From Arthrobacter sp. KBS0703 (GTDB lineage: Bacteria > Actinomycetota > Actinomycetes > Actinomycetales > Micrococcaceae), in NCBI RefSeq assembly GCF_002008315.2, contig NZ_MVDG02000002.1, forward strand, positions 186,001 to 250,000: DNA of 64,000 bases. Direction: 5' to 3'. The number at the start of each line of letters is the position of its first letter. The first letter of the stretch is position 1. Positions 1-64,000 of the stretch are shown piece by piece. The notes under the pieces are model-generated. The model was given only the letters and a program-made list of their open reading frames with translations, was not told the origin of the DNA and searched no databases. Made by a program: the position numbers and the translations under genes.

Positions 1-354
1 GATGTCCCAGGTGATGTCGAAGGCGTAGGTGGCCGCCCCCTCCGGACTGAGCATGGCGGTTGCCGTTGACGTGGGCGCGCTGCCGCCCCTGACCACGGTG
101 ACGCGGTTGGAAAGCAGGTGCTCTTCGACCATGAGCCCGTGCCGGTCGTCGTCGTAGTGAGTCACCAGGGTCGTCGGCAGGTCCAGGCGTGCCGCCCCCA
201 CGGCCACGTTGAGGGGGCTCCCGCCGGGATGTTCCTCGGTGCGCGCCATCTGGCGCGGATCGCTGATGACGTCGACGAGGGACTCGCCGATGACGGTGAC
301 ACTGGCGTCCCCCAAAGCGGAAAAGGAGGCTGTTGTGGTTTCGTTTTCGCGCAT
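1..354 (-). CDS. PfkB-family carbohydrate kinase, N-terminal part (cut by window edge)
   Basis: The reading frame starts at ATG (complement of 352-354) and runs off the window, so only about 118 N-terminal residues are present. After a short leader there is a beta strand ending in VIGESLVDVI, then GGSPLNVAVGAARL, the N-terminal substrate-binding glycine motif of PfkB/ribokinase sugar kinases. The family phosphorylates sugars such as fructose with ATP in the cytosol. It lies 43 bases downstream of a polyol dehydrogenase on the same strand and looks like the last step of that operon (polyol to ketose to ketose phosphate). A fructokinase role is inferred from context. The catalytic C-terminal GAGD motif lies outside the window. 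Confidence 0.85.
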   Translation of the reverse strand, partial: MRENETTTASFSALGDASVTVIGESLVDVISDPRQMARTEEHPGGSPLNVAVGAARLDLPTTLVTHYDDDRHGLMVEEHLLSNRVTVVRGGSAPTSTATAMLSPEGAATYAFDITWDI

Positions 355-397
355 GGCTGCTTCCTTGCAGTGTTCTTCGTGGGTCAGGACGAGGAGC

Positions 398-1459
398 CTA
401 GCGGCCCGGGTAGACGACGGCCTTGAGCTGCCCGGGCTGTTTGCCGGCGTTGAGCGCCGCCTCTGATTCGGCCAACGTGAACTTGCCGGTGACCAGGATG
501 TCCAGGTCCACTTTTCCGTCGGCGATCAGCTGGATGGCCAGCGGCCAGGTGTTGGTGTAACGGAAGACGCCGGAGAGCCAGATCTCCCGGTTCTGGATGT
601 AGGAGACGGGGAGTTCGACGTCGTCCGCCCCGAGCCCTACCAGGATGACCCTGCCGGCGGGGCCGACGGCCTTGATGCCGGAGCGGACAGCCTGCGGCGC
701 GCCGGAAGCGTCGATGAACGCATCGACGTCGAGCCCTTCGACGCTGTCCGTCCTGGCATTGAGCGCGTGGGTTGCACCGTGCTCGAGCGCGAAGGCCAGC
801 CTGTCTTCGGCGATGTCCGTGACGTAGATTTCCGTTGCACCGAAGGCCCTGGCGGCCTGGGCCGCGATGATCCCGATGGGGCCGGCTCCAGCGATCAGGA
901 CGCGGCTGCCGGGCTTGATTTCGGCGCGTTCGCAGGCCCAGAGTCCGACGGAGAGCGGTTCGATCAGGGCTGCTGCCTCGTCGCTGACGCTGTCCGGGAT
1001 GTCGTAGGCGAAGTCGCTCTGGATGGTCACGTATTCGGCGAAGGCCCCGTCGATCGGCGGGGTGGCATAGAACTCGATGTCCGGGCAGAGGTTGTACCGT
1101 CCGGCTTTGCACTGCTTGCACGTGCGGCAGGGACGCTGGGGTTCGACAGCGACCCGCTGGCCGATCCGGGCGGGGTCAACGGCGCTTCCGACGGCGGCGA
1201 TGCGGCCGGAGAGTTCGTGGCCGAGGATCAGCGGATGGTCCACGACATAGTCGCCGATCCTGCCGTGTTCGTAGTAGTGGACGTCGCTGCCGCAGACGCC
1301 GACGGCGGCGACCTGCACCAGGACCTGGTCGGCCTCAAGCTGCGGGACGGACAGGGTTTCCATGGCCATGTCGCCCTGGCTCTTCAGGACGGAGGCACGC
1401 ATCGTGGCCGGTACTTCCGGGCGCCCGAGGGCTGGAGACTGTGCGGTTGATGTTGTCAT
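398..1459 (-). CDS. Zinc-dependent polyol (sorbitol/xylitol-type) dehydrogenase
   Basis: A 353-residue medium-chain dehydrogenase of normal length. Around residues 57-80 it has the catalytic zinc cysteine in GVCGSDVHYYEHG and the GHE motif. Near residue 110 it has the four-cysteine structural zinc site (CRTCKQCKAGRYNLC), and further on the Rossmann motif GAGPIGI. The family oxidises sugar alcohols to ketoses with NAD+ (L-iditol 2-dehydrogenase/xylitol dehydrogenase group). It sits between an ABC permease (38-base gap) and a PfkB kinase, which fits uptake, oxidation and phosphorylation of a polyol. The exact substrate cannot be read from sequence. Confidence 0.9.
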   Translation of the reverse strand: MTTSTAQSPALGRPEVPATMRASVLKSQGDMAMETLSVPQLEADQVLVQVAAVGVCGSDVHYYEHGRIGDYVVDHPLILGHELSGRIAAVGSAVDPARIGQRVAVEPQRPCRTCKQCKAGRYNLCPDIEFYATPPIDGAFAEYVTIQSDFAYDIPDSVSDEAAALIEPLSVGLWACERAEIKPGSRVLIAGAGPIGIIAAQAARAFGATEIYVTDIAEDRLAFALEHGATHALNARTDSVEGLDVDAFIDASGAPQAVRSGIKAVGPAGRVILVGLGADDVELPVSYIQNREIWLSGVFRYTNTWPLAIQLIADGKVDLDILVTGKFTLAESEAALNAGKQPGQLKAVVYPGR

Positions 1460-1497
1460 CGAAGTAATCCTCTAAGAATCGAAGTGGGGATGGCCGG

Positions 1498-2433
1498 TTA
1501 CTTGACGGCGCCGAGGGAGAGGCCTTGGACGAGCTTGTCCTGGGCTGCGAAGCCGGCAAACAGCACCGGCAGGGAAATGACGACGGCGGCCGCGCAGACT
1601 TTCGCGAGGAACAGGCCCTGGCTGGAGACGAAGCCGGTCAGGAAGACCGGAGCGGTGCCGGCCACCACCCCGGTGAGGACCCGGGCCAGCAGCAGTTCGT
1701 TCCAGCTGAAGATGAAGCAGATCAACGCGGTGGCCGCGATGCCGGGCATCGCCACCGGGGCAATGACCTTGCGCAGGGTCAGCAGCAGGTTTGCGCCGTC
1801 GATCTGGGCTGCTTCGAGCATTTCCACCGGCACTTCGGCAAGGAATGACCTCATCATCCAGACTGCGATGGGCAGGTTCATGGAGGTGTACATCAGGATC
1901 AGGAACCAGATGTTGTCCAGGGCGCCGGTGGTCTTCGCGAAAAGGTAGAGGGGCAGGATGGCGGCGACCACCGGCATCATCTTGGTGGAGAGGAAGAAGA
2001 ACATGACGTCGGTCCACTTCTTCACCGGCCGGATCGAGAGGGCGTAAGCGGCCGGGATGGCCAATACCAGCACCAGCACGGTGGAGAGGATGGAGGCGGT
2101 GGCGGAGTTGATCAGCGGCGGCCACGGGCTGACGCCTGAGCTGGCGCCGAAGAACTCCTTGTAGGCGTCCAGGGTGAGGTTCGCCGCGAGGGAGGGCGGG
2201 TTGGTGGCTGCATCGTTTTCGGAGTGGAACGAGGTCAGGATCATCCACAGGACCGGGGCGGCGAACAGCAGGGCCAGCAGCCAGGCCGCGATGCCGGCGG
2301 CGGTGTTGTTCCGGGTGGGGTCCATCCGGGACTTGCCGCCGAACTTTCCGAATCTACTGCGCCGTGATCCGCTGTTGAGGGCGGTCGGGCCGGGGACGGA
2401 GTTCTGGGGTGCGGCAGGGGTGAGGGTGCTCAT
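1498..2433 (-). CDS. Carbohydrate ABC transporter permease (MalG-type)
   Basis: A 311-residue inner-membrane permease. The start was placed at the ATG at 2433 because AAGGAGG lies just upstream and because this ATG overlaps the stop of the preceding permease by four bases (ATGA coupling). A longer frame continuing upstream only overlaps that gene. It has about six hydrophobic segments and the cytoplasmic EAA loop (EAAQIDGANLLLTLRKVIAP) that contacts the ATPase. With the partner permease and the binding lipoprotein it forms a CUT1-type importer. No ATPase gene is seen here, so a shared MsiK-like ATPase elsewhere is likely, as is common in actinobacteria. Confidence 0.9.
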   Translation of the reverse strand: MSTLTPAAPQNSVPGPTALNSGSRRSRFGKFGGKSRMDPTRNNTAAGIAAWLLALLFAAPVLWMILTSFHSENDAATNPPSLAANLTLDAYKEFFGASSGVSPWPPLINSATASILSTVLVLVLAIPAAYALSIRPVKKWTDVMFFFLSTKMMPVVAAILPLYLFAKTTGALDNIWFLILMYTSMNLPIAVWMMRSFLAEVPVEMLEAAQIDGANLLLTLRKVIAPVAMPGIAATALICFIFSWNELLLARVLTGVVAGTAPVFLTGFVSSQGLFLAKVCAAAVVISLPVLFAGFAAQDKLVQGLSLGAVK

Positions 2434-3398
2434 CGTGCTGCCTCCTTCTTGAAGAGCGAGAAAACGGTGCGGAGGGCGAAGGTCGCCACGACGATGGTGC
2501 CGATGACGACGACGACGCCGGCGGCTGATGCCAGGCCGTATTCGTTGGCGAAGTAGAACGTCTGGTAGATGGCGTAGGGCAGGTTGGCGGTGCCCAGCCC
2601 ACCTGAGGTGAGGGTGAAGACGGCGTCGAAGTTCTGCACGATGTAGATGGCTCCGAGCAGTCCGCCCAGTTCCAGGTACTGGCGCAGGTGCGGCAGTGTG
2701 AGGTGGCGGAAGATGTCCCACGGCGTTGCGCCGTCCATTTGGGCCGCTTCGACGGTGTCCATGGGCCGGGACTGCAGGCCCGCGAGCAGGATGAGCATCA
2801 TGAACGGCGTCCACTGCCAGACGAGCGAGACAATGACCGCCATCAGCGGCGCCTGGGACAGCAGGTCCGGCTGCGGCGGGGTGTTGCTGCCGAAGAGGGA
2901 CCAGATCCAGGTCAGGGTGCCGTTGATCAGGCCGTAAGTGGGGTTCAGGAGGGCGTGCTTCCAGATCAGTGCCGCGGCCACGGGGACCACGAGGAACGGC
3001 GCGATCAGTAGGGTCCGGGCCAGGCCACGGCCGATGAACTTCTTGTCCAGCAGCAGGGCCAGTCCGAGGCCGATGACCAGGCTGGCCAGGACGACGGAGA
3101 CGGTGAGGATGATCGTAGTGAAGATGGCCTGGCGCAGGTCGGCGTTGGTGAGGACCTGGATGTAGTTCTCCAAGCCGGCGAAGCCGGTCTGGTCGGGGCG
3201 GAGGCTGTTCCAGTTCAGGAACGAAATGATCAGCGTCACCACGAACGGAAGCTGGGTGACGATGATGAGGAAGATCAGGGCCGGCAGCAACGGCGCACGC
3301 CGGGCCCAGGCCAGAGCACGTTCACGGGCCCTGGCGTTCTTGGAAGGTTTGGTTGCGCTGGTCCCGGGGCGGGAGATGCGCGCTGTTGCGGTAGTCAT
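2430..3398 (-). CDS. Carbohydrate ABC transporter permease (MalF-type)
   Basis: A 322-residue permease with about six membrane segments after a positively charged N-terminus. It has the EAA loop EAAQMDGATPWDIFRHLTLP near residue 230. It is the first permease after the binding protein and is translationally coupled to the second permease by a four-base overlap. It forms half of the membrane channel of a sugar or polyol importer. The gap to the binding-protein gene contains a long perfect hairpin, described separately. Confidence 0.9.
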   Translation of the reverse strand: MTTATARISRPGTSATKPSKNARARERALAWARRAPLLPALIFLIIVTQLPFVVTLIISFLNWNSLRPDQTGFAGLENYIQVLTNADLRQAIFTTIILTVSVVLASLVIGLGLALLLDKKFIGRGLARTLLIAPFLVVPVAAALIWKHALLNPTYGLINGTLTWIWSLFGSNTPPQPDLLSQAPLMAVIVSLVWQWTPFMMLILLAGLQSRPMDTVEAAQMDGATPWDIFRHLTLPHLRQYLELGGLLGAIYIVQNFDAVFTLTSGGLGTANLPYAIYQTFYFANEYGLASAAGVVVVIGTIVVATFALRTVFSLFKKEAAR

Positions 3399-3412
3399 GT
3401 TTGGTCTCCTGC

Positions 3413-3447
3413 GGTTCCGTGGCCCGCCCAGGGCGGGCCACGGAACC
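3413..3447 (-). terminator. Strong intercistronic hairpin between binding-protein and permease genes
   Basis: Positions 3413-3429 are the exact reverse complement of 3431-3447, giving a 17-base stem around a single central base, so the real loop must open a few pairs. There is no clear U-tract. It falls between the stop of the solute-binding protein and the first permease. Hairpins at this place in ABC operons commonly stabilise the binding-protein message or partly terminate transcription, giving more binding protein than permease. That role is inferred. Confidence 0.6.
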
Positions 3448-3462
3448 GGTTGGTGTGGGTTG

Positions 3463-4812
3463 TTACTTCTTGTACTTGTCGCCGATTTTTTGTGCGGCGT
3501 CTTGGCCCTTGGCCAAGGCGTCGGCTACAGAGCCCTGCCCTGCGATGGCGGAGCTGACACCTTGGGAGACCGTGGTGCCAAGGTCGGCGAACTCGGGGAT
3601 GCCGACGAACTGGATGCCCACCACCGGGCGTTCCTGGACGCCGGGGTTCTTGGGATCGGCGTTTTCAATGGCGGAGCGTTCGGCCTTGAAGAACGGCGCG
3701 GCCTTCTGGAACTCGGCGTTCTCGTAGGTGGAGATGCGCTTGCCGGACGGAACCTTGGCCCAGCCGAGCTTGGAGGCGACCAGTTCCTCGTACTTCTTCG
3801 AGCTGGCCCAGGCAATGAACTTCCCGGCAGCGTCCTGCTTCTTCGATGCTGCCTGCACGCCCCAGGACCAGGTCCACAGCCAGCCGGAAGAATCGGTCTT
3901 CTTCACCGGAGCCTGGGCGTAGCCGATCTTTCCCTTGACTGGGGAGCTTGCGGCCTCCAGGGCGCCGGCGGCCGAGGTGGCGTCGTACCACATGGCGACC
4001 TTGCTCTGGCTCATGTTGTTCAGGCATTCGGTGAACCCCGCCTGGGCGGCGCCGGCTTCACCGTGCTCCCGCACCAGCTTGGTGTAGAACTCGGTCGCCT
4101 CGGTGAATTCTGGGGCATTGACCTTCGCGTTCCAGTCCTTGTCGAACCAGGTGCCGCCGAAGGTGTTGACCACGGTGGTGAGCGGCGCAAAGACCTGGCC
4201 CCAGCCGGGCTGGCCGCGCAGGCAGATGCCCTTCATGCCCGGAGCCGCGCCATCGGCCTTGGCAGCAAGATCGGCCACCTGGTCCCAGGTGGGCTTCTCC
4301 GGCATGGTCAGGCCCTTGGCATCGAAGATGTCCTTGCGGTACATGAGGAAGGAGGACTCTCCGTAGAACGGTTCGCCGTAGAGTTTGCCGTCCTTTCCGG
4401 TCAGCGACGCCGTGTAGGCCGGAAGAATGTCCGCCTGGTTGAACTCCGGGTCCTTGGCCACATTGTCCAGCGGCGCCAGCCAGTTGTTCGCGGAGTAAAA
4501 GGGAATCTCGTAGTTGGACAGGGACGCGACGTCGTACTGGCCGGCCTGGCTGGAGAACTCCTGGCTGATCTTGGCACGGACATCGTTCTCCGGCAGGACC
4601 GTGTAGTTCACCTTGATCCCGGTGTCCTTGGTGAAATTGTCCGCCGTGAGCCTCTGCAGGTCTTCCATCTGCGGGTTGTTCACCATCAGGACATTGATGC
4701 TGTTCTGGTCACCTGCCGCCGTGCCGCCGCCGGCACCGGAGCAGGCAGAGGCAGAAAGTGCGATACACAGGGCGCCGGCCGCCAGTGAGGCTGCACGTAT
4801 TTTCGGGCGCAT
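3463..4812 (-). CDS. Extracellular solute-binding lipoprotein (sugar/polyol ABC importer)
   Basis: A 449-residue protein starting at 4812 with AAGGAG six bases upstream. The N-terminus is a lipoprotein signal: basic residues, a hydrophobic stretch, then the lipobox LSASAC with the acylated cysteine near residue 24 and a Gly/Ser-rich linker. The body resembles family 1 solute-binding proteins. It should capture the substrate outside the membrane and deliver it to the two permeases downstream. It is the first gene of the operon and is divergent from an AraC regulator about 270 bases away, which probably controls it. Confidence 0.9.
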   Translation of the reverse strand: MRPKIRAASLAAGALCIALSASACSGAGGGTAAGDQNSINVLMVNNPQMEDLQRLTADNFTKDTGIKVNYTVLPENDVRAKISQEFSSQAGQYDVASLSNYEIPFYSANNWLAPLDNVAKDPEFNQADILPAYTASLTGKDGKLYGEPFYGESSFLMYRKDIFDAKGLTMPEKPTWDQVADLAAKADGAAPGMKGICLRGQPGWGQVFAPLTTVVNTFGGTWFDKDWNAKVNAPEFTEATEFYTKLVREHGEAGAAQAGFTECLNNMSQSKVAMWYDATSAAGALEAASSPVKGKIGYAQAPVKKTDSSGWLWTWSWGVQAASKKQDAAGKFIAWASSKKYEELVASKLGWAKVPSGKRISTYENAEFQKAAPFFKAERSAIENADPKNPGVQERPVVGIQFVGIPEFADLGTTVSQGVSSAIAGQGSVADALAKGQDAAQKIGDKYKK

Positions 4813-5085
4813 TAAGGACTCCTTCGTTCTTCATGGGGTGCGCAGCCACTGCACGTCGACTGCTGTGTCGAAGTACCGGACTGGAGCGGGGCTTTTGATC
4901 GGAATTTCCGAGTGCCGCGCTGATGTTCCTCAAGATTAGGCTTGTGCGCTGCCCCACAACTAGCGCCCTGCTTGCCAATTTCTGATACTAATTTTCCCGG
5001 CCCGCCGTCCGCCCAGGCGGTACTCTGGGAGAAATCACCATCGGTGATGTCCAGATTTCATGACCCGGGATGCAGGAGTACGGCT

Positions 5086-6009
5086 GTGGTTACATCAGAT
5101 CCGCACGATGGCGCGTCGGCGAGGCTTGCCGAGCGGCTGCTGGGCATGCGCGCCAACAGGGAGGTAATCCCGGCGGATCCGAACCAGTCAGTCCGGTGGC
5201 ATGAGCATGACTACCCCAGTCCGCTGGCGCGCTGGAACTACCATCCCGAATACGAGATCCACCTGATCCGGAAAGGCACCGGCAAATTCATCGTCGGAGA
5301 CCACATAGGAACGTTCGAGGCCGGGCATGTGTCCATCGTGGGGTCGGGGCTTCCCCACGACTGGGTCAGCGACCTCGAGCCCGGCGGGGTCCTTGAGGGC
5401 CGCGATGCCGTTATCCAGTTCGACGGCAAGTGGGTCCTGCAGGCTGCCTCGATTGTTCCCGAATTGGCTCAGGTCAATCCACTCCTGGAGCAGTCCGCAC
5501 GCGGGATCGAGTTCCTTGGCCGCTCCGCCGAGAACGCTGCCGCTTCCATCGAAGCCATGGGCACATCGACGGGACTGGAGCGGCTTCACCATCTCTTTAA
5601 GTTGTTCGCGATCCTCACCCGCGCACCGCAGGAGGAGCGGCGCTATCTGGCCGACGAATGGTTCAGGCCGCAGTTGGACGGGCAGGCGGCCGCCGTCGTG
5701 GACATCGTCCTTGAGTACGTGTTCACCAATCACGCCGGGACGGTCAAAATGTCCGAGGCGGCGGCCCTGGTGGGCATGCCCGAGCCGACGTTTTCGAAGT
5801 ACTTCAAACGCGCCACCGGGCAAAACTTCAGCGACCTGGTGCGCAAACTCCGCCTGGCCCACGCGCGGCGCCTGCTGGAACGGACGGACAAGGCCATCTC
5901 GGACATTTGCTACGAAGTGGGCTTCTCCAACCTGTCCAACTTCAACAGGCACTTCCTTAACGACACCGGCGAAACCCCGCGGCACTACCGCCAACGCCTG
6001 CAGGGCTGA
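5086..6009 (+). CDS. AraC-family transcriptional regulator (cupin sensor plus AraC HTH)
   Basis: The GTG at 5086 was chosen because AGGAG lies eight bases upstream. An in-frame ATG at 5047 has no good ribosome site. The product is about 307 residues. The N-terminal half holds a cupin-like ligand domain (HPEYEIHLIRKGTGKFIVGD). The last 100 residues carry the double helix-turn-helix of AraC proteins, including DICYEVGFSNLSNFNRHF. It is divergent from the binding-protein gene of the polyol ABC operon and is most likely its polyol-responsive activator (inferred). Confidence 0.88.
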   Translation: MVTSDPHDGASARLAERLLGMRANREVIPADPNQSVRWHEHDYPSPLARWNYHPEYEIHLIRKGTGKFIVGDHIGTFEAGHVSIVGSGLPHDWVSDLEPGGVLEGRDAVIQFDGKWVLQAASIVPELAQVNPLLEQSARGIEFLGRSAENAAASIEAMGTSTGLERLHHLFKLFAILTRAPQEERRYLADEWFRPQLDGQAAAVVDIVLEYVFTNHAGTVKMSEAAALVGMPEPTFSKYFKRATGQNFSDLVRKLRLAHARRLLERTDKAISDICYEVGFSNLSNFNRHFLNDTGETPRHYRQRLQG

Positions 6010-6153
6010 CCTGCTCGGCCAGCTCGACGTTCCGCTCAGCACAGTGCCGAGCGGCGTCTAGGAGATGTTGCCCGTCCGAAACGCTACTTTTCGGTATCCC
6101 TAAATTCGCGTTATCCTCGTCCTATCAGCATGCCCCGATGACGAGGACCGATG

Positions 6154-7404
6154 ATGGCCACAACGACACTTCAGGTACGCCCGGCAGCCACCCGGGTCTG
6201 GTCCCGGCTGCTGCTGCTCGGCCCGGCGTTTGTCGCCGCCATCGCCTACGTGGACCCCGGGAACGTCGCCGCCAACCTCACCGCCGGAGCCAGCTACGGC
6301 TACCTGCTGGTCTGGGTGCTGGTGGTGGCGAACGCCATGGCCGTGCTGGTGCAGTACCAGTCGGCGAAGCTGGGCCTCGCCACCGGCTTGAGCCTTCCGG
6401 AGATCATGGGAAAGCGCCTGGGGACCCGGCGCCGGCGGCTGTACTGGGCCCAGGCCGAGATCGTTGCCGGTGCCACGGACATGGCCGAAGTCATCGGCGG
6501 CGCCGTGGCCCTGAACCTGCTCTTCGGGCTCCCCCTGCTGGCGGGCGGGTTCATCATCGGGCTGGCCTCCATGCTGCTGCTGATCCTGCAGACAGCCCGG
6601 GGCCAGAGGTCGTTTGAGTACGCCATCCTGATCCTGCTCGGCGTCATCGCCGTCGGGTTCGTGTCCGGCTTGTTCGTCAACCCGCCCGATGCCGGAAGCG
6701 CCCTTGGCGGGCTGCTGCCCCGGTTCGAGGGGACCGACACGGTCCTGCTGGCCGCCAGCATGCTCGGCGCGACGGTGATGCCACATGCGATCTACCTGCA
6801 CTCTGCCCTGGCGCGGGACCGACACGGCTTCTCCGAAGACCCGGCCGTGCGGACGCGGCTGATCCGGGCCACCCGCTTCGATGTCGTCGGAGCCCTGCTG
6901 CTGGCTGGCGTCGTCAACATTTCGATGCTGCTGCTGGCCGCGTCCAGCCTGCGCGGCATCGAGGGAACGGACACCATCGCCGGCGCCCACGCCGCCGTCC
7001 CGTCGGCGCTCGGCCCGGCCATCGGCATCGTGTTCGCGATCGGGCTGCTGGCCTCGGGGCTGGCCTCCACATCGGTGGGCTGCTACGCGGGCGCCACCAT
7101 CATGGGCGGTCTGCTGAAGATCCGCGTGCCGCTGCTCACCCGGCGCGTCGTCACCTTGATCCCTGCGCTCATCATCCTGGGCGCCGGCATCGAACCGACG
7201 CTCGCCCTGGTCCTGAGCCAGGTCCTGCTCAGCTTCGGCATCCCCTTCGCCCTGATCCCGCTGATCCGGCTCACCGGAAAGCGCGAAGTCATGGGCATCC
7301 ACACCGACTCCAAGCCGCTGAAGATCGCCGGCTGGACCAGCGCCACGCTCATCGTCGGACTGAACTGCGTGCTGATCACCCTGACCCTAACCGGCCAGGC
7401 CTGA
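6154..7404 (+). CDS. mntH: Nramp-family Mn2+/Fe2+ proton symporter MntH
   Basis: Two adjacent ATGs exist at 6151 and 6154. GAGGA at 6143-6147 is correctly spaced only for 6154. The roughly 416-residue protein has about 11 membrane segments and the Nramp signatures: DPGNVAANLTAGASYG in helix 1, with the Asp and Asn metal ligands, and MPHAIYLHSAL in helix 6, with the metal-binding Met and the conserved His. It imports divalent metals, mainly manganese, with protons. It stands alone, and no MntR box was recognised upstream. Confidence 0.93.
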   Translation: MATTTLQVRPAATRVWSRLLLLGPAFVAAIAYVDPGNVAANLTAGASYGYLLVWVLVVANAMAVLVQYQSAKLGLATGLSLPEIMGKRLGTRRRRLYWAQAEIVAGATDMAEVIGGAVALNLLFGLPLLAGGFIIGLASMLLLILQTARGQRSFEYAILILLGVIAVGFVSGLFVNPPDAGSALGGLLPRFEGTDTVLLAASMLGATVMPHAIYLHSALARDRHGFSEDPAVRTRLIRATRFDVVGALLLAGVVNISMLLLAASSLRGIEGTDTIAGAHAAVPSALGPAIGIVFAIGLLASGLASTSVGCYAGATIMGGLLKIRVPLLTRRVVTLIPALIILGAGIEPTLALVLSQVLLSFGIPFALIPLIRLTGKREVMGIHTDSKPLKIAGWTSATLIVGLNCVLITLTLTGQA

Positions 7405-7691
7405 CCCCTTTCGGTGCAACCGCGCCGGCTGGCGCACGGCACTGCCACGGCCGACTTTTTCCGACTTTGTATTGCGCCGGGGCCCGCTGATCATCCACAC
7501 TGGCTACAGATCCGCAGGAGATTCCCTCCGCCGATCCAGCCCGCCAGACACCACGGCCGGCCACCCCCGCCCCATCAGAGAATGCCGGGCAACCCCTCTC
7601 GAACCACCGCTTTCCGCCTCTCCGGGTACGCCCGGCCCCGGAAGCCTCTGCCGCTGAGAGCCCGGCACATCCCGACGAGAAAGAGACCACG

Positions 7692-7916
7692 ATGATCAAG
7701 CGCCACTCGGACGTCGTCCTGGAAATCACCGCCCACGACCCCGACACCGTCGAAAACGACCTGAACGCCGCCGTAGAGATCGTCCGCCAACAAGCCATGA
7801 AGGAATCCCGCCACGGCATCCTCGTTACGCAGCACGGATACACCAGCTACACCGTCGCTGTAAGCCGCGATGTCCCCTACGGACAGACACACGAACGGCG
7901 CGAGCAGCCGGCCTAA
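7692..7916 (+). CDS. Small conserved-looking hypothetical protein (74 aa)
   Basis: A soluble 74-residue protein with a polar, regularly alternating composition and coding-type GC bias. It starts at ATG 7692 after a purine-rich GAGAAAGAGA stretch. No domain is recognised. The 287 bases between mntH and this gene hold no other gene, although a TTGTAT box near 7467 could be a promoter -10. It ends about 40 bases before a palindromic repeat and is convergent with the DUF817 gene. Function unknown. Confidence 0.6.
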   Translation: MIKRHSDVVLEITAHDPDTVENDLNAAVEIVRQQAMKESRHGILVTQHGYTSYTVAVSRDVPYGQTHERREQPA

Positions 7917-7955
7917 AGACAACCGCAACTCAGGTAAGAACGGCAGGCGGGAACG

Positions 7956-7983
7956 GACGACGGCGGGACCTCCCGCCGTCGTC
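7956..7983 (+). repeat. Dispersed palindromic repeat, copy A
   Basis: A perfect 13-base inverted repeat (7956-7968 with 7971-7983) around a CC loop, preceded by GGGAACG. It sits between convergent genes and could also act as a bidirectional terminator. It belongs to the nine-copy family described in the findings. Confidence 0.8.
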
Positions 7984-7985
7984 GC

Positions 7986-8903
7986 CTAGCCTTCCGCGGT
8001 GGCCGCCGGGACGGCCGGTGCCGCGCCGGCCTCTGTACCCTCGGCCTCCCCGGAAGCCTCCGGCGGCTCCGGCTTGTAGACCCAGGCCACCAGCACCACC
8101 GAGATGATCATTAGCAGGAACCACGAAACCAGCTTGTCGGGCGAGACCATGTGCCAGCCGTTCAGCTGGTTCGGATAAAGCCACGCCCCTGACCAGGTGG
8201 CGATGTTCTCGGCAATCCAGATGAACAGCGCCACCAGCAGGAACGCCAGGACCAGCGGCATCCGGAACCGGCGGCGGAACACCCGGAAGTGCATCACGCA
8301 CCGGCCGAAGATCACCACGACGGCGGCCAGCAGGACCCAACGGGCGTCGGCGACGTAGTGGTGGGTGAAGAAGTTCGCGTAAATGCCGGCGGCCACGATC
8401 GCCGTGATCCACCGCCGCGGATATGCCGCGAAGCGCAGGTCGAAGAGCCGGTACACGCGCACCATATACGAACCCACGGCCGCGTACATGAAGCCGCTGA
8501 AGAGCGGCACCGCCCCGATCCGCAGGAAACCCTCGGCCTCGTACGTCCACGACCCGACGTCGGTCTTGAACAGCTCCATCACCGTCCCCACCAGGTGGAA
8601 GAGGACAATCACCCTGAGCTCCCGCACGGTTTCCAACCGGGTGGCCACCATCAGGATCTGGATCACGACGGCAGCGAGGGTCAGGAAATCGTTCCGGGCC
8701 AGTGCGGCGGCGTCCGGATACCAGAGCCGCGCCGCGAAGATCACGGCGAGGAGCGCGGCGCCGAAGATGCAGGCCCAGGCCTGCTTGAGGCCGAAGACGG
8801 CGAACTCCATGAGCCGCGCACGGATGCCGCTGGCCGGGGCGTTGTCGAGCAGCCGGTGCGCACGCTCGTCGATGCGGTTCTCTACGGACGTGAAGCTGCG
8901 CAT
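7986..8903 (-). CDS. DUF817-family integral membrane protein
   Basis: About 305 residues from the ATG at 8903. Longer upstream extensions are not supported by sequence character. It has seven to eight hydrophobic segments and the conserved DUF817 blocks FGLKQAWACIFG, LFHLVGTVMELFK and GSWTYEAEGFLRIG, followed by FFTHHYVADARW and WIAENIATWSGAWLYP. The family has no established function. The last 35 residues are a low-complexity Ala/Glu/Pro tail. The neighbours give no hint of a pathway. Confidence 0.85.
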   Translation of the reverse strand: MRSFTSVENRIDERAHRLLDNAPASGIRARLMEFAVFGLKQAWACIFGAALLAVIFAARLWYPDAAALARNDFLTLAAVVIQILMVATRLETVRELRVIVLFHLVGTVMELFKTDVGSWTYEAEGFLRIGAVPLFSGFMYAAVGSYMVRVYRLFDLRFAAYPRRWITAIVAAGIYANFFTHHYVADARWVLLAAVVVIFGRCVMHFRVFRRRFRMPLVLAFLLVALFIWIAENIATWSGAWLYPNQLNGWHMVSPDKLVSWFLLMIISVVLVAWVYKPEPPEASGEAEGTEAGAAPAVPAATAEG

Positions 8904-9052
8904 TGGTACCCCGTTCCCCCGCCACGAGTGGCAATGTGTTTTCCCTGCACCACCGCCGGCGGCCGCTTGGTGCGGCCGACCCGGCGCAATGGCGCGCAAT
9001 CCACGGTAGCCCAAAGCCCGTCCCGAAGGCGGTCAGGGGTGGGAGAGAGGGA

Positions 9053-9079
9053 ACGACGCCGGGACCTCCCGCCGTCGTC
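9053..9079 (+). repeat. Dispersed palindromic repeat, copy B
   Basis: ACGACGCCGGGA pairs with TCCCGCCGTCGT across a CC loop, with one mismatch relative to the family. It lies in the 303-base divergent gap between the DUF817 gene and the MOSC gene, where a terminator role would not fit both flanking genes. Nothing else was recognised in that gap. Confidence 0.65.
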
Positions 9080-9571
9080 TGCTGGAGGGCAATCCCGCAG
9101 CGCCGGCAATTTTGGTCGGTGCGGCGACCGAGAACCACCGGCGGGCAAGGCGAGCGCCGCGAGCCCGGTGGTGTGCCGGCCCCTGCGATGGGGATAGTTT
9201 GGTGGCATGACGGCTAGCTACAGGTACGACGTCGAAGTGCTGCACCTCCTAGTGTCGCCGGAACACGCCTACTTTGGCCGCGCCCGCGAGGGTGCGGCGG
9301 ACGTCCCCACGGCCGATGCCGACCGGGTCCAGCTGGTGGCGGGCAAGGGCATCGTCGGTGACCGGTTCTTCGGCAAGGCCGCGCACATGGATGCTGCCGT
9401 CACCTTGTTCGCGGTTGAGGCGCTCGAAGCCATGGCCGCGGAGCTGGGCGCAGCGCCCTTCGACCCCCTCCTGACCCGGCGCAATGTGGTCCTCAGGGGC
9501 GCCCACCTGGCTCCGCTGATTGGCCAGGACTTCGAGCTGGAATCGCGCGGGAGCATGGTGCGGCTGAAGGC

Positions 9572-9609
9572 CTGTCTCTTATACACATCTAGATGTGTAT
9601 AAGAGACAG
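9572..9609. other. Nextera mate-pair junction adapter (library artefact)
   Basis: Two back-to-back copies of the 19-base Tn5 mosaic end, AGATGTGTATAAGAGACAG and its reverse complement, form a 38-base perfect palindrome. This is the circularisation junction of Nextera mate-pair libraries. It interrupts the MOSC gene. There is no transposase or cargo between the ends. Confidence 0.97.
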
Positions 9610-9680
9610 ATGCTGGCCCCGGGCGCACAAGGCCATGCGCGGGCGGGGCGGCGTGCGCTGCCAGCCGCTTTCGGACGGCA

Positions 9681-9717
9681 TGTCTCTTATACACATCTAG
9701 ATGTGTATAAGAGACAG
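9681..9717. other. Nextera mate-pair junction adapter, second copy (37 bases)
   Basis: The same junction sequence as at 9572 with the first C missing. It lies only 71 bases from the first copy and cuts the same MOSC gene. It translates to SYTHLDVYKRQ, a peptide known from adapter-contaminated database entries. Confidence 0.97.
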
Positions 9718-9836
9718 GATCAGCCCCGTACTGCTCGACCCAGAGCGTGCGGGCGAGCCCACGCTGCTGCGGCCGTCCCGGCTGCCGTAGGGCAGCCGTA
9801 GGGCCTGCGTAGTCAGGCGTGGGCGAAAATGGGTCC

Positions 9837-10232
9837 ATGACTCGGTATGTGATCACCCCGAACACAGCCCTGCGGCTCGCGCAGGACCAGACCGCCACCG
9901 GCGACGGGTGCCAGCTGGTGGCCCCGACGCTTCTCCGCTCCCAGGTCCTGTCGCTCCTCTACCAGGCGGTACGGCGCGGCGAGCTATCGAAGGCGGATGC
10001 CGCCCGGCAGCTCAACTATGTGCGGGCCCTGCGCATCCGCCTGCTCGGCGACCGCGTTCTTCAGGGCACCGCCTGGAAAGTGGCTGACCAGCTCGGCTGG
10101 CCGGACACCCTCGACGCCGAGTACGTCGCCCTGACCCAGCTGCAGGCCGAAGCCCTGGTCACCCTGGACGGGAAGCTCGCGCTGGCGGCCCGCGATCTGG
10201 TCGCGGTGGCACCGATCGAAGCGCTGTACTGA
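9837..10232 (+). CDS. PIN-domain protein (VapC-like, possibly degenerate active site)
   Basis: About 131 residues from ATG 9837; an in-frame GTG at 9819 is an alternative. The C-terminal half reads as a PIN domain: AWKVADQLGWPDTLDAEYVALTQLQ followed by VTLDGKLALAARDLV. PIN proteins are usually magnesium-dependent RNases and toxins of VapBC pairs. The N-terminus YVITPNTALRLAQ replaces the usual first catalytic Asp (VxDAS) with Thr-Pro-Asn, so catalytic activity is doubtful. No antitoxin-like small gene lies directly upstream, although that flank is adapter-damaged. Confidence 0.75.
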   Translation: MTRYVITPNTALRLAQDQTATGDGCQLVAPTLLRSQVLSLLYQAVRRGELSKADAARQLNYVRALRIRLLGDRVLQGTAWKVADQLGWPDTLDAEYVALTQLQAEALVTLDGKLALAARDLVAVAPIEALY

Positions 10233-10263
10233 TCCGTGGGCGGTGAGCGCCGGTGTCGGCGAC

Positions 10264-10285
10264 GCCCGGGAGCAGCCGCCCGGGC
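10264..10285 (+). terminator. Hairpin after the PIN-domain gene
   Basis: GCCCGGG (10264-10270) pairs with CCCGGGC (10279-10285) about 30 bases after the PIN-domain stop codon. It has no clear U-tract. It is a plausible GC-rich actinobacterial terminator between this gene and a convergent small gene. Confidence 0.4.
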
Positions 10286-10297
10286 TGGCCAGTCAGG

Positions 10298-10450
10298 TCA
10301 GTAGGACATCGACTGCCAAACGATGACTGCCATGAGGGCAAGGGCCGTGAAAGTGACCGCCCAGGTTTCCCGGCGCAGCCGCGCGTCGGTCCTTTCCCGG
10401 TTCGACGTCCGGCGGGATTTCCCGCTACGCGTCGTTCTCGGCCCGCACAT
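10298..10450 (-). CDS. Small single-pass membrane protein (50 aa), hypothetical
   Basis: The frame begins with a strongly basic Arg/Ser/Thr-rich stretch of about 30 residues. It ends in one hydrophobic segment (AVTFTALALMAVIVW), with the N-terminus probably cytoplasmic. GGGAGG lies just upstream of the ATG at 10450, with tight spacing. It follows the hairpin that ends the purU-containing block. The basic N-terminus plus a C-terminal membrane anchor is seen in many short actinobacterial proteins of unknown role. Confidence 0.45.
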   Translation of the reverse strand: MCGPRTTRSGKSRRTSNRERTDARLRRETWAVTFTALALMAVIVWQSMSY

Positions 10451-10483
10451 AATCCTCCCGGTGGAACCTTCGACGTTCACTCG

Positions 10484-10523
10484 GGTTCCATCCGGGTCCG
10501 GACTCGCGGACCCGGATGGAACC
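10484..10523 (-). terminator. Hairpin terminator at the end of the glycine/one-carbon block
   Basis: GGTTCCATCCGGGTCCG (10484-10500) is the exact reverse complement of 10507-10523, a 17-base stem with a six-base loop. It starts four bases past the purU stop codon. There is no U-tract, as is often the case in high-GC actinobacteria. Confidence 0.65.
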
Positions 10524-10526
10524 GCC

Positions 10527-11492
10527 CTATCGCAATATGACGGTGCGGTTGCCGAGCAGCAGGATCCTGCCCTCGCAGTGCCAGCGGACGGCGTTGCGGA
10601 GGGCGGCGCATTCGGCGTCCCGGCCCACCGCGACCAGGTCATCGGCGGCGTACGTGTGGTCCACGTCGATGACCTGCTGCGAAATGATCGGGCCCTCATC
10701 GAGCTCGGCGTTGACGTAGTGCGCGGTGGCGCCCACGGTTTTTACGCCGCGTTCGTAGGCCTGGTGGTAGGGCTTGGCGCCCTTGAAGCTGGGCAGGAAC
10801 GAGTGGTGGATGTTGATGGTCCGCCCTGCCAGCTTGGCCGATAGGTCGTCACTCAGGACCTGCATATAGCGGGCCAGCACCACGAGTTCCACGTCGAATT
10901 CATCAACGAGTTCGAGGAGCCGGGCTTCGGCGTCGGGCTTGGTGTCTTTGGTGACCGGGAGGTGGAAGAACGGGATGCCGTGCCATTGCATCAACGCCTC
11001 CTGCTCGCGGTGGTTGGACACCACGGCGACGATCTCCACCGGGATGTCGCCCGTGCCTGCCCTGAAGAGCAGGTCATTGAGGCAGTGGCCCATTTTGGAC
11101 ACCATCACCAGGACGCGGCGTTTGCGGCCGTGCGGTTCCAGCTGCCAGTTCATCTGCCACTGCTCCGCCACCGGCGTGAAGTCCCGGCGCAGCTCTTCCG
11201 TGAAGGACTCCTGCGCTGGGGACTCGTGTGCCGGGGACTCCTGCGCTGAGGAAAAGTGCACGCGCATGAAGAAGTGGCCTTCGCCCTTGTCCCTGTACTG
11301 CTTGATGTCGATGATGTCGCAGCCATGGTTGAGTAGGAAACCGGAGACAGCGTGAACGATGCCCGGAGACTCCGCACAGTCGACCGTCATGACATGTTCG
11401 ACCCCGGCTGCAGGCTCCTCCGCCGTCCTGACGGGGCCGTTCAGTGTCTGTGCCGCGTGCAACGGTGCGGTGCCCATCTGTGCAGTGGTCAT
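10527..11492 (-). CDS. purU: Formyltetrahydrofolate deformylase
   Basis: 321 residues from ATG 11492, which overlaps the upstream permease stop by four bases. An N-terminal ACT domain (TVDCAESPGIVHAVSGFLLNHG) precedes the formyltransferase-like hydrolase domain, with RVLVMVSKMGHCLNDLL, VVSNH, LARYMQVLS and the active-site INIHHSFLPSFKGAKPY. The enzyme hydrolyses 10-formyl-THF to THF and formate. It would return folate for the glycine cleavage system encoded upstream. Oddity: between ACT and catalytic parts is a 15-base unit repeated three times (11205-11249), encoding SPAQE, SPAHE, SPAQE. Confidence 0.93.
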   Translation of the reverse strand: MTTAQMGTAPLHAAQTLNGPVRTAEEPAAGVEHVMTVDCAESPGIVHAVSGFLLNHGCDIIDIKQYRDKGEGHFFMRVHFSSAQESPAHESPAQESFTEELRRDFTPVAEQWQMNWQLEPHGRKRRVLVMVSKMGHCLNDLLFRAGTGDIPVEIVAVVSNHREQEALMQWHGIPFFHLPVTKDTKPDAEARLLELVDEFDVELVVLARYMQVLSDDLSAKLAGRTINIHHSFLPSFKGAKPYHQAYERGVKTVGATAHYVNAELDEGPIISQQVIDVDHTYAADDLVAVGRDAECAALRNAVRWHCEGRILLLGNRTVILR

Positions 11493-12961
11493 TTCTTCAC
11501 CGATCCAAATTCCCGCGCGGCGGCTGACTCCTGCGCCAGATCCTCGGTGAGTTCGGCCTGGAACGTCGCGTAGCGGGCCAGGTGCGCCGGGCGCCGGCGC
11601 AGCACCAGCCAGGCGGCGCCGAGCAGGATGAACCACACCGGCGTGACCAGCAGCGCCGTCAGGGTGTCCGGCTGTGTGGTCAGCGTCCACAGCACGAAGG
11701 CGAAGAACGCGAAGACCACCCAGACCATGGGGACGCCGCCCGGCATCTGGTACTTCGACGCCTCGTGCAGGTGCGGGCGGCGCCGGCGGAAGGAAATGTA
11801 GCTGGCCAGAATGATGGACCACACGAACACGAAGCAGACGGCGGACACGGTGGTCACCATGTCGAAGGCCTTGCCGATGTCCTGCCCCGCGTACATCAGC
11901 ACCACGCCGGAGAGCAGGAGGACGCAGGACAGGAACAGGGCATTCTGCGGGACCTTGCGGCGCGACAGCGCGCTGAAAACGGACGGAGCGTCACCCTCCT
12001 GGGCCAGCCCGTACACCATGCGGGACGTGGAGTAGATGCCGGAGTTGGCCGAGGACATGGCCGAGCTGAGCACCACCAGGTTCACCACCGTGGCGGCGGC
12101 ACCCAGGCCTGCCAAGGAGAACATGGCGATGAACGGGCTGTGGCCGGCCTGGAACTGGGTCCAGGGCGTGACGGACATCAGAATGATGAGGGCGCCCACG
12201 TAAAAGAGCAGCACACGGATGGGGATGGAGTTGATGGCCTTGGGCAGGTTCTTCTCCGGGTCCTTGGCCTCTGCGGCCGTGGTGCCCACCAGTTCAATGC
12301 CCACAAAGGCGAAGACTGCAATCTGGAAGCCGGCCACGAATCCCATGAACTCGTTCGGGAAGAAACCGCCGTGGCTCCACAGGTTCGTGAAGGTGGCAGG
12401 GCCGGCGTCGGACTGGAACCCGCTGAAAATCATGAACAGGCCCACCACGATCAGTGCCGCGATGGCGATGATCTTGATCAGCGCGAACCAGAACTCCGTC
12501 TCGCCGAACGCCTTCACCGTGGTGAGATTCAGGAGCAGCAGGATGGCCACGGTGGCCAGGCCCGGGATCCAGAGCGGAAGCCCCGGCCAGAGTTCCTTCG
12601 AATAGCCGGCGATGGCGATGACGTCCGCGATGCCCGTGATCACCCAGCAGAACCAGTAGGTCCAGCCCGTGAAGAAGCCGGCCCAGGGGCCCAGGAGGTC
12701 CGCCGCGAAATCGCTGAAGGACTTGTAGTTCAGGTTGCTCAGCAGCAGTTCGCCCATGGCCCGCATGACGAAGAACAGCATGAAGCCGATGATCATGTAG
12801 ACGAAGATGACCGAGGGCCCTGCCGCGGAGATGGTTTTGCCCGAGCCCATGAAGAGGCCGGTGCCGATGGCGCCGCCAATGGCGATCAGCTGGATGTGCC
12901 GGTTGCTGAGCTGCCGCTCAAGATGCGGCGTTTGCTGGGAAGTTACGGTTTCAGTTGTCAC
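11489..12961 (-). CDS. cycA: Amino-acid permease, CycA-like (D-serine/D-alanine/glycine)
   Basis: A 490-residue APC-superfamily transporter with about 12 membrane segments. The N-terminal block HLERQLSNRHIQLIAIGGAI, then GTGLFMGSG and GPSVIFVYMIIG, is characteristic of the CycA group, which imports glycine, D-alanine and D-serine with protons. It overlaps the MTHFR-like gene upstream by 11 bases and purU downstream by four. Glycine uptake feeding the riboswitch-controlled glycine cleavage genes is the natural reading. Substrate identity is inferred from family and context. Confidence 0.88.
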   Translation of the reverse strand: MTTETVTSQQTPHLERQLSNRHIQLIAIGGAIGTGLFMGSGKTISAAGPSVIFVYMIIGFMLFFVMRAMGELLLSNLNYKSFSDFAADLLGPWAGFFTGWTYWFCWVITGIADVIAIAGYSKELWPGLPLWIPGLATVAILLLLNLTTVKAFGETEFWFALIKIIAIAALIVVGLFMIFSGFQSDAGPATFTNLWSHGGFFPNEFMGFVAGFQIAVFAFVGIELVGTTAAEAKDPEKNLPKAINSIPIRVLLFYVGALIILMSVTPWTQFQAGHSPFIAMFSLAGLGAAATVVNLVVLSSAMSSANSGIYSTSRMVYGLAQEGDAPSVFSALSRRKVPQNALFLSCVLLLSGVVLMYAGQDIGKAFDMVTTVSAVCFVFVWSIILASYISFRRRRPHLHEASKYQMPGGVPMVWVVFAFFAFVLWTLTTQPDTLTALLVTPVWFILLGAAWLVLRRRPAHLARYATFQAELTEDLAQESAAAREFGSVKK

Positions 12962-13784
12962 GTGCTGCTCCTCGAATCAATGCTTGCTGGAGTGCTGATG
13001 ATGTTGCCGCCTGACCCGGGGCGCCGGGAACCGAATCAAGGCTGTTGAAGCTGTAGAGATGGATGCCCGCGACGCTGCCCGGCTGGCTTTCCAGTCCGGA
13101 CACGAGGCCCTCTGGCGAGTAGCGGTCGCCGCTCAGGAGTTTGCGGGCCAGCGGGCCTTTGCGGCTAAGGAACCTGAGGGAACTTCCGACGCCGATCTGC
13201 GTCGCTAGGGAGACCAGCTTGGTCCGCGGAACGGACCCGGCCACGCCCGCCCAGACGGGCAGCCGGACGCCTTCGCGGCGCAGGAGCGCCGTGTAGTCGA
13301 GTATTTTCGGTGCGGAGAAGCACATCTGCGTGACGACGTGCGAAGCCAGGTGCTGCTTCGCCAGCAGGGCATCCAGCATGTCCACGGGGCCAACGGAAGG
13401 GTGACCCTCCGGGTAGCCCGCGACGCCTGCCCGCATCATTCCGCCGGAGTACTGCGCGATGTCTTCCAGCACCGGAAGGGCGGACTCGTACGGGCCTGCC
13501 GGCTGCTTCCGGTCTCCGCCGATCACGAACACTTCGCCGATGCCGGCAACGTCGCAGTCGCGCAGGATTCCGGTGAGGTCGGCACGGCTGTGCAGGCTCC
13601 GCGCCGCGAGATGCGGGATCACTTGGTAGCCGAGCACGCTCAGCTGGACGGCCGTGCGCATGGTCCGCTCGATGCCGTGATGGGGCAGGCACGTCACGGT
13701 GAGCGTGGTGGTCAGGGGCACCAGGGCCTCGACCTGCTCAACGATTCCTTCCGAGGGGATGATTTCTATTCTGACGGGGAACAT
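12951..13784 (-). CDS. Methylenetetrahydrofolate reductase family protein (MetF-like)
   Basis: 277 residues, close to bacterial MetF length. The N-terminus (FPVRIEIIPSEG) and LTVTCLPHHGIERTMRTAVQ correspond to the flavin/folate TIM barrel. VFVIGGDRKQPAGPYESAL and VAGYPEGHPSVG match the conserved GDxP and YPExHP-type motifs. MetF reduces 5,10-methylene-THF to 5-methyl-THF with FAD. Here it sits in the glycine cleavage/serine block rather than with methionine genes, so it may handle methylene-THF released by glycine cleavage. It differs from classic MetF and may be a specialised paralogue. Confidence 0.8.
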   Translation of the reverse strand: MFPVRIEIIPSEGIVEQVEALVPLTTTLTVTCLPHHGIERTMRTAVQLSVLGYQVIPHLAARSLHSRADLTGILRDCDVAGIGEVFVIGGDRKQPAGPYESALPVLEDIAQYSGGMMRAGVAGYPEGHPSVGPVDMLDALLAKQHLASHVVTQMCFSAPKILDYTALLRREGVRLPVWAGVAGSVPRTKLVSLATQIGVGSSLRFLSRKGPLARKLLSGDRYSPEGLVSGLESQPGSVAGIHLYSFNSLDSVPGAPGQAATSSALQQALIRGAARDN

Positions 13785-13822
13785 CTTTGGTCCTCTCTGA
13801 ACATCAGGGTGGGTCTGGAAAG

Positions 13823-14819
13823 TCAGGCCGAGGCCGCGAGCAGTGAGCTGGCTTCCTGGCGGGTGCTGCCGGAGCTTTCGATGTGCGCGAGTTCGGCCGG
13901 GATGTCCCAGCCCTTCTTGCGCATCGCGGTGGCCCAGAGCCGGCCGGCCCGGTACGAGGAGCGGACCAGCGGGCCGGACATGACGCCGAGGAAGCCGATC
14001 TCGTCCGCTTGCTGCTGCAGGTCCACGAATTCCTGCGGCTTGACCCAGCGGTCCACCGGGAGGTGGCGTTCGGACGGGCGCAGGTACTGGGTGATGGTGA
14101 TCAGGTCACAGCCGGCCTCGTGCAGGTCCCGGAGCGCCTCGGAGATTTCCTCGCGGGTCTCGCCCATGCCCAGGATCAGGTTGGACTTGGTCACCATGCC
14201 CAGGTTCCGGCCCTGGGTGATGACGTCCAGGGACCGGTCGTAGCGGAACGCGGGGCGGATCCGCTTGAAGATCCGCGGCACGGTCTCGACGTTGTGGGCG
14301 AAGACCTCGGGCTTGGAATCGCAGATCGCCTCGATGTGCTCGGGCTTGCCGGAGAAGTCCGGGATCAGCAGTTCGACGCCGGAGCTCGTGGATCTTGCGG
14401 ACCGTTTCGGCGTAGAGCCAGACGCCCTCGTCTTCGAGGTCGTCACGGGCCACGCCGGTCACGGTGGCGTAGCGCAGCTGCATGGCCTGGACCGAGCGGG
14501 CCACCTTGGTGGGTTCGAAGACGTCCACCGGGGAGGGCTTGCCGGTGTCGATCTGGCAGAAATCGCAGCGCCGGGTGCATTCGGAGCCGCCGATCAGGAA
14601 GGTGGCTTCCTTGTCTTCCCAGCACTCGAAGATGTTCGGGCAGCCGGCCTCCTCACACACGGTGTGGAGGCCCTCCTTCTTCACGAGGTTCTTGAGCTGG
14701 ACGAACTCCGGGCCCATCTGGACCTTGGCCTTGATCCATTCCGGCTTGCGCTCCACCGGGGTGGCCGCATTGCGCTGCTCAATGCGCAGCATCTTCCGGC
14801 CTTCTGGTGCCAGTGTCAT
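13823..14819 (-). pseudogene. lipA: Lipoyl synthase LipA with an internal frameshift
   Basis: From ATG 14819 the frame encodes LipA residues with the auxiliary cluster motif [12 protein letters not shown] and the radical-[11 protein letters not shown]. It reads correctly to ETVRKIHEL near 14385. The remaining half ([20 protein letters not shown] to the stop at 13823) lies in another frame. Most LipA proteins have about four residues between these blocks, so roughly 11 bases appear to be missing. LipA inserts sulfur into octanoyl groups to make lipoate, which GcvH needs, so the gene belongs in this block. Given other errors in the window this is more likely an assembly gap than true loss. Confidence 0.9.
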
Positions 14820-14886
14820 TGTTCTCTTTCCTTAGTGCGTGCGCCGGCGGACCGGCAAGACTTTGGTGCTGGGGCGGACGTGCCGG

Positions 14887-16299
14887 TCAGCATTCCACCA
14901 CGTTGACGGCGAGGCCGCCCATCGCGGTTTCCTTGTACTTGGAGCTCATGTCCTTGCCGGTTTCGCGCATGGTCACGATGACCTCGTCCAGCGAAACCCG
15001 GTGCGAGCCGTCGCCCCAGAGCGCCATCTTGGCCGCGTTGATGGCCTTCGCGGCGGCAATGGCGTTCCGCTCGATGCACGGCACCTGCACCAGCCCGCCG
15101 ATCGGATCGCAGGTCAGGCCCAGGTTGTGCTCCATCGCGATCTCGGCCGCGTTCTCCACCTGCGCCGGCGTGCCGCCCATGACCTCGGCCAGCCCCGCGG
15201 CGGCCATCGACGACGCCGAGCCCACCTCGCCCTGGCAGCCCACCTCGGCCCCGGAAATCGACGCCTGCTCCTTGTACAACACCCCGATCGCGCCCGCCGT
15301 GAGCAGGAACTTCACCACCACATCGTCACGATCCTGCTGGGTCGCCTGATCCATGCCCGGGGCGAAGTGCAGCGCGTAGTACAGCACCGCCGGGATGATG
15401 CCCGCGGCGCCGTTGGTCGGCGCGGTAACCACCCTGCCGCCGGAGGCGTTCTCCTCGTTCACCGCCAGGGCAATCAGGTTCACCCACTCCTGCCAGTACT
15501 TCGGGTCCCGGTAATCGGGATCCTGGTCCCGGCTCTCCTTCAGCAGCCGCTCGTGCCAGTCCGGGGCACGACGGCGGACCTTCAGCCCGCCCGGCAGCAG
15601 CCCCTCACGCCGGAGGCTGGTTTCCACACAGCCCTCCATCACCGAATAAATATGCAGCAGCCCCTCCCGGATCTCCTCCTCGGTGCGGCTGTCTTCCTCG
15701 TTGAGCCGCATGACATCGCTGATGCCCAACGACGTGTTCTGGCAGTGCTCGAGCAACTCGGCTGCGGTGCGGAACGGCAGCGGCAATTCCTTCTTGGACT
15801 CGTCCAGTTCCTGCTGCGCCGCGTCCTCCTCGCCCTCCCGGACGATGAAACCCCCGCCCACCGAGAAGAACGTGGCACTGCGCAGCACCTCCCCGCCCGC
15901 GTCCGAGACCGTGAACGTCATGCCGTTCGTATGCCGCGGCAGGACGGTCAGCGGACGCAGGACCATGTCCTTCACCCCGTACGGCAACGAAACCGCACCG
16001 GCCAGCCGCAGCGTCCCGGTCTCCGAGATCGCCGCCAGCCGCTGCTCCACCTCATCAGGCAGGATCAGCTCCGGATGGAAACCCTCCAGCCCCAGCAGGA
16101 TCGCCGTCATGGTGCCATGCCCATGCCCCGTCGCGGCCAACGAACCATACAGATCCACCCGCAACGACGCCACCCGGTCCAGAACCCCGGACGCCTTAAG
16201 CTCCCCCGCGAACACCGCGGCAGCCCGCATCGGACCCACAGTATGCGAACTGGACGGGCCGATCCCGATCGAGAAGAGGTCAAAGACTCCAACAGCCAT
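14887..16299 (-). CDS. sdaA: L-serine ammonia-lyase (iron-sulfur type)
   Basis: A 470-residue single-chain enzyme. The N-terminal beta domain carries [19 protein letters not shown]. The C-terminal alpha domain has [39 protein letters not shown] with cluster cysteines, and [15 protein letters not shown] with a further cluster cysteine. It deaminates L-serine to pyruvate and ammonia using a 4Fe-4S cluster. Together with glyA it completes glycine to serine to pyruvate flow. It is on the same strand between glyA and lipA, with about 100-base gaps. Confidence 0.95.
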
Positions 16300-16416
16300 T
16301 GCAATTCCTTAGTTGGTAAGTGGTCGGGTGGGGCGGGCGGGAGCCTGGATGGGTGGGAGGTAGATGACCCGGCCCCGGCCCCGGAGCCGGGGACGGGGAC
16401 GGTGGTTTCGACAGGT

Positions 16417-17745
16417 TCAGCCTGCGAGGTCGGCCACTGCCGGGTAAAGCGGGTGGGCTTCCGCGAGGGCCTCCACACGTGCGCGCAGACCGGAAAGGTC
16501 CGCGCCGGCGTCGGCGATCAGGGCCTCGGCGATGATGTCCGCGACCTCGGCGAAGGCGGCCTCGCCGAACCCGCGGGTGGCCAGGGCCGGGGTGCCGATC
16601 CGCAGCCCCGAAGTCACCATCGGCGGACGCGGGTCGAACGGCACGGCGTTGCGGTTGACCGTGATGTCGATTTCCGCGAGCCGGTCCTCGGCCTGCTGCC
16701 CGTCCAGTTCACAGTCGCGCAGGTCCACCAGGACCAGGTGCACGTCCGTGCCGCCGGAGATCACGTTAATCCCCTTCGCGGTGACGTCCGGCCGGACCAG
16801 GCGCTCGGCCAGGATCCGGGCGCCGGCCAGCACCCGCTCCTGCCGCTCCCGGAACTCCTCAGAGGCGGCGATCTTGAAGGCCACGGCCTTGCCGGCGATG
16901 ACGTGTTCCAGCGGGCCGCCCTGCTGGCCTGGGAACACCGCCGAGTTGATCTTCTTGGCGATGTCGGCGTCGTTGGAAAGGATGATCCCGCCGCGAGGAC
17001 CGGCAAGTGTCTTGTGCGTCGTAGACGTGGTGACGTGCGCGTGCGGCACCGGGGACGGGTGCAGCCCGGCGGCGACCAGCCCGGCGAAGTGCGCCATGTC
17101 CACCATCAGGTACGCGCCCACGAGGTCGGCGATGCGGCGGAACTCGGCGAAGTCGAGCTGCCGGGCGTAGGCGGACCAGCCGGCCACAATCAGCGCCGGC
17201 TTGTGCTCGAGGGCGAGGCGCTCCACTTCGGCCATGTCGATCCGGTGGTCCTCTTCGCGGACCTGGTAGGGGATGACGTTGTAGAGCCGGCCGGAGAAGT
17301 TAATCCGCATCCCGTGAGTCAGGTGCCCGCCATGCGCCAGGTTCAGGCCCATGATCGTGTCGCCCGGACGGATCAGCGCGTGCATTACGGAAGCGTTCGC
17401 CTGCGCGCCGGAGTGCGGCTGCACGTTCGCGTACTCGGCCCCGAACAGGGCCTTGACGCGGTCGATCGCGAGTTGCTCGATCACGTCAACGTGCTCGCAG
17501 CCGCCGTAATACCGCTTCCCGGGGTAGCCCTCGGCGTACTTGTTCGTCAGCACCGAACCCTGCGCCTGCATCACCGCGACCGCGGTGTGGTTCTCCGACG
17601 CGATCATCTCCAGCCCGTTGCGCTGCCGGGTCAGTTCGTCGTCGATCTTCGCCGCGATCTCCGGATCCAGCGCGGACAGCTCCGCATCCAGGGACGGGGA
17701 AACGACCTGCTCGAAGGCCGCCGTTGCGGCGCCTGCCCCGCTCAC
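16417..17745 (-). CDS. glyA: Serine hydroxymethyltransferase
   Basis: 442 residues from a GTG at 17745 that overlaps the gcvH stop by four bases (GTGA). Recognisable motifs are [20 protein letters not shown] near the start, [16 protein letters not shown], and the PLP-lysine motif [15 protein letters not shown]. The enzyme converts glycine plus 5,10-methylene-THF to serine plus THF and uses the product of glycine cleavage made by its upstream neighbours. A second housekeeping glyA elsewhere is possible. The stop codon overlaps a copy of the TTTCGACA-type intergenic repeat. Confidence 0.95.
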
Positions 17746-18125
17746 AGCTCGCCGCCGTTCGTGGAGGCGTACTCTTCAGCTGACATGAGCGGACCTTCTT
17801 CGGTCACGGCGACCTTGAACAGCCAGCCGGCACCGTAGGGATCGCTGTTGATCAGGGCGGGATCAGAAACGACGTCATCGTTGATCTCGACGACCTCGCC
17901 CGTCACCGGGGCGTACAGGTCCGAGACGGACTTGGTGGACTCCACCTCGCCGCAGGTCTCCCCCGCCGTCACGGTCGAGCCGACCTCGGGCAGGTCCACA
18001 TACACAATGTCGCCCAGGGCATCGGCAGCCACGGCCGAGATGCCAATCCCCGCAGGGCCGGCCCCGTCAGCAGCAACCCACTCGTGCTCTGCGGAGTACT
18101 TCAGTTCAGCAACTACTTTGCTCAT
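17742..18125 (-). CDS. gcvH: Glycine cleavage system H protein
   Basis: 127 residues, normal for GcvH. It has the lipoyl domain with [19 protein letters not shown] and the lipoylated lysine in [21 protein letters not shown]. It carries the aminomethyl group from GcvP to GcvT on lipoyl-lysine. It is translationally coupled to glyA downstream and separated from gcvT by about 190 bases filled with repeat sequence. Confidence 0.96.
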
Positions 18126-18184
18126 TCCAATTCCTTACTTCTCATCTGTCTAAAAAATCTGTGGTGGGCTTGGGTGCCAGTCGC

Positions 18185-18310
18185 GGTTTCGGCAAGCTCA
18201 ACCAGCGGCTGCACCGCCGATCGGGCTTGTCGAGATCCAGGTGGCATCAAGCTCAACCCCCAATGATCGAGCTTGCGGAGACCACCGGTTTCGACAAGCT
18301 CATCCAGCGG
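18185..18310. repeat. Cluster of TTTCGACAAGCTC-type intergenic repeats
   Basis: Two forward copies of GGTTTCGACAAGCTCAnCCAGCGG-like sequence lie at 18185-18208 (one mismatch) and 18287-18310. Two degenerate inverted copies are near 18213-18228 and 18265-18284. Related copies occur at 16404-16426 and, inverted, at 19472-19491. The motif is of the type scattered between genes in Micrococcales chromosomes. The inverted pair 18265-18310 could fold. Its role is unknown. Confidence 0.65.
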
Positions 18311-18316
18311 GGCGGA

Positions 18317-19450
18317 CTACTTTGCGCGCTTGTAGAAAGGCAGTGCGACGACTTCGAACGGCTCCGCCTTGCCGCGGAGGTCAATGTCCAGGGCGGTGCC
18401 GGGTTCGGTGAACTCGACGTCGACATAGGCCATCGCGACGGGGTAGCCCAGCGTCGGCGAGGGCTGTCCGGACGTGACTTCGCCAACAACGTTGCCATCC
18501 TTCAGGACCGGGTAGTGCCCGCGGCCTGCCCGGCGGCCCAGGCCCTTGAGGCCGACCAGCTTGCGGCCGGTGGTGGAGCCCGCGCCTGCTGCCTTGAGCT
18601 CGCTCAGTGCGGCCTTGCCGATGAAGTCCGACTCCTTGGCGAGGGAGACAACCGGGCCGAGCCCTGCGGCGTAGGGGTTGCCTTCGCGGGAGAGCTCGTT
18701 GCCGTAGAGCGGCATGCCGGCTTCGAGGCGCAGCGAGTCGCGGCAAGCCAGGCCTGCGGGAATGAGCCCGTGTCCGGCACCGGTTTCCAGCAACGCCTCC
18801 CACAGGCCCGCTGCGTCCTCGTTCGGCACGTAGATCTCGAAGCCGTCCTCGCCGGTGTACCCGGTCCGGGCCAGCAGCAGCTCCTGGGTAGTGCCGTTGA
18901 CGGCGATACCTATCTCGACCGCCGCGTAGTACTTGAGCTCCGTGACCAGCGAGTGCTGCTCGGCCGGGACCAGGGTCAGCAGAATCGCCTCTGCCTTCGG
19001 CCCCTGCACGGCGATCAGGGACGTCTCTGCGGAATCGTCCTCCACCGTAACCTCGAAGCCGGCGGCCCTTTCGGCCAGTGCCGCGGCGACCACCGCGGCG
19101 TTGCCGGCGTTCGGGACCACGAGGTACTTCTCGTCGCCCCGGCGGTAGGAGATCAGGTCGTCGATGATGCCGCCGTCTTCGTGGCAGATCAGCGAGTACT
19201 TGGCCTTGCCGACGGCGACCGCTGACAGTTTGCCCGCCAGGGCGTAGTCCAGGAAAGTCGCAGCGTCCGGGCCGGTGACCCAGACTTCACCCATGTGGGA
19301 GAGGTCGAACAGGCCGGCGGCGGAGCGCACGGCGTGGTGCTCGGCCAGCTCAGAGCTGTACTTCAAGGGCATCTGCCAGCCGCCGAAGTCGGTGAAGGAG
19401 GCGCCGGCCTTCTTGTGCTCTTCGTAAAGCGCGGTGTAGTTCTCAGTCAT
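18317..19450 (-). CDS. gcvT: Glycine cleavage system T protein (aminomethyltransferase)
   Basis: 377 residues. The folate-binding N-terminal part has FTDFGGWQMPLKYSSELAEH and LFDLSHMGEVWVTGPDA. RDSLRLEAGMPLYGNEL, with the conserved Asp/Arg region, is in the second half. It transfers the methylene group from lipoylated GcvH to THF and releases ammonia. It follows gcvP with a 39-base gap that contains an inverted copy of the intergenic repeat. Confidence 0.96.
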   Translation of the reverse strand: MTENYTALYEEHKKAGASFTDFGGWQMPLKYSSELAEHHAVRSAAGLFDLSHMGEVWVTGPDAATFLDYALAGKLSAVAVGKAKYSLICHEDGGIIDDLISYRRGDEKYLVVPNAGNAAVVAAALAERAAGFEVTVEDDSAETSLIAVQGPKAEAILLTLVPAEQHSLVTELKYYAAVEIGIAVNGTTQELLLARTGYTGEDGFEIYVPNEDAAGLWEALLETGAGHGLIPAGLACRDSLRLEAGMPLYGNELSREGNPYAAGLGPVVSLAKESDFIGKAALSELKAAGAGSTTGRKLVGLKGLGRRAGRGHYPVLKDGNVVGEVTSGQPSPTLGYPVAMAYVDVEFTEPGTALDIDLRGKAEPFEVVALPFYKRAK

Positions 19451-19489
19451 GCGAAAATCCTTTCAATCCGGTGATTGAGCTGGTCGAAA

Positions 19490-22353
<2,864 letters not shown>

Positions 22354-22394
22354 GAGGAACTCCATAATTCAGGTGGCACAGAGTGCCACGATGA

Positions 22395-22602
22395 TTCGGG
22401 TTCCTCCCCGCTCTGTATTGGACCTGAGAGTTTCCGCGTTGCCTGCTGTTCGCAGGCGCCACTTGCACCGTCGGTGAGCCCGGTTTCCCGGACTGCTTTC
22501 CAGAGTTGCCTTGCCGCGGCGGTACGTGGGCCTGAGAGATTCCTGGGGAGGATTTGCTCCTACGGCGCCTGCTGAACGTACCGGCAGGACTCTCCCGCCG
22601 CA
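22395..22602 (-). promoter_or_regulatory. Tandem glycine riboswitch upstream of gcvP
   Basis: Read on the minus strand, two aptamer cores follow each other. The first has GGGAGAGTCCTG, a long variable stem, GCGCCGTAGGAGCAA and GAATCTCTCAGGCCC. After a short linker containing CCGCGG the second has CAACTCTGGAAAGCAG, CACCGACGGTGCAAGT and GGAAACTCTCAGGTCC. These are the conserved purine-rich and CTCTCAGG segments of both glycine aptamers. It ends about 45 bases before the gcvP start and should switch on the glycine cleavage genes when glycine is high. It has no overlapping gene. Confidence 0.95.
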
Positions 22603-22706
22603 GATCATAAGCTGTGCCACTGGTGGGTGACACGGCTCACACATTATCTGCTGTCCGCGCCGGATGCAAAATCTGCGTCACATGAGGCGTTGTTTTCGCC
22701 GGCAGA

Positions 22707-22735
22707 GGACGACGGCGGGACCTCCCACCGCTGCC
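22707..22735 (+). repeat. Dispersed palindromic repeat, copy C (degenerate)
   Basis: GGACGACGGCGGGACCTCCCaCCGctGCC keeps the left arm and loop of the family but has a damaged right arm. It lies between the riboswitch promoter region and a divergent secreted-protein gene. The rest of 22603-22947 shows no gene. Confidence 0.5.
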
Positions 22736-22947
22736 TCCGACTCGCCGACGTGCGCGTCTTGTAAATGGCTATTGTCACCCAGGCAGGGAGTTAGTATTCT
22801 GCGGCCAGCCGGACATTCGGCCGCATCAGGCGGCGCCCGGAACGGCGCCGCCGTCAGGGGCTATTCCCGTAAATAAAGGCGCCCGTCACCACACTGGCCG
22901 ACAACGTGGAACACAGGGTGCCACGCTTCCATTCAAGGGAGAACCTG

Positions 22948-23400
22948 ATGTTAGGCACCAGAAGCGGCCTCGCCGTCGTCGCTCTTGCCGTTGCCCTCAT
23001 GACCATAGCCGCGCCCGCGCACGCAGTCCCCGCAACGCTCGTGAGCGCGGGGCCGGGAATCCTCGTCGCCGACGGCGCCGCGGTGGATGTTCCCGTCAAA
23101 TTCGTGTGCGACACCGACCCTGCCCTGATCATCGCGGTACCCGTCGTCCAACTCACCCAACGAGTCAGCGACGGACGGATCGCCGGTGGCGGCGGAAACG
23201 ATCAGCTCAGCTGCACCAAGCAGGCCCAGACAGTCACCATCAGGGTGGTTCCAAACCTGATGGCGTTCAACGAAGGCGCCGCCGCTGCTTCGGTGATTCT
23301 GCAAACCTGCAGCGCGCAATTCCAGTGCTCCGCCGTCATTGTCAACACCGAAATAACGCTCGCCAAACCAGCCGGCGCGGGGCTCCCGCCCCAACGATGA
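22948..23400 (+). CDS. Small secreted protein, hypothetical (150 aa)
   Basis: The ATG at 22948 has AAGGGAGAA just upstream. The first 27 residues are a classic Sec signal: TRSGLAVVALAVALM then APAHA with a cleavage site before VPA. The mature part is beta-rich and contains four cysteines (CDTD, SCTK, QTCSAQFQCS), suggesting two disulfides in a small immunoglobulin-like fold. No family was recognised. It is exported and divergent from the glycine block. It is probably a cell-surface or culture-fluid protein. Confidence 0.7.
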   Translation: MLGTRSGLAVVALAVALMTIAAPAHAVPATLVSAGPGILVADGAAVDVPVKFVCDTDPALIIAVPVVQLTQRVSDGRIAGGGGNDQLSCTKQAQTVTIRVVPNLMAFNEGAAAASVILQTCSAQFQCSAVIVNTEITLAKPAGAGLPPQR

Positions 23401-23419
23401 ATATGCCCCAACCCCAGCC

Positions 23420-23989
23420 TTAGGAGCCGGGCATCCCGGCCAGTTCGTCGTGCCGGGCCAGTTCCTCGTGCGGGCCAGCGGATAGTTCCAGCTGCCGGAC
23501 GATTCCGTCCACCAGGGCCGCCGGTTCCTCGAGGATGTCCGCGACTATGTGGGCCTCATCGTCCGCCAGCGGTTCGAGCGTGGCCAGCTGGGAAGCGAGC
23601 AGGCTGCTGGGCATGTACTCGTGCGCCCTGCTGCTCAGCCGGCCGGAAATCGTCGCTGCCTCGCCGGACAGATGGACGAAGACGAGGTCCGGCACGAAGC
23701 TGCGCAACAGGTCGCGGTAGCTGCGCTTGAGCGCCGAGCAGGCGATGATGCGGGAGCCTGCGCCGCCTCCTGGCGTCGCCAGTGCGGCACCGATTTCGGC
23801 GAGCCACGGCGCCCGGTCGTCGTCGTCCAGCGGGATGCCGGCGGCCATCTTTGCCTTGTTGGCGGGCGGATGAAAGTCGTCTCCGTCGGAGAAGGGGACG
23901 CCCAAACGTTCCCCCAGCAGGGCGCCGATGGTCGACTTTCCACAGCCGGACACGCCCATGACAACCAGGGGCGGCAGATTCGTGTTCAT
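23420..23989 (-). CDS. gntK: Gluconokinase
   Basis: 189 residues from ATG 23989, with AAGGAAGAA upstream. It has the P-loop GVSGCGKST near residue 13, then FSDGDDFHPPANKAKMAAGIPL with the substrate-binding DxDxxH region, and RAPWLAEIG and CSALKRSYRDLLR typical of GntK. It phosphorylates gluconate to 6-phosphogluconate with ATP. Next to it lies a damaged L-idonate 5-dehydrogenase, so the locus is a gluconate/idonate pathway. Confidence 0.93.
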   Translation of the reverse strand: MNTNLPPLVVMGVSGCGKSTIGALLGERLGVPFSDGDDFHPPANKAKMAAGIPLDDDDRAPWLAEIGAALATPGGGAGSRIIACSALKRSYRDLLRSFVPDLVFVHLSGEAATISGRLSSRAHEYMPSSLLASQLATLEPLADDEAHIVADILEEPAALVDGIVRQLELSAGPHEELARHDELAGMPGS

Positions 23990-24083
23990 GATGTTCTTCC
24001 TTGAATAGTTCCTGCCGCCCGCGGCGATGCGTGCGGCGGCGATGCGTCCTGGGGCCGTGCGTGCGGCGCCGGGTTCAGCAGCT

Positions 24084-24584
24084 CTATGCAAAGCTCAGCA
24101 GGACTTTGCCGGATTCGGCGGAGTTGCGGGCGACGGTGAAGGCTTCGAGGGCGTCCTGGACCGGGAATTCGTGGGTGATGACGGGTTCGATGTGCAGGGT
24201 GCCGTCGGCGAGGGCGGCGATGACGTCATCGATTTCGTCGTTGAACCGGAAGGAGCCCTTGAGGTCCAGTTCGCGGGTGATGGCCAGCGAGATCAGGACC
24301 GGCTGCGGGCCGGTGGGCAGCAGCCCGACCATCACCACGGTCCCGCCGCGGGCGGCGCCCCAATGGCGGAGGCCAGCCCGTGATGGTTCCCGGAGGACTC
24401 AATCACGACGTCGGCCTCGACGGCGGCAATCGCGTCCGCGTCGCCGGCGGCCAGGACCTCGTCCGCGCCGACCGCGGCGGCGATCTCGAGCGGTTTGGCG
24501 TGCATGTCTCTTATACACATCTAGATGTGTATAAGAGACAGCTTCAGCACCGCGACGGCCATCGCCCCGATGGGCCCGGACCCG
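24084..24584 (-). pseudogene. L-idonate 5-dehydrogenase-like gene: 5' end lost, frameshift, adapter insert
   Basis: The C-terminal half of a zinc-type dehydrogenase is readable: HAKPLEIAAAVGADEVLAAG, then ADVVIESSGNHHGLASAIGA. A one-base slip follows near 24352, then VVMVGLLPTG and SFRFNDEIDDVIAALADGTL to the stop at 24084. To the right, an adapter occupies 24505-24541, and beyond it 24542-24584 still encodes the Rossmann motif GSGPIGAMAVAVLK on the same strand. Further right the sequence switches abruptly to an unrelated plus-strand gene. The missing N-terminal half shows that sequence has been lost in assembly here. The idonate assignment rests on the C-terminus and the gntK neighbour. Confidence 0.75.
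24505..24541. other. Nextera mate-pair junction adapter (library artefact)
   Basis: A back-to-back mosaic-end palindrome of 37 bases, lacking the first C. It separates two pieces of the dehydrogenase and lies 43 bases from a non-adapter chimeric join. Confidence 0.97.
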
Positions 24585-24842
24585 TCGTCCGAGGACTTGC
24601 TCCCCTCGGGTGTGCCCCCTGAGCAGCATCTTGCGGCAATTGGCCGGCTCAAGTCCGAGCTGGCCGCGCTTGAGCAGACAAAGGCAGCGCTTAAGGGAAA
24701 GCGGCTGAACCTCCTGGCCGCGGCACGCCGGCTCGGAGTCCTGGATGACTACGAACTCGCGGCCCTGAGCGGACTGCAGCGCGAGACCATCCGGAAGATG
24801 ACGTGGGGCTTTCAGCCTGATTCAGGGGTCATCCCGGCGTAG
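24570..24842 (+). CDS. Small coiled-coil/HTH-like hypothetical protein, 5' end uncertain
   Basis: The convincing part is about 77 residues from a GTG at 24612. It has a charged helix, then ALEQTKAALKGKRLNLLAAA, then a helix-turn-helix-like RRLGVLDDYELAALSGLQRE ending in TIRKMTWG. The upstream ATG at 24570 lies within bases that belong to the dehydrogenase on the other strand, so the true N-terminus is probably missing. It could be a small DNA-binding protein, but no family was recognised. It is convergent with adk. Confidence 0.5.
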   Translation: MGPDPSSEDLLPSGVPPEQHLAAIGRLKSELAALEQTKAALKGKRLNLLAAARRLGVLDDYELAALSGLQRETIRKMTWGFQPDSGVIPA

Positions 24843-24857
24843 CAGTCGTACGGCGGG

Positions 24858-24893
24858 AACGGACGACGGCGGGACCTCCCGCCGTCGTCCGTT
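24858..24893 (+). repeat. Dispersed palindromic repeat, copy D (best copy)
   Basis: A perfect 17-base stem (24858-24874 with 24877-24893) around CC. It is followed by TTGCGTTTAGCTCC, which resembles the conserved 3' flank of other copies. It lies between convergent genes and would also work as a terminator. Confidence 0.85.
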
Positions 24894-24936
24894 TGCGTTT
24901 AGCTCCTGGCCACACACGGTTTCCCGTGGTGCAGGA

Positions 24937-25524
24937 TCACCGCCTGCCGGCGAGGGGAGCCGTGGCGATGGCGTCCAGCACCCTGTTGGTGACTTCATCG
25001 ATGCCGCCGGCGCCGTCGACCCGGGTCAGCGCACCGCGCTCGGCGTACTTGGCCACAACAGCCTCGGTCTGCTCGTGGTACAGGTCCAGCCGGTGCCGGA
25101 TGACGGCTTCGTTGTCGTCGCTGCGCCCGGTGTCCTTGGCGCGGCCCAGGAGGCGGGTCACCAGCTCCTCGTCATCGGCGGTCAGCTGCAGTACGACGTC
25201 GAGCTGTTGCCCGCCTTGGGCCAGGGCTTCGTCCAGGTAGTCGACCTGGCAGGCCGTGCGCGGGTAGCCGTCCAGCAGGAAGCCGTTCTCGACGTCGTCC
25301 TCGCTGAGGCGGCTGCGCACCATCTCGTTCGTGACGCTGTCGGGGACGAAGTCACCGGCGTCCATGTATTTCCTGGCTTCGATGCCAAGAGGCGTTCCGC
25401 CCTTCACATGGGCGCGGAAGATGTCGCCCGTGGAGATCGCTACGACGCCGAGGCGCTCCGAAATGCGCTCCGCCTGCGTCCCTTTTCCGGAACCGGGCGG
25501 CCCGATAATCAACATTCTTGTCAT
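24937..25524 (-). CDS. adk: Adenylate kinase (short form, stand-alone copy)
   Basis: 195 residues with P-loop GPPGSGKGTQ, STGDIFRAHVKGGTPLG, the signature FLLDGYPRTACQVDYLD and a short LID (RAKDTGRSDDNEAVI) without zinc cysteines. It catalyses ATP + AMP to 2 ADP. The housekeeping adk normally sits between secY and map with ribosomal genes. This copy has no such neighbours and is probably a second, accessory adenylate kinase or related nucleotide kinase. Confidence 0.85.
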   Translation of the reverse strand: MTRMLIIGPPGSGKGTQAERISERLGVVAISTGDIFRAHVKGGTPLGIEARKYMDAGDFVPDSVTNEMVRSRLSEDDVENGFLLDGYPRTACQVDYLDEALAQGGQQLDVVLQLTADDEELVTRLLGRAKDTGRSDDNEAVIRHRLDLYHEQTEAVVAKYAERGALTRVDGAGGIDEVTNRVLDAIATAPLAGRR

Positions 25525-25709
25525 TCGAGTAACCCTTCGTTGTGCCGCTACTGAAAGCGCGCTGCCGTCTCCAGCCGGGCCCTGGAAGAGCCCGGGCCTG
25601 TTTCCGAGTGCCGGCCAGCCCCATGCTAGGGCGTCAAAGGTTGCGACCAGGATGCATGCGGCGGCATTTGACGGCGGGACGCGGGCCGGAATCAGGCCGG
25701 CTCGAGGTG

Positions 25710-25820
25710 TCAGGCCTGGTCAGTCGGCATGATCCACAGCTCGCCGATGGAGGCACGCCGGGGCCGCGTGACCATGTAGGCAACGCCGTCAGCGACGTCC
25801 TCCGGTGCGAGGACCTTTGT
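25710..25820 (-). pseudogene. C-terminal remnant of a short-chain dehydrogenase
   Basis: About 35 codons read KVLAPEDVADGVAYMVTRPR and then a tail ending in ELWIMPTDQA before a stop at 25710. This is the typical last segment of clavaldehyde-type SDR enzymes. An in-frame TAG precedes it, so no start is possible. It directly follows an intact SDR stop codon. The rest of the 304-base gap between adk and the SDR shows no gene. Confidence 0.6.
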
Positions 25821-25828
25821 CTACTGCG

Positions 25829-26683
25829 TCAGGCGTCCTCGTGCGCGAGGTTGCTCGACAGTTCGCGGTGGGCGTCGGCCTGCTCCTTGAGAGCGGCGGC
25901 CCGGGTTTCGAATACTCCGACGGCGTCTGCGCCGGCGGCGAAGCGCAGCGGCGGCTCATCCAGCTCGGCCAGCTGAATCAGCGCGTCGGCGAGCTTGGCC
26001 GGGTCGCCGCCCTGCTGCCCGTCCATGCTTTGCCAGGCGGCCACTGTCTGCGCGGTGCGCTCGGCGTAGTCCCCGATGGTGGATTCGGCGTAGCTGGTGG
26101 ATTCCGGGGTGAGCAGCTCAGTGCGGAAGAACCCGGGTTCCACGATCATGGTGCGGATGCCGAACGGCGCGACCTCGGCGGCCAGGGATTCCGCCCAGCC
26201 CTCGACGCCGAACTTCGACGCGGCGTAGGCGCTGAGGAACTCCCCGCCCGCGATGCCGGCGGTCGAGGAGATCGTGACCACCAGGCCGGAGCGCTGGGCC
26301 CGGAGCACCGGCAGGGCAGCGCGGGTGACGTTCATGGGCCCGAACATGGTGGTTTCGATCTGCGCCCGGAAGTCCGCAGGGGTGATTTCCTCGAAGAACC
26401 CGGCGTAGAAGTTGCCGGCGTTGTTCACGAGCACGTCGATCCGGCCGAACCGCTCGACGGCGGCCTGGATGGCGGCCGCCGCGTTGGCGGGGTCGGTGAC
26501 GTCGAGCTTCACGGCCAGCAGGTTCTCGTTTTCGCCCACGGCCTGGGTGACCTTTTCCGGGTTGCGGCCGGTGGCGACCACCGCGTGGCCGGCGGCAAGG
26601 GCCGCCTTGGCGATGTCCACGCCCATGCCGCGGCCGGCGCCGGTGATGAACCAGACCTTCTTGCTTTTGTTCTGCTTAGTCAT
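25829..26683 (-). CDS. Short-chain dehydrogenase/reductase
   Basis: 284 residues from ATG 26683. It has the cofactor motif TGAGRGMGVDIA, DVTD, the NNAG motif in DVLVNNAGNFYAG, serine in TISSTAG and the catalytic YAASK. The basic residue after the first strand (ATGRNPEK) suggests NADPH. It belongs to the group of bacterial SDRs reducing aldehydes or ketones, substrate unknown. It overlaps the MmyB-type regulator upstream by eight bases, so the two are cotranscribed and the regulator probably controls it. Confidence 0.9.
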   Translation of the reverse strand: MTKQNKSKKVWFITGAGRGMGVDIAKAALAAGHAVVATGRNPEKVTQAVGENENLLAVKLDVTDPANAAAAIQAAVERFGRIDVLVNNAGNFYAGFFEEITPADFRAQIETTMFGPMNVTRAALPVLRAQRSGLVVTISSTAGIAGGEFLSAYAASKFGVEGWAESLAAEVAPFGIRTMIVEPGFFRTELLTPESTSYAESTIGDYAERTAQTVAAWQSMDGQQGGDPAKLADALIQLAELDEPPLRFAAGADAVGVFETRAAALKEQADAHRELSSNLAHEDA

Positions 26684-27656
26684 GTGATGGTTCTGTCTTT
26701 CCCTTGGGTGTTCCGGGCTGCGCCTGGACGCGTGCCTCGGGGACGGTGGATCCGCCGGCAGGATCGCCGGCGGCGGTTGGTTCGGGAGGCGATGCCGCCC
26801 AGCTGGCGAGGAACGCCAGCGCGTTTTCGGACGCGGAGCCGGGCTCAGCGGTGAAGGTGAACAGGGTTTGCCCTTCATCGCCGGGCAGATGGAGCGTCTC
26901 GAACTGGAGGGACAAATCCCCCGCCACCGGATGGTGGAAGCGCTTGGTCCCAGTGGTGTGGATCCGCACGTCGTGCCCGGCCCACAAAGAGGCGAACGGC
27001 CCGCTGCGCGTGGTCAGCTCCCCGACCAGCTCGTTCAGCTCCCGGCCATGGGGGTTCCGCCCCGCCTCAAAGCGCAGCATCGCGACCGCAGTCGCGGCGA
27101 CCGCCGGCCAATCCGGATAAAAGTCACCGGCGCGAGGATCGAGGAAGATGTAACGCGCCTGGTTCGGCAGTCGGGCTGGCGTGGCCTGCCCCGGAGGCGC
27201 GGCCGAGTCGAGTACCTCCGCGTACAGCGCCCGGGCCAGCAGGTTGGCGGCCAGCACGTCGGAACGGCCGTTCTGCACCATGGCGACCACTACGGTCATG
27301 CCGTCCAGGAGTTGAAGCACGCCGGGACGGACCCGCTGCTGCGGTGGCCGGCGCGGTGCCCGGCGCGTCGGTGTGTTGGCCGTCCGCGCCAGGTCCATCA
27401 GGTGTGTCCGCTCGGCCTCGTCCAGCTGGAGCGCAGAAGCCACCGCCTCAAGGACCGAGTCTGAAACGCCGCTCAGGCTGCCGCGTTCCAGCCGCGTGTA
27501 GTAATCCGCGCTCACCCCGGCGAGCTGCGCCACTTCCTCCCGGCGCAGTCCCGGCACGCGGCGCAGCTCCCCGTAGCTGGAGATCCCCGCCTGCTCCGGG
27601 CTGATCTTCGCACGGCGCGAAATCAGGAACTCACGGATTTCTTCTTTTCTGTCCAC
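26676..27656 (-). CDS. MmyB-like helix-turn-helix transcriptional regulator
   Basis: About 326 residues. GTG starts are possible at 27656, 27662 or 27665; the first conserved residues (KEEIREFLISRRAKISPEQAG) follow immediately. The N-terminal Cro/C1-type HTH reads VPGLRREEVAQLAGVSADYY, then TRLERGSLSGVS. The C-terminal two-thirds is the MmyB ligand-binding domain (VVAMVQNGRSDVLAANLLARAL, FLDPRAGDFYPDW). The family senses small hydrophobic ligands and usually represses an adjacent reductase. It is coupled to the SDR. The C-terminal tail is a low-complexity Pro/Gly/Thr extension. Confidence 0.88.
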   Translation of the reverse strand: MDRKEEIREFLISRRAKISPEQAGISSYGELRRVPGLRREEVAQLAGVSADYYTRLERGSLSGVSDSVLEAVASALQLDEAERTHLMDLARTANTPTRRAPRRPPQQRVRPGVLQLLDGMTVVVAMVQNGRSDVLAANLLARALYAEVLDSAAPPGQATPARLPNQARYIFLDPRAGDFYPDWPAVAATAVAMLRFEAGRNPHGRELNELVGELTTRSGPFASLWAGHDVRIHTTGTKRFHHPVAGDLSLQFETLHLPGDEGQTLFTFTAEPGSASENALAFLASWAASPPEPTAAGDPAGGSTVPEARVQAQPGTPKGKTEPSHD

Positions 27657-27750
27657 ATCCACCACGCTACGGAGCCGGAGCGGCCGGTGGCAGTGTCTGT
27701 CAGACACCCCCAAATCCGCCGGAACGCCGGCCAGGGCAGCACGCCGGGAC

Positions 27751-27783
27751 CGGACGACGGCGGCAACCTCCCGCCGTCGTCCG
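27751..27783 (+). repeat. Dispersed palindromic repeat, copy E
   Basis: CGGACGACGGCGG (27751-27763) pairs with CCGCCGTCGTCCG (27771-27783). It is followed by the conserved flank GCGTTGCGCGCCGCTCCCC. It lies between divergent regulator genes, so it is not a simple terminator. Confidence 0.8.
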
Positions 27784-27907
27784 CTGGCGTTGCGCGCCGC
27801 TCCCCTAAAGTCCCGGCCGAAAACCCTAATGTGCAAAGATTGAAGGTAATAGGGAAAATGCCTGACGGCGGATTCCCGCCGAGCCCTATCAGCAGGGAGG
27901 CCCCGGA

Positions 27908-28684
27908 ATGCAAAGTGCGGCAATCTCCACTCGCGCCTTGGATCTTCTGTTGCTGCTGCGCGGCAGTGAGCCGGAAGGGCTCGGCCGCGCAGACCAGGTG
28001 TCTTACCAGATCGAAACAGCGATCCTGATGGGAATCCTGACCGAGGGCGACAGGCTGCCCACGGAGTCTGCGCTCGCTGCGGAACTTGGCATTTCGCCCA
28101 TAACCCTTCGCCAGTCCCTTGCCGCCCTCCGGACCAAGGGCCTGATCGAAACCAGCCGGGGCCGCAGCGGCGGAAGCGTCATCCGCCGCCAGATCGAACT
28201 TACGGATACGCAGTTGCGGCACAAGCTCCGGGACACCAGCACCGAAGCCCTCAGGGACCTTGGTGACCTGGGGGCTGCCATCGCGTCAATGTCTGCCCGG
28301 CTTGCCGCCCGCCGTGCAGATCCGCAAAACGTTGAGCACCTGGAGGACCTGGTCAAGCGCCACCGGGAAGCCACCGATGAACGTGCCCGGCGCAGGATGG
28401 ACAGCCGCTTTCACGTGGCCATCAGCATCGCCTCGCAGTCCAGCAGGCTCACGTCGGCGGCACTTCAACTTGAGGCCGAGCTGATGACCCTTTGGTGGGG
28501 CGATCCCGGCCAGCCCGGCGGCGAGGGCGTCCTGGTGGAACAGCACCTGGCGATCGTCGATGCGATCAGGGAGCGGGACGCCGACGCCGCGGCCCGGGCC
28601 GCTGAGGATCACAGCCGCAGTGAGACAGAATATTTGATTGAGCAGCATCTGAGGTTGACGATGCGGCCCGAAGAAGGTGCGTGA
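27908..28684 (+). CDS. GntR/FadR-family transcriptional regulator
   Basis: 258 residues, with GGGAGG seven bases before ATG 27908. The N-terminal winged helix reads LTEGDRLPTESALAAELGIS, PITLRQSLAALRTKGLIE and TSRGRSGGSVI. The C-terminal all-helical FCD domain follows, with SRFHVAIS and EHLAIVDAIRERDADAAARAA. FCD regulators bind organic acids or sugar acids and usually repress neighbouring catabolic genes. It heads the cluster that runs to the aldehyde dehydrogenase and is coupled to the next gene. Confidence 0.9.
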   Translation: MQSAAISTRALDLLLLLRGSEPEGLGRADQVSYQIETAILMGILTEGDRLPTESALAAELGISPITLRQSLAALRTKGLIETSRGRSGGSVIRRQIELTDTQLRHKLRDTSTEALRDLGDLGAAIASMSARLAARRADPQNVEHLEDLVKRHREATDERARRRMDSRFHVAISIASQSSRLTSAALQLEAELMTLWWGDPGQPGGEGVLVEQHLAIVDAIRERDADAAARAAEDHSRSETEYLIEQHLRLTMRPEEGA

Positions 28685-28685
28685 C

Positions 28686-29405
28686 GTGGAGCCCATGATG
28701 GAAGCCCTTGAGCGGACCGCCGGCACCCTGTCTTCCAGCCTCAACGGCGTCTTCGCCGACCTGGAAAAGATCGCCGCAGCGGTCACTGCGGCCGCAGAGG
28801 CCGCGCCGGGAGTCACCCGCCGCAGCGAGTACCTGTTCCTGAAGCAGGAGCTGGCCGACATCATCGAGCTGCATTCCGACCTCATCATCGGTGCAGGGAT
28901 CGCCTATGCCCCGGGGAGCCTCCCCGAGGCGCCGCATTGGCTGGAATGGTGGCGGGCTCAGCCCAAAGGCGGCCCCCGCTTCGTCACGCACGACCTCAAT
29001 CCGGACTCGCTGAACTACTACGACTACACGGGCCGGGAGTGGTTCACCCTTCCCTCCTCGACCGGGCGGCCGGTGGCAGTCGGTCCCTACGTCGACTTCG
29101 GCGGCATCAATGTCAACATCATCACCCTCTGCGTTCCCGCCCACACCGCACAGGGCATCCATGTCCTCGGCTGCGACCTACCCCTCGCCAAGCTTGAGGG
29201 AGTGTTCCTCCGGGCGCTCCGGCTCCGCGAGCCCGCCGTCGTCCTGCTGGGGCCCAATGGCCGGGTGATTGCCTCCAACAACGCGCGCATCGCCACGGGC
29301 ACGCTGCTCCTGGAAGAAGACCTGAAGCGGGCCGAGACCTCGCTTGACGTCTCCCCGGGCAGCCGCACCCGCCTGCCCTGGAAGCTCATCAGCCTCCAGC
29401 CGTAA
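28686..29405 (+). CDS. Cache-domain-like sensory protein
   Basis: The GTG at 28686 has AAGAAGG eight bases upstream and begins one base after the GntR stop; an ATG at 28695 is also possible. About 239 residues. After helical N-terminal residues, WLEWWRAQPKGGPRFVTHDL, YYDYTGREWFTLP, GPYVDFGGINVNIITLCVP and PNGRVIASNNARI resemble a dCache fold that binds small ligands. It has no membrane segment or signal peptide, unusual for cache proteins, which normally sense outside the cell. Its coupling to a GntR regulator suggests a cytosolic ligand-binding partner for transcription control (inferred). Confidence 0.7.
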   Translation: MEPMMEALERTAGTLSSSLNGVFADLEKIAAAVTAAAEAAPGVTRRSEYLFLKQELADIIELHSDLIIGAGIAYAPGSLPEAPHWLEWWRAQPKGGPRFVTHDLNPDSLNYYDYTGREWFTLPSSTGRPVAVGPYVDFGGINVNIITLCVPAHTAQGIHVLGCDLPLAKLEGVFLRALRLREPAVVLLGPNGRVIASNNARIATGTLLLEEDLKRAETSLDVSPGSRTRLPWKLISLQP

Positions 29406-29537
29406 GGCGTTTGCCCCGCACGCAGCCGGGCAGCGTCGTCGTCATCACACCCCGGAATCCGGGTTGCGCTGCGCCCAAAAGCAACCGATGGCTGCCCTTC
29501 AGAATTCTCCTGTTCCCTAAAAGCTATTGCATTAATC

Positions 29538-29551
29538 ATACAATGATGTAT
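29538..29551. promoter_or_regulatory. Inverted repeat, candidate GntR operator
   Basis: ATACA (29538-29542) and TGTAT (29547-29551) flank ATGA in an AT-rich patch within an otherwise GC-rich 353-base gap before the MFS gene. Size and spacing fit FCD/GntR operators. The rest of the gap (29406-29758) shows no gene. Confidence 0.45.
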
Positions 29552-29758
29552 CTTTTAAGTGTGACCAGGCGCACACACCAGCTCCTGGCAGACGCCTCTC
29601 CAACCGCAAGAAAGCCGCGGAACCCGCCCTCCGCTGCCGAAGAAGACAGAGTTCGGGCAGGGACCCTCCAGCAAATTCAGACTCCCCCGATTTTTGGTCA
29701 CCCGGCCCTCCGTCCGAGGGCTTACCGCCAGACTGTCCGGGTTTCGAAAGGAACAGCA

Positions 29759-31114
29759 ATGTCCCATGTAGTCGATGACGCGCCACTGTCGTCATTCCAT
29801 AAGAAGTTGGCTCTGTATTCCTCCGGCGGCCCGTTCGTCGACGGGTACATTCTGAGCATTATCGGCGTGGCGATGATCCAGATCACCACCAAATTCAACC
29901 TTTCACCGTCGGAACAGGGGTTGATTGGGGCAGCCGCCCTGGCCGGCATCTTCTTCGGTGCCTTCCTGGGCGGCTGGCTGACCGATAAGTTCGGCCGGCA
30001 CCTGCTCTTCACGGTTGACCTCATCGCCTTGGTCGCCTGCTCCGTCGCCCAGGCCTTCGTCAACGACGCATTCTGGCTGATCATCCTGCGCCTGCTCATC
30101 GGCTTCGCCGTGGGCGCCGACTACCCGATTGCCACGTCCCTGCTGGCAGAATTCACACCCAAAAAATGGCGTGGACCGCTGCTCGGGGCCTTCGTCACCA
30201 TGTGGTTCGTCGGTGCCGCGGTTGCCTACATCGTGGGCCAGTTCCTGCTCACTTTCGAGGACGGATGGCGCTGGATGCTCGCCAGTTCGGCCGTTCCCGC
30301 CCTCATCATTGTGCTGCTGCGCATGGGCACACCTGAGTCGCCGCGCTGGCTGGTGAAGGTCGGCCGCCTCGACGAGGCCAACAAGGTACTCAAGCGCGTC
30401 TACGGTCCCAACGTCACCCTCGCCGATCTGCCCGAAGAAGCAGGCAGCAACGTCAGCGTCGGCCAGCTCCTGAAATCCGGCTACGGCAAGCGGATGGCCT
30501 TCATCACCATCTTCTGGACCTGTTCCATCGTCCCGCTCTTCGCCGTGTACGCCTTCGGGCCGGCCATCCTTTCGGCCCTCAACCTCGGCGGCGACCTGGC
30601 ACACATTGGCTCCGCGGCCATCACGGTGATGTTCCTCATCGGCTGCCTCGTGGCCGTGTTCCTCGTCAACCGGATGGGCCGGCGCCCCCTGATCATCCAC
30701 AGCTTCCTCTGGAGCGGCCTCGCTCTCCTCGCCATGGGGCTGTTCCCCAACGTTGACTCCATCATCATCATGACGCTGTTCGCCGCCTACGCGCTGCTCA
30801 TCGGCGGCACGCAGATCATGCAGTGGGTGTACCCCAACGAGCTGTTCCCCACCGAGGTGCGCGGATCCGCCGTCGGGCTGGCCTCATCCCTGAGCCGCAT
30901 CGGTGCCGCCGTCGGCACGTACCTGGTCCCGCTGGCCCTGACGACGCTCGGCATCGGAACCACCATGATCATTGCCGGAGTCGTCACGCTGATCGGCATG
31001 GTTGTCTCCATGGCCTGGGCGCCGGAAACCCGGGGAATGACACTCGGTGAGGCCGCCGCCTTGCCCGGCAAAGCCACCACGACGGCCCCCCTGGGCCAGC
31101 CCGTAGCGAACTAG
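29759..31114 (+). CDS. MFS transporter, sugar-porter type
   Basis: About 451 residues from ATG 29759, chosen for AAAGGA upstream; a longer frame to 29411 is not credible. It has 12 membrane segments. The loop motif GGWLTDKFGRHLLF lies after helix 2 and GRRP between helices 8 and 9. MGTPESPRWLVKVGR and VYPNELFPTEVRGSAVGLAS are hallmarks of the sugar/organic acid porter family. It is probably the importer of the substrate degraded by the next three enzymes. The substrate is unknown. Confidence 0.9.
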   Translation: MSHVVDDAPLSSFHKKLALYSSGGPFVDGYILSIIGVAMIQITTKFNLSPSEQGLIGAAALAGIFFGAFLGGWLTDKFGRHLLFTVDLIALVACSVAQAFVNDAFWLIILRLLIGFAVGADYPIATSLLAEFTPKKWRGPLLGAFVTMWFVGAAVAYIVGQFLLTFEDGWRWMLASSAVPALIIVLLRMGTPESPRWLVKVGRLDEANKVLKRVYGPNVTLADLPEEAGSNVSVGQLLKSGYGKRMAFITIFWTCSIVPLFAVYAFGPAILSALNLGGDLAHIGSAAITVMFLIGCLVAVFLVNRMGRRPLIIHSFLWSGLALLAMGLFPNVDSIIIMTLFAAYALLIGGTQIMQWVYPNELFPTEVRGSAVGLASSLSRIGAAVGTYLVPLALTTLGIGTTMIIAGVVTLIGMVVSMAWAPETRGMTLGEAAALPGKATTTAPLGQPVAN

Positions 31115-31186
31115 TCCGCAACCTTACCCTGCAGATCCGGCCCACCACCCTCGGTGGATCTGCCAACAATGAAAGAAGTCCAGACC

Positions 31187-32578
31187 ATGAAAGACGTAGT
31201 CATCGTTGGAGGCGGGCTCGCCGGCCTGTCGGCAGCCTGGCGGCTGCGGCACTGGGACACCGTGCTGCTGGAATCGGACGCGCGTGTCGGCGGGCGGATC
31301 CGCTCGGAGCGCCGGGGTGCCTACTGGTTGAACTGGGGAGGGCACGTCTTCGCCGGTGCCGGCTCGTCCACCGATGCCTTGCTCAACGAGGTCGGCGTGA
31401 CGGCCGTCCAGATCCCCGGATCCCTGCAGGCCCTGTCGATGAACGGCAAGTTCATCCGCGAGGGGCACATCGCCACCTATCCGTTCCGCATTCCGATGTC
31501 CCTTTCATCCCGGATCGACACCCTGCGGGCCGGCATGAAGGTGGTCAGCGGCGTCGCCAAGTACACACGCGTCGTGAGGAAGCGCTCGGGCGAATCCGGC
31601 GCGATGCGCCAGCAGCGGATCTATGACTTCGAGAATGACAACTCGTTCCTGGACTTCATCGGCAGCCTGTCCGAAGATGCCGCAGCACTTTTCAAGACCA
31701 CTGTCACACGCTCAGCCGGTGACATGAACGAGATCTCCGCCGGTGCCGGCATCGGCTACTTCAGCCTGGTGCTCGGCATCGGGCAGGGGCTCAGCCAGGG
31801 CATCGTCGGTGGCCCGTCCACCCTGACCGAGTCAATCGCCGCCGCCCTGGGCGACCGGGTCCAGCTCGGAGCCATCGTGCAGGAAGTGGTGCACAAGAAG
31901 AACTCCGTCGTCGTCCGGTACAGCCAGGGCGGTGTGGAGCGGCAGGTAGAGGCCCGTGCCGTCGTCCTGGCCACCACCGCTGATGTGTCGCACAAAATCG
32001 GCGTCGACCTTCCGGAGGACCTACGCGGCGCACTCAGCCGGATCAAGTACGGCCCGCACGTCAGCACGGCCTTCCTGACCAATGAGACGTCGGCACGGCC
32101 CTGGGACGACATCTATGCCATCGCGGCGCCGAAGCGCTCGTTCGCGATCGCCCTGAATCAGGCGAGCATCGTCCGCGGTTCGGAGTCCGTGCGGAAGCCC
32201 GGCGGCAGCTTCATGACGTTCTCGCCGGCCGGCCTGGGGCGCGCGCTGCTGGAGAAGAGCGACGAGGAAGTCATCCAGACCCACCTTGCCGATCTGGACC
32301 AGGTCCTCGGCCATGGCTTTGCCGACAGTGTCGTCGAGGCCACGACGGATCGGTGGAAGGTCGCTTCCCCGTACTGCTTCCCCGGCCGGGCCAAGCTCCA
32401 GTCGACGCTCATGCGGGGGACGGACCGCGTGTTCCTGGCCGGAGACTTCCTCGGAAGTCTCTACACCGAAAGCTCCATCACCACCGGCTTCTCGGCCGCC
32501 CAGGAAGCGGCCAGCCTGATGGCCACGGACAAGCAGCGAGCCGCAGTCCCCACCCTGCACCTCGCCACAGGCACCTGA
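31187..32578 (+). CDS. FAD-dependent amine oxidase/protoporphyrinogen-oxidase-like enzyme
   Basis: About 463 residues from ATG 31187 (upstream GAAAGAAG); ATG 31169 is an alternative. The N-terminal dinucleotide motif VVIVGGGLAGLSAAWRLR is followed by RVGGRIRSE, the flavin-binding region of the amine oxidase superfamily. The C-terminus ends with RVFLAGDFLGSLYTESSITT, then GFSAAQEAA, the second FAD motif. Such enzymes oxidise C-N or C-C bonds with oxygen. It is not a haem gene by context: it lies between an MFS importer and a DapA-family lyase, so it probably performs the first oxidation of a catabolic pathway. Confidence 0.85.
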   Translation: MKDVVIVGGGLAGLSAAWRLRHWDTVLLESDARVGGRIRSERRGAYWLNWGGHVFAGAGSSTDALLNEVGVTAVQIPGSLQALSMNGKFIREGHIATYPFRIPMSLSSRIDTLRAGMKVVSGVAKYTRVVRKRSGESGAMRQQRIYDFENDNSFLDFIGSLSEDAAALFKTTVTRSAGDMNEISAGAGIGYFSLVLGIGQGLSQGIVGGPSTLTESIAAALGDRVQLGAIVQEVVHKKNSVVVRYSQGGVERQVEARAVVLATTADVSHKIGVDLPEDLRGALSRIKYGPHVSTAFLTNETSARPWDDIYAIAAPKRSFAIALNQASIVRGSESVRKPGGSFMTFSPAGLGRALLEKSDEEVIQTHLADLDQVLGHGFADSVVEATTDRWKVASPYCFPGRAKLQSTLMRGTDRVFLAGDFLGSLYTESSITTGFSAAQEAASLMATDKQRAAVPTLHLATGT

Positions 32579-32631
32579 TCCGGCGCCTGTGCCCGCCCAA
32601 GAACCAACATCACCAAGGAGAACAACCCACC

Positions 32632-33519
32632 ATGTCACAGCAACTCACAGGTGTCCTCACCGCACTGTCCACGCCCTTTGACCAGGACGGCGCCATCGAC
32701 GTCGACACCCTGCGGCGCATCGTGGACCGCTCCATCGACGCCGGGGTCGACGGCGTCGTGGCGGCGGGATCGACGGGCGAGGTGGGCGCGTTGTCGTCCG
32801 AGGAGCGGCTGCTGCTCATCGACACGGTCATCGAGCAGGCGAACGGCCGCGTGCCGGTCATCGCCCAGACCGGCGCCACCTCCACGGCCGAGGCAATCCG
32901 GCTGTCGCAGGCGGCCGAGAAGGCCGGGGCGGACGTGCTCATGCTGATCACGCCGTACTACGAGCCGCTGTCCCTGGAGGAAACGGTCACCTACATCAAG
33001 GACGTGGCCCGGTCCGTGAACATTGCGGTGATGCTCTACAACATCCCGGCCGTCACCGGCGTCAACCTGGATCCGGCCACGGTCCGCGCGCTGGCCGAGG
33101 ACGTGGATAACATCCGCTACATCAAGGACTCCAGCGCGAACTGGGAACAGGCGCTCCAGCTGATCCACCACCACAGCGACGTCATTGGCACCTTCATCGG
33201 CTGGGACGCCTACATCTACAGCGCCCTTGCCGAAGGCGCGGCCGGTGTGATGGCCGGAACCGCCAACGTCGTCCCCAACGAAATCGTCGCCGTCAGCCGC
33301 CGCATCGCCGATGGCGACCTCGCGGGCGCTCTTGAACTGTGGAAGCGGCTGTACCCGGTCATCGACGCGCTGCTCTCTGTTCCGTTCATCCCGTCCGTCA
33401 AGGCCGGCCTCGCCCTGCAGGGCCTTCCGGCCGGTTCGCCACGGCGCCCCACCGCCGACCTCAGCGCCGAGGACCTCGCACGGGTTCAGCACGCCCTGGC
33501 TGCCCTCAACCAGAAGTAA
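32632..33519 (+). CDS. Dihydrodipicolinate synthase (DapA)/N-acetylneuraminate lyase family enzyme
   Basis: 295 residues from ATG 32632, AAGGAG upstream. It is a TIM barrel with GVVAAGSTGEVGALSSEER near residue 42, the catalytic Tyr in VMLYNIPAVTG and the Schiff-base Lys in RYIKDSS. Family members condense or cleave pyruvate-type carbonyl compounds. The cluster setting, between an oxidase and an aldehyde dehydrogenase under a GntR regulator, argues for a catabolic aldolase or dehydratase rather than lysine biosynthesis. Confidence 0.88.
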   Translation: MSQQLTGVLTALSTPFDQDGAIDVDTLRRIVDRSIDAGVDGVVAAGSTGEVGALSSEERLLLIDTVIEQANGRVPVIAQTGATSTAEAIRLSQAAEKAGADVLMLITPYYEPLSLEETVTYIKDVARSVNIAVMLYNIPAVTGVNLDPATVRALAEDVDNIRYIKDSSANWEQALQLIHHHSDVIGTFIGWDAYIYSALAEGAAGVMAGTANVVPNEIVAVSRRIADGDLAGALELWKRLYPVIDALLSVPFIPSVKAGLALQGLPAGSPRRPTADLSAEDLARVQHALAALNQK

Positions 33520-33541
33520 AGACAGGACTCGAGGAAAAACC

Positions 33542-35035
33542 ATGACCGCGACAGACACAGCATTGTTCACCGTCCGCAGAGCGCCAGAGACGCCCGCGCC
33601 TTCCCTCCCTCCTTTCGGCCAGTTCATCGGCGGGGCGTTCACCGCGTCTCGTTCGGATGCGACCGTCGATGTGGTCAATCCGGCCACTGAAGAAGTAATC
33701 GCGCGGGTTCCCGCCGGTTCCGTTGAGGACGTCGACGCCGCCGTGGCGGCTGCCGTGGCGGCCAAGGCGGACTGGGCAGCGAAGACGCCCAAGGACCGTT
33801 CCTCGGTCCTTCTTCGCATCGCGGAGATCATTGAGGCCAACCGCGAACTTCTCGAAACCCTCGAAGCCGCCAACACCGGCAAACCGGCTGCCGTGGCCGA
33901 AGACGATATCTCCAGCGCGATTGACACCTTCAGGTTCTCCGCCGGCGCTGCCCGCGCCTTCACCGCACCCGGCGCGGGCGACTACGCAGAAAACCACACC
34001 TCGGTGATGCTCCGAGAGCCGGTGGGAGTCGTCGGGGTGATCACCCCGTGGAACTACCCGCTTCTGATGGCCGCCTGGAAAATCGCCCCGATCCTGGCCG
34101 CCGGCAACACCCTGGTGCTCAAACCCTCAGAGCAGACCCCGTTGACCACCCTCAAGCTGGCCGAGCTCATCGCCGCGGAGGTCCCGGCCGGTGTCCTGAA
34201 CATCGTCACGGGCCCCGGCCGGGTGGTGGGAAACCGGATCTCGGAACACCCCGACGTCGACCTGGTCGCGATCACCGGAAGCGTGGGCAGCGGCCAGAAG
34301 GTCGCCGCCAGCGCAGCCGCAACCGTCAAGCGCGTGCACCTCGAACTCGGCGGCAAAGCACCCGTCATCGTGTTCGCCGACGCCGATCTGGAAGCCGCCG
34401 CGAAGGGCGTCCGCTCCGCCGGGTTCTGGAATGGCGGGCAGGAATGCGGCTCGGCGTGCCGTGTCCTGGTCCATGAATCGGTCGCAGAGAAGTTCACCGA
34501 ACTTCTCGTCCGGGAGGTCAGCGAGATCTCCGTCGGCACTCCCGGCGCCGGCAGCGACGTCGGAATGGGTTCCATGATCTCCAAAGCCCACTACGAGAGG
34601 GTCCTGGCCGCGCTCGACGACGTCCGCAATGAAGGCCTGACGGTCGCCGTCGGAGGCAACGCCATCGAGGGCCCGGGCTATTTCATCGAACCCACTGTGG
34701 TGACCGATGTGCCTGCCGGTGCCGCGATCACGAGGACGGAGATCTTCGGCCCGGTGGTGTCGGTGGAGACCTTCAGCAGCGTCGAGGAGGCCATCACCCG
34801 GGCCAACGAAACCCCGTACGGCCTCGCCGCCTCGGTGTGGACCACCAACTCTGCCCGCTCGCTTTCCGCTCCCCGCCGGCTGGACTTCGGTACCGTCTGG
34901 GTCAACTCGCACCTGGTCATTGCCAACGAAATGCCGTGGGGCGGCTTCAAGGGCTCCGGCTACGGCCGGGACCTATCCGTCTATGCCCTCGAGGATTTCT
35001 CCCGCACCAAACACGTCATGTACAACCGCGGCTAG
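33542..35035 (+). CDS. Aldehyde dehydrogenase (NAD(P)+-dependent)
   Basis: 497 residues from ATG 33542, 22 bases after the lyase. It has GVITPWNYPLLMAAWKIAP, the general-base Glu in LELGGKAPVIVFADAD, and the catalytic Cys in GFWNGGQECGSACRVLV, then EIFGPVVSVETF and PWGGFKGSGYGRD. It oxidises an aldehyde to an acid and most resembles semialdehyde or betaine-aldehyde dehydrogenases. It would oxidise the aldehyde released by the DapA-family enzyme upstream. It is the last gene of the cluster and is followed by a palindromic repeat. Confidence 0.92.
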   Translation: MTATDTALFTVRRAPETPAPSLPPFGQFIGGAFTASRSDATVDVVNPATEEVIARVPAGSVEDVDAAVAAAVAAKADWAAKTPKDRSSVLLRIAEIIEANRELLETLEAANTGKPAAVAEDDISSAIDTFRFSAGAARAFTAPGAGDYAENHTSVMLREPVGVVGVITPWNYPLLMAAWKIAPILAAGNTLVLKPSEQTPLTTLKLAELIAAEVPAGVLNIVTGPGRVVGNRISEHPDVDLVAITGSVGSGQKVAASAAATVKRVHLELGGKAPVIVFADADLEAAAKGVRSAGFWNGGQECGSACRVLVHESVAEKFTELLVREVSEISVGTPGAGSDVGMGSMISKAHYERVLAALDDVRNEGLTVAVGGNAIEGPGYFIEPTVVTDVPAGAAITRTEIFGPVVSVETFSSVEEAITRANETPYGLAASVWTTNSARSLSAPRRLDFGTVWVNSHLVIANEMPWGGFKGSGYGRDLSVYALEDFSRTKHVMYNRG

Positions 35036-35061
35036 CTGCCTGAGCAGTCAGCGCTTAAGGG

Positions 35062-35097
35062 AACGGACGACGGCGGGACATCCCGCCGTCGTCCGTT
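35062..35097 (+). repeat. Dispersed palindromic repeat, copy F
   Basis: A perfect 17-base stem (35062-35078 with 35081-35097) around CA. It is followed by CTTTGCGTGCCGCTCCCCC, the best-preserved 3' flank. It lies 26 bases after the aldehyde dehydrogenase stop. Confidence 0.85.
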
Positions 35098-35222
35098 TAC
35101 TTTGCGTGCCGCTCCCCCACAACGAAAGGACGGGCAGGCGCATGTTGGACATATGTCAGAAAGAGTCGCTCATCCTCGGAAGTCACCAGCCCATCCTGCC
35201 CCCTCTGCACAATACTCAAGAG

Positions 35223-35753
35223 ATGAACGTGCAGAGCCAGGTTCTTTTCGTCGGCGGCCGCTCGGGCGTCGGGAAGAGCTCCGTGGCGTTTGAACTCCAT
35301 GCCCAGCTCGCCGCCCTGAGAATTAAACACTGCGTGATCGAAGGGGACAGCCTCGACCTGGCGTTCCCGCCTCCTTGGGAGGACCACCTGGCGGAGCGCA
35401 ATCTGGCCGCGATCTGGGAAAACTACCGGGATCTGGGCTATCGGCGGATGATCTACACGAACACCGTGAGCGTCCGATTCACCCAGGAATTGGCGGCAGC
35501 CATGGGAGACGTACCCAGAATTACCGCCGTTCTGCTGACGGCCACCGATGAGACATCCTCAGCCCGGCTGCGCGGGCGTATTCAGGGGAGCGACTTTCAG
35601 GAACATCTTGACCGCAGCAAAGCCGCCGCTAGGGAACTTGAACTCCTAACACCCGAATGGGTCCATCGATGCCCCACGGACAACCGCAGCGTCAGGGAGA
35701 TCACCGCTGATCTCTTGGCGCTCACCGGATGGACCACCGAACCGGCTGACTAG
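35223..35753 (+). CDS. P-loop kinase-like protein
   Basis: About 176 residues from ATG 35223; ATG 35142 would add 27 residues of unremarkable sequence. It opens with the Walker A motif FVGGRSGVGKSSVAFEL, followed by CVIEGDSLDLAFPPPWE, where the Asp may bind magnesium or substrate. A Walker B-like ITAVLLTATDETSSARLRGR follows, with an arginine-rich lid. The fold resembles small nucleoside or chloramphenicol phosphotransferase-type kinases. The substrate is unknown. It stands alone after the catabolic cluster. Confidence 0.65.
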   Translation: MNVQSQVLFVGGRSGVGKSSVAFELHAQLAALRIKHCVIEGDSLDLAFPPPWEDHLAERNLAAIWENYRDLGYRRMIYTNTVSVRFTQELAAAMGDVPRITAVLLTATDETSSARLRGRIQGSDFQEHLDRSKAAARELELLTPEWVHRCPTDNRSVREITADLLALTGWTTEPAD

Positions 35754-35763
35754 GATCGGTCGG

Positions 35764-36007
35764 TCACCCGGTGGTCAGATCGATTACGGCCGGCGAAAGA
35801 GAGGAATCAAACAAGACATTCCCGGTCAGATCCCCATGATTGATGCCAGGGGCGTCGGACACCGGCCGCCGCACGCTCAGCAGTTCTCCGATATGGGGAA
35901 CCGCGACCGGCAGGGCAGCGTCCTCTTCACCCCACCCAAAGCGGTCACTCTCCACACCGTTCCGCGGCCGCCCTCCAGCTTAAGCACGGTCCCGGCGGCG
36001 CGGAATT
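35764..36007 (-). pseudogene. Decayed TIGR02569-type kinase-like gene
   Basis: Two pieces in different frames are recognisable. Upstream (35930-36007) reads AAGTVLKLEGGRGTVWRV, like the N-terminal ATP-binding part. Downstream (35764-35955) reads GELLSVRRPVSDAPG, then INHGDLTGNVLFDSSLSPAV and IDLTTG before a premature stop. HGDLTGNVLF is the catalytic loop of this phosphotransferase-like family. Most of the middle and the C-terminus are missing, more than a single sequencing error would explain, so this is probably genuine decay. Confidence 0.6.
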
Positions 36008-36062
36008 AAGCCTGGGTCTAGGTCGAAGGATGCACATGATCGGTTCTTGCTGTCCTTCCCGG

Positions 36063-36473
36063 CTACCGCAGTTGGATTAGTCCAGCACTGGTGGGACGAA
36101 AACCGCATGCGTCGATGTAAAAGCTCCTCAGGTGGTCATCGAAATCAACATGAAGCCACTCGCACCCCGCTGCCCTGGAGTGCTCTGTGGCAACGGCGAG
36201 CAGTCTTTTCCCGACGCCCTGCCTGCGGGCACGGTGTGCCACCAGGGTGTCTTCGATGAACGCGTGTACCTGACCGTCCCAGATCACGTTGACGAAGCCC
36301 ACGAGGCCCTGATCGTCCCGCGCGGTCACCCACCCCGGGCTGAGGCGCTGGAGCATGTCAGTCCAATCGTCTTCAACATAGGCATGATCGAAGCCTTCCG
36401 CGTGCAGCTGATTGATTTCTTCGTTCCGAACCGCTCCACGCCATTCAAAGGTGACCGTCATGCTGACCGGCAT
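36063..36473 (-). CDS. GNAT-family N-acetyltransferase
   Basis: 136 residues from ATG 36473 with GAGGG upstream; ATG 36461 is an alternative. The acetyl-CoA motif VAHRARRQGVGKRLLAVATE is intact (R-x-x-G-x-G/A type). The following WLHVDFDDHLRSFYIDACGF is the C-terminal strand and helix of the fold. GNAT enzymes acetylate amines on small molecules or proteins; the substrate is unknown. It is separated by 38 bases from an alpha/beta hydrolase on the same strand. Confidence 0.85.
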   Translation of the reverse strand: MPVSMTVTFEWRGAVRNEEINQLHAEGFDHAYVEDDWTDMLQRLSPGWVTARDDQGLVGFVNVIWDGQVHAFIEDTLVAHRARRQGVGKRLLAVATEHSRAAGCEWLHVDFDDHLRSFYIDACGFRPTSAGLIQLR

Positions 36474-36511
36474 TGCAGATGCCCTCGCTTGGAGCCCGCG
36501 ACGGCGGCCCG

Positions 36512-37297
36512 CTACTCGTCGAGGAAGCGCAGCAGGAACGGGACCGTGGCGTGCATCGTCCGGAGGTCGCCGCCGCTGGCGGCCTGCTCGCCGAGGTAAT
36601 CGCCGTGGCCGCCGGGGACGATCAGCAGGCGTGCGCCCGGGATGGCGCCGGCCATCCGCGCGGCATACGCGGCGGTGACGACGTCGCGGTCGGCGCTCAT
36701 CACCAGCGTGGCGGCAGCGATGGTGCCCAGCTCGCCGTCGGACCACCCGGCAAAGTTCAGTATGCGCTGCCGGTCCAGTTCGAAGAGCCGCTCCAGGTGG
36801 CCGGGTTCCGGGTTGATGAAGCGATCGGCCACCTTGTAGGTGTCCGGCATGTCGTCGAGGGTGGCCTTGGCCATGCCCTCCCAGAACGCGTCCGGCACGG
36901 CATCGCGTCCCGCAAAGGTGGAGGCGGCGATGAGGCGCCGGACCCTGGCGGGGTGCGCGAGTGCGAGAGCCATGGCGGTGTGGCCGCCGGCGCTGAATCC
37001 CAGCACATCCACCGATTCCACGTTGAGCTGGTCCAGAACAGCGAGGACGTCGCCGGCGGAGTTCTCCGCGGTGAGGGGGCGGCTGGTGGGCTGGGTGCGG
37101 CCGTGGCCCTCCTCCTCAACGGCAATCACCTGGCGCTGTCCGGCCAGCAGCGGGATGATTTCACTGAAGTTGGTGCCGATGGTGGAGCCGCCGCCCGGGA
37201 TGAGGAGCAGCGGCGGCCTGCCGCGCACCGCTGGGCCGTGGACCTCGTAATACATGCGAAGGCCGTTGTTGTCCGCGAAACCGTGAGTGAAGGTCAC
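36512..37297 (-). CDS. Alpha/beta hydrolase
   Basis: 261 residues from a GTG at 37297. It shows the oxyanion segment LLLIPGGGSTIGTNF, the nucleophile elbow VLGFSAGGHTA with Ser, the acid region VMSADRDVV, and the catalytic His in VPGGHGDYLGEQ. The cap is short. It belongs to small esterase/lactonase-like hydrolases; substrate unknown. It is probably cotranscribed with the GNAT gene downstream. Confidence 0.88.
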   Translation of the reverse strand: MTFTHGFADNNGLRMYYEVHGPAVRGRPPLLLIPGGGSTIGTNFSEIIPLLAGQRQVIAVEEEGHGRTQPTSRPLTAENSAGDVLAVLDQLNVESVDVLGFSAGGHTAMALALAHPARVRRLIAASTFAGRDAVPDAFWEGMAKATLDDMPDTYKVADRFINPEPGHLERLFELDRQRILNFAGWSDGELGTIAAATLVMSADRDVVTAAYAARMAGAIPGARLLIVPGGHGDYLGEQAASGGDLRTMHATVPFLLRFLDE

Positions 37298-37352
37298 ACG
37301 GCATCCTAACCCCGGCCGCTATCGACGAAAAAGGGCCCAGTCGCCTTGCAAA

Positions 37353-37385
37353 ACGGACGACGGCGGGCCGTTCCGCCGCCGTCCG
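37353..37385 (+). repeat. Dispersed palindromic repeat, copy G
   Basis: ACGGACGACGGCGG (37353-37366) pairs imperfectly with CCGCCGCCGTCCG (37373-37385). It is followed by the conserved flank TGCGTCGGGTGCCGCTCCCC. It lies in a divergent gap between the hydrolase and the VOC gene. Confidence 0.75.
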
Positions 37386-37439
37386 CATGCGTCGGGTGCC
37401 GCTCCCCCGCAGCGCCGGCCGGCCGCCGTCGGACGCGTC

Positions 37440-37473
37440 GACAGATCAATCACAATTCTTTGATTGATCTGTC
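37440..37473. promoter_or_regulatory. Long perfect inverted repeat upstream of the VOC gene, candidate operator
   Basis: GACAGATCAATCA (37440-37452) and its exact reverse complement (37461-37473) flank an eight-base AT-rich spacer. It has no U-tract and lies about 80 bases before the VOC start in a divergent promoter region, so a dimeric repressor site is more likely than a terminator. Confidence 0.55.
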
Positions 37474-37554
37474 TGGATGGACCGTGGTGCACTGGAGCAT
37501 CGCCGATCCGGGGCCGAAGCAGCCGCCGGCCAAGAGTTCGGAGAGGATCTAGAA

Positions 37555-37947
37555 ATGCCCAACGCCGATACTGACATGGTCAGCGTCCGATACATGGTCC
37601 ACGACGTCGATGCGGCAATCGACTTCTACACAAAGCACCTCGGATTCACCCTCAGGATGAGCGCCGCACCGGCCTTCGCCGACGTCGCACGCGGCCAACT
37701 GCGGCTTCTGCTGAGCGGGCCAACTAGCTCGGCAGGCCGGCCAATGCCCGACGGCGCGGTGCCGGCGCCGGGAGGATGGAACCGTATCCATCTGATCGTG
37801 AGCGATGTCGCGGCCGAGGTGGAGCAACTGCGCGCCGCCGGCCTGACGTTCCGGAACGACATCGTCAAGGGTCCGGGCGGTCAGCAGATCCTGCTGGAAG
37901 ATCCGTCCGGCAACGTGGTGGAGTTGTTCCAGCCCGCAGGCAAGTAG
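37555..37947 (+). CDS. VOC-family (glyoxalase/bleomycin-resistance fold) protein
   Basis: 130 residues from ATG 37555 after GAGAGGA. It has two beta-alpha-beta-beta-beta repeats: VRYMVHDVDAAIDFYTKHLG, then FTLRMS; and RIHLIVSDVAAEVEQLRAAG, then LLEDPSGNVVELFQPA. The Glu of VVEL and the His of RIHLIV are metal-ligand candidates. Such proteins act as glyoxalases, dioxygenases or drug-binding proteins; the role is open. The perfect inverted repeat upstream suggests inducible expression. Confidence 0.87.
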   Translation: MPNADTDMVSVRYMVHDVDAAIDFYTKHLGFTLRMSAAPAFADVARGQLRLLLSGPTSSAGRPMPDGAVPAPGGWNRIHLIVSDVAAEVEQLRAAGLTFRNDIVKGPGGQQILLEDPSGNVVELFQPAGK

Positions 37948-38152
37948 GCTCGGGCCGGCTCCCTCCACGGCTTACGAGCAGTAGTCACGACGCGCGGACT
38001 TCGAGGATGGTCTCCAGGCCATCATCAGAGACCGCAGGTCAGAACCTGCGAATGTGCAATTCCTCGGCAGCCTGGAAACGGAGCCTGGCGTAAGAGCTTC
38101 GTGATTCGGCTGAGGGAGACAGGAGCATTCGTGCGGCGTTGGTCTGACAGTC

Positions 38153-38965
38153 CTAGATGTCCGCCAGTGTCAGCGCCGGCGGCGAACTTCCGTCGGTGTC
38201 CAGGACGCCGAACTCCTTCGCCACCGCGGCGGCAACAAGCACCTGGCCGGTCCGCGACATCAGGTTCGGATCGTGGAACAGCGCATTGATCACGCGGCCG
38301 ATGAATTCAGGGCTTTCGCTGGTCGAGAGATCGAACGCCCCGCTTTTCGCCGCTGCCAGGACGGCCTCAGTTCGAACCAGACCGGGGTACAGCGAGATGA
38401 CCGGGATATCGAACGGCTTCAGCTCGACGGCCATGTCGGACGTCATCTTGTCGGTCGCTGCTTTGGCGATGCCGTAGATGGTGTTGCCCAGGTGACGCTG
38501 CGCCGCCCAGAAGCTGATGTTGATGATCAGGCCGCTCTGCCGTGGCGTCATCATGCCCGCCGCGCGCGCGGAACACACAAACGCCGCCCGAACGCCGGCG
38601 TCCATCATGCCGGTCCAGCGATGCGGCGGTTGTTCCCAAAACGGAGCAGCCCACGTGAACACGCCGTCTTCGACCATCCTCTCGTAGCCGCCCCAGGCGC
38701 AATTGACGAGGAGATCGAGGCGGCCAGTGTCAGACCGGATCGCTTCAAAGACGCGCACCGTCTCTTCATCTTTGAGATGGTCGCAGCGCAGGCGCCGTAT
38801 CTGCTGCGGCAAGTCCGCCTGGTCGATCGAGCGGCCCGTGCCGTAAACGCGAAACCCGGCCGCCAGAAGGCCGATTGCGATGCCGCGGCCTACGCCTCGG
38901 CTCGCACCGGTCACGAGCGCAACGTTCCCGGCCGGCGCTTCTTTGCGTTCTCGATCGTGGGTCAT
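38153..38965 (-). CDS. Short-chain dehydrogenase/reductase
   Basis: About 270 residues from ATG 38965. It has the cofactor motif ALVTGASRGVGRGIAIGL, a basic residue in YGTGRSIDQ pointing to NADPH, LLVNCAWGG in place of NNAG, and the catalytic YGIAK in NTIYGIAKAATDKM. The NCAWGG substitution is characteristic of the DHRS1-like branch. Substrate unknown. It is divergent from a broken hydrolase gene. The 205 bases after its stop (37948-38152) contain nothing recognisable. Confidence 0.87.
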   Translation of the reverse strand: MTHDRERKEAPAGNVALVTGASRGVGRGIAIGLLAAGFRVYGTGRSIDQADLPQQIRRLRCDHLKDEETVRVFEAIRSDTGRLDLLVNCAWGGYERMVEDGVFTWAAPFWEQPPHRWTGMMDAGVRAAFVCSARAAGMMTPRQSGLIINISFWAAQRHLGNTIYGIAKAATDKMTSDMAVELKPFDIPVISLYPGLVRTEAVLAAAKSGAFDLSTSESPEFIGRVINALFHDPNLMSRTGQVLVAAAVAKEFGVLDTDGSSPPALTLADI

Positions 38966-39085
38966 GCTCAGCGCCCCGCTTACCTTGAGTTTCGCGACCC
39001 ATGATACGCCGGGCGGCTTGGGCCGGCAGCGCACGCACCCTCGCTTCGACCCCGCATGACCGCGCCCGCCTTTTACACTGGCTGG

Positions 39086-39669
39086 ATGGAAGCTATGGTC
39101 AGCGAGGTGCCTGTGCATTACGCCGAGTACGGCAGCGGCACGCCGGTTCTAGCTCTGCACGGGGCCGGGGTGGATCACAGGGAGATCTCCGGCGCTCTTG
39201 AACCGATATTCAGCAGCGTGCCTGGCGTTCGGCGACTGTATCCCGACCTGCCGGGGATGGGCCGCACCCCGGCAGCCGGGACGATCACGAGAACGATGAC
39301 GTCCTGGACATTCTCCTTGGCTTTATCGACAGCACCGTTGGTGATGAACCGTTTCTTGTCATTGGTCACTCTTACGGTGGGTACTTGGCCCGTGCGATTG
39401 CGAATCGCAGAGCTGATCAGGCTGTCGGGCTAGCTCTGATCTGCCCGGTTGGCGCGCATACTCGCGACGTTCCTCAGCCAGTGTTGGTCCTTGCCGGGCG
39501 GCAGGATGCCACGGCCGGGCACACAGGCCCGTGGGAGTTGGTCGAGCACTACCCTCGCGCTACGTTTGCCGTACTCGATAGCGCCGGCCACGCTCTGCTG
39601 CACGAGCAACCCGACCTCGTTCAAGCCCTATTTGCCGAATGGCTCACGCGCGTTCGTGAGCGCTTTTAG
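39086..39669 (+). pseudogene. Alpha/beta hydrolase with a frameshift and missing cap region
   Basis: From ATG 39086 the frame gives VHYAEYGSGTPVLALHGAGV and YPDLPGMGRTPAAGTI. Near 39288 the frame slips by one and continues as ENDDVLDILLGFI, then VIGHSYGGYLARAIANRRAD with the nucleophile Ser. LALICPVGAHT is then joined directly to RDVPQPVLVLAGRQDATAGH, so the 60-80 residue cap domain usual in this family is absent. The C-terminal His region (LDSAGHALLHEQP) is intact to 39669. The deletion suggests real decay, while the frameshift alone could be an error. Confidence 0.8.
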
Positions 39670-39677
39670 TCGCTCGG

Positions 39678-40610
39678 CTAGTCTCTCGAGTCACCTGCGG
39701 ATGGCTTGGTCGGTGCGGTGTGCGGGCTGGCCGGAGCTGATTCGGTCGGAGGCTGGTTGGTGGTACTCCAGCTGGTGAGGAAGTCGAGTTGTTCCTGGGC
39801 ATGGCTTCCCGGTTCGGCGGTGTAAGCGATAAGGGTCAGACCCTCGCCGGGGAGTTCGAGTGCATCGCCTGTGAGTTCGATGTCGCCGACCAGTGGGTTG
39901 TGCAGCGTCTTCCGGGCTGAGCGGTGAAAGCGGACGTTGTGCCGTGCCCAGCGGGTCGAGAATTCCGCGCTTCCCGTTGCGAGGTCGCCTATCAGGCTGT
40001 TCAAAGCCCTGTCGCGCGGGTTGCGTCCCGCTTCGGTTCGGAGCGCGGCGGCGAGGTCATCAGCGATGGCGCTCCATTCGAGGAAGAAGTCTTGGGATCG
40101 TGGGTCCAGGAACATGAAACGGGCGAGGTTCAGTGGCAGGGTGTCGGGGCCGAGGATGTCCGTATAGAGGATGTCCGTATAGAGGGCGAAGCAGAGGCTG
40201 TTGGCTGCCACGATGTCCATGCGTGAGTTGCGGACGTATGCCGGCGTGCCTGTCATCCCGGCCAGGATCCGTTGAATGCTGGGGCGCAGTTCTGCCCGGA
40301 CCCGACGCGTTCCTGATACCCGCGACGGCGCGGCGGCCTTGGCCAGGTCAAGCAGGTGGGCTCGCTCAGCCTCGTCGAGCTGGAGGGCGCCGGCGAGGGA
40401 CTCGAGGACGCTCTCGGAGACTCCCCGCAGGTTCCCCCTTTCAAGCCGGGCGTAGTATTCGGTGCTGACGCCTGTGAGCATGGCCACTTCCTCGCGCTTG
40501 AGGCCGGCCACCCTCCTCGTACCGCCGTAAGCGGGCAGCCCGGCCTGGGCCGGTGTGATGCGCGACCGCCGGCTCATGAGGAACTCGCGGGCGTCTTTGC
40601 TGTTCTCCAT
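39678..40610 (-). CDS. MmyB-like helix-turn-helix transcriptional regulator
   Basis: 310 residues. The HTH (VAGLKREEVAMLTGVSTEYY, then ARLERGNLRGVS) and the ligand domain (YVRNSRMDIVAANSLCFALY, FLDPRSQDFFLEW) closely parallel the regulator at 26676-27656, and both carry a low-complexity Pro/Ser/Thr tail. A 12-base repeat (GATGTCCGTATA, twice between 40156 and 40182) duplicates the residues YTDIL. It is divergent from the MFS gene of a five-gene reductase cluster and probably represses it. Confidence 0.88.
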   Translation of the reverse strand: MENSKDAREFLMSRRSRITPAQAGLPAYGGTRRVAGLKREEVAMLTGVSTEYYARLERGNLRGVSESVLESLAGALQLDEAERAHLLDLAKAAAPSRVSGTRRVRAELRPSIQRILAGMTGTPAYVRNSRMDIVAANSLCFALYTDILYTDILGPDTLPLNLARFMFLDPRSQDFFLEWSAIADDLAAALRTEAGRNPRDRALNSLIGDLATGSAEFSTRWARHNVRFHRSARKTLHNPLVGDIELTGDALELPGEGLTLIAYTAEPGSHAQEQLDFLTSWSTTNQPPTESAPASPHTAPTKPSAGDSRD

Positions 40611-40743
40611 GGCCTCTACGCTACGGCGGCACGGTGATCCCTAACAGGAACTGGCAGTACACCGCACAGCAGGAACTCCCACGTGCAGGAATGGGCTGGT
40701 TTTCTTGAAGGAGTCCAGTTTCCCCCTCGTCCGAAAGGACACC

Positions 40744-42108
40744 ATGTCCGTGTCGGCTGTCAGCCCTACGACAACCGTGACCCGTCCGCGCGCTTCGCTG
40801 GCGCTAGCCATGCTGGGCTTCTTCGTTGTCGCCCTCGATACCCAGATCGTGAACGTCGCCCTGCCCGAGATCAGAAACGACCTTGGCGGCGGCCTATCCG
40901 GACTGCAATGGATAGTCACCGGCTATACCCTGATGTTTTCCGCCCTTCAACTGTTCTCCGGGACGCTCTCCGACCGGACGGGGGCCCGGCGCGCCTATGG
41001 CCTCGGCATGATCCTGTTCACCGCCGCATCCGCCGCATGCGCATTCAGCCCGAGTCTCCCGGCCCTGGTCGCCGGCCGCATCCTGCAGGGCATCGGCGCG
41101 GCGATGATCACGCCCAGCTCACTGGCGCTCATCCGTGAGGCCTACCATGACGCGGCCCAGCGCGGCCGGGCCATCGTGTACTGGGGCCTGGGCGGCTCCG
41201 TCGCCGCAGCGGCGGGTCCGGTGCTAGGCGGCGTTCTCACCCAGATCGACTGGCGGCTGATTTTCTTCGTCAACCTTCCGGTCGGGGCGGCCGCCCTCCT
41301 GGTGCTCTCCCGCGTCGCCCCGTCGCGGCGGCGCCCGATGCCCTTTGACTGGCTCGGGCAGATCACCGCCGTGCTTGCCCTGGCCAGCCTGACCTACGGC
41401 ATCATCGAAGGCGCGGCGGTTGGATATGGAAGACCCGAAATCCTCACCATGTTCGCTGTCTGTGCCGGGTCGGCGGCCGCATTCCTGATGGCGCAGGCCC
41501 GCGGGAGGCACCCAATGGTCCCTCTGGACCTTATCCGTTCGCGAAAGGTCTCCAGCGCCCTGGCCATAGCGACCGCCACGATGGCGGCCTTCTACGGCGT
41601 CGTTTTCCTCCAAAGCCTCTACTTCCAGCAGCAACGCGGCGCGACAGCGCTGGAGGCCGGGCTCCTGTTTCTGCCGATGACCGGCCTTGTCGCCCTCCTC
41701 AACCCCCTGGCGGCCCGGCTGATGGCCCTCTACGGAAACGTTGCCATGGTTATCGCCGGCCAACTGATCATGGCCGTCGGCCTGGCCGGCCTGTGGCTGC
41801 TACCCGACGACGTGCCCACCCTGCTCGTGGCGCTCACCATGATCCCGGTCGGCATCGGCGGATCCTTCACCGTTCCCCCGATTATCGCCCTCGTCATGGA
41901 CCACGTGCCGGCGGACACCGCAGGGACCGCGAGCGGAGTCATCAACACCGCCCGGCAGGTCGGCGGCTCGCTCGGCGTCGCCATCTATGGCGCCCTACTC
42001 ACCGGGCACGGCTTCATGGATGGGCTCCGCATTGGCCTTGGCGCCACCGCCGTCATCCTCCTCATCCTCGTCGCAACCTCCGTCCGGCTGCGGGACGCAA
42101 AACCGTAA
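40744..42108 (+). CDS. MFS transporter of the DHA2 drug-efflux family
   Basis: 454 residues from ATG 40744 after AAAGGA. It has about 14 hydrophobic segments. DTQIVNVALPEI is in helix 1 and QWIVTGYTLMFSALQLFSG, then LSDRTGARRAYGLG is in the first loop, both DHA2 hallmarks. PVLGGVLTQIDWRLIFFVN is the drug-antiporter motif C region. It exports lipophilic compounds in exchange for protons. It leads a five-gene same-strand cluster (cupin, aldo/keto reductase, flavodoxin-like, CMD-like) opposite an MmyB-type regulator. Confidence 0.9.
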   Translation: MSVSAVSPTTTVTRPRASLALAMLGFFVVALDTQIVNVALPEIRNDLGGGLSGLQWIVTGYTLMFSALQLFSGTLSDRTGARRAYGLGMILFTAASAACAFSPSLPALVAGRILQGIGAAMITPSSLALIREAYHDAAQRGRAIVYWGLGGSVAAAAGPVLGGVLTQIDWRLIFFVNLPVGAAALLVLSRVAPSRRRPMPFDWLGQITAVLALASLTYGIIEGAAVGYGRPEILTMFAVCAGSAAAFLMAQARGRHPMVPLDLIRSRKVSSALAIATATMAAFYGVVFLQSLYFQQQRGATALEAGLLFLPMTGLVALLNPLAARLMALYGNVAMVIAGQLIMAVGLAGLWLLPDDVPTLLVALTMIPVGIGGSFTVPPIIALVMDHVPADTAGTASGVINTARQVGGSLGVAIYGALLTGHGFMDGLRIGLGATAVILLILVATSVRLRDAKP

Positions 42109-42148
42109 CTCTAATGACCAAATGACACCCGATTAGACGAAGGCACAG

Positions 42149-42559
42149 ATGCAGCTCATACCCACCACCCCGACGGCTAAAGGCCCTAGCGACCGGTTCA
42201 CCGGAGGCGTGTATCTCAACACGCTTCACAACGCCCAGGCTCCCTCCAGGTTCGTGGCCGCGATGGTCCGTTTCGCCCCCGGTGCCCGGACAAACTGGCA
42301 CTCCCACCCCCTGGGCCAGACCCTGCACTGCACCGACGGCATCGGGATCGTCGTCGCCCGGGACGGCAGCGTCATCCTCATGCGTCCCGGAGACACGGTC
42401 CACACCCCGCCCGGCGAGGAACACTGGCACGGCGCAACCCCGGACAACATGATGTGCCACCTCGCCATGGTCGAGCACGACAACGGGAAGAGCGCCACCT
42501 GGCTGGAACCCGTCAGCGACCTGGACTACGAAGCCGCCCACATTCAAACCGGCCGATAA
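42149..42559 (+). CDS. Cupin-domain protein
   Basis: 136 residues, 40 bases after the MFS gene. It is a single cupin barrel with ligands in [17 protein letters not shown] and [20 protein letters not shown]. The layout matches small manganese/iron cupins that accompany reductases and carboxymuconolactone-decarboxylase-like proteins in detoxification clusters. A similar cupin lies at 48257-48682, so the two are paralogues. Exact reaction unknown. Confidence 0.88.
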
Positions 42560-42584
42560 GCACTCACCGAACAAAGGAATCCCC

Positions 42585-43442
42585 ATGAACAGCGTGACAC
42601 TCAACAACGGCGTCCAGATGCCGATCCTGGGCTTTGGCGTCTTCCAGATCCCCGACGACGAAACCCAGGCCGCCGTCGAAGCCGCCCTGGCGGCCGGTTA
42701 CCGCCATTTGGACACGGCGGCCTCCTACGGCAACGAGGCTGCCGTCGGTGCTGCGATCAAAGCGAGCGGAATCGCCCGCGAAGACCTGTTCGTCACCACC
42801 AAGCTCTGGATCCAGCACGTCCCCAGCGGCAGCGTTGAAGAGGACACGAGGCGTTCCTTCGAAAACTCCCTCCGCCGCCTCGGACTGGACTACCTCGATC
42901 TCTACCTGATCCATCAGCCGCTCGGGGACTACTACAGCGAGTGGCGGGCCATGCAGGAAATCAACAAAGAAGGCCTGGCCCGCGCGATCGGCGTGTCGAA
43001 CTTCCACCCCGACCGGCTTGTCGACCTCATCGACCACAACGAGATCGTCCCGGCCGTCAACCAGATCGAGACCCACCCCTTCCACCAGCGCGCCACTGAT
43101 CAGGCGCTGATGCGCGAACGCGGCGTCCAGATAGAGTCCTGGGGGCCGTTCGCCGAGGGCCGCAACAACCTGTTCACCGATCCGGTCCTCAGCGCCATCG
43201 CCGAGGCACATGGCAAGTCTGTCGCCCAGGTGGTGCTCCGGTGGCTCATCCAGCGCGAGGTCGTCGTGATCCCCAAGTCCGTGCGTCCGGAACGGATGGC
43301 CCAGAACCTCGACGTCTTCGGCTTCACCCTCACAGATGAGCACATGAGCCAGATGGCCTCCCTGGACACCGGTGCCAGCCTCTTCTTTGATCACCGTGAC
43401 CCCGCCATGGTGAGTTGGTTGGGCGGACGCAGGATCGCCTGA
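42585..43442 (+). CDS. Aldo/keto reductase
   Basis: 285 residues. The catalytic tetrad is visible: Asp and Tyr in [11 protein letters not shown], Lys in VTTKLWIQH and His in [10 protein letters not shown]. The C-terminal NADPH motif [20 protein letters not shown] is intact. It reduces aldehydes or ketones, of the 2,5-diketo-gluconate reductase-like type. The stop codon overlaps the start of the next gene (TGATG). Confidence 0.92.
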
Positions 43443-43843
43443 TGTCCAACCGCCAAAGGGCCATTGGCCGGCGCTCTGGCGGCTACGACGCCACCGTCGC
43501 ACGCAACGTCCGCGAGCAAAACGCGGACGACCGACCGGCCATGGCCGGCCGTCTGCCATCCATCGACCAGTACGACACCGTGCTGCTGGCAAGCGGCATC
43601 TGGAGCGTCCGTGCACCGATGATCATGACAACGTTCGCCGATAGGTACGACTTCACCGGCAAAACAATCCACCCGGTCACCACCTACGCCATGAGCGGGC
43701 TCGGCACCACCGGGCAGGACTACGCCAGATCCTGTCCAGGGGCGACCATCGGTGAAGGACTAGCCGTGCGGGGTGAGGAAGTCCAAGATGCTGCCGCGGA
43801 CATCGAATCCTGGCTACGCCGCACCGGCTTCGTTGAAAGCTAG
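43442..43843 (+). CDS. Flavodoxin-like protein lacking the FMN phosphate-binding N-terminus
   Basis: 133 residues from ATG 43442, coupled to the aldo/keto reductase. YDTVLLASGIWSVRAPMIMT, YDFTGKTIHPVTTYAMSGLG and CPGATIGEGLAVRGEEVQ are typical of bacterial long-type flavodoxins. The usual first strand and Ser/Thr-rich phosphate loop (about 50-60 residues) are absent, and the frame starts in the middle of a domain with a short unrelated leader. It is either a truncated, non-functional copy or has lost sequence in assembly between this gene and the reductase. Confidence 0.75.
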   Translation: MSNRQRAIGRRSGGYDATVARNVREQNADDRPAMAGRLPSIDQYDTVLLASGIWSVRAPMIMTTFADRYDFTGKTIHPVTTYAMSGLGTTGQDYARSCPGATIGEGLAVRGEEVQDAAADIESWLRRTGFVES

Positions 43844-43902
43844 TCACACCCGGGCAACCTGCCGCCCGGCCTGCCCCACCCATCCCACGAAAGGACTGCT
43901 CG

Positions 43903-44223
43903 ATGAGCGATTCGAATCAGACCCGCGCCCAGCAACTCATTGGCGACTTCGCCCCCAAGCTCGTCGACCTCACAGACAACGTGCTTTTCGGAGACATATG
44001 GGAGCGCAGCGAACTCACCCCACGGGACCGCAGCCTCGTTACCGTTGCCAGCTTGATCACCAGCGGCAGCACCGAACAGCTCCGCGGACACTTCGTCCGG
44101 GCAAAGGCCAACGGCCTGACGGAAACCGAACTCAAAGAAGTGATCATCCACCTCGCCTTTTACGCCGGGTGGCCAAAAGCAATGTCCGCCATCACCGTCG
44201 CGAAAGAGGTCTTCACTTCCTGA
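43903..44223 (+). CDS. Carboxymuconolactone decarboxylase family protein
   Basis: 106 residues. It is an all-helical AhpD/CMD fold with ELTPRDRSLVTVASLITSGS, then TEQLRGHFVRAKANGLTETE and VIIHLAFYAGWPKAMSA. It lacks the CxxC of AhpD peroxidases, so it is CMD-like rather than thiol-active. It closes the MFS, cupin, AKR, flavodoxin cluster. Such sets recur in bacteria, but the shared substrate is not established. Confidence 0.88.
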   Translation: MSDSNQTRAQQLIGDFAPKLVDLTDNVLFGDIWERSELTPRDRSLVTVASLITSGSTEQLRGHFVRAKANGLTETELKEVIIHLAFYAGWPKAMSAITVAKEVFTS

Positions 44224-44388
44224 GCAAATCCGCTCCTGAAGCAAATCCGCGCGTCGATAGTTGCGGGAAGCCCGATGAGGTTGACTGTCCGTATGGTCTT
44301 CAAGGGGTTTGCCGGTCACTATCTGGGCGGCGTGACCGTCCTGCCCGCGAGAGCAATCCTCGTACTCGACGGCCCGCCACTACTGCCG

Positions 44389-45086
44389 ATGACCGAACCG
44401 CCACCTGCGGCCGCCAATAGGGCACGCGTGCTGCAATCCCTGGCTACGGAATTCTTGGCGGACGAGGCCGGGCGAATCCTCATCGCAGTCGATGGTGTGG
44501 ACGGCAGCGGGAAATCCACGTTTGCCAATGACCTGGCGGAAGTCATCCGAGTGAGGCCAGTCATCGTCATCCATGCTGATGATTTCCTCAATCTCCGGGC
44601 GGTCCGCCACCGGCGCGGGCGCGACTCTCCGGAAGGATTCTGGCTCGACACCTACGACTACGAGGCTCTACTTCGCCATGTGCTTTTCCCACTCAGAAGA
44701 GGAGGGAGCGGGTCCTACCGCCCGGCGGCCACCGACCACCATCAGGACGTCAGGCTCAATCCTCCGATCATGCAGGCGGCGGAGAACGCCGTAGTCATCG
44801 TCGAGGGTATGTTTCTTCACCGTGACGAACTGGCGGGCTGTTGGGACTACTCGTGTTTTCTCGACGTCCGTTTACGGAGACGGCACGTCGAATGTCAGTA
44901 CGAGACGGAAGCCACCCGGACCCTGAACATCAGTCGATGCGCAGGTATGTGGGCGGCCAACGCCGCCATTTCGAGGCGGCTCAACCTTGGAATCGTGCAA
45001 CACAGGTAGTGGACAACACCGATCCTGAGATGCCCCGGATCCTGTTGAAGGAGGATGTCCTGAAACGCTGCAGGCCATTCGAATAG
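44389..45086 (+). pseudogene. Uridine-kinase-like P-loop protein with a frameshift
   Basis: From ATG 44389 the frame carries Walker A in IAVDGVDGSGKSTFANDLAE, HADDFLNLRAVRH, FWLDTYDYEALLRHVLFPL and VVIVEGMFLHRDEL. At 44865 it slips by one base (GACGTCCG for an expected GACGTnCCG) and resumes as PFTETARRMSVRDG, ending at 45086 after RATQVVDNTDPEMPRILL. Members phosphorylate nucleosides or similar compounds. Restoring one base restores the family sequence, so sequencing error cannot be excluded. Confidence 0.8.
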
Positions 45087-45095
45087 GATCTTGTG

Positions 45096-45424
45096 ATGGC
45101 TCTCCTTATCGCTCCGGACGTAAGTTACCACTCCTCCTGGCTGGAGGGATCTGCAGAATTTGCGGGGGCCACAGGCACGGCGGCGGGGAGTGCCCGCCTC
45201 TGGAAGAACTCAGAGATGCCTTGTCCTTCCGCCGTTTTGTCGACGCACTCGTCAAGGATGCTTTGCCGGAGAGTTCGCGGAAGCCTGGGTACGTGCCTTG
45301 CACATACCTGTGGATCGGGGACGGGGACGTGTTCCTTGGCTCACGGGCGATCATCGAAAAGAACGGCGGCATCTACGAGGACACCCGCAACGGCAAACGC
45401 CGCTACTGGGTCGATAGCCCCTAA
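45096..45424 (+). pseudogene. GNAT acetyltransferase with a frameshift and internal deletion
   Basis: It starts LIAPDVSYHSSWLEGSAEFA, slips frame near 45195, then reads LSFRRFVDALVKDALPESSR and PCTYLWIGDGDVFLGS. It then jumps directly to RAIIEKNGGIYEDTRNGKRR and YWVDS. In this GNAT group roughly 60-70 residues containing the acetyl-CoA loop normally separate these blocks. Loss of the cofactor site means the protein cannot work. It lies between two other disrupted or accessory genes. Confidence 0.75.
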
Positions 45425-45448
45425 CGGGAAGCACTACATGGAAGAGGC

Positions 45449-46231
45449 ATGATGGGCATCGAGTTCACCAGCCCCCGGAACCGCAACACCTACGCGACGC
45501 GCATCGCCGACACGAGCTGGAAACAGGCTGTGACGACCCTGATGGATCCCCGCGGACTCCGCGTAGCCGATGTCGGCTGCGGCGGCGGGATCTACTCCAC
45601 CGCGTGGCTGGACCTTGGCGCCGATTCCGTCATTGGCATCGACTCCTCGGAACAAATGATCGGCGCAGCGCAGGACCGGGCCGGCGAACATCCAAATCTG
45701 AGCTTCCGGGTCGCCGAGGCAGCCCGCACGGGGCTGCCCGCAGGCCAGTACGACGTCGTATTCCAGCGGGCGCTTATCCACCACCTTCCGGACACGCAGC
45801 CCGCGTTCGAAGAGGCACACCGGATCCTGTCACCCCGAGGAAGTCTCATGGTCCAGGACCGCACCATGAGCGACATCCTTCAGCCGGGCAGCGCGCAGCA
45901 CCTGCGCGGGTATTTCTTTGAAGTATTCCCCGGGCTGATCGCATTCGAGTCGAGCCGACGGCCGGAGGTCGAAAGCGTGACTGCATCGATGGGGGCCGCC
46001 GGCTTCGCCACGGTGAGCACGCGGACTATCTCCGAGCGGCGCCGAGCCTACGCATCGTTCGACGCCCTGCGCTCGGACCTGAAAGCGCGCACGGGACGCT
46101 CCATTCTGCACGAACTCACCGACGCCGAGCTCAACACGCTGATCGACTTCATCTCAACCAAGATCGATCGCTCCGGGGTCATCAACGAAGTGGACTATTG
46201 GACGATCTGGATGGCCGGCAAAGCGTCCTGA
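45449..46231 (+). CDS. Class I SAM-dependent methyltransferase
   Basis: 260 residues. SAM-binding motif I is VADVGCGGGIYSTAWLDLGA, followed by the acidic residue in VIGIDSSEQMIGAA and motif IV VVFQRALIHHLPDTQPAFEE. It is a UbiE/Methyltransf_11-type enzyme on a small molecule; substrate unknown. It is the only intact gene in the stretch between 44.4 and 47.2 kb. Confidence 0.88.
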   Translation: MMGIEFTSPRNRNTYATRIADTSWKQAVTTLMDPRGLRVADVGCGGGIYSTAWLDLGADSVIGIDSSEQMIGAAQDRAGEHPNLSFRVAEAARTGLPAGQYDVVFQRALIHHLPDTQPAFEEAHRILSPRGSLMVQDRTMSDILQPGSAQHLRGYFFEVFPGLIAFESSRRPEVESVTASMGAAGFATVSTRTISERRRAYASFDALRSDLKARTGRSILHELTDAELNTLIDFISTKIDRSGVINEVDYWTIWMAGKAS

Positions 46232-46256
46232 ACAACATCCCGCCTAGGGTGGTGTG

Positions 46257-47196
46257 ATGAACCACGAAGGGCTTGACCAGCTTGTCCTCGCCTGGTGCGA
46301 ACACGAGCTGGGCCCCGGAACGCTGGAGCCAATCACCCCGGCCGACGGCGGTCAAATGTCCACGATCTTCAGATTCGAGACGGCCGTGCATGCTCTATCG
46401 CAATCAAGGTCAGAGACGATTCCCCGGCCCGCATCGACGGCTGCCTGAAGGTTCAGCAGCTGGCAGCCGACAGCGGACTGCCGTGCGCGCCCGATCACGG
46501 GGGCGCAAACCCTGGCGAACGGACTCGTTGTCTCCGGTGAAGAGCGGCGGCCCGGCGGAGAAATGATGGCGGGCGACGGACCCGTACAAGCCGGCCGCTC
46601 GGGCGAGCTACTGGCCGGACTCATTAAGGACGCTGGAACCCTGCTCTCCCGAAGGGCTGGGCCCTCCCCCGCCCTGGATGGACTGGAATTACACGGCCGG
46701 TGCTCTCTGGCCACCTAACGATCCCATTGACCGGATGGATCAGTCGCTGGTCCCGGCTTGGGTCGGTGAGATGGCAGAACGGGCGTCCGAACGGCTGCGA
46801 GCGTCCGTGTTGCCGGACGTCGTCGGGCACGGCGATTGGGAAGCCCAAAACATCCGGTGGAAGGGGCGCGGCGCGTGGGCGATCCACGACTGGGACAGTC
46901 TCGTGGGCCTTCCGGAAGCCGCAATTGTTGGAGCCGCATCCGGCGCCTTTGCGAGCGCCCGCACCCCTACGCTCGCACCGATCCGAAGCTCGGCGGCATT
47001 CATCCGCGCCTACGAACAGGCCCGCGGCAGGACCTTCAGCGACGACGAGCGGCAAATGGCCTGGGCGGCAAGCCTATGGCCGGCTCTCCACAACGCCCGA
47101 GGGGAATGCCTCTTCCAATCGTCTCCAGTCGCAACAACCGCCCTCAACGCCCAGGGAGCGGAGCGTCTGGCCCTCGCACACGCCGGACGGTGCTGA
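46257..47196 (+). pseudogene. Aminoglycoside-phosphotransferase-fold gene with several frameshifts
   Basis: Pieces of one APH-like kinase lie in successive frames: LAWCEHELGPGTLEPITPAD to about 46385; IAIKVRDDSPARIDGCLKVQ to about 46500; LANGLVVSGEERRPGGEMMA to about 46670; then WMDWNYTAGALWPPNDPIDR. The last piece holds VVGHGDWEAQNIRWKGRG, the catalytic loop, and AIHDWDSLVGLPEAAI, the metal-binding Asp, to the stop at 47196. At least three frame changes in 300 bases point to real decay or poor local sequence. Activity is not expected as written. Confidence 0.75.
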
Positions 47197-47229
47197 GAAT
47201 TGGTGCCCGCAGGGTGGCAGGATTAAGGG

Positions 47230-47622
47230 ATGGACATCATCGCCTTCCTCGAAGCCCGAATCGCCGAAGACGAAGCAGTCGCGCTGGCCGCATCACCAGC
47301 GCCCTGGGAATGGTTCGGTGAACCCGGGAGCGACACCGCGGCTCTCTACTCCGCCAACGAACGTACCGTCCTCGACGCCCGCGCCGACCATGCACCCGGC
47401 TACCTCGAATGCAAAGCCGAAGACCGGGTCTACATCGCACGGTTCAATCCCGGCCGCATCCTCGCTGAGGGCGCCGCCAAACGACAGATGCTGGCCAACG
47501 TCCCGCTCGTCACCGACATCCCCAGCGAAGTCGGCGGCACCAGCGAATTCGTCCTCATGTGCATGGCATCACCCTACAGAGACCACCGTGACTACCAAGA
47601 CGGCTGGGCCATCGAACTCTGA
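47230..47622 (+). CDS. DUF6221 family protein
   Basis: 130 residues. The N-terminal helix IIAFLEARIAEDEAVALAA, the middle RFNPGRILAEGAAKRQMLAN and the C-terminal MASPYRDHRDYQDGWAIEL match the pattern of DUF6221, small actinobacterial proteins common in phage- and accessory-type regions. Function unknown. It sits just after the broken APH gene and supports the view of 44-48 kb as an accessory segment. Confidence 0.75.
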   Translation: MDIIAFLEARIAEDEAVALAASPAPWEWFGEPGSDTAALYSANERTVLDARADHAPGYLECKAEDRVYIARFNPGRILAEGAAKRQMLANVPLVTDIPSEVGGTSEFVLMCMASPYRDHRDYQDGWAIEL

Positions 47623-47724
47623 GACGGCTGAGGCAGCGCCCGCTCCCCGCGGGCCCCGCCCCTATCCAGAGCTGCGCGGCCATGCAAGCATGGGGCTCAC
47701 CGAAACGGACAGTCAGGGGACGCC

Positions 47725-48234
47725 ATGAAATCCAACGAACTGCTGCTGGACTGCTTCAGCCGGATCCGTGAGACCGTGGCCGCCACCCTTGAAGGGGTCG
47801 ACGACGGGTCCCTGGTCCACCGGCCGGCAGGCACCGGGAACTCCATTGCCTGGCTCGTCTGGCACCTCGGCCGGGTGGAGGACGCCCAGGTTGCCTCCGC
47901 CGCCGGCCTGGAACAGGTCTGGACCGCGCAGAAATTTGCCGGCCGGTTCGGCCTGGCGCTGCCCGAGCGCGACACCGGCTACGGCCATTCGTCGCACCAG
48001 GTTGACGCGGTGCAGGCCCCGCCGGAGCTGCTGCTCGAATACTACGACGCCGTTCACCGGCAGACCGTGGAGTTTGTGAAGACCCTCGGCGACGGGGACT
48101 TGGACCGCATCGTCGACAGGCGCTGGGACCCGCCCGTCACCCTCGGCGTCCGGCTGGTCAGCACCATCGCCGACTGCCTGCAGCATGTGGGGCAGGCAGC
48201 GTACGCCAAGGGCCTGCACCCCTCGCAGGGATAG
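47725..48234 (+). CDS. DinB/DUF664-family putative thiol transferase
   Basis: 169 residues. It is a four-helix DinB fold with WLVWHLGRVEDAQVASAAG containing the first metal histidine and CLQHVGQAAYAKGLH with the later one. In actinobacteria many DinB members are mycothiol-dependent metal enzymes for detoxification. It starts at ATG 47725 and is convergent with the cupin gene. Confidence 0.85.
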   Translation: MKSNELLLDCFSRIRETVAATLEGVDDGSLVHRPAGTGNSIAWLVWHLGRVEDAQVASAAGLEQVWTAQKFAGRFGLALPERDTGYGHSSHQVDAVQAPPELLLEYYDAVHRQTVEFVKTLGDGDLDRIVDRRWDPPVTLGVRLVSTIADCLQHVGQAAYAKGLHPSQG

Positions 48235-48256
48235 GGGGCAGTCCCGCGGGCGTGTT

Positions 48257-48682
48257 CTATTTGTTGCCGTATTCCTCGTCCGTGACCAGGTCGCCCCACG
48301 CGGATTCGGGTCCTTCGGCAGGGGCCTCCCACATGGCCAGATGGGTCATGAAATGGTCGGGTGCGGCGCCGTGCCAGTGCCACTCGCCCGCCGGCGTGTA
48401 GACGGTGTCGCCGGCCTTCATCACGAGGATTTCCCCGCCGCGGGCCTGGACCAGTCCCACGCCTTCGGTGACGTGTAGGGTCTGGCCGACGGCGTGGGAG
48501 TGCCAGGCCGTCCGGGCGCAGGGGGCGAAGTGGACCGAGTTCACGCGCATTCGCGACGGTTCGGGCTGCGGGGCGGCGATGACGTCGAAGTACACATCCC
48601 CGGTGAACATTTCCGCGGGTCCTTTGACGCTGGGCGTCTTGGGCTGGATTTCCAAAACTTCTCCTTGAGGTGTGAGCGGCAA
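48257..48682 (-). CDS. Cupin-domain protein
   Basis: 141 residues. The cupin ligands are seen in CARTAWHSHAVGQTLHVTEG and KAGDTVYTPAGEWHWHGAAP. It parallels the cupin at 42149-42559 along its whole length. It lies 21 bases downstream of an SDR gene on the same strand, forming a two-gene reductase/cupin unit. Confidence 0.88.
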   Translation of the reverse strand: MPLTPQGEVLEIQPKTPSVKGPAEMFTGDVYFDVIAAPQPEPSRMRVNSVHFAPCARTAWHSHAVGQTLHVTEGVGLVQARGGEILVMKAGDTVYTPAGEWHWHGAAPDHFMTHLAMWEAPAEGPESAWGDLVTDEEYGNK

Positions 48683-48703
48683 GTTGTGGCCGTCGGCTGT
48701 AAC

Positions 48704-49534
48704 TCAGCCGTCGATTCCCGTGCTGAGGCTGAGGTCCCGCCATTGGCCCAGTTCCGTGCGCGCTGCCTGCGCGACGGCTGCAAACGCGTCGTAGGCGTCC
48801 TTGCCGAGCACCAGCAGCGACGGCGGGTTGGCACTTTCGACGACGGCCAGGATCGCTTCCGCGGCTTTGGCCGGGTCGCCTGGCTGGGTGCCGTGCATCG
48901 TGTCGTTCTCCTTGCGCCGCTTCCCGGCCGTCTCCGCGTAGTCCCCGATCGCCGTCGCAGACTGCGTGAGTGAGCGGCCGGCGAAGTCGGTGCGGAACGC
49001 GCCGGGCTCGACGACGGTGACGCTGATGCCGAGCGGCTGCAGTTCCTTGTGCAGGGATCCGGACAGGCCCTCCAGGGCCGCCTTTGTTGCCGAGTAATAT
49101 CCGGATCCGGCCGGCGAGATGCGCGCTCCGATGGAGGAGATGTTCAGGATGGATCCCGCTCTTTTCGCGCGCATGTCCGGGAGGACTGCTTTGATCATGT
49201 CCACGGCGCCGAAAACGTTCGTGTCGAACAACTGCCTGATGTCGGCGTCGTCCGCTTCCTCCACCGCCGCCCGGTATCCGTAGCCGGCATTGTTGACCAG
49301 AACGTCGACGCCGCCGAAGCGCGTTCGCGCCTGCTTCACCGCTGCGCCGATCTGAGCCCGGTCGGTGACGTCGAGGGGCAGGGCCAGTGCAGTGTCGGGG
49401 AAAGCGGCCGCGATGTCCTGCACCGCGGCAGCGTTTCGTGCTGTGACGACGGCGTTGTGGCCGCGGGCGAGCACTGCCTGGGCCAGGGCCCGGCCGAGTC
49501 CGGTCGAGCATCCTGTGATGAGCCATGTAGCCAT
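48704..49534 (-). CDS. Short-chain dehydrogenase/reductase
   Basis: 276 residues from ATG 49534; an upstream extension overlaps the promoter. It has WLITGCSTGLGRALAQAVLA, DVTDRAQ, VDVLVNNAGYGYRAAVEEAD, NISSIGARISP and catalytic YYSATKAALEG. It resembles the SDR at 25829-26683 and other oxidoreductases annotated as DltE-like. It is cotranscribed with the cupin; substrate unknown. Confidence 0.9.
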   Translation of the reverse strand: MATWLITGCSTGLGRALAQAVLARGHNAVVTARNAAAVQDIAAAFPDTALALPLDVTDRAQIGAAVKQARTRFGGVDVLVNNAGYGYRAAVEEADDADIRQLFDTNVFGAVDMIKAVLPDMRAKRAGSILNISSIGARISPAGSGYYSATKAALEGLSGSLHKELQPLGISVTVVEPGAFRTDFAGRSLTQSATAIGDYAETAGKRRKENDTMHGTQPGDPAKAAEAILAVVESANPPSLLVLGKDAYDAFAAVAQAARTELGQWRDLSLSTGIDG

Positions 49535-49674
49535 GGGTGTTCCTTTCGTGGGGCATATCCATACAACAGGACACAATCCTCGCGTGGGAGGGGCCGTTGA
49601 TACAGGTACTCCCAGTGCCTCCCGCCCGTGGTTGAAGGCTCCTAGGGTGGAATACCGGAGAACCGGAGAGCATC

Positions 49675-49763
49675 AGGACAGCGCGTTCATCACCGGCAGC
49701 GACTTCCTCATGGACGGCGGCGTCACGGCATCCTGCTTCGACGGCGAACCCGCCCCGCAGTAA
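49675..49763 (+). pseudogene. C-terminal remnant of an SDR gene
   Basis: About 28 codons read SAFITGSDFLMDGGVTASCF then DGEPAPQ and stop. This is the cofactor-closing C-terminus of glucose-dehydrogenase-like SDRs. No start or upper part is present. It is the only recognisable remnant in the 308-base gap 49535-49842 apart from repeat copy H. Confidence 0.6.
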
Positions 49764-49782
49764 TGCCTTGCGCCCAGAGGAG

Positions 49783-49818
49783 AGCGGACGAGGGCGGGTC
49801 CTCCCGCCGTCGTCCGCT
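49783..49818 (+). repeat. Dispersed palindromic repeat, copy H
   Basis: AGCGGACGAGGGCGGG pairs with CCCGCCGTCGTCCGCT with one mismatch around TCCT. It is followed by TGCGTTGTTGGCCGTCCC, similar to the flank of other copies. It sits downstream of the VWA gene stop. Confidence 0.75.
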
Positions 49819-50630
49819 TGCGTTGTTGGCCGTCCCGGCCGGCTAGGAAGCCCAGTCGGCGTCGTCGTAGGGGCGGCCGCGGAAATGAGCGCGGAGGTAC
49901 TCCCCCACCACGGCAGCCCCCAGGTCCCCGGTCTCGGGCGCAACCACCCGCCCGCCGATCCGGCGAACCATGCGCTGGACGAACCGTTCCAGGCCGGGGT
50001 CGTCGCCGAGCCGGAAGAACGTTGCCTGCGTGCCGGCACGCCCAAGGCGGTCCAGCTCGGTGACCGTGACGCGGATGGTCTCCGGGTCCGGCGGCCAGCA
50101 GAACCACGATTCGCCGTCGGCCAGCAGGTGCGCGGTGGGTTCGCCGTCGGTCACCACAAGGAGGACGGGCTGCATTGACGGGTGCTGCCGGAAGAACCGG
50201 CTGGCCAGCAGCAGACCGTGATGCAGGTTGGTTCCCTGCTCCCGCAGTGCCGGCAGGGCGGTGAGTTCGCCGATGTCCATGGACTGCGCGTAGCGGCCGA
50301 AGGTGATCAGCTGGAGCCGGTCCCCGCGGAACCGGGTGGAGACGAGGTGGTGCAGGGCCAGCGCGGTGCGTTTCATGGGCACCCAGCGCCCTTCGGCCGC
50401 CATCGAGAACGACACGTCCACGAGCAGGACGACGGCGGCCTGCGTGCGCGCCTCGGTCTCGGTCACCTCGATGTCACCCACGGCGAGGCGCAGTCCGCGG
50501 CCCGGATCACCGCCGTCGGCAATGGTGCGGCGGATCGCGTTGGTCATGGTGCGGGTGACGTCCCACGGCTCGGCGTCCCCGAACTCCCACTGGCGGCTGG
50601 AGCCGGTCTGATCGCCGGCCGCTCCGGCAA

Positions 50631-50649
50631 CTGTCTCTTATACACATCT
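50631..50649. other. Single Nextera mosaic end (library artefact)
   Basis: CTGTCTCTTATACACATCT occurs once, without its mirror half, inside the VWA gene. It marks a join made from an incompletely trimmed read. Confidence 0.95.
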
Positions 50650-50751
50650 GGCGCCCCTGCCGGCCGGACAGTTGCCTGGCGGTGTCCCGCAACAGCGACC
50701 TGCCGAGCCGCCGCATGGCCTGCGGTGACAGCCGGAGGTCGCCGTCGGCCC

Positions 50752-50789
50752 CTGTCTCTTATACACATCTAGATGTGTATAAGAGACAG
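50752..50789. other. Nextera mate-pair junction adapter (library artefact)
   Basis: The full 38-base back-to-back mosaic-end palindrome, the same as at 9572, inside the VWA gene and 102 bases from the single mosaic end. Confidence 0.97.
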
Positions 50790-51904
50790 CTCCTGCATTG
50801 CCCGCTCGATCTCCGCGAGGGTGCGGGCCGTCACGGCGGCATTCTGTCCGAGCTGGCGGGCGAGGGCGTCTAGGTCCAGGTCGTCGAGCCGCGACCCGTC
50901 ATAGGACTGGGACAGCTGTTCGGCCAGCTCGTCGAGTTCGGCGATGTCCTGGAGCACGCCGGTGCCGTCACCGAGCCCGAGTCCCTCCTGGCCCTCGAAG
51001 CGTTCGGAGCCGGACCAGTCCTCGCCGGGGCGGAGGGAGCGCAGGCTGGCGTCGAGTTGATCCAACTGGGCCATGAGCTCGGGCGAGCCGAACGCCTGGG
51101 CGGACAGCCGCATCAGCTCATCGCGCTGCTCCGGGGACATGGATTGCAGGAGCCGCTGTGCCGCGGCCGCACGCTGGGCGAGCGCGTCCACCAGCTCCTC
51201 GACTGATTGTGGATTCTCCGGAAAGAAGCGGCCGTGCCGGGCCATGAACTCCTGGAAGTCCGCGTCGGTGTCTTCGCCGCGCCGGTGTTTGCCGAGGAGC
51301 TCGTTGAGGTCGCGCAGCATCTCGTTCACGGCCGCGCGGTCCTCATCCGTAGCGTTCTCGAGCGCTTCCTTCATGCCGGCGAACCGCTGGTCAAGGATTT
51401 CGCGGCCGAGCAGATCCTTGATCCGCTCGTAGGCTTCGCGTGCGGTGCTCGACTGCCAGTCATAGGAGGCGAGTTCGTTGACCGCTGCCGCCGTGGACCG
51501 CGGCAGGTTCTGCAGCTGCAACTCCCGGAAGGCGCGGTCGTTGTTGTCCATCATGGCGTCGCGGGCCAGCTGCTTGCGCTCCTCCAGCACCGCAGTATCG
51601 AGCAGCTTCTGGACTTCGCTGAGCGTGCCGTCCAGCCGGTGGCGGCCCAGCAGTTCACTCCGCCGCTGTTGAACGCGCCCGGCGAGGTCGTCGAGCCCTT
51701 CCCTGTTGCGGCCGCCGCGCCGCACGAACTCCTGCAGGGCATGCCGCGGCGAGTAGCCTGCCATGACGTCCTCGGCGACAGCCTCAAGCGCCTCGGCCAG
51801 GTCAACCGGCGGGGCGAGCGGATCGGGCCCTCCCGTGTACCGGCCGTATCTGGAGGACTGGTGATGAATGCCCATGAAGCCTCCTGTGCCTAGCCTTGAG
51901 CTAC

Positions 51905-53293
51905 TCAGCCGTAGATCGTCTCCTCGTCGTCGGACTCCTTGGAGATCCGCCGGGCGAGGTAGAGACCTTCCAATGCAAGTTCGACGGCGGCGGCGCGCTG
52001 CCCGTCGTTTTTCGCGCCAAGGCGCTCACTGATGTCGTCGTAGAGGCCGGATCCGTTGAGGGACGGGAGATTGTGGAGGAACTCACGGGCGGTGACCTGA
52101 TCCCCGGTGGTCACGGTCTTGTGGCCGTCGAGCGCCGTCACGAGTGGACCCATGTCGATCCCCTGGAAGTGCGCCCGCACGGCCTCGGCGGTGGCCGTGC
52201 GCAGGAGGTGGTCCAGGACGGCCTGTTCACGCCCTTCCTCACCCGATTCGAACTCGATCTTCCCCGTGAGGACTTCCACGGCGGCCTCCAGGTCGATGAT
52301 CCGGGCGACAGCCTCGTCCTCGCCGCGCACGCTGGCCCGGCGCAGGGCTGCCGCGGCGACGGTTTCGGCGCCCGCGATGGCGAACCGCGCGGACACCCCG
52401 GAGGTCTGGTTGATCGCCGGAGACTGCCGCAGCGCCCGGGTGTAGCGGGCCAGGATCTCGAGGATGACGGGCGGCACGTCGGCCACCAGCCGCCCCTCCT
52501 GCCGGATGACGGAGACCTCGTCGTCCAGCTCTATCGGGTAGTGGGTGCGGATCTCGGCGCCGAAGCGGTCCTTCAGGGGCGTGATGATCCGGCCGCGGTT
52601 CGTGTAGTCCTCCGGGTTGGCGGACGCGACGACGAGCACGTCGAGGGGCAGCCGCAGCACGTAACCGCGGATCTGGATGTCGCGCTCCTCCATCACGTTG
52701 AGCATCGACACCTGGATGCGCTCGGCGAGGTCGGGCAGTTCGTTGATGGCGATGATCCCTCGGTTGGAGCGCGGGACCAGGCCGTAGTGGATGGTTTCCG
52801 GGTCTCCGAGTCGGCGGCCCTCGGCCACCTTCATCGGGTCGACGTCGCCGATGAGGTCGGCGACGGAGGTATCCGGCGTCGCGAGCTTTTCGACGTAACG
52901 CTCCGAGCGGTGGCGCCACGCCACCCGCAGCCGGTCCCCTTCCGTGAGGACACGGGCGCGGGAGTGCTCGGTGATCGGCTCGTACGGGTGTTCATTCAGT
53001 TCCGATTCCTCGATCACCGGCGACCACTCGTCCAGCAGCCCGGCCAGCGTGCGCAGGAGCCGCGTCTTGCCCTGTCCCCGTTCGCCGAGCAGGACCACGT
53101 CGTGGCCGGCGATCAGGGCACGCTCCAGCTGGGGAAGTACGGTCCGGCTGAAACCGTACATCCCGGGCCAGGGGTCGCGGCCGGCGGCGAGCGCGGCCAA
53201 CAGGTTGTCACGGATTTCGTGGCGCAGGTCCTTGTGCACGTGGCCGGCAGCACGCAGTTCGCCAACAGTGAAGATATCGGGGCGATCACTCAC
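51905..53293 (-). CDS. MoxR/Mg-chelatase-like AAA+ ATPase
   Basis: 462 residues from a GTG at 53293. It has Walker A in VVLLGERGQGKTRLLRTLAG, and Walker B and sensor region in GIIAINELPDLAERIQVSML, LDVLVVASANPEDYTNRGRI and ITPLKDRFGAEIRTHYPIEL. These are typical of MoxR/ChlI-type ATPases, which remodel partner proteins together with a VWA protein. Here the VWA gene follows 29 bases downstream. The target of the pair is unknown. Confidence 0.9.
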   Translation of the reverse strand: MSDRPDIFTVGELRAAGHVHKDLRHEIRDNLLAALAAGRDPWPGMYGFSRTVLPQLERALIAGHDVVLLGERGQGKTRLLRTLAGLLDEWSPVIEESELNEHPYEPITEHSRARVLTEGDRLRVAWRHRSERYVEKLATPDTSVADLIGDVDPMKVAEGRRLGDPETIHYGLVPRSNRGIIAINELPDLAERIQVSMLNVMEERDIQIRGYVLRLPLDVLVVASANPEDYTNRGRIITPLKDRFGAEIRTHYPIELDDEVSVIRQEGRLVADVPPVILEILARYTRALRQSPAINQTSGVSARFAIAGAETVAAAALRRASVRGEDEAVARIIDLEAAVEVLTGKIEFESGEEGREQAVLDHLLRTATAEAVRAHFQGIDMGPLVTALDGHKTVTTGDQVTAREFLHNLPSLNGSGLYDDISERLGAKNDGQRAAAVELALEGLYLARRISKESDDEETIYG

Positions 53294-53380
53294 CCCTCTA
53301 CGGTAGTCCCCGAAGGTGCCGGGAATCGAGCAAATTCCTCCGATACCCGCGCGGGCCCCTGCCGCTAGGCTTAGATCCTG

Positions 53381-54052
53381 ATGACTGCAGCAACCACGCC
53401 GCCACCATCGGCACCGCCGTCGAGGCCCCAGGGCACGCTCCTCCTTCTGGTGCGCCACGGGGAGACGCCGACCACGGGCACAGTGCTGCCGGGGCGGGTC
53501 CCGGGACTGCACCTGTCCGACCGCGGCCGGGCCCAGGCCGAACGGGTCGCGGAACGGCTCGCGGGCCTTCCGGTCGATGGCATCTACTCCTCGCCGCTGG
53601 AGCGCACCCGCGAGACGGCGGAGCCCACCGCAGCCCGCACGGGACTTGAAGTGAACCAGGACGCCGGCCTGCTCGAATGTGACTTCGGCGAGTGGACCGG
53701 CGCCGCCCTCGCCGAACTGGCGGCCCTGCCGGAGTGGCAGACCGTCCAGCACAGCCCGTCCGCCTTCCGCTTCCCGAATGGCGAGAGCTTCACGCAGATG
53801 CAGGCGAGGATCGTCGGATCACTTGAGGTACTGCGCACAGCCCATGCCGGGGGCGTCGTCGTCTGCTTCTCCCACGCCGATCCCATCAAGGCCGCCGTCG
53901 CCCACGCCCTGGGCACGCACCTGGACCTCTTCCAGCGGATCGTCATCAGCCCGGGCTCGGTGTCGGCCATCTCGTATGTGGAAGGTCAGGCACCCGCCGT
54001 CCTCATGGTCAATTCGACGTCGGAGCCCCTGAGCGGGCTGAGGGCACCGTGA
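53381..54052 (+). CDS. Histidine phosphatase family protein (MSMEG_4193 type)
   Basis: 223 residues. The phosphohistidine motif LLVRHGETPTTGTVLPGR is near residue 22. IYSSPLERTRETAEP and LLECDFGEWTGAAL follow, and the second catalytic His is in VVCFSHADPIKAAV. The branch is the actinobacterial MSMEG_4193 group of putative phosphomutases/phosphatases. It is followed by a SCO1664-type gene, its usual partner; a DUF3090 gene that often lies between them is missing. Confidence 0.88.
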   Translation: MTAATTPPPSAPPSRPQGTLLLLVRHGETPTTGTVLPGRVPGLHLSDRGRAQAERVAERLAGLPVDGIYSSPLERTRETAEPTAARTGLEVNQDAGLLECDFGEWTGAALAELAALPEWQTVQHSPSAFRFPNGESFTQMQARIVGSLEVLRTAHAGGVVVCFSHADPIKAAVAHALGTHLDLFQRIVISPGSVSAISYVEGQAPAVLMVNSTSEPLSGLRAP

Positions 54053-54098
54053 ATGGGACGGACAGTGAATTGGGACAGACCGTGAAACGGGACAGCCG

Positions 54099-54800
54099 GT
54101 GTCCGGCCGGGAGCTGACGCTGCTCGGCGAGGGCCGGGTCGAGCTGCTCGGACGCATCCCGCGCAGCAGCAACCAGACGTTCCTCGTCCGGGTCTCCTGC
54201 GGGGACGACTCGGCCTATGCGGTCTACAAGCCGGAGGCCGGGGAACGGCCGCTGTCCGATTTCGAGCCCGGGCTGTACCGGCGGGAACGCGCGGCGTACC
54301 TGCTCAGCGAGTCCCTGGCGTGGGGGCTTGTGCCGCCGACGGTGATCCGCGGGGAAGCCCCCTTGGGGATCGGTTCGCTGCAGTGGTTCATCGAGGGCGA
54401 CTTCAGGGAGCATTACTTCACTCTGTACGCTGACTCACCCGAGACCCACCGCGACTTGTCGCAGATCGCCCTGTTCGATTACGTCGCCAACAACACCGAC
54501 CGCAAAAGCGGGCACGTGCTGCGCGGCCATGACGGACGGGTGTGGGGCATCGACCACGGGCTGTGCTTCTCGGCGGGTTTCAAACTGCGCACCGTGATCT
54601 GGGACTTCGCGGGCGATCCCATACCGGAGACCCTGCTCGAGGACATCGCCCCGCTCGCCGATGCCGCGCCTCCCGAGGTGGCCGAGCTCCTCGACGACGC
54701 GGAGGTCGCGGCCCTGAAGCACCGCGTGCAGCGCTTGCTGCGCGAACGGGTGCTGCCCGTTGACCGCACCGGCATGCGGTACCCGTGGCCGCTCGTCTAA
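54099..54800 (+). CDS. SCO1664-family protein (lipid-kinase-like fold)
   Basis: 233 residues from a GTG at 54099. SSNQTFLVRVSCGDDSAYAV, then YKPEAGERPLSDFEPGLYRR is the nucleotide-binding region. IALFDYVANNTDRKSGHVLR contains the catalytic-loop Asp/Asn, and VWGIDHGLCFSAGFKLRTVI the magnesium-binding Asp. The fold resembles phosphatidylinositol 3/4-kinases, but the substrate in actinobacteria is unknown. It lies 46 bases after the phosphatase gene. Confidence 0.87.
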   Translation: MSGRELTLLGEGRVELLGRIPRSSNQTFLVRVSCGDDSAYAVYKPEAGERPLSDFEPGLYRRERAAYLLSESLAWGLVPPTVIRGEAPLGIGSLQWFIEGDFREHYFTLYADSPETHRDLSQIALFDYVANNTDRKSGHVLRGHDGRVWGIDHGLCFSAGFKLRTVIWDFAGDPIPETLLEDIAPLADAAPPEVAELLDDAEVAALKHRVQRLLRERVLPVDRTGMRYPWPLV

Positions 54801-54815
54801 GCGCCCGCTCATGCA

Positions 54816-55454
54816 TCATCCGGCGACGTGGCCGGCTGCGGCTTCTTTGCGCTGAGCGCCCAGAAGTGTCCGCACCTGGTCGCGGATGTTCCCGACGACC
54901 GAGTCGTCACTAAGACTCGTGAAAACCGTGGCCGTCATGTTGATGAACATGACGGCCGAGATGATCCTCGCCAGCTGGGCCGCATCGTGTTCGTTCCTGT
55001 CGCCACCCCTGCGCAGAATTCCGGCGATCGCATCGTCCACCCGACCGGTCAGTTCGAGCCCCACCTTGTGGTGGTATTCGTCGGGATCGCCGAAGACGAG
55101 CTCCCGAAGATACGTGCGGCCGTTCTCGATCTGTACTCGGTTGCACGCCACGATCGGCTGCACGATGGCCATGATGGCGTCCAGGATGTCCGGTGTCGCA
55201 CCGGCAACTGTGACCCCGCCGTCAATGGCTTCGGCGTACTTGACGTTATGCACCAGGAGGAGGAGCTCCGCCTTCGTCTTCGCATAGAAGAAGAGCGTTC
55301 CCGTACCCACATCGGCTTTGTCGGCGATCTGCTGTGTTGTGACCTCGTCGACGCCGTACTCGCTGAACAGTTCGCGGGCCGCGGACGTGATCCGATCGAG
55401 CTTCTCCTGCTTGTTGCGCTCGCGACGGCCGGGGGTTCGAGGTTCAGCAGGCAT
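54816..55454 (-). CDS. TetR-family transcriptional regulator
   Basis: About 212 residues from ATG 55454. The N-terminal HTH reads KLDRITSAARELFSEYGVDE, then VTTQQIADKADVGTGTLFFY and AKTKAELLLL. The rest is a helical ligand-binding domain. It is divergent from a three-gene SDR/MDR/hydrolase operon, and the 88-base gap carries two AT-rich inverted repeats. Repression of both directions, relieved by an aldehyde- or ketone-like ligand, is the likely scheme (inferred). Confidence 0.9.
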   Translation of the reverse strand: MPAEPRTPGRRERNKQEKLDRITSAARELFSEYGVDEVTTQQIADKADVGTGTLFFYAKTKAELLLLVHNVKYAEAIDGGVTVAGATPDILDAIMAIVQPIVACNRVQIENGRTYLRELVFGDPDEYHHKVGLELTGRVDDAIAGILRRGGDRNEHDAAQLARIISAVMFINMTATVFTSLSDDSVVGNIRDQVRTLLGAQRKEAAAGHVAG

Positions 55455-55460
55455 GAGTCG

Positions 55461-55512
55461 ATTATCCACAATCCTCGTGGGAATAATTCTTGAGCGTACT
55501 CGATTATGAGTA
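55461..55512. promoter_or_regulatory. Two inverted repeats in the TetR/SDR divergent promoter, candidate operators
   Basis: ATTATCCAC (55461-55469) with GTGGGAATAAT (55477-55487, one extra base), and TACTC (55497-55501) with GAGTA (55508-55512). Both lie in an AT-rich patch between the divergent starts and fit TetR operator geometry. AGGAGG follows at 55532 for the SDR. Confidence 0.55.
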
Positions 55513-55542
55513 TAGTCAGAACACTTCACCAGGAGGATCCTA

Positions 55543-56292
55543 ATGCCATCACTAGACGGAGCCGCTGTGCTCGTCACCGGCGCCAACGGCGGAATCGGCA
55601 CGGAGTTTGTACATCAGGCCGTCGCCCGAGGCGCTGCGAAGGTGTACGCGACGGCGCGAACCCCGAAAGACTGGGATGACGACCGCGTCGTGCCGTTGAA
55701 GCTCGACATCAACAGCCCGGTGTCCCGCGCTGCCGCCGCCCTGGCCGCGAAAGATGTCACGGTCCTCATCAACAACGCCGGCATGTACATTGACGGCGAC
55801 TCCATCCTGAACCTTTCCGAAGGGCAGATACGCGAGACGATGGAGACGAACTTCTTCGGTCCCGTCCTGCTCGCCCAGGCGTTCGCGCCAGTTCTGACAT
55901 CGCATCCGGAATCCGTGATCGTGGACATGCACTCGGTCGCGAGCTGGCATGCCTGGGGCGGCGCATACAGTGCCGCGAAGGCCGCACTGTGGTCGGCCAC
56001 GAACTCCCTCCGCCTCGAGCTCGCCCCCAAGGGCACGCATGTGGTCGGCGTGCATGTGGGATATGTCGACACGGCAATGGCCGCACACGCTACCGGACCG
56101 AAAATGCAGCCCGCCGACCTCGTGCGCATCACCTTCGACGCTGTCGAAGCAGGCGATTTCGAGGTGATCGCTGACGAGCTGACCTCAGCCGTCAAAGCCG
56201 CTCTCAGCGCCCCGATCCCCGCGCTTTACCCGGAGCTTATCGGCCCCGCCTCTGCAGAAATCCGGGCCAACGTGAAGGGGGAAGACAAGTGA
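55543..56292 (+). CDS. Short-chain dehydrogenase/reductase
   Basis: 249 residues from ATG 55543, with AGGAGG upstream. It has VLVTGANGGIGTEFVHQAVA, DINSPV, VLINNAGMYI, and the catalytic Tyr/Lys in AYSAAKAALWS. It is the first gene of a TetR-controlled operon and overlaps the next gene by four bases. It probably interconverts an alcohol and a carbonyl on a xenobiotic or lipid-derived compound; substrate unknown. Confidence 0.9.
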   Translation: MPSLDGAAVLVTGANGGIGTEFVHQAVARGAAKVYATARTPKDWDDDRVVPLKLDINSPVSRAAAALAAKDVTVLINNAGMYIDGDSILNLSEGQIRETMETNFFGPVLLAQAFAPVLTSHPESVIVDMHSVASWHAWGGAYSAAKAALWSATNSLRLELAPKGTHVVGVHVGYVDTAMAAHATGPKMQPADLVRITFDAVEAGDFEVIADELTSAVKAALSAPIPALYPELIGPASAEIRANVKGEDK

Positions 56293-57320
56293 AGGCGTTC
56301 GTCATCGACCACTACAAGGGTCCGCTGCGCCAGGCCGAGGTGCCCGAACCGGCCGTAGGAGCCCGTGACGTGCTGGTGGAGGTCAAGGCCGCGGGCGTCA
56401 ACCAGCTCGATGAGAAGATCCGTCTGGGCGAGTTCCGGCAAATTTTGCCTTACCGGATGCCGCTGATCCTCGGCCACGACCTGGCCGGCGTTGTCATCGC
56501 CGTTGGCGCAGGGGTTCGAAAGTTCCGGCCCGGGGATGGGGTGTATGCCCGTCCGGCCAAGGACCGGGTTGGGACGTTTGCCGAGCGCATCTCGGTGCAC
56601 GAAGACGACCTGGCTCTCAAGCCCGCGTCGATCAGCATGCGGGAGGCCGGCTCGTTGCCGCTGGTCGCCCTGACCGCGTGGCAAGCGCTCGTGGAACGCG
56701 GCAACGTCAATCCCGGGCAGAAGGTCCTGATCCACGCGGGCGCCGGAGGGGTGGGCTCGATCGCGATCCAGCTGGCGAAGCACCTCGGCGCCTTCGTCGC
56801 CACCACGGCCAGCGCATCGAACGCGGACTGGGTTCGTGAACTGGGCGCGGATCTCGTCATCGATTACCGGAGCCAGGACTTCGAGGACGTCCTGCACGGC
56901 TATGACCTCGTGTTGGACAGCGTCGGCGGCGAGAACCTGGAGAGGTCCCTCCGAGTCCTCAGGCCCGGAGGCAGGGTGATCGGCATCGCAGGTCCGCCGG
57001 ACCCGCGGTTTGCCAAGGAAATCGGCGCGAGTGCACCCCTGCGGCTGGCCATGACCGTGCTGAGCAGCCGCATTCGCCGCCAAGCCCGCCGTCGGAACGT
57101 GAGCTACGAGTTTCTGTTCATGCGGGCGGACGGCGGCCAGCTGCAGGAGATCTCGTCCCTGGTGGATGCCGGCGCTATCCGCCCGGTGGTCGGTCAGGTC
57201 TTCCCGGTCGACCAGACACGCCAGGCGGTATCCGCCGCGGGAGCCGGCGGCGGCCGCGGAAAAGTCGTCGTCGACAACGAACTACCAACCATCCTGGCGA
57301 AGGGCGAGGAATCATCATGA
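56289..57320 (+). CDS. Zinc-free medium-chain NADP-dependent oxidoreductase (quinone-reductase type)
   Basis: 343 residues, ATGA-coupled to the SDR. ILGHDLAGVVIAVGAGVRKF is in the N-terminal domain, and the cofactor motif VLIHAGAGGVGSIAIQLAKH is in the Rossmann domain, then DYRSQDFEDVLHGYDLVLDS. Zinc ligands of classical alcohol dehydrogenases are absent. It reduces enones or quinones with NADPH. Its stop overlaps the hydrolase start by four bases. Confidence 0.9.
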   Translation: MKAFVIDHYKGPLRQAEVPEPAVGARDVLVEVKAAGVNQLDEKIRLGEFRQILPYRMPLILGHDLAGVVIAVGAGVRKFRPGDGVYARPAKDRVGTFAERISVHEDDLALKPASISMREAGSLPLVALTAWQALVERGNVNPGQKVLIHAGAGGVGSIAIQLAKHLGAFVATTASASNADWVRELGADLVIDYRSQDFEDVLHGYDLVLDSVGGENLERSLRVLRPGGRVIGIAGPPDPRFAKEIGASAPLRLAMTVLSSRIRRQARRRNVSYEFLFMRADGGQLQEISSLVDAGAIRPVVGQVFPVDQTRQAVSAAGAGGGRGKVVVDNELPTILAKGEESS

Positions 57321-58183
57321 GCAATCACCAAGGCGCCGGGGACCGGCTGATCGCCGCGTACAAGGACTCGGTAACTCGTACTGTCACTGTCGGCGGAGAC
57401 CGGATCGCCTTTCGCGACCTCGGGCCCCGCACCGGGATACCGGTGGTCTTCTTCACCCACCTCTCCGCCAATCTCGACAACTGGGATCCCCGCGTGGTTG
57501 ATGGCATTGCCGCGCAGCGCCGGGTGATCACCGTCGACTACCGCGGCGTCGGAGGCTCGACGGGGGCCGTCCGCGACTCAGTCGAGGCGATGGCCGACGA
57601 TGCAGTTGCGTTCATCAGGGCCCTCGGCTTGGATCGTGTCGATATTCTCGGCTTCTCCCTCGGGGGCATGATCGCGCAGAGTCTGGCACTCCGGTACCCG
57701 GAACTTGTCCGCAAACTCGTCCTCGCGGGGACGGGGCCTGCCGGCGGCGACGGCATCCAGAACGTGACAGGCATCGCCACCAGGGATCTTGGCCGCGCGC
57801 TGCTCACTTTTCAGGACCCGAAGGTATTCCTGTTCTTCACCCGGACCGTGAACGGTAAACGGTCAGCGCGGGAGTTTCTCGCCCGCCTCAAGGAGCGGAC
57901 AGCCGGCCGCGACCGTACGATTACGTTCCGTGGATATCGCGCCCAGCTGAAAGCGATCCATCGCTGGGGGCTGCAGAAACCCGACGATCTGTCGGTCATT
58001 CGCCAGCCGGTTCTGGCCGTGAACGGCGACAACGACCGGATGGTCCCCACGGTCAATACGGAGGACCTTGCCAGGCGCATCCCCGGCAGCGAGCTCATCA
58101 TCTATCCCGATGCCGGCCACGGCGGCATCTTCCAGCACCACCGCAGCTTCGTCACACAGGCGCTCGAATTCTTGGGCCGATAG
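57317..58183 (+). CDS. Alpha/beta hydrolase
   Basis: 288 residues, coupled to the oxidoreductase (ATGA). The oxyanion region is VVFFTHLSANLDNWDPRVVD. The nucleophile Ser is in VDILGFSLGGMIAQSLALRY, the acid in VNGDNDRMVPTVNT and the His in YPDAGHGGIFQHH. It resembles peroxidase-like/esterase hydrolases. It completes a reduction-then-hydrolysis operon under TetR control. Confidence 0.9.
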   Translation: MSNHQGAGDRLIAAYKDSVTRTVTVGGDRIAFRDLGPRTGIPVVFFTHLSANLDNWDPRVVDGIAAQRRVITVDYRGVGGSTGAVRDSVEAMADDAVAFIRALGLDRVDILGFSLGGMIAQSLALRYPELVRKLVLAGTGPAGGDGIQNVTGIATRDLGRALLTFQDPKVFLFFTRTVNGKRSAREFLARLKERTAGRDRTITFRGYRAQLKAIHRWGLQKPDDLSVIRQPVLAVNGDNDRMVPTVNTEDLARRIPGSELIIYPDAGHGGIFQHHRSFVTQALEFLGR

Positions 58184-58228
58184 ACCCGCCTCTGGTCCGT
58201 CCGCCACTCTTGCTGGCACACTGAGCCG

Positions 58229-59467
58229 ATGACGGAACCTCAACAACAGTCCAGGCGGCCCGGTATCCGCGCCGCGATGTTCGTTGACTTCGACAACGTC
58301 TACACGGGCCTGATGGCGTTGGACCCGGCCGCGGCCAAGAGATTCGCCGAGGATCCCAAGCACTGGACAGAGGCGCTGGCTGATGGCGGCGCAGGTGAGG
58401 AATCCCGGCGCTTCCTCATCCGCAACTGCTATCTCAATCCGGTGATCTACTCCAAGTACAGGCCGTACTGGACCAGGGCGGGCTTCCGCGTGATCGATTG
58501 CCCCTCCCTCACGCAACGGGGCAAGAGCAGCACCGACATCAATCTGGTGCTGGACGCGGTGGACGCACTGTCCGGTGCGGCACACGTCGAGGAATTCTTC
58601 ATCGCGTCGGCGGACGCGGACTTCACCTCCCTGGTCCAGCGGTTCCGGGCGGCTGACCGCATGACCACCGTCATCGCTGCCGGTGCTGTGGCGTTCGCGT
58701 ACCGGGAGATGGCGGACAGCGTAGTGGAGTCCCACGACTTCGTGGCAATCCTCAACGGAACCTCGGCCGGAATGCCCCGCATGGTGGCGTCTGCCGGACC
58801 TGGCGCCCCGCCCCGCACCGCACCAGGTGTCCCGAGGGCCGCGACGACGGCGGCCGACGAGGTCCGATCCTTGGTGCAGGCCGCGCCGGGCCCGGTCACC
58901 GGGGCAGTTGCGGCGCACAGGGCCCTGACCGCAGACCCGTCACTCAAGACCGATTGGGGCGGCTTCGGAAAGTTCGGGGCCTGGATCGCCCAGATCGGCC
59001 AGGGCGTTCAGTACTCGTCCACGCCGTCGCCCGGCTGGGTGTGGGACGCCAAGAGGTTTTCGCCGGAGCTCTCCTCGCTGGCACCCGCCGCCCGGCCGGC
59101 CATCGAGGAGCAGGTCACCCGGGTCACCGACGTGCCGGCGCTGTCTGCCGAACAGTTCCGGCAGGTTTTCCTGTCCCTGGAGGCGAAGTTGCGCGAGCAC
59201 TCCGGCAACCGCAGCGAACTGGCACGGACCGTCCGGGATGACTGTGTTGCGGCCGGGCAGCCGGTGTCCCGCTCAGCCGTCAACTTCGTGATCCAAGGCG
59301 TGGTGTACGCGGGCGGATCCCTCCCGGACGACATGCCGGCGAGGGACCTCGCCGCTGCGTGGACACGGAATGTTGAAGAGCTGTGCCGCCTTGCCCTCAT
59401 GGAGTTCGACGACGCGGAGAAGCTCGCGCTCCGGCGCTGGGCCGGCGGCGGGCTGCTGGAGAGCTAG
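58229..59467 (+). CDS. NYN-domain (PIN-fold) RNase-like protein with C-terminal OST-HTH-like region
   Basis: 412 residues. The NYN domain starts with AAMFVDFDNVYTGLMALDP (catalytic Asp), then GKSSTDINLVLDAVDALSGA (Asp) and EEFFIASADADFTSLVQRFR (Asp). This gives the acidic set expected of a metal-dependent RNase. After a Pro/Ala linker, DWGGFGKFGAWIAQIGQGVQ looks like an OST-HTH/LOTUS RNA-binding module, and a further helical region ends the protein. NYN proteins process RNA or act in defence. It has no obvious partner gene. Confidence 0.82.
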   Translation: MTEPQQQSRRPGIRAAMFVDFDNVYTGLMALDPAAAKRFAEDPKHWTEALADGGAGEESRRFLIRNCYLNPVIYSKYRPYWTRAGFRVIDCPSLTQRGKSSTDINLVLDAVDALSGAAHVEEFFIASADADFTSLVQRFRAADRMTTVIAAGAVAFAYREMADSVVESHDFVAILNGTSAGMPRMVASAGPGAPPRTAPGVPRAATTAADEVRSLVQAAPGPVTGAVAAHRALTADPSLKTDWGGFGKFGAWIAQIGQGVQYSSTPSPGWVWDAKRFSPELSSLAPAARPAIEEQVTRVTDVPALSAEQFRQVFLSLEAKLREHSGNRSELARTVRDDCVAAGQPVSRSAVNFVIQGVVYAGGSLPDDMPARDLAAAWTRNVEELCRLALMEFDDAEKLALRRWAGGGLLES

Positions 59468-59496
59468 CCGACGGCGGGGCGTCCCCGCCATTCGCA

Positions 59497-59556
59497 GCGG
59501 GCAACGGCAGCGGGCAACGGGCAACCGGCAACCGGCAACGGCAACGGGCAACGGGC
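59497..59556. repeat. Short tandem repeat CGGGCAA/CGGCAA
   Basis: About nine imperfect units of six or seven bases run in tandem between the NYN gene and the convergent HNH gene. They are preceded at 59472-59490 by a short GGCGGGG/CCCCGCC hairpin that may be a degenerate copy of the dispersed palindrome. Slipped-strand variation is expected. Confidence 0.7.
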
Positions 59557-59576
59557 AGGACCGGCGAGAGTCGATC

Positions 59577-61001
59577 CTACGCCGCGATGAATAGTGCCCA
59601 GTCAGGCAAGGGATCCACCGGAAATGGTGGCCCGGTCCCTCCGGGACCGGATGTACTGGCAAGTACGTCCGGCCAGTCGGGCGGTTCCCAGTCCTGTTGT
59701 TCGCTGGGATAGGAGCGTCCCGCGGGAGAGATCCAGCTGGGCGGCTGGTCCCGGGTGGCGTCAACCGGCCTCCATGCTGTGGTGTGTTTGAGTCGGTGGT
59801 GCCTCCGGCATGGCTGGCCCAGGTTGGTGATGCCGGTGCCGCCTCCCTCGGACCAGGCCAGCAGATGGTCTGCTTCATTATCCAAGGAATGGTTGTTGCA
59901 GCCGGGAAAGGGGCACCGGCCGTCCCGGAGCCGCAACCAATGGCGCATCGCCTTCGGAACCCGGTAGCTGGTGCGTCCGATCTCCAGCGGCGCTCCGCTG
60001 CGCGGATCGGTGAGCACGCGCAGGAATGATCCGGCACCATCCCCGACAAGCCGGCGGGCCATGCTCGGCGGAATGGGACCATACCCATCCAGCGTGGCCG
60101 GTTCCGTGCCGGCACCCAGCAGCGACAACACCGGAACGGTCACCAGGACCTGCGCCTTGGGTGACGGCGTTCCTTCAGCCACCCCCGCCAGCAGCCAGTC
60201 AGCGGCGACGTCCGCACGGAGCTGGGTCAGCGTTCTGGATTCGGCGGGCCCCTGCAGGGCACGCGCGGCTTCCGTGGCACGGGACCAAACAGACGCGGCC
60301 ACGTCCGCAGTCACATAGGCCGAGAGCCAGGCCATGCCGTCCCGGTCCGGGGCATATTCCAGCCGACGGTCCTGCACGCCCTTGCTGTGGCGTGCTTCGA
60401 TGCTTACAGGATGATGCCGCTCGCGCCAGCTCCGCGCTTTGGCCCGGAACCTGCCCGGCACCAGCTCTGCCGCCGGGCAGCCACGCGCAGCAAAGGGAGC
60501 TTCGGGGTCCAGGAAATGGGCCTCCAAGGCAGCAGCAGCGGCGGGGTCCAGACCGGATGTTTCATCACACATCACCCGTGCGTGCTGCCACGAAATGCTC
60601 CCTGACTGCAGCGCTGACAGCGTCAGGGGCAACGCGGTGGTCAGGGTGGCTGACTCCGCCAACAAGGCCGCCGCCGATCTTTCACTCACGGTCAGGGCAC
60701 AGGCCACCTCTGCTATCACCGCCATTGCCTGGGCGCTGCGCTCCTGCGGGGAAGCGGCCGGAGCGGCCATGGCTGCGGAAGCGTGGGCGTATCCGGCGGC
60801 GAAGTGCACTTTCAGCGCGGCCATGCCGGCTTCCACCCGGGCAGCCGCAGCCAGCCCGTCCAGGCAAGCGTCCGCTTCGTCCTGAAGGGGGTCAGCACCG
60901 GTCGAGGCGACCTTCCCGGCCCCGCTACCGGCAAGTGCAGCCATGGCAGCGAGAGAGGCCTCCATGGCCTCCAACGTCTCCGCAACTGCTCTGCCTTCCA
61001 T
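59577..61001 (-). CDS. DUF222/HNH endonuclease-motif protein (13E12-repeat type)
   Basis: About 474 residues from ATG 61001; a GTG at 61007 is possible. The long helical DUF222 region (AALLAESATLTTALPLTLSA, then MCDETSGLDPAAAAALEAHF) precedes a C-terminal HNH nuclease motif: RDGRCPFPGCNNHSLDNEAD, then HLLAWSEGGGTGITNLGQPC and RRHHRLKH, with zinc-type Cys/His. These proteins are present in many copies in Arthrobacter and Mycobacterium genomes and behave like selfish or domesticated nucleases; biological role unclear. Confidence 0.92.
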   Translation of the reverse strand: MEGRAVAETLEAMEASLAAMAALAGSGAGKVASTGADPLQDEADACLDGLAAAARVEAGMAALKVHFAAGYAHASAAMAAPAASPQERSAQAMAVIAEVACALTVSERSAAALLAESATLTTALPLTLSALQSGSISWQHARVMCDETSGLDPAAAAALEAHFLDPEAPFAARGCPAAELVPGRFRAKARSWRERHHPVSIEARHSKGVQDRRLEYAPDRDGMAWLSAYVTADVAASVWSRATEAARALQGPAESRTLTQLRADVAADWLLAGVAEGTPSPKAQVLVTVPVLSLLGAGTEPATLDGYGPIPPSMARRLVGDGAGSFLRVLTDPRSGAPLEIGRTSYRVPKAMRHWLRLRDGRCPFPGCNNHSLDNEADHLLAWSEGGGTGITNLGQPCRRHHRLKHTTAWRPVDATRDQPPSWISPAGRSYPSEQQDWEPPDWPDVLASTSGPGGTGPPFPVDPLPDWALFIAA

Positions 61002-61055
61002 ACCCACAGCATGGCAGCAGGCACTGACAATTTAGCCGGCATCAGAGTTGCAATG

Positions 61056-61940
61056 TCAGCCTTCCAAAATCTGCCTGATCCCGAACTCTCCCACGGTGAA
61101 CATCCGCGGATTGTCATCGGAGTTGCTCAGCATGGCGGTGGACAAGACTAGAGCCCATCCCCGGGCCCTTATCCAGGTGTCCCTCTCCACTGCGGGGCCA
61201 TAGGCGCCCATGAAGCGGTGGCGGGCGCCGCCGTCGAACATCAGCCACCCCACCGCAAGATCAACGGCCGGGTCCCCTGCCCCAACGTCGCCGAAATCGA
61301 TGACGCCGGCCAACCCGCCGTCGTCCGCCAGCAGGATATTGCCCGGGTGAAGGTCCCCGTGGAGCATCATCGCCGGACCATTCCAGGGTTTAGCGGCACA
61401 GGTCTGCGCCCACACCGCCCGCAGCGCTGCTGCCTGCGGGTAGCGTTCGCGGTCCCCGAGCCGTTCCGCCACCGTAGCGGCACGGTCCATCAGCGGCACG
61501 CCGCGGAAAGGATTCACCGGGACGCCGGTTTCGGCAGGCACGTGGAGGGACCGGAGGAAAAGGGCCAGGCCTTCAGCGGCCGGCCCGCGGTGTGCCGGGG
61601 CGACTTCGGCCGCTGCGGCTCCGGGTACCCACCGCACGATGCTCCACGGCCAAGGAAAGTGCGACGTCGGCCGGCCGGCATGGACGGGCACAGGAACCGC
61701 AACCGGGGAACGGCGGGCGATGTCGGGAAGGTAGTGCTGTTCATGCAGTATCAGCGAAACGGCCTTCGGCCTGCGCGGCAGCCTCACGGCCAGGTCGTCG
61801 CCGAGCCGGAAGGTCGCGTTGTCCCAGCCATTCGCCACCCGCGCCAAAGGACGATCGCCGAGGTCGGGCCGCTGGTCCCGGACTAGGCGATGGACGACGG
61901 TGTCGCTCACCTCCACTGTAGCTGGTGGCATTCCCGCCAT
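61056..61940 (-). CDS. Aminoglycoside-phosphotransferase family protein
   Basis: 294 residues. The N-terminal lobe reads WDNATFRLGDDLAVRLPRRP, then HEQHYLPDIA. The catalytic loop is MMLHGDLHPGNILLADDGGL and the magnesium motif is AGVIDFGDVGAGDPAVDLAV. The family includes aminoglycoside kinases and many small-molecule kinases. Acquired resistance cannot be concluded from sequence alone. It is divergent from the PD-(D/E)XK gene. Confidence 0.9.
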   Translation of the reverse strand: MAGMPPATVEVSDTVVHRLVRDQRPDLGDRPLARVANGWDNATFRLGDDLAVRLPRRPKAVSLILHEQHYLPDIARRSPVAVPVPVHAGRPTSHFPWPWSIVRWVPGAAAAEVAPAHRGPAAEGLALFLRSLHVPAETGVPVNPFRGVPLMDRAATVAERLGDRERYPQAAALRAVWAQTCAAKPWNGPAMMLHGDLHPGNILLADDGGLAGVIDFGDVGAGDPAVDLAVGWLMFDGGARHRFMGAYGPAVERDTWIRARGWALVLSTAMLSNSDDNPRMFTVGEFGIRQILEG

Positions 61941-62109
61941 TCAGAGATCCGCCTTACCCGTTTCTGCGATGAGTCCGGTCCTTTCCTTGTCCGAATATAG
62001 TTCAGATCGCCGAGCTGAGCCGCGGTGGCGGGCGTGGGGACGGTGGCAGCATCAATTTGGCTTGTCGCTGCGCTACGGTTGGCAGCACCATCAATTCTTA
62101 GGGGGGCAA

Positions 62110-63204
62110 ATGGAGTTTGCAGAAAAACTCTCAGCTTTGGCAGCAAAGGTGCGCCAACAGCGAGGTGTGATTCAAACCGAAGAGGCAACAAAGAATGCCT
62201 TCGTCATGCCATTCATTTCCACAATCCTGGGCTATGACGTCTTCAATCCGCTGGAAGTCGTTCCAGAGTTCATCGCGGACGTAGGCCTCAAGAAGGGCGA
62301 GAAGATCGACTACGCCATCGTCAAGCACGGCGAGGTGCAGATCCTGATTGAATGCAAAAAGTCCACTGAGCCAGTGAAAATCGAGCATGCATCCCAGCTT
62401 TTCCGGTACTTTGCCGTGACCAACGCCAGGATCGCAATTCTCACCAACGGCGAGGTGTACCAGTTCTTCACTGACCTCGATGCGCCAAACCGCATGGACG
62501 CCAAGCCGTTCCTGGTGCTGGATTTGACCGATATCGACGAGTCTCTGATACCGGAACTGCAAAAACTTTCCAAGGACGTTTTTGATCTCGACTCGATCAT
62601 CAGCGCCGCCGGTGAATTGAAATACATTGGCGAACTCAAAAGGACACTGGCTGCACAGTTCAAGGAGCCGGAGGACGAGTGGGTCAAGTTCCTGACCGGT
62701 CGCGTGTATCCGGGCCCCTACACGCAGAAAGTACGGGAGCAGTTCACGGCGTTGGTAACCAAGGCGTCCAAGCAGTTCCTGAATGACCAGGTTAACGAGC
62801 GCCTGAAGAAAGCGCTGGGTGCTCCGAGTTTCCCGCAGAATGAGGACGCAACCGTGGCCGCCAGTGTCACCAGTGCACCTGTGGCTGAAGCAGACCTGGC
62901 CGAGGCCGACGGTTTGGAAACAACGCTCGAGGAAATCGAGGGATACCAGATCGTGCGGGCCATCGTCTGCAGCGAGGTGAAACCGGCTCGTGTGGTGCAG
63001 AGGGATGCCAAGTCCTATTTTGCGGTGCTGCTGGATGACAACAACCGCAAGCCGATCGCGCGCCTGCACTTCAACCGCAGTCATCAGAAATACATCGGAA
63101 TATTCGACGACAACAAAGAAGAGACTCGCGTGCCCATTAGCTCGTTGGAAGAGATCTACGAGCACACGGAAGCACTCCGCGCGAGCGTAAAGAGCTACCT
63201 GTGA
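62110..63204 (+). CDS. Orphan HsdR-N/PD-(D/E)XK nuclease-like protein
   Basis: 364 residues from ATG 62110, after AGGGGGGC. The N-terminal domain has TEEATKNAFVMPFISTILGY, EFIADVGLKKGEKIDYAIVK and VQILIECKKSTEPVKIEHAS. This gives the Glu, Asp and Glu-x-Lys set of PD-(D/E)XK nucleases, as in type I restriction HsdR N-termini. The C-terminal part (YQIVRAIVCSEVKPARVVQR, HFNRSHQKYIGIFDDNKEET) is a beta-rich domain. No HsdM/HsdS or helicase gene is nearby. It looks poorer in GC than its neighbours, suggesting recent transfer. A phage- or defence-related role is inferred. Confidence 0.8.
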   Translation: MEFAEKLSALAAKVRQQRGVIQTEEATKNAFVMPFISTILGYDVFNPLEVVPEFIADVGLKKGEKIDYAIVKHGEVQILIECKKSTEPVKIEHASQLFRYFAVTNARIAILTNGEVYQFFTDLDAPNRMDAKPFLVLDLTDIDESLIPELQKLSKDVFDLDSIISAAGELKYIGELKRTLAAQFKEPEDEWVKFLTGRVYPGPYTQKVREQFTALVTKASKQFLNDQVNERLKKALGAPSFPQNEDATVAASVTSAPVAEADLAEADGLETTLEEIEGYQIVRAIVCSEVKPARVVQRDAKSYFAVLLDDNNRKPIARLHFNRSHQKYIGIFDDNKEETRVPISSLEEIYEHTEALRASVKSYL

Positions 63205-63256
63205 ACGCCGAAACTGACGGGCTGGTCCACGGCCACTGATTTCGCAGGCAGGACAA

Positions 63257-63289
63257 GCGGACGACGGCGGACCTCCCGCCGTCGTCCGC
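63257..63289 (+). repeat. Dispersed palindromic repeat, copy I
   Basis: GCGGACGACGGCGG (63257-63270) pairs perfectly with CCGCCGTCGTCCGC (63276-63289) around ACCTC. It is followed by CTGCGTCGG. It lies between convergent genes. Confidence 0.8.
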
Positions 63290-63304
63290 CTAAGCTGCGT
63301 CGGC

Positions 63305-63652
63305 TTAAGTAAAACTGGCCGCTCGAGGCGCTTCAACGATGGTCAGTTGGCCGGTTGTGTCAGGGACGCCAGGAAATTGCACCGACGGGGCCTCACTAGC
63401 GGCCACCGGCGACCCCTGCCTGGAGCGCAGGCGAAGAAGCGCTACCGCCGAAATGAGGAACCAGGCGATATTGGTGACCACAGACGGCCACGCTTCGTGG
63501 AATGCACCATTGACAATGAAGGCACAAGCCCCCAACAGATTCGCGGTCTGGAAGCCCTTGCCAGCCTTCAGCCACCCCATGGAAACAGCCAGGTACGCAC
63601 TGAGTATCGCAACCGCGCCTGCCCAGCCGGAAATTTCAAACAGCAGTTCCAT
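63305..63652 (-). CDS. CBU_0592-type small membrane protein
   Basis: 115 residues. Three hydrophobic segments (AVAILSAYLAVSMGWL, NLLGACAFIVNGAF, VVTNIAWFLISAVALL) occupy the first 75 residues, with a polar Ser/Pro/Thr tail of 40 residues. The pattern matches the CBU_0592 family, which has no known function. The start at 63652 is the only good ATG. Confidence 0.75.
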   Translation of the reverse strand: MELLFEISGWAGAVAILSAYLAVSMGWLKAGKGFQTANLLGACAFIVNGAFHEAWPSVVTNIAWFLISAVALLRLRSRQGSPVAASEAPSVQFPGVPDTTGQLTIVEAPRAASFT

Positions 63653-63681
63653 CTTGTCCTTTCAGAGGTATGCCCGGCTGC

Positions 63682-63812
63682 CATTCGCCGGACGGAGTGG
63701 AGATGGCGGGCTATGTGTTTTGTTTGGGAAGCGGCTCCATTGCCGTAGGGATCAGGCATTGCCGGAACACCGTTTTCTCAGCGGTCGGGCCGGGCCCTCA
63801 TTCGCCGGACGG
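63682..63812 (+). repeat. Direct 14-base repeats in an otherwise empty gap
   Basis: CATTCGCCGGACGG occurs at 63682-63695 and again at 63799-63812. The 263 bases between the membrane protein and the LysR gene (63653-63915) show no gene. The second half becomes AT-rich near 63838-63915, consistent with the LysR promoter. Confidence 0.5.
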
Positions 63813-63915
63813 TCCAGCCTGCATCCCTTGCTTGCACATTTACAGCAATTATGAGGACGAACGAGTCTGTAGATCAATTGCATTCCGCTGTAGATAGGGT
63901 TTAGAACTGCTTAAC

Positions 63916-64000
63916 ATGGATATAGATCCGCGCCGACTGCGAGTTCTTCTTGCGGTTGCCCGCACGGGCGGAGTGCTCGCCGCGGCTGACGAACTAGGGA
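63916..64000 (+). CDS. LysR-family transcriptional regulator, N-terminal fragment (cut by window edge)
   Basis: Only 28 codons are inside the window: DPRRLRVLLAVARTGGVLAA, then ADELG. This is the start of the LysR winged helix, matching the usual LxxFxxVAxxGSxxxAAxxL pattern. The start at 63916 follows an AT-rich stretch. Target genes lie outside the window. Confidence 0.7.
   Translation, partial: MDIDPRRLRVLLAVARTGGVLAAADELG

Follow-up and report, generated by a model that had tools for sequence, protein, structure and literature searches.

A 30-bp palindrome recurs across the window, the whole 64,000-nt stretch of Arthrobacter sp. KBS0703 analysed here (contig NZ_MVDG02000002.1, 186,001-250,000). 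Judged from its sequence and placement, it is probably a hairpin that marks transcript ends, in most cases as a terminator working in both directions with a weak U-tail, and is common to many genes of one chromosomal zone. The copies share one hairpin sequence, stand after stop codons, crowd at one distance from dnaA and lie in a zone of poor synteny. In our best reading, a U-poor terminator hairpin would have multiplied through local duplication and the exchange of cassettes while its sequence was kept under some constraint.

Hairpin copies in the window

The family has the form GGACGACGGCGG-loop-CCGCCGTCGTCC. An earlier note on this DNA had listed nine copies, and a recognisable copy is present at all nine places, but the one at 22707 is only half a hairpin. 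Searching both strands with a 20-mer (up to three mismatches) gave 13 matches in the window, against 0.02 expected from shuffles; these covered all but one of the nine places, the exception being 27752, where the copy has a 7-nt loop. The coordinates below use corrected starts on the plus strand, and arm mismatches are present in copies 7955, 9051, 37355 and 49786.

The copies stand in the three kinds of gene context described earlier. Copy 7955..7984 (loop GACCTC, one arm mismatch) was called convergent, between a small ORF (7692-7916, +) and a DUF817 gene (7986-8903, -), as was copy 24861..24890 (perfect arms, loop GACCTC), with a small ORF on its left and an adenylate kinase-like gene on its right. 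The third convergent copy, 49786..49815 (one arm mismatch), lies 27 bp past the stop of a minus-strand gene (49843-50547). At these three copies the left ORFs (74, 90 and 38 aa, in the same order) are doubtful, and the right genes end at the hairpin for sure. Two copies stand between tandem genes: 35065..35094 (loop GACATC), 29 bp past the stop of an aldehyde dehydrogenase gene, and 63259..63287 (loop ACCTC), 54 bp past the stop of 62167-63204. The remaining four occupy divergent gaps, namely 9051..9080 (degenerate arms), the half copy 22707..22736 (intact in its left arm and loop but with a decayed right arm, CCACCGCTGCCT), 27752..27782 (loop CAACCTC) and 37355..37384 (loop GCCGTT), which folds weakly (z = -1.08). 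Mate-pair adapters were seen about 0.5 kb to the right of copy 9051. A tandem glycine riboswitch and gcvP follow closely downstream of copy 22707, and this riboswitch pair was the only Rfam match in the window at gathering scores.

The conserved right flank, from which a unit longer than the hairpin had been proposed, corresponds to the end of a short-chain dehydrogenase (SDR) gene, namely its final codons and the 3' UTR. This relic (...ASDGGWSAL*; 37385..37430, minus strand) is clear beside copy 37355, where the flank scored 56 against 28 for the best of 146 shuffled flanks, and marginal at 27752 (in its right flank) and 35065. Across 73 copies the relic score exceeded the best shuffle in nine, three of them barely. 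Only the short GCTTGCGTTT recurs broadly on the right; the remainder is what is left of a single gene's 3' end.

Position at gene ends

We classified 98 zone copies from eight genomes, our own included, after dropping four of 102 that fell within genes or at edges; two copies of the window, 9051 and 22707, were too decayed for this count, and 22 of 102 stretches were left out before one count. Genes were called with a simple codon-usage caller rather than a standard program, and small ORFs beside hairpins may be wrong. The earlier note had held that the repeats are not simply terminators. Against this, 76 of the 98 copies have a facing stop codon no more than 60 bp from their start (median 22 bp), and 41 occupy convergent gaps, compared with 50 of 408 other gaps; divergent gaps hold ten, compared with 118 of 408. 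Exact 30-mers in the named genomes gave a similar picture, with 43 convergent, 33 tandem and three divergent (79 classified; 4 of 83 dropped). Since most copies lie about 20 bp past a stop, often between convergent genes, they look like bidirectional transcript ends. A counterpoint to the terminator reading is that four of the nine window copies are in divergent gaps.

Stem, tail and covariation

On the plus strand, six window copies were folded, and three were far more stable than shuffles (z = -6.8 to -7.9), while the other three gave z = -2.8, -2.7 and -1.1. No U run follows the stem directly, though T is enriched in the 10 nt beyond it (0.36 and 0.31 on the two sides, against about 0.17 expected at 65.8% GC), and a terminator scan of window positions 22001-40000 picked none of the five family copies there as a classical terminator. 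The GC-rich hairpin soon after the stop codon that marks a canonical intrinsic terminator is present, although three of six window copies fold only weakly better than shuffles. The hairpins also have the form of U-less (I-shaped) terminators, namely a hairpin within about 50 bp of the stop without poly-U, and are predicted to terminate transcription.

For one gene traced by its protein, the hairpin lay 11-17 nt past the stop in 26 of the 30 best loci, and 10 of 23 pairs carried changes on both sides. Their covariation score exceeded all 500 shuffles and all slid versions. The signal was modest, as two of the measures were reached by 28 and 25 of 500 shuffles, and in the slide control a shift of -2 gave 24 cells changed on both sides, the same as the structure itself. 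Among the zone copies, arm changes left unpaired (27) were more frequent than those kept paired on both sides (14).

Under the terminator reading, an RNA stem of about 12-17 bp would stop RNA polymerase and/or shield the 3' end from exonucleases, and between convergent genes one hairpin would serve both. Copies may have multiplied through local duplication, and gene cassettes, each with its own 3' end, may have been exchanged between equivalent zones of relatives. Duplication with cassette exchange would account for the sequence that the copies share, for the direct orientation of readable loops and for the relics in divergent gaps, the last presumably being copies left behind once the gene they served was lost.

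A single zone at a similar distance from dnaA

In these soil bacteria of the Arthrobacter group, the copies crowd one zone of about 40-200 kb, 0.4-0.73 Mb from dnaA and on the same (left) side in ten relatives, with one exception; the zone limits were drawn after the copies had been seen, and the distance in our own genome holds on the assumption that C2 is joined to C1 at the latter's end. Our genome holds 12 perfect-arm copies, 11 of them on one contig, and all 13 strict-loop copies of G020 fall within 114 kb. When strong hairpins were defined by structure, 61 of 102 from five zones matched the core within 2 of 24 bases, as against none of 76 from the flanking DNA of two genomes. A comparison of G000 with G020 shows a patchy, rearranged zone, and collinear blocks appear farther out to its left and right. 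The stretch of poor synteny spans about 913-1147 kb in G020 and about 85-298 kb in C2, and extends beyond the hairpin zone (G020 991-1105 kb; C2 120-267 kb). Three other ideas, a plasmid, the replication terminus and a phage origin, were rejected. The best plasmid matches covered at most 5% of a 14-kb query, and C2 is collinear with a chromosome on both sides of the zone. No convincing dif-like site was detected on C2, and the zone is not opposite dnaA. Viral contigs gave no match that would suggest a phage origin.

This conserved place raises an alternative in which the palindrome is a DNA-level site for chromosome organisation or replication orientation, recognised by a protein so that a single domain to the left of oriC is marked, and found at 3' ends only because intergenic space is available there. 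In favour of such a site, the inner core of the hairpin is nearly fixed, a conservation partly built into the zone set because copies were picked by likeness to that core. Changes that stay paired in the outer stem point to a hairpin instead, and the median distance of 22 bp from facing stops and the rarity in divergent gaps also count against a DNA-level site. Perfect-arm copies range from 0 to 13 per genome. For two of five words, unpaired arms were about twofold enriched in the C2 zone but not in that of G020 (the 12-mer arm occurs at 4.6 per 100 kb within the C2 zone and 2.0 outside; 2.1 and 2.2 in G020).

Orientation bears on the same alternative. The earlier note saw all copies pointing one way, and most window copies do carry a C-rich plus-strand loop and a right-hand GYTTGCGTT, but 35065 (ACAT) and 37355 (CCGT) are ambiguous. 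Over C2 118-270 kb orientation was mixed, with eight strict loops on the plus and four on the minus strand; an orientation flip within C2 was rejected, as the left part is mixed rather than flipped. Across the zones of eight genomes, the strict loop reading gave 32:8 with 58 of 98 loops unreadable, a bias that gene strand does not explain and that reached 18:3 in convergent gaps, whereas a looser reading gave just 35:23 with 15 ties. The claim of an orientation beyond gene direction is supported for the readable loops and weakens on the looser reading. In four genomes (G029, G006, G026 and G035), a 6.2-kb block that belongs to the zone in G000 and G020 lies inverted 0.66-0.73 Mb to the right of dnaA, where a hairpin is found about 40 bp from the end of the block; the reversed orientation of these mirror-side copies suits a replication-oriented site, but they belong to one orthologous moved block and count as one event, not four. 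The proposal of a genome-wide replication-oriented element is not supported, as copies are not spread along the replichores, and we consider even a site restricted to this domain very unlikely.

Possible roles in recombination and gene exchange

A further alternative is that the hairpin is a recombination seam, its repeated 30-45 bp of identity swapping cassettes by homologous recombination in an integron-like manner. Alignments ended at family hairpins in both genomes in 88 of 725 cases, a count biased upward because a common hairpin extends an alignment to its own edge, and an extra stretch of about 0.85 kb in the comparison of G029 with G035/G026 stops at the first base of a hairpin, where the alignment resumes. 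Synteny broke more often with the hairpin than without it in tandem gaps (0.81 and 0.69; 0.54 at other hairpins) and divergent gaps (0.87 and 0.70; 0.50 at other hairpins), whereas convergent gaps, where the hairpin is commonest, broke equally without it (0.90 of 220 with, 0.92 of 39 without, 0.81 of 16 with other hairpins), all of these being counts over genome pairs that are not independent events. First counts for the hairpin as a special breakpoint looked strong, but a fairer test removed most of the effect and left no convergent-gap excess. No tyrosine recombinase match was found on C2, and a seam appears highly improbable.

The terminator hairpin might label a fixed compartment of the Arthrobacter-group chromosome, left of oriC, that works as a genus-wide gene-exchange zone, with cassettes moving between species mostly from zone to zone and wearing the common hairpin; this extension is conceivable, if rather unlikely. 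Were it true, the hairpin would insulate newcomers from their neighbours, offer short identity for recombination and tag genes that entered via the compartment. The sequence of a terminator stem is normally unconstrained. In this family, many genes of one region, and of the same region in relatives, have one stem in common, while the adjoining DNA has unrelated stems. If the terminator reading holds, the hairpin would be a ready tag for tracking gene entry and movement in a turnover zone, and would prompt the testable question of whether sharing a terminator makes it easier for incoming genes to become established.

Comparison with known repeats and terminators

Near-identical 30-mers at non-orthologous sites within one genome are what a REP- or MITE-like mobile hairpin would leave if it inserted preferentially at existing gene ends and was mobilised in trans by an unknown enzyme. 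The earlier suggestion of REP-like mobility found no backing in the transposase search, since no Y1_Tnp (RAYT-type) gene was detected in our genome or in any of 11 relatives carrying the repeat, whereas the same search was positive in 5 of 14 control genomes. The Pfam matches of 48 of the 65 called genes in the window, and of one additional ORF, included no transposase or integrase family, and the copies do not spread round the chromosome; we regard mobilisation of this kind as quite unlikely. REP elements of the GTAG and CGTC families are described in the accessible text of PMC3733652 as 20-40 bp extragenic palindromes, mostly downstream of genes and between convergent or co-directional ORFs. 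Our family is likewise a small repeated extragenic palindrome found mostly downstream of genes, but it is clustered in one zone, has few copies rather than the high genome-wide number of REPs/REPINs and comes without a detected RAYT. REPs/REPINs bear an unpaired GTAG or CGTC tag at one end; the foot consensus of our family is AGC-GGAC...GTCC-GCT, and CGTC was seen within the arm rather than as such a tag.

Integron attC arrays consist of palindromic sites, mostly in the same orientation, that separate variable genes. The hairpins resemble them in being palindromic, mostly oriented one way and placed between variable genes, but they lie kilobases apart among genes of both strands and have a nearly fixed symmetric stem, and no integrase match lies on C2 (all 12 Phage_integrase matches are on C1). 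In Neisseria and Pasteurellaceae, uptake signals form terminator hairpins at many operon ends from one sequence, and generally reach about 1,000 or more copies per genome, mostly outside terminators (Kingsford 2007, PMC1852404, accessible part). The likeness lies in one sequence common to many gene-end hairpins; here unpaired arms are few and the hairpins are confined to one zone, and a DNA uptake sequence, for which many unpaired genome-wide copies are expected, was rejected.

The U-less 'I-shaped' intrinsic terminators of mycobacteria, as presented in the available portion of PMC12288462, share with our family a GC-rich hairpin within about 50 bp past the stop and the absence of a poly-U tail; no shared stem sequence or single-zone confinement is described for them in that portion, and titles cited there disagree on the need for a U-tract. 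No description of the family was found in the openly accessible literature searched. RepRanger provides palindrome counts for Arthrobacter livingstonensis (PMC12306157, accessible part), and its unnamed predictions may include this family.

A single stem sequence in the hairpin zone

We re-examined the palindromic intergenic repeat in the draft assembly of Arthrobacter sp. KBS0703 (4.86 Mb, 37 contigs). The 20-mer core of the earlier note, allowing ≤3 mismatches on both strands, gave 13 matches (vs 0.02 expected) at eight of the nine places, and the copy at window 27752 was recognised separately. All nine reported copies are thus present, that at 22707 as half a hairpin. The perfect-arm pattern GGACGACGGCGG-N3-8-CCGCCGTCGTCC revealed 12 copies in this genome, 11 on contig C2, which carries the window (C2 186001-250000), and one on C1. 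A relaxed scan detected 21 copies on C2 (111-267 kb), though membership of the family is doubtful for the two near 111 kb.

Copies crowd into a hairpin zone (C2 about 120-267 kb; about 991-1105 kb in the genus relative G020). Strong intergenic hairpins were collected on structural criteria only, and their arms were then compared with the 24-base core. With zone limits drawn after the copies were seen, 61 of 102 hairpins in the zones of five genomes lay ≤2 mismatches from the core, compared with 0 of 76 in the flanks (on C2, 0-118 and 270-347 kb; in G020, 180 kb ahead of its zone and 220 kb beyond it), where six lay ≤5 mismatches away. None of 178 random GC-rich perfect hairpins came nearer than 5. 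The hairpin zone uses one stem sequence.

The perfect-arm pattern was present in 30 of 37 genus genomes (our own counted) and in none of 22 from elsewhere in the order, and viral contigs searched with a pattern allowing two free loop bases gave no matches. A search of the genome collection gave 102 stretches with the exact 30-mer; every title among the 80 listed was Arthrobacter, Pseudarthrobacter or Micrococcaceae.

Position relative to dnaA

Placement, confined to genomes other than drafts in many contigs, was expressed as distance to the left of dnaA with dnaA on the plus strand. Summed over nine relatives, 44 of 60 perfect-arm copies fell in range: G020 (11/13, 0.61-0.73 Mb), G006 (3/5, 0.60-0.65), G029 (5/6, 0.56-0.63), G026 (5/8, 0.60-0.65), G035 (5/7, 0.62-0.68), G001 (3/5, 0.61-0.67), G016 (4/4, 0.66-0.72), and the drafts G011 (5/8, about 0.62-0.68) and G021 (3/4, about 0.61-0.65), whose positions are approximate. 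All 13 strict-loop copies (ACCT/ACTT on plus, AGGT/AAGT on minus) of Arthrobacter sp. Hiyo4 (G030) lay at 0.41-0.60 Mb, while G023 was an exception (0/3 in range, one of them at 0.87 Mb). The 13 strict-loop copies of G020 all fell within 114 kb (uniform-spread bound 6e-19, calculated once the cluster had been seen). In KBS0703, dnaA is on C1, and orienting C2 by synteny with G020 would put the zone at about 0.5-0.7 Mb from that gene. The Hiyo4 dnaA itself matches in two pieces with separate open frames (G030:C1:39269-40565), perhaps a sequencing frameshift.

Gene context and stem structure

Using our own gene calls, we could classify 98 of 102 copies in the zones of eight genomes: 41 convergent, 47 tandem and 10 divergent, against 50, 240 and 118 among other gaps ≥50 bp. 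Copies were thus commoner in convergent gaps (Fisher, P = 2.6e-10) and rarer in divergent ones (P = 8e-5). A gene end faced 88 of the 98, at ≤60 bp in 76 (median 22 bp). Among 79 exact copies in named genomes, 43 were convergent and three divergent, and the tandem ones had the loop strand with the genes in 26 cases and against them in seven (other gaps: 41 convergent, 96 and 73 tandem, 91 divergent).

We further focused on a gene for a 350-aa protein lacking any Pfam match (locus L060:12868-13920, minus strand), picked since G030, G021 (Arthrobacter sp. OY3WO11), G011 and several named loci had a hairpin there. A protein search found it in 46 of 81 genus genomes; at the best 30 loci the hairpin stood 11-17 nt after the stop in 26, was absent in three and was masked in one (23/27 leaving out G030, G021 and G011). 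Across these 26 hairpins both sides had changed in 10 of 23 pairs, and the covariation score (0.129) was higher than in any of 500 shuffles or any slid version (maximum 0.094), although a slide by -2 equals the true structure in cells changed on both sides (24). Variation was mostly in the outer stem, with a nearly invariant inner core. Among 73 copies from the zones of five genomes, which had been selected for resembling the core, inner pairs 4-12 held in 69-73; core changes were paired on both sides in 14 cases, G-U in six and unpaired in 27.

No T run was found beside the stem, the T fraction in the 10 nt beyond it being 0.36 and 0.31 on the two sides. U-poor terminators are described for mycobacteria (PMC12288462), and if the hairpins are terminators, they would be of this kind.

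Orientation and the right flank

Under strict loop reading, 32 copies in the eight zones were plus and eight minus (58 of 98 unreadable), including 18 plus and three minus in convergent gaps. A loose reading (C > G in the loop) of five zones gave 35 plus and 23 minus copies, with 15 tied, so the bias is much weaker than it seems under strict reading. Direct copying inside one region would be its simplest cause.

As to a unit longer than the hairpin, the right flank GCCGCTCCCCTACAGCGCCGACCAGCCGCC corresponds to the 3' end of a short-chain dehydrogenase (SDR) gene, encoding on the opposite strand ...DGGWSAL-stop plus the 3' UTR. A shortened SDR gene remains at C2 266973, a frameshifted one in G020, and just its last codons at G030 3330230. 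A query derived from these flanks, whose own scores are high by construction, placed nine of 73 zone copies (five on C2) above the best (28) of 146 shuffled flanks, three barely so (31, 30, 30). In the window, 37355 scored clearly (56) and 27752 and 35065 marginally (30). At least one divergent-gap copy thus appears to be a remnant of a gene end since lost. Two MLTR_LBD-type (MmyB-like) regulators (window 26676-27665 and 39678-40610) each lie near an SDR gene, perhaps as a duplicated module.

Variable surroundings of the zone

At 1-85 kb (G020 823-913 kb) and 298-335 kb (G020 1161-1211 kb), C2 and G020 are largely collinear (cover 0.77-0.84 in 20-kb bins at G020 820-900 kb), whereas the zone between them is patchy and reordered (cover 0.07-0.69 at 980-1120 kb). 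As low cover starts before the hairpins (0.11, 0, 0 at 920-980 kb) and continues past them (0.01, 0.06 at 1120-1160 kb), they sit inside a longer variable stretch. A 6-kb block (C2 151298-157563), in the left zone in KBS0703 and G020, is inverted and 0.66-0.73 Mb right of dnaA, much as far away as on the left, in G006, G029 (G029:C1:1760029-1765988), G026 and G035. In these four a hairpin stands about 40 bp from the end of the block. At that end the nearest hairpin in C2 and G020 is 0.5 and 1.3 kb off, making the association inexact. Alignment ends accumulate at hairpins, but in a fair breakpoint comparison the excess was nil in convergent gaps and modest in tandem and divergent ones; on these grounds the hairpin is not put forward as a recombination site.

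C2 also contains at least 21 left-over mate-pair junction adapters of Nextera type, at window 9572, 9681, 24505 and 50752 and 17 further places. They truncate ORFs (window 9207-9602, ending CLLYTSRCV; 50769-51875, ending SLIHI). Because of the adapters, the local order of C2 may be incorrect at some points, the surroundings of the copy at 9051 among them. Elsewhere in the window, a tandem glycine riboswitch (22403-22607, minus strand) lies upstream of the glycine dehydrogenase gene gcvP, which adjoins serine/glycine/one-carbon genes, and a DUF222 protein is encoded near the right end (59577-60965).
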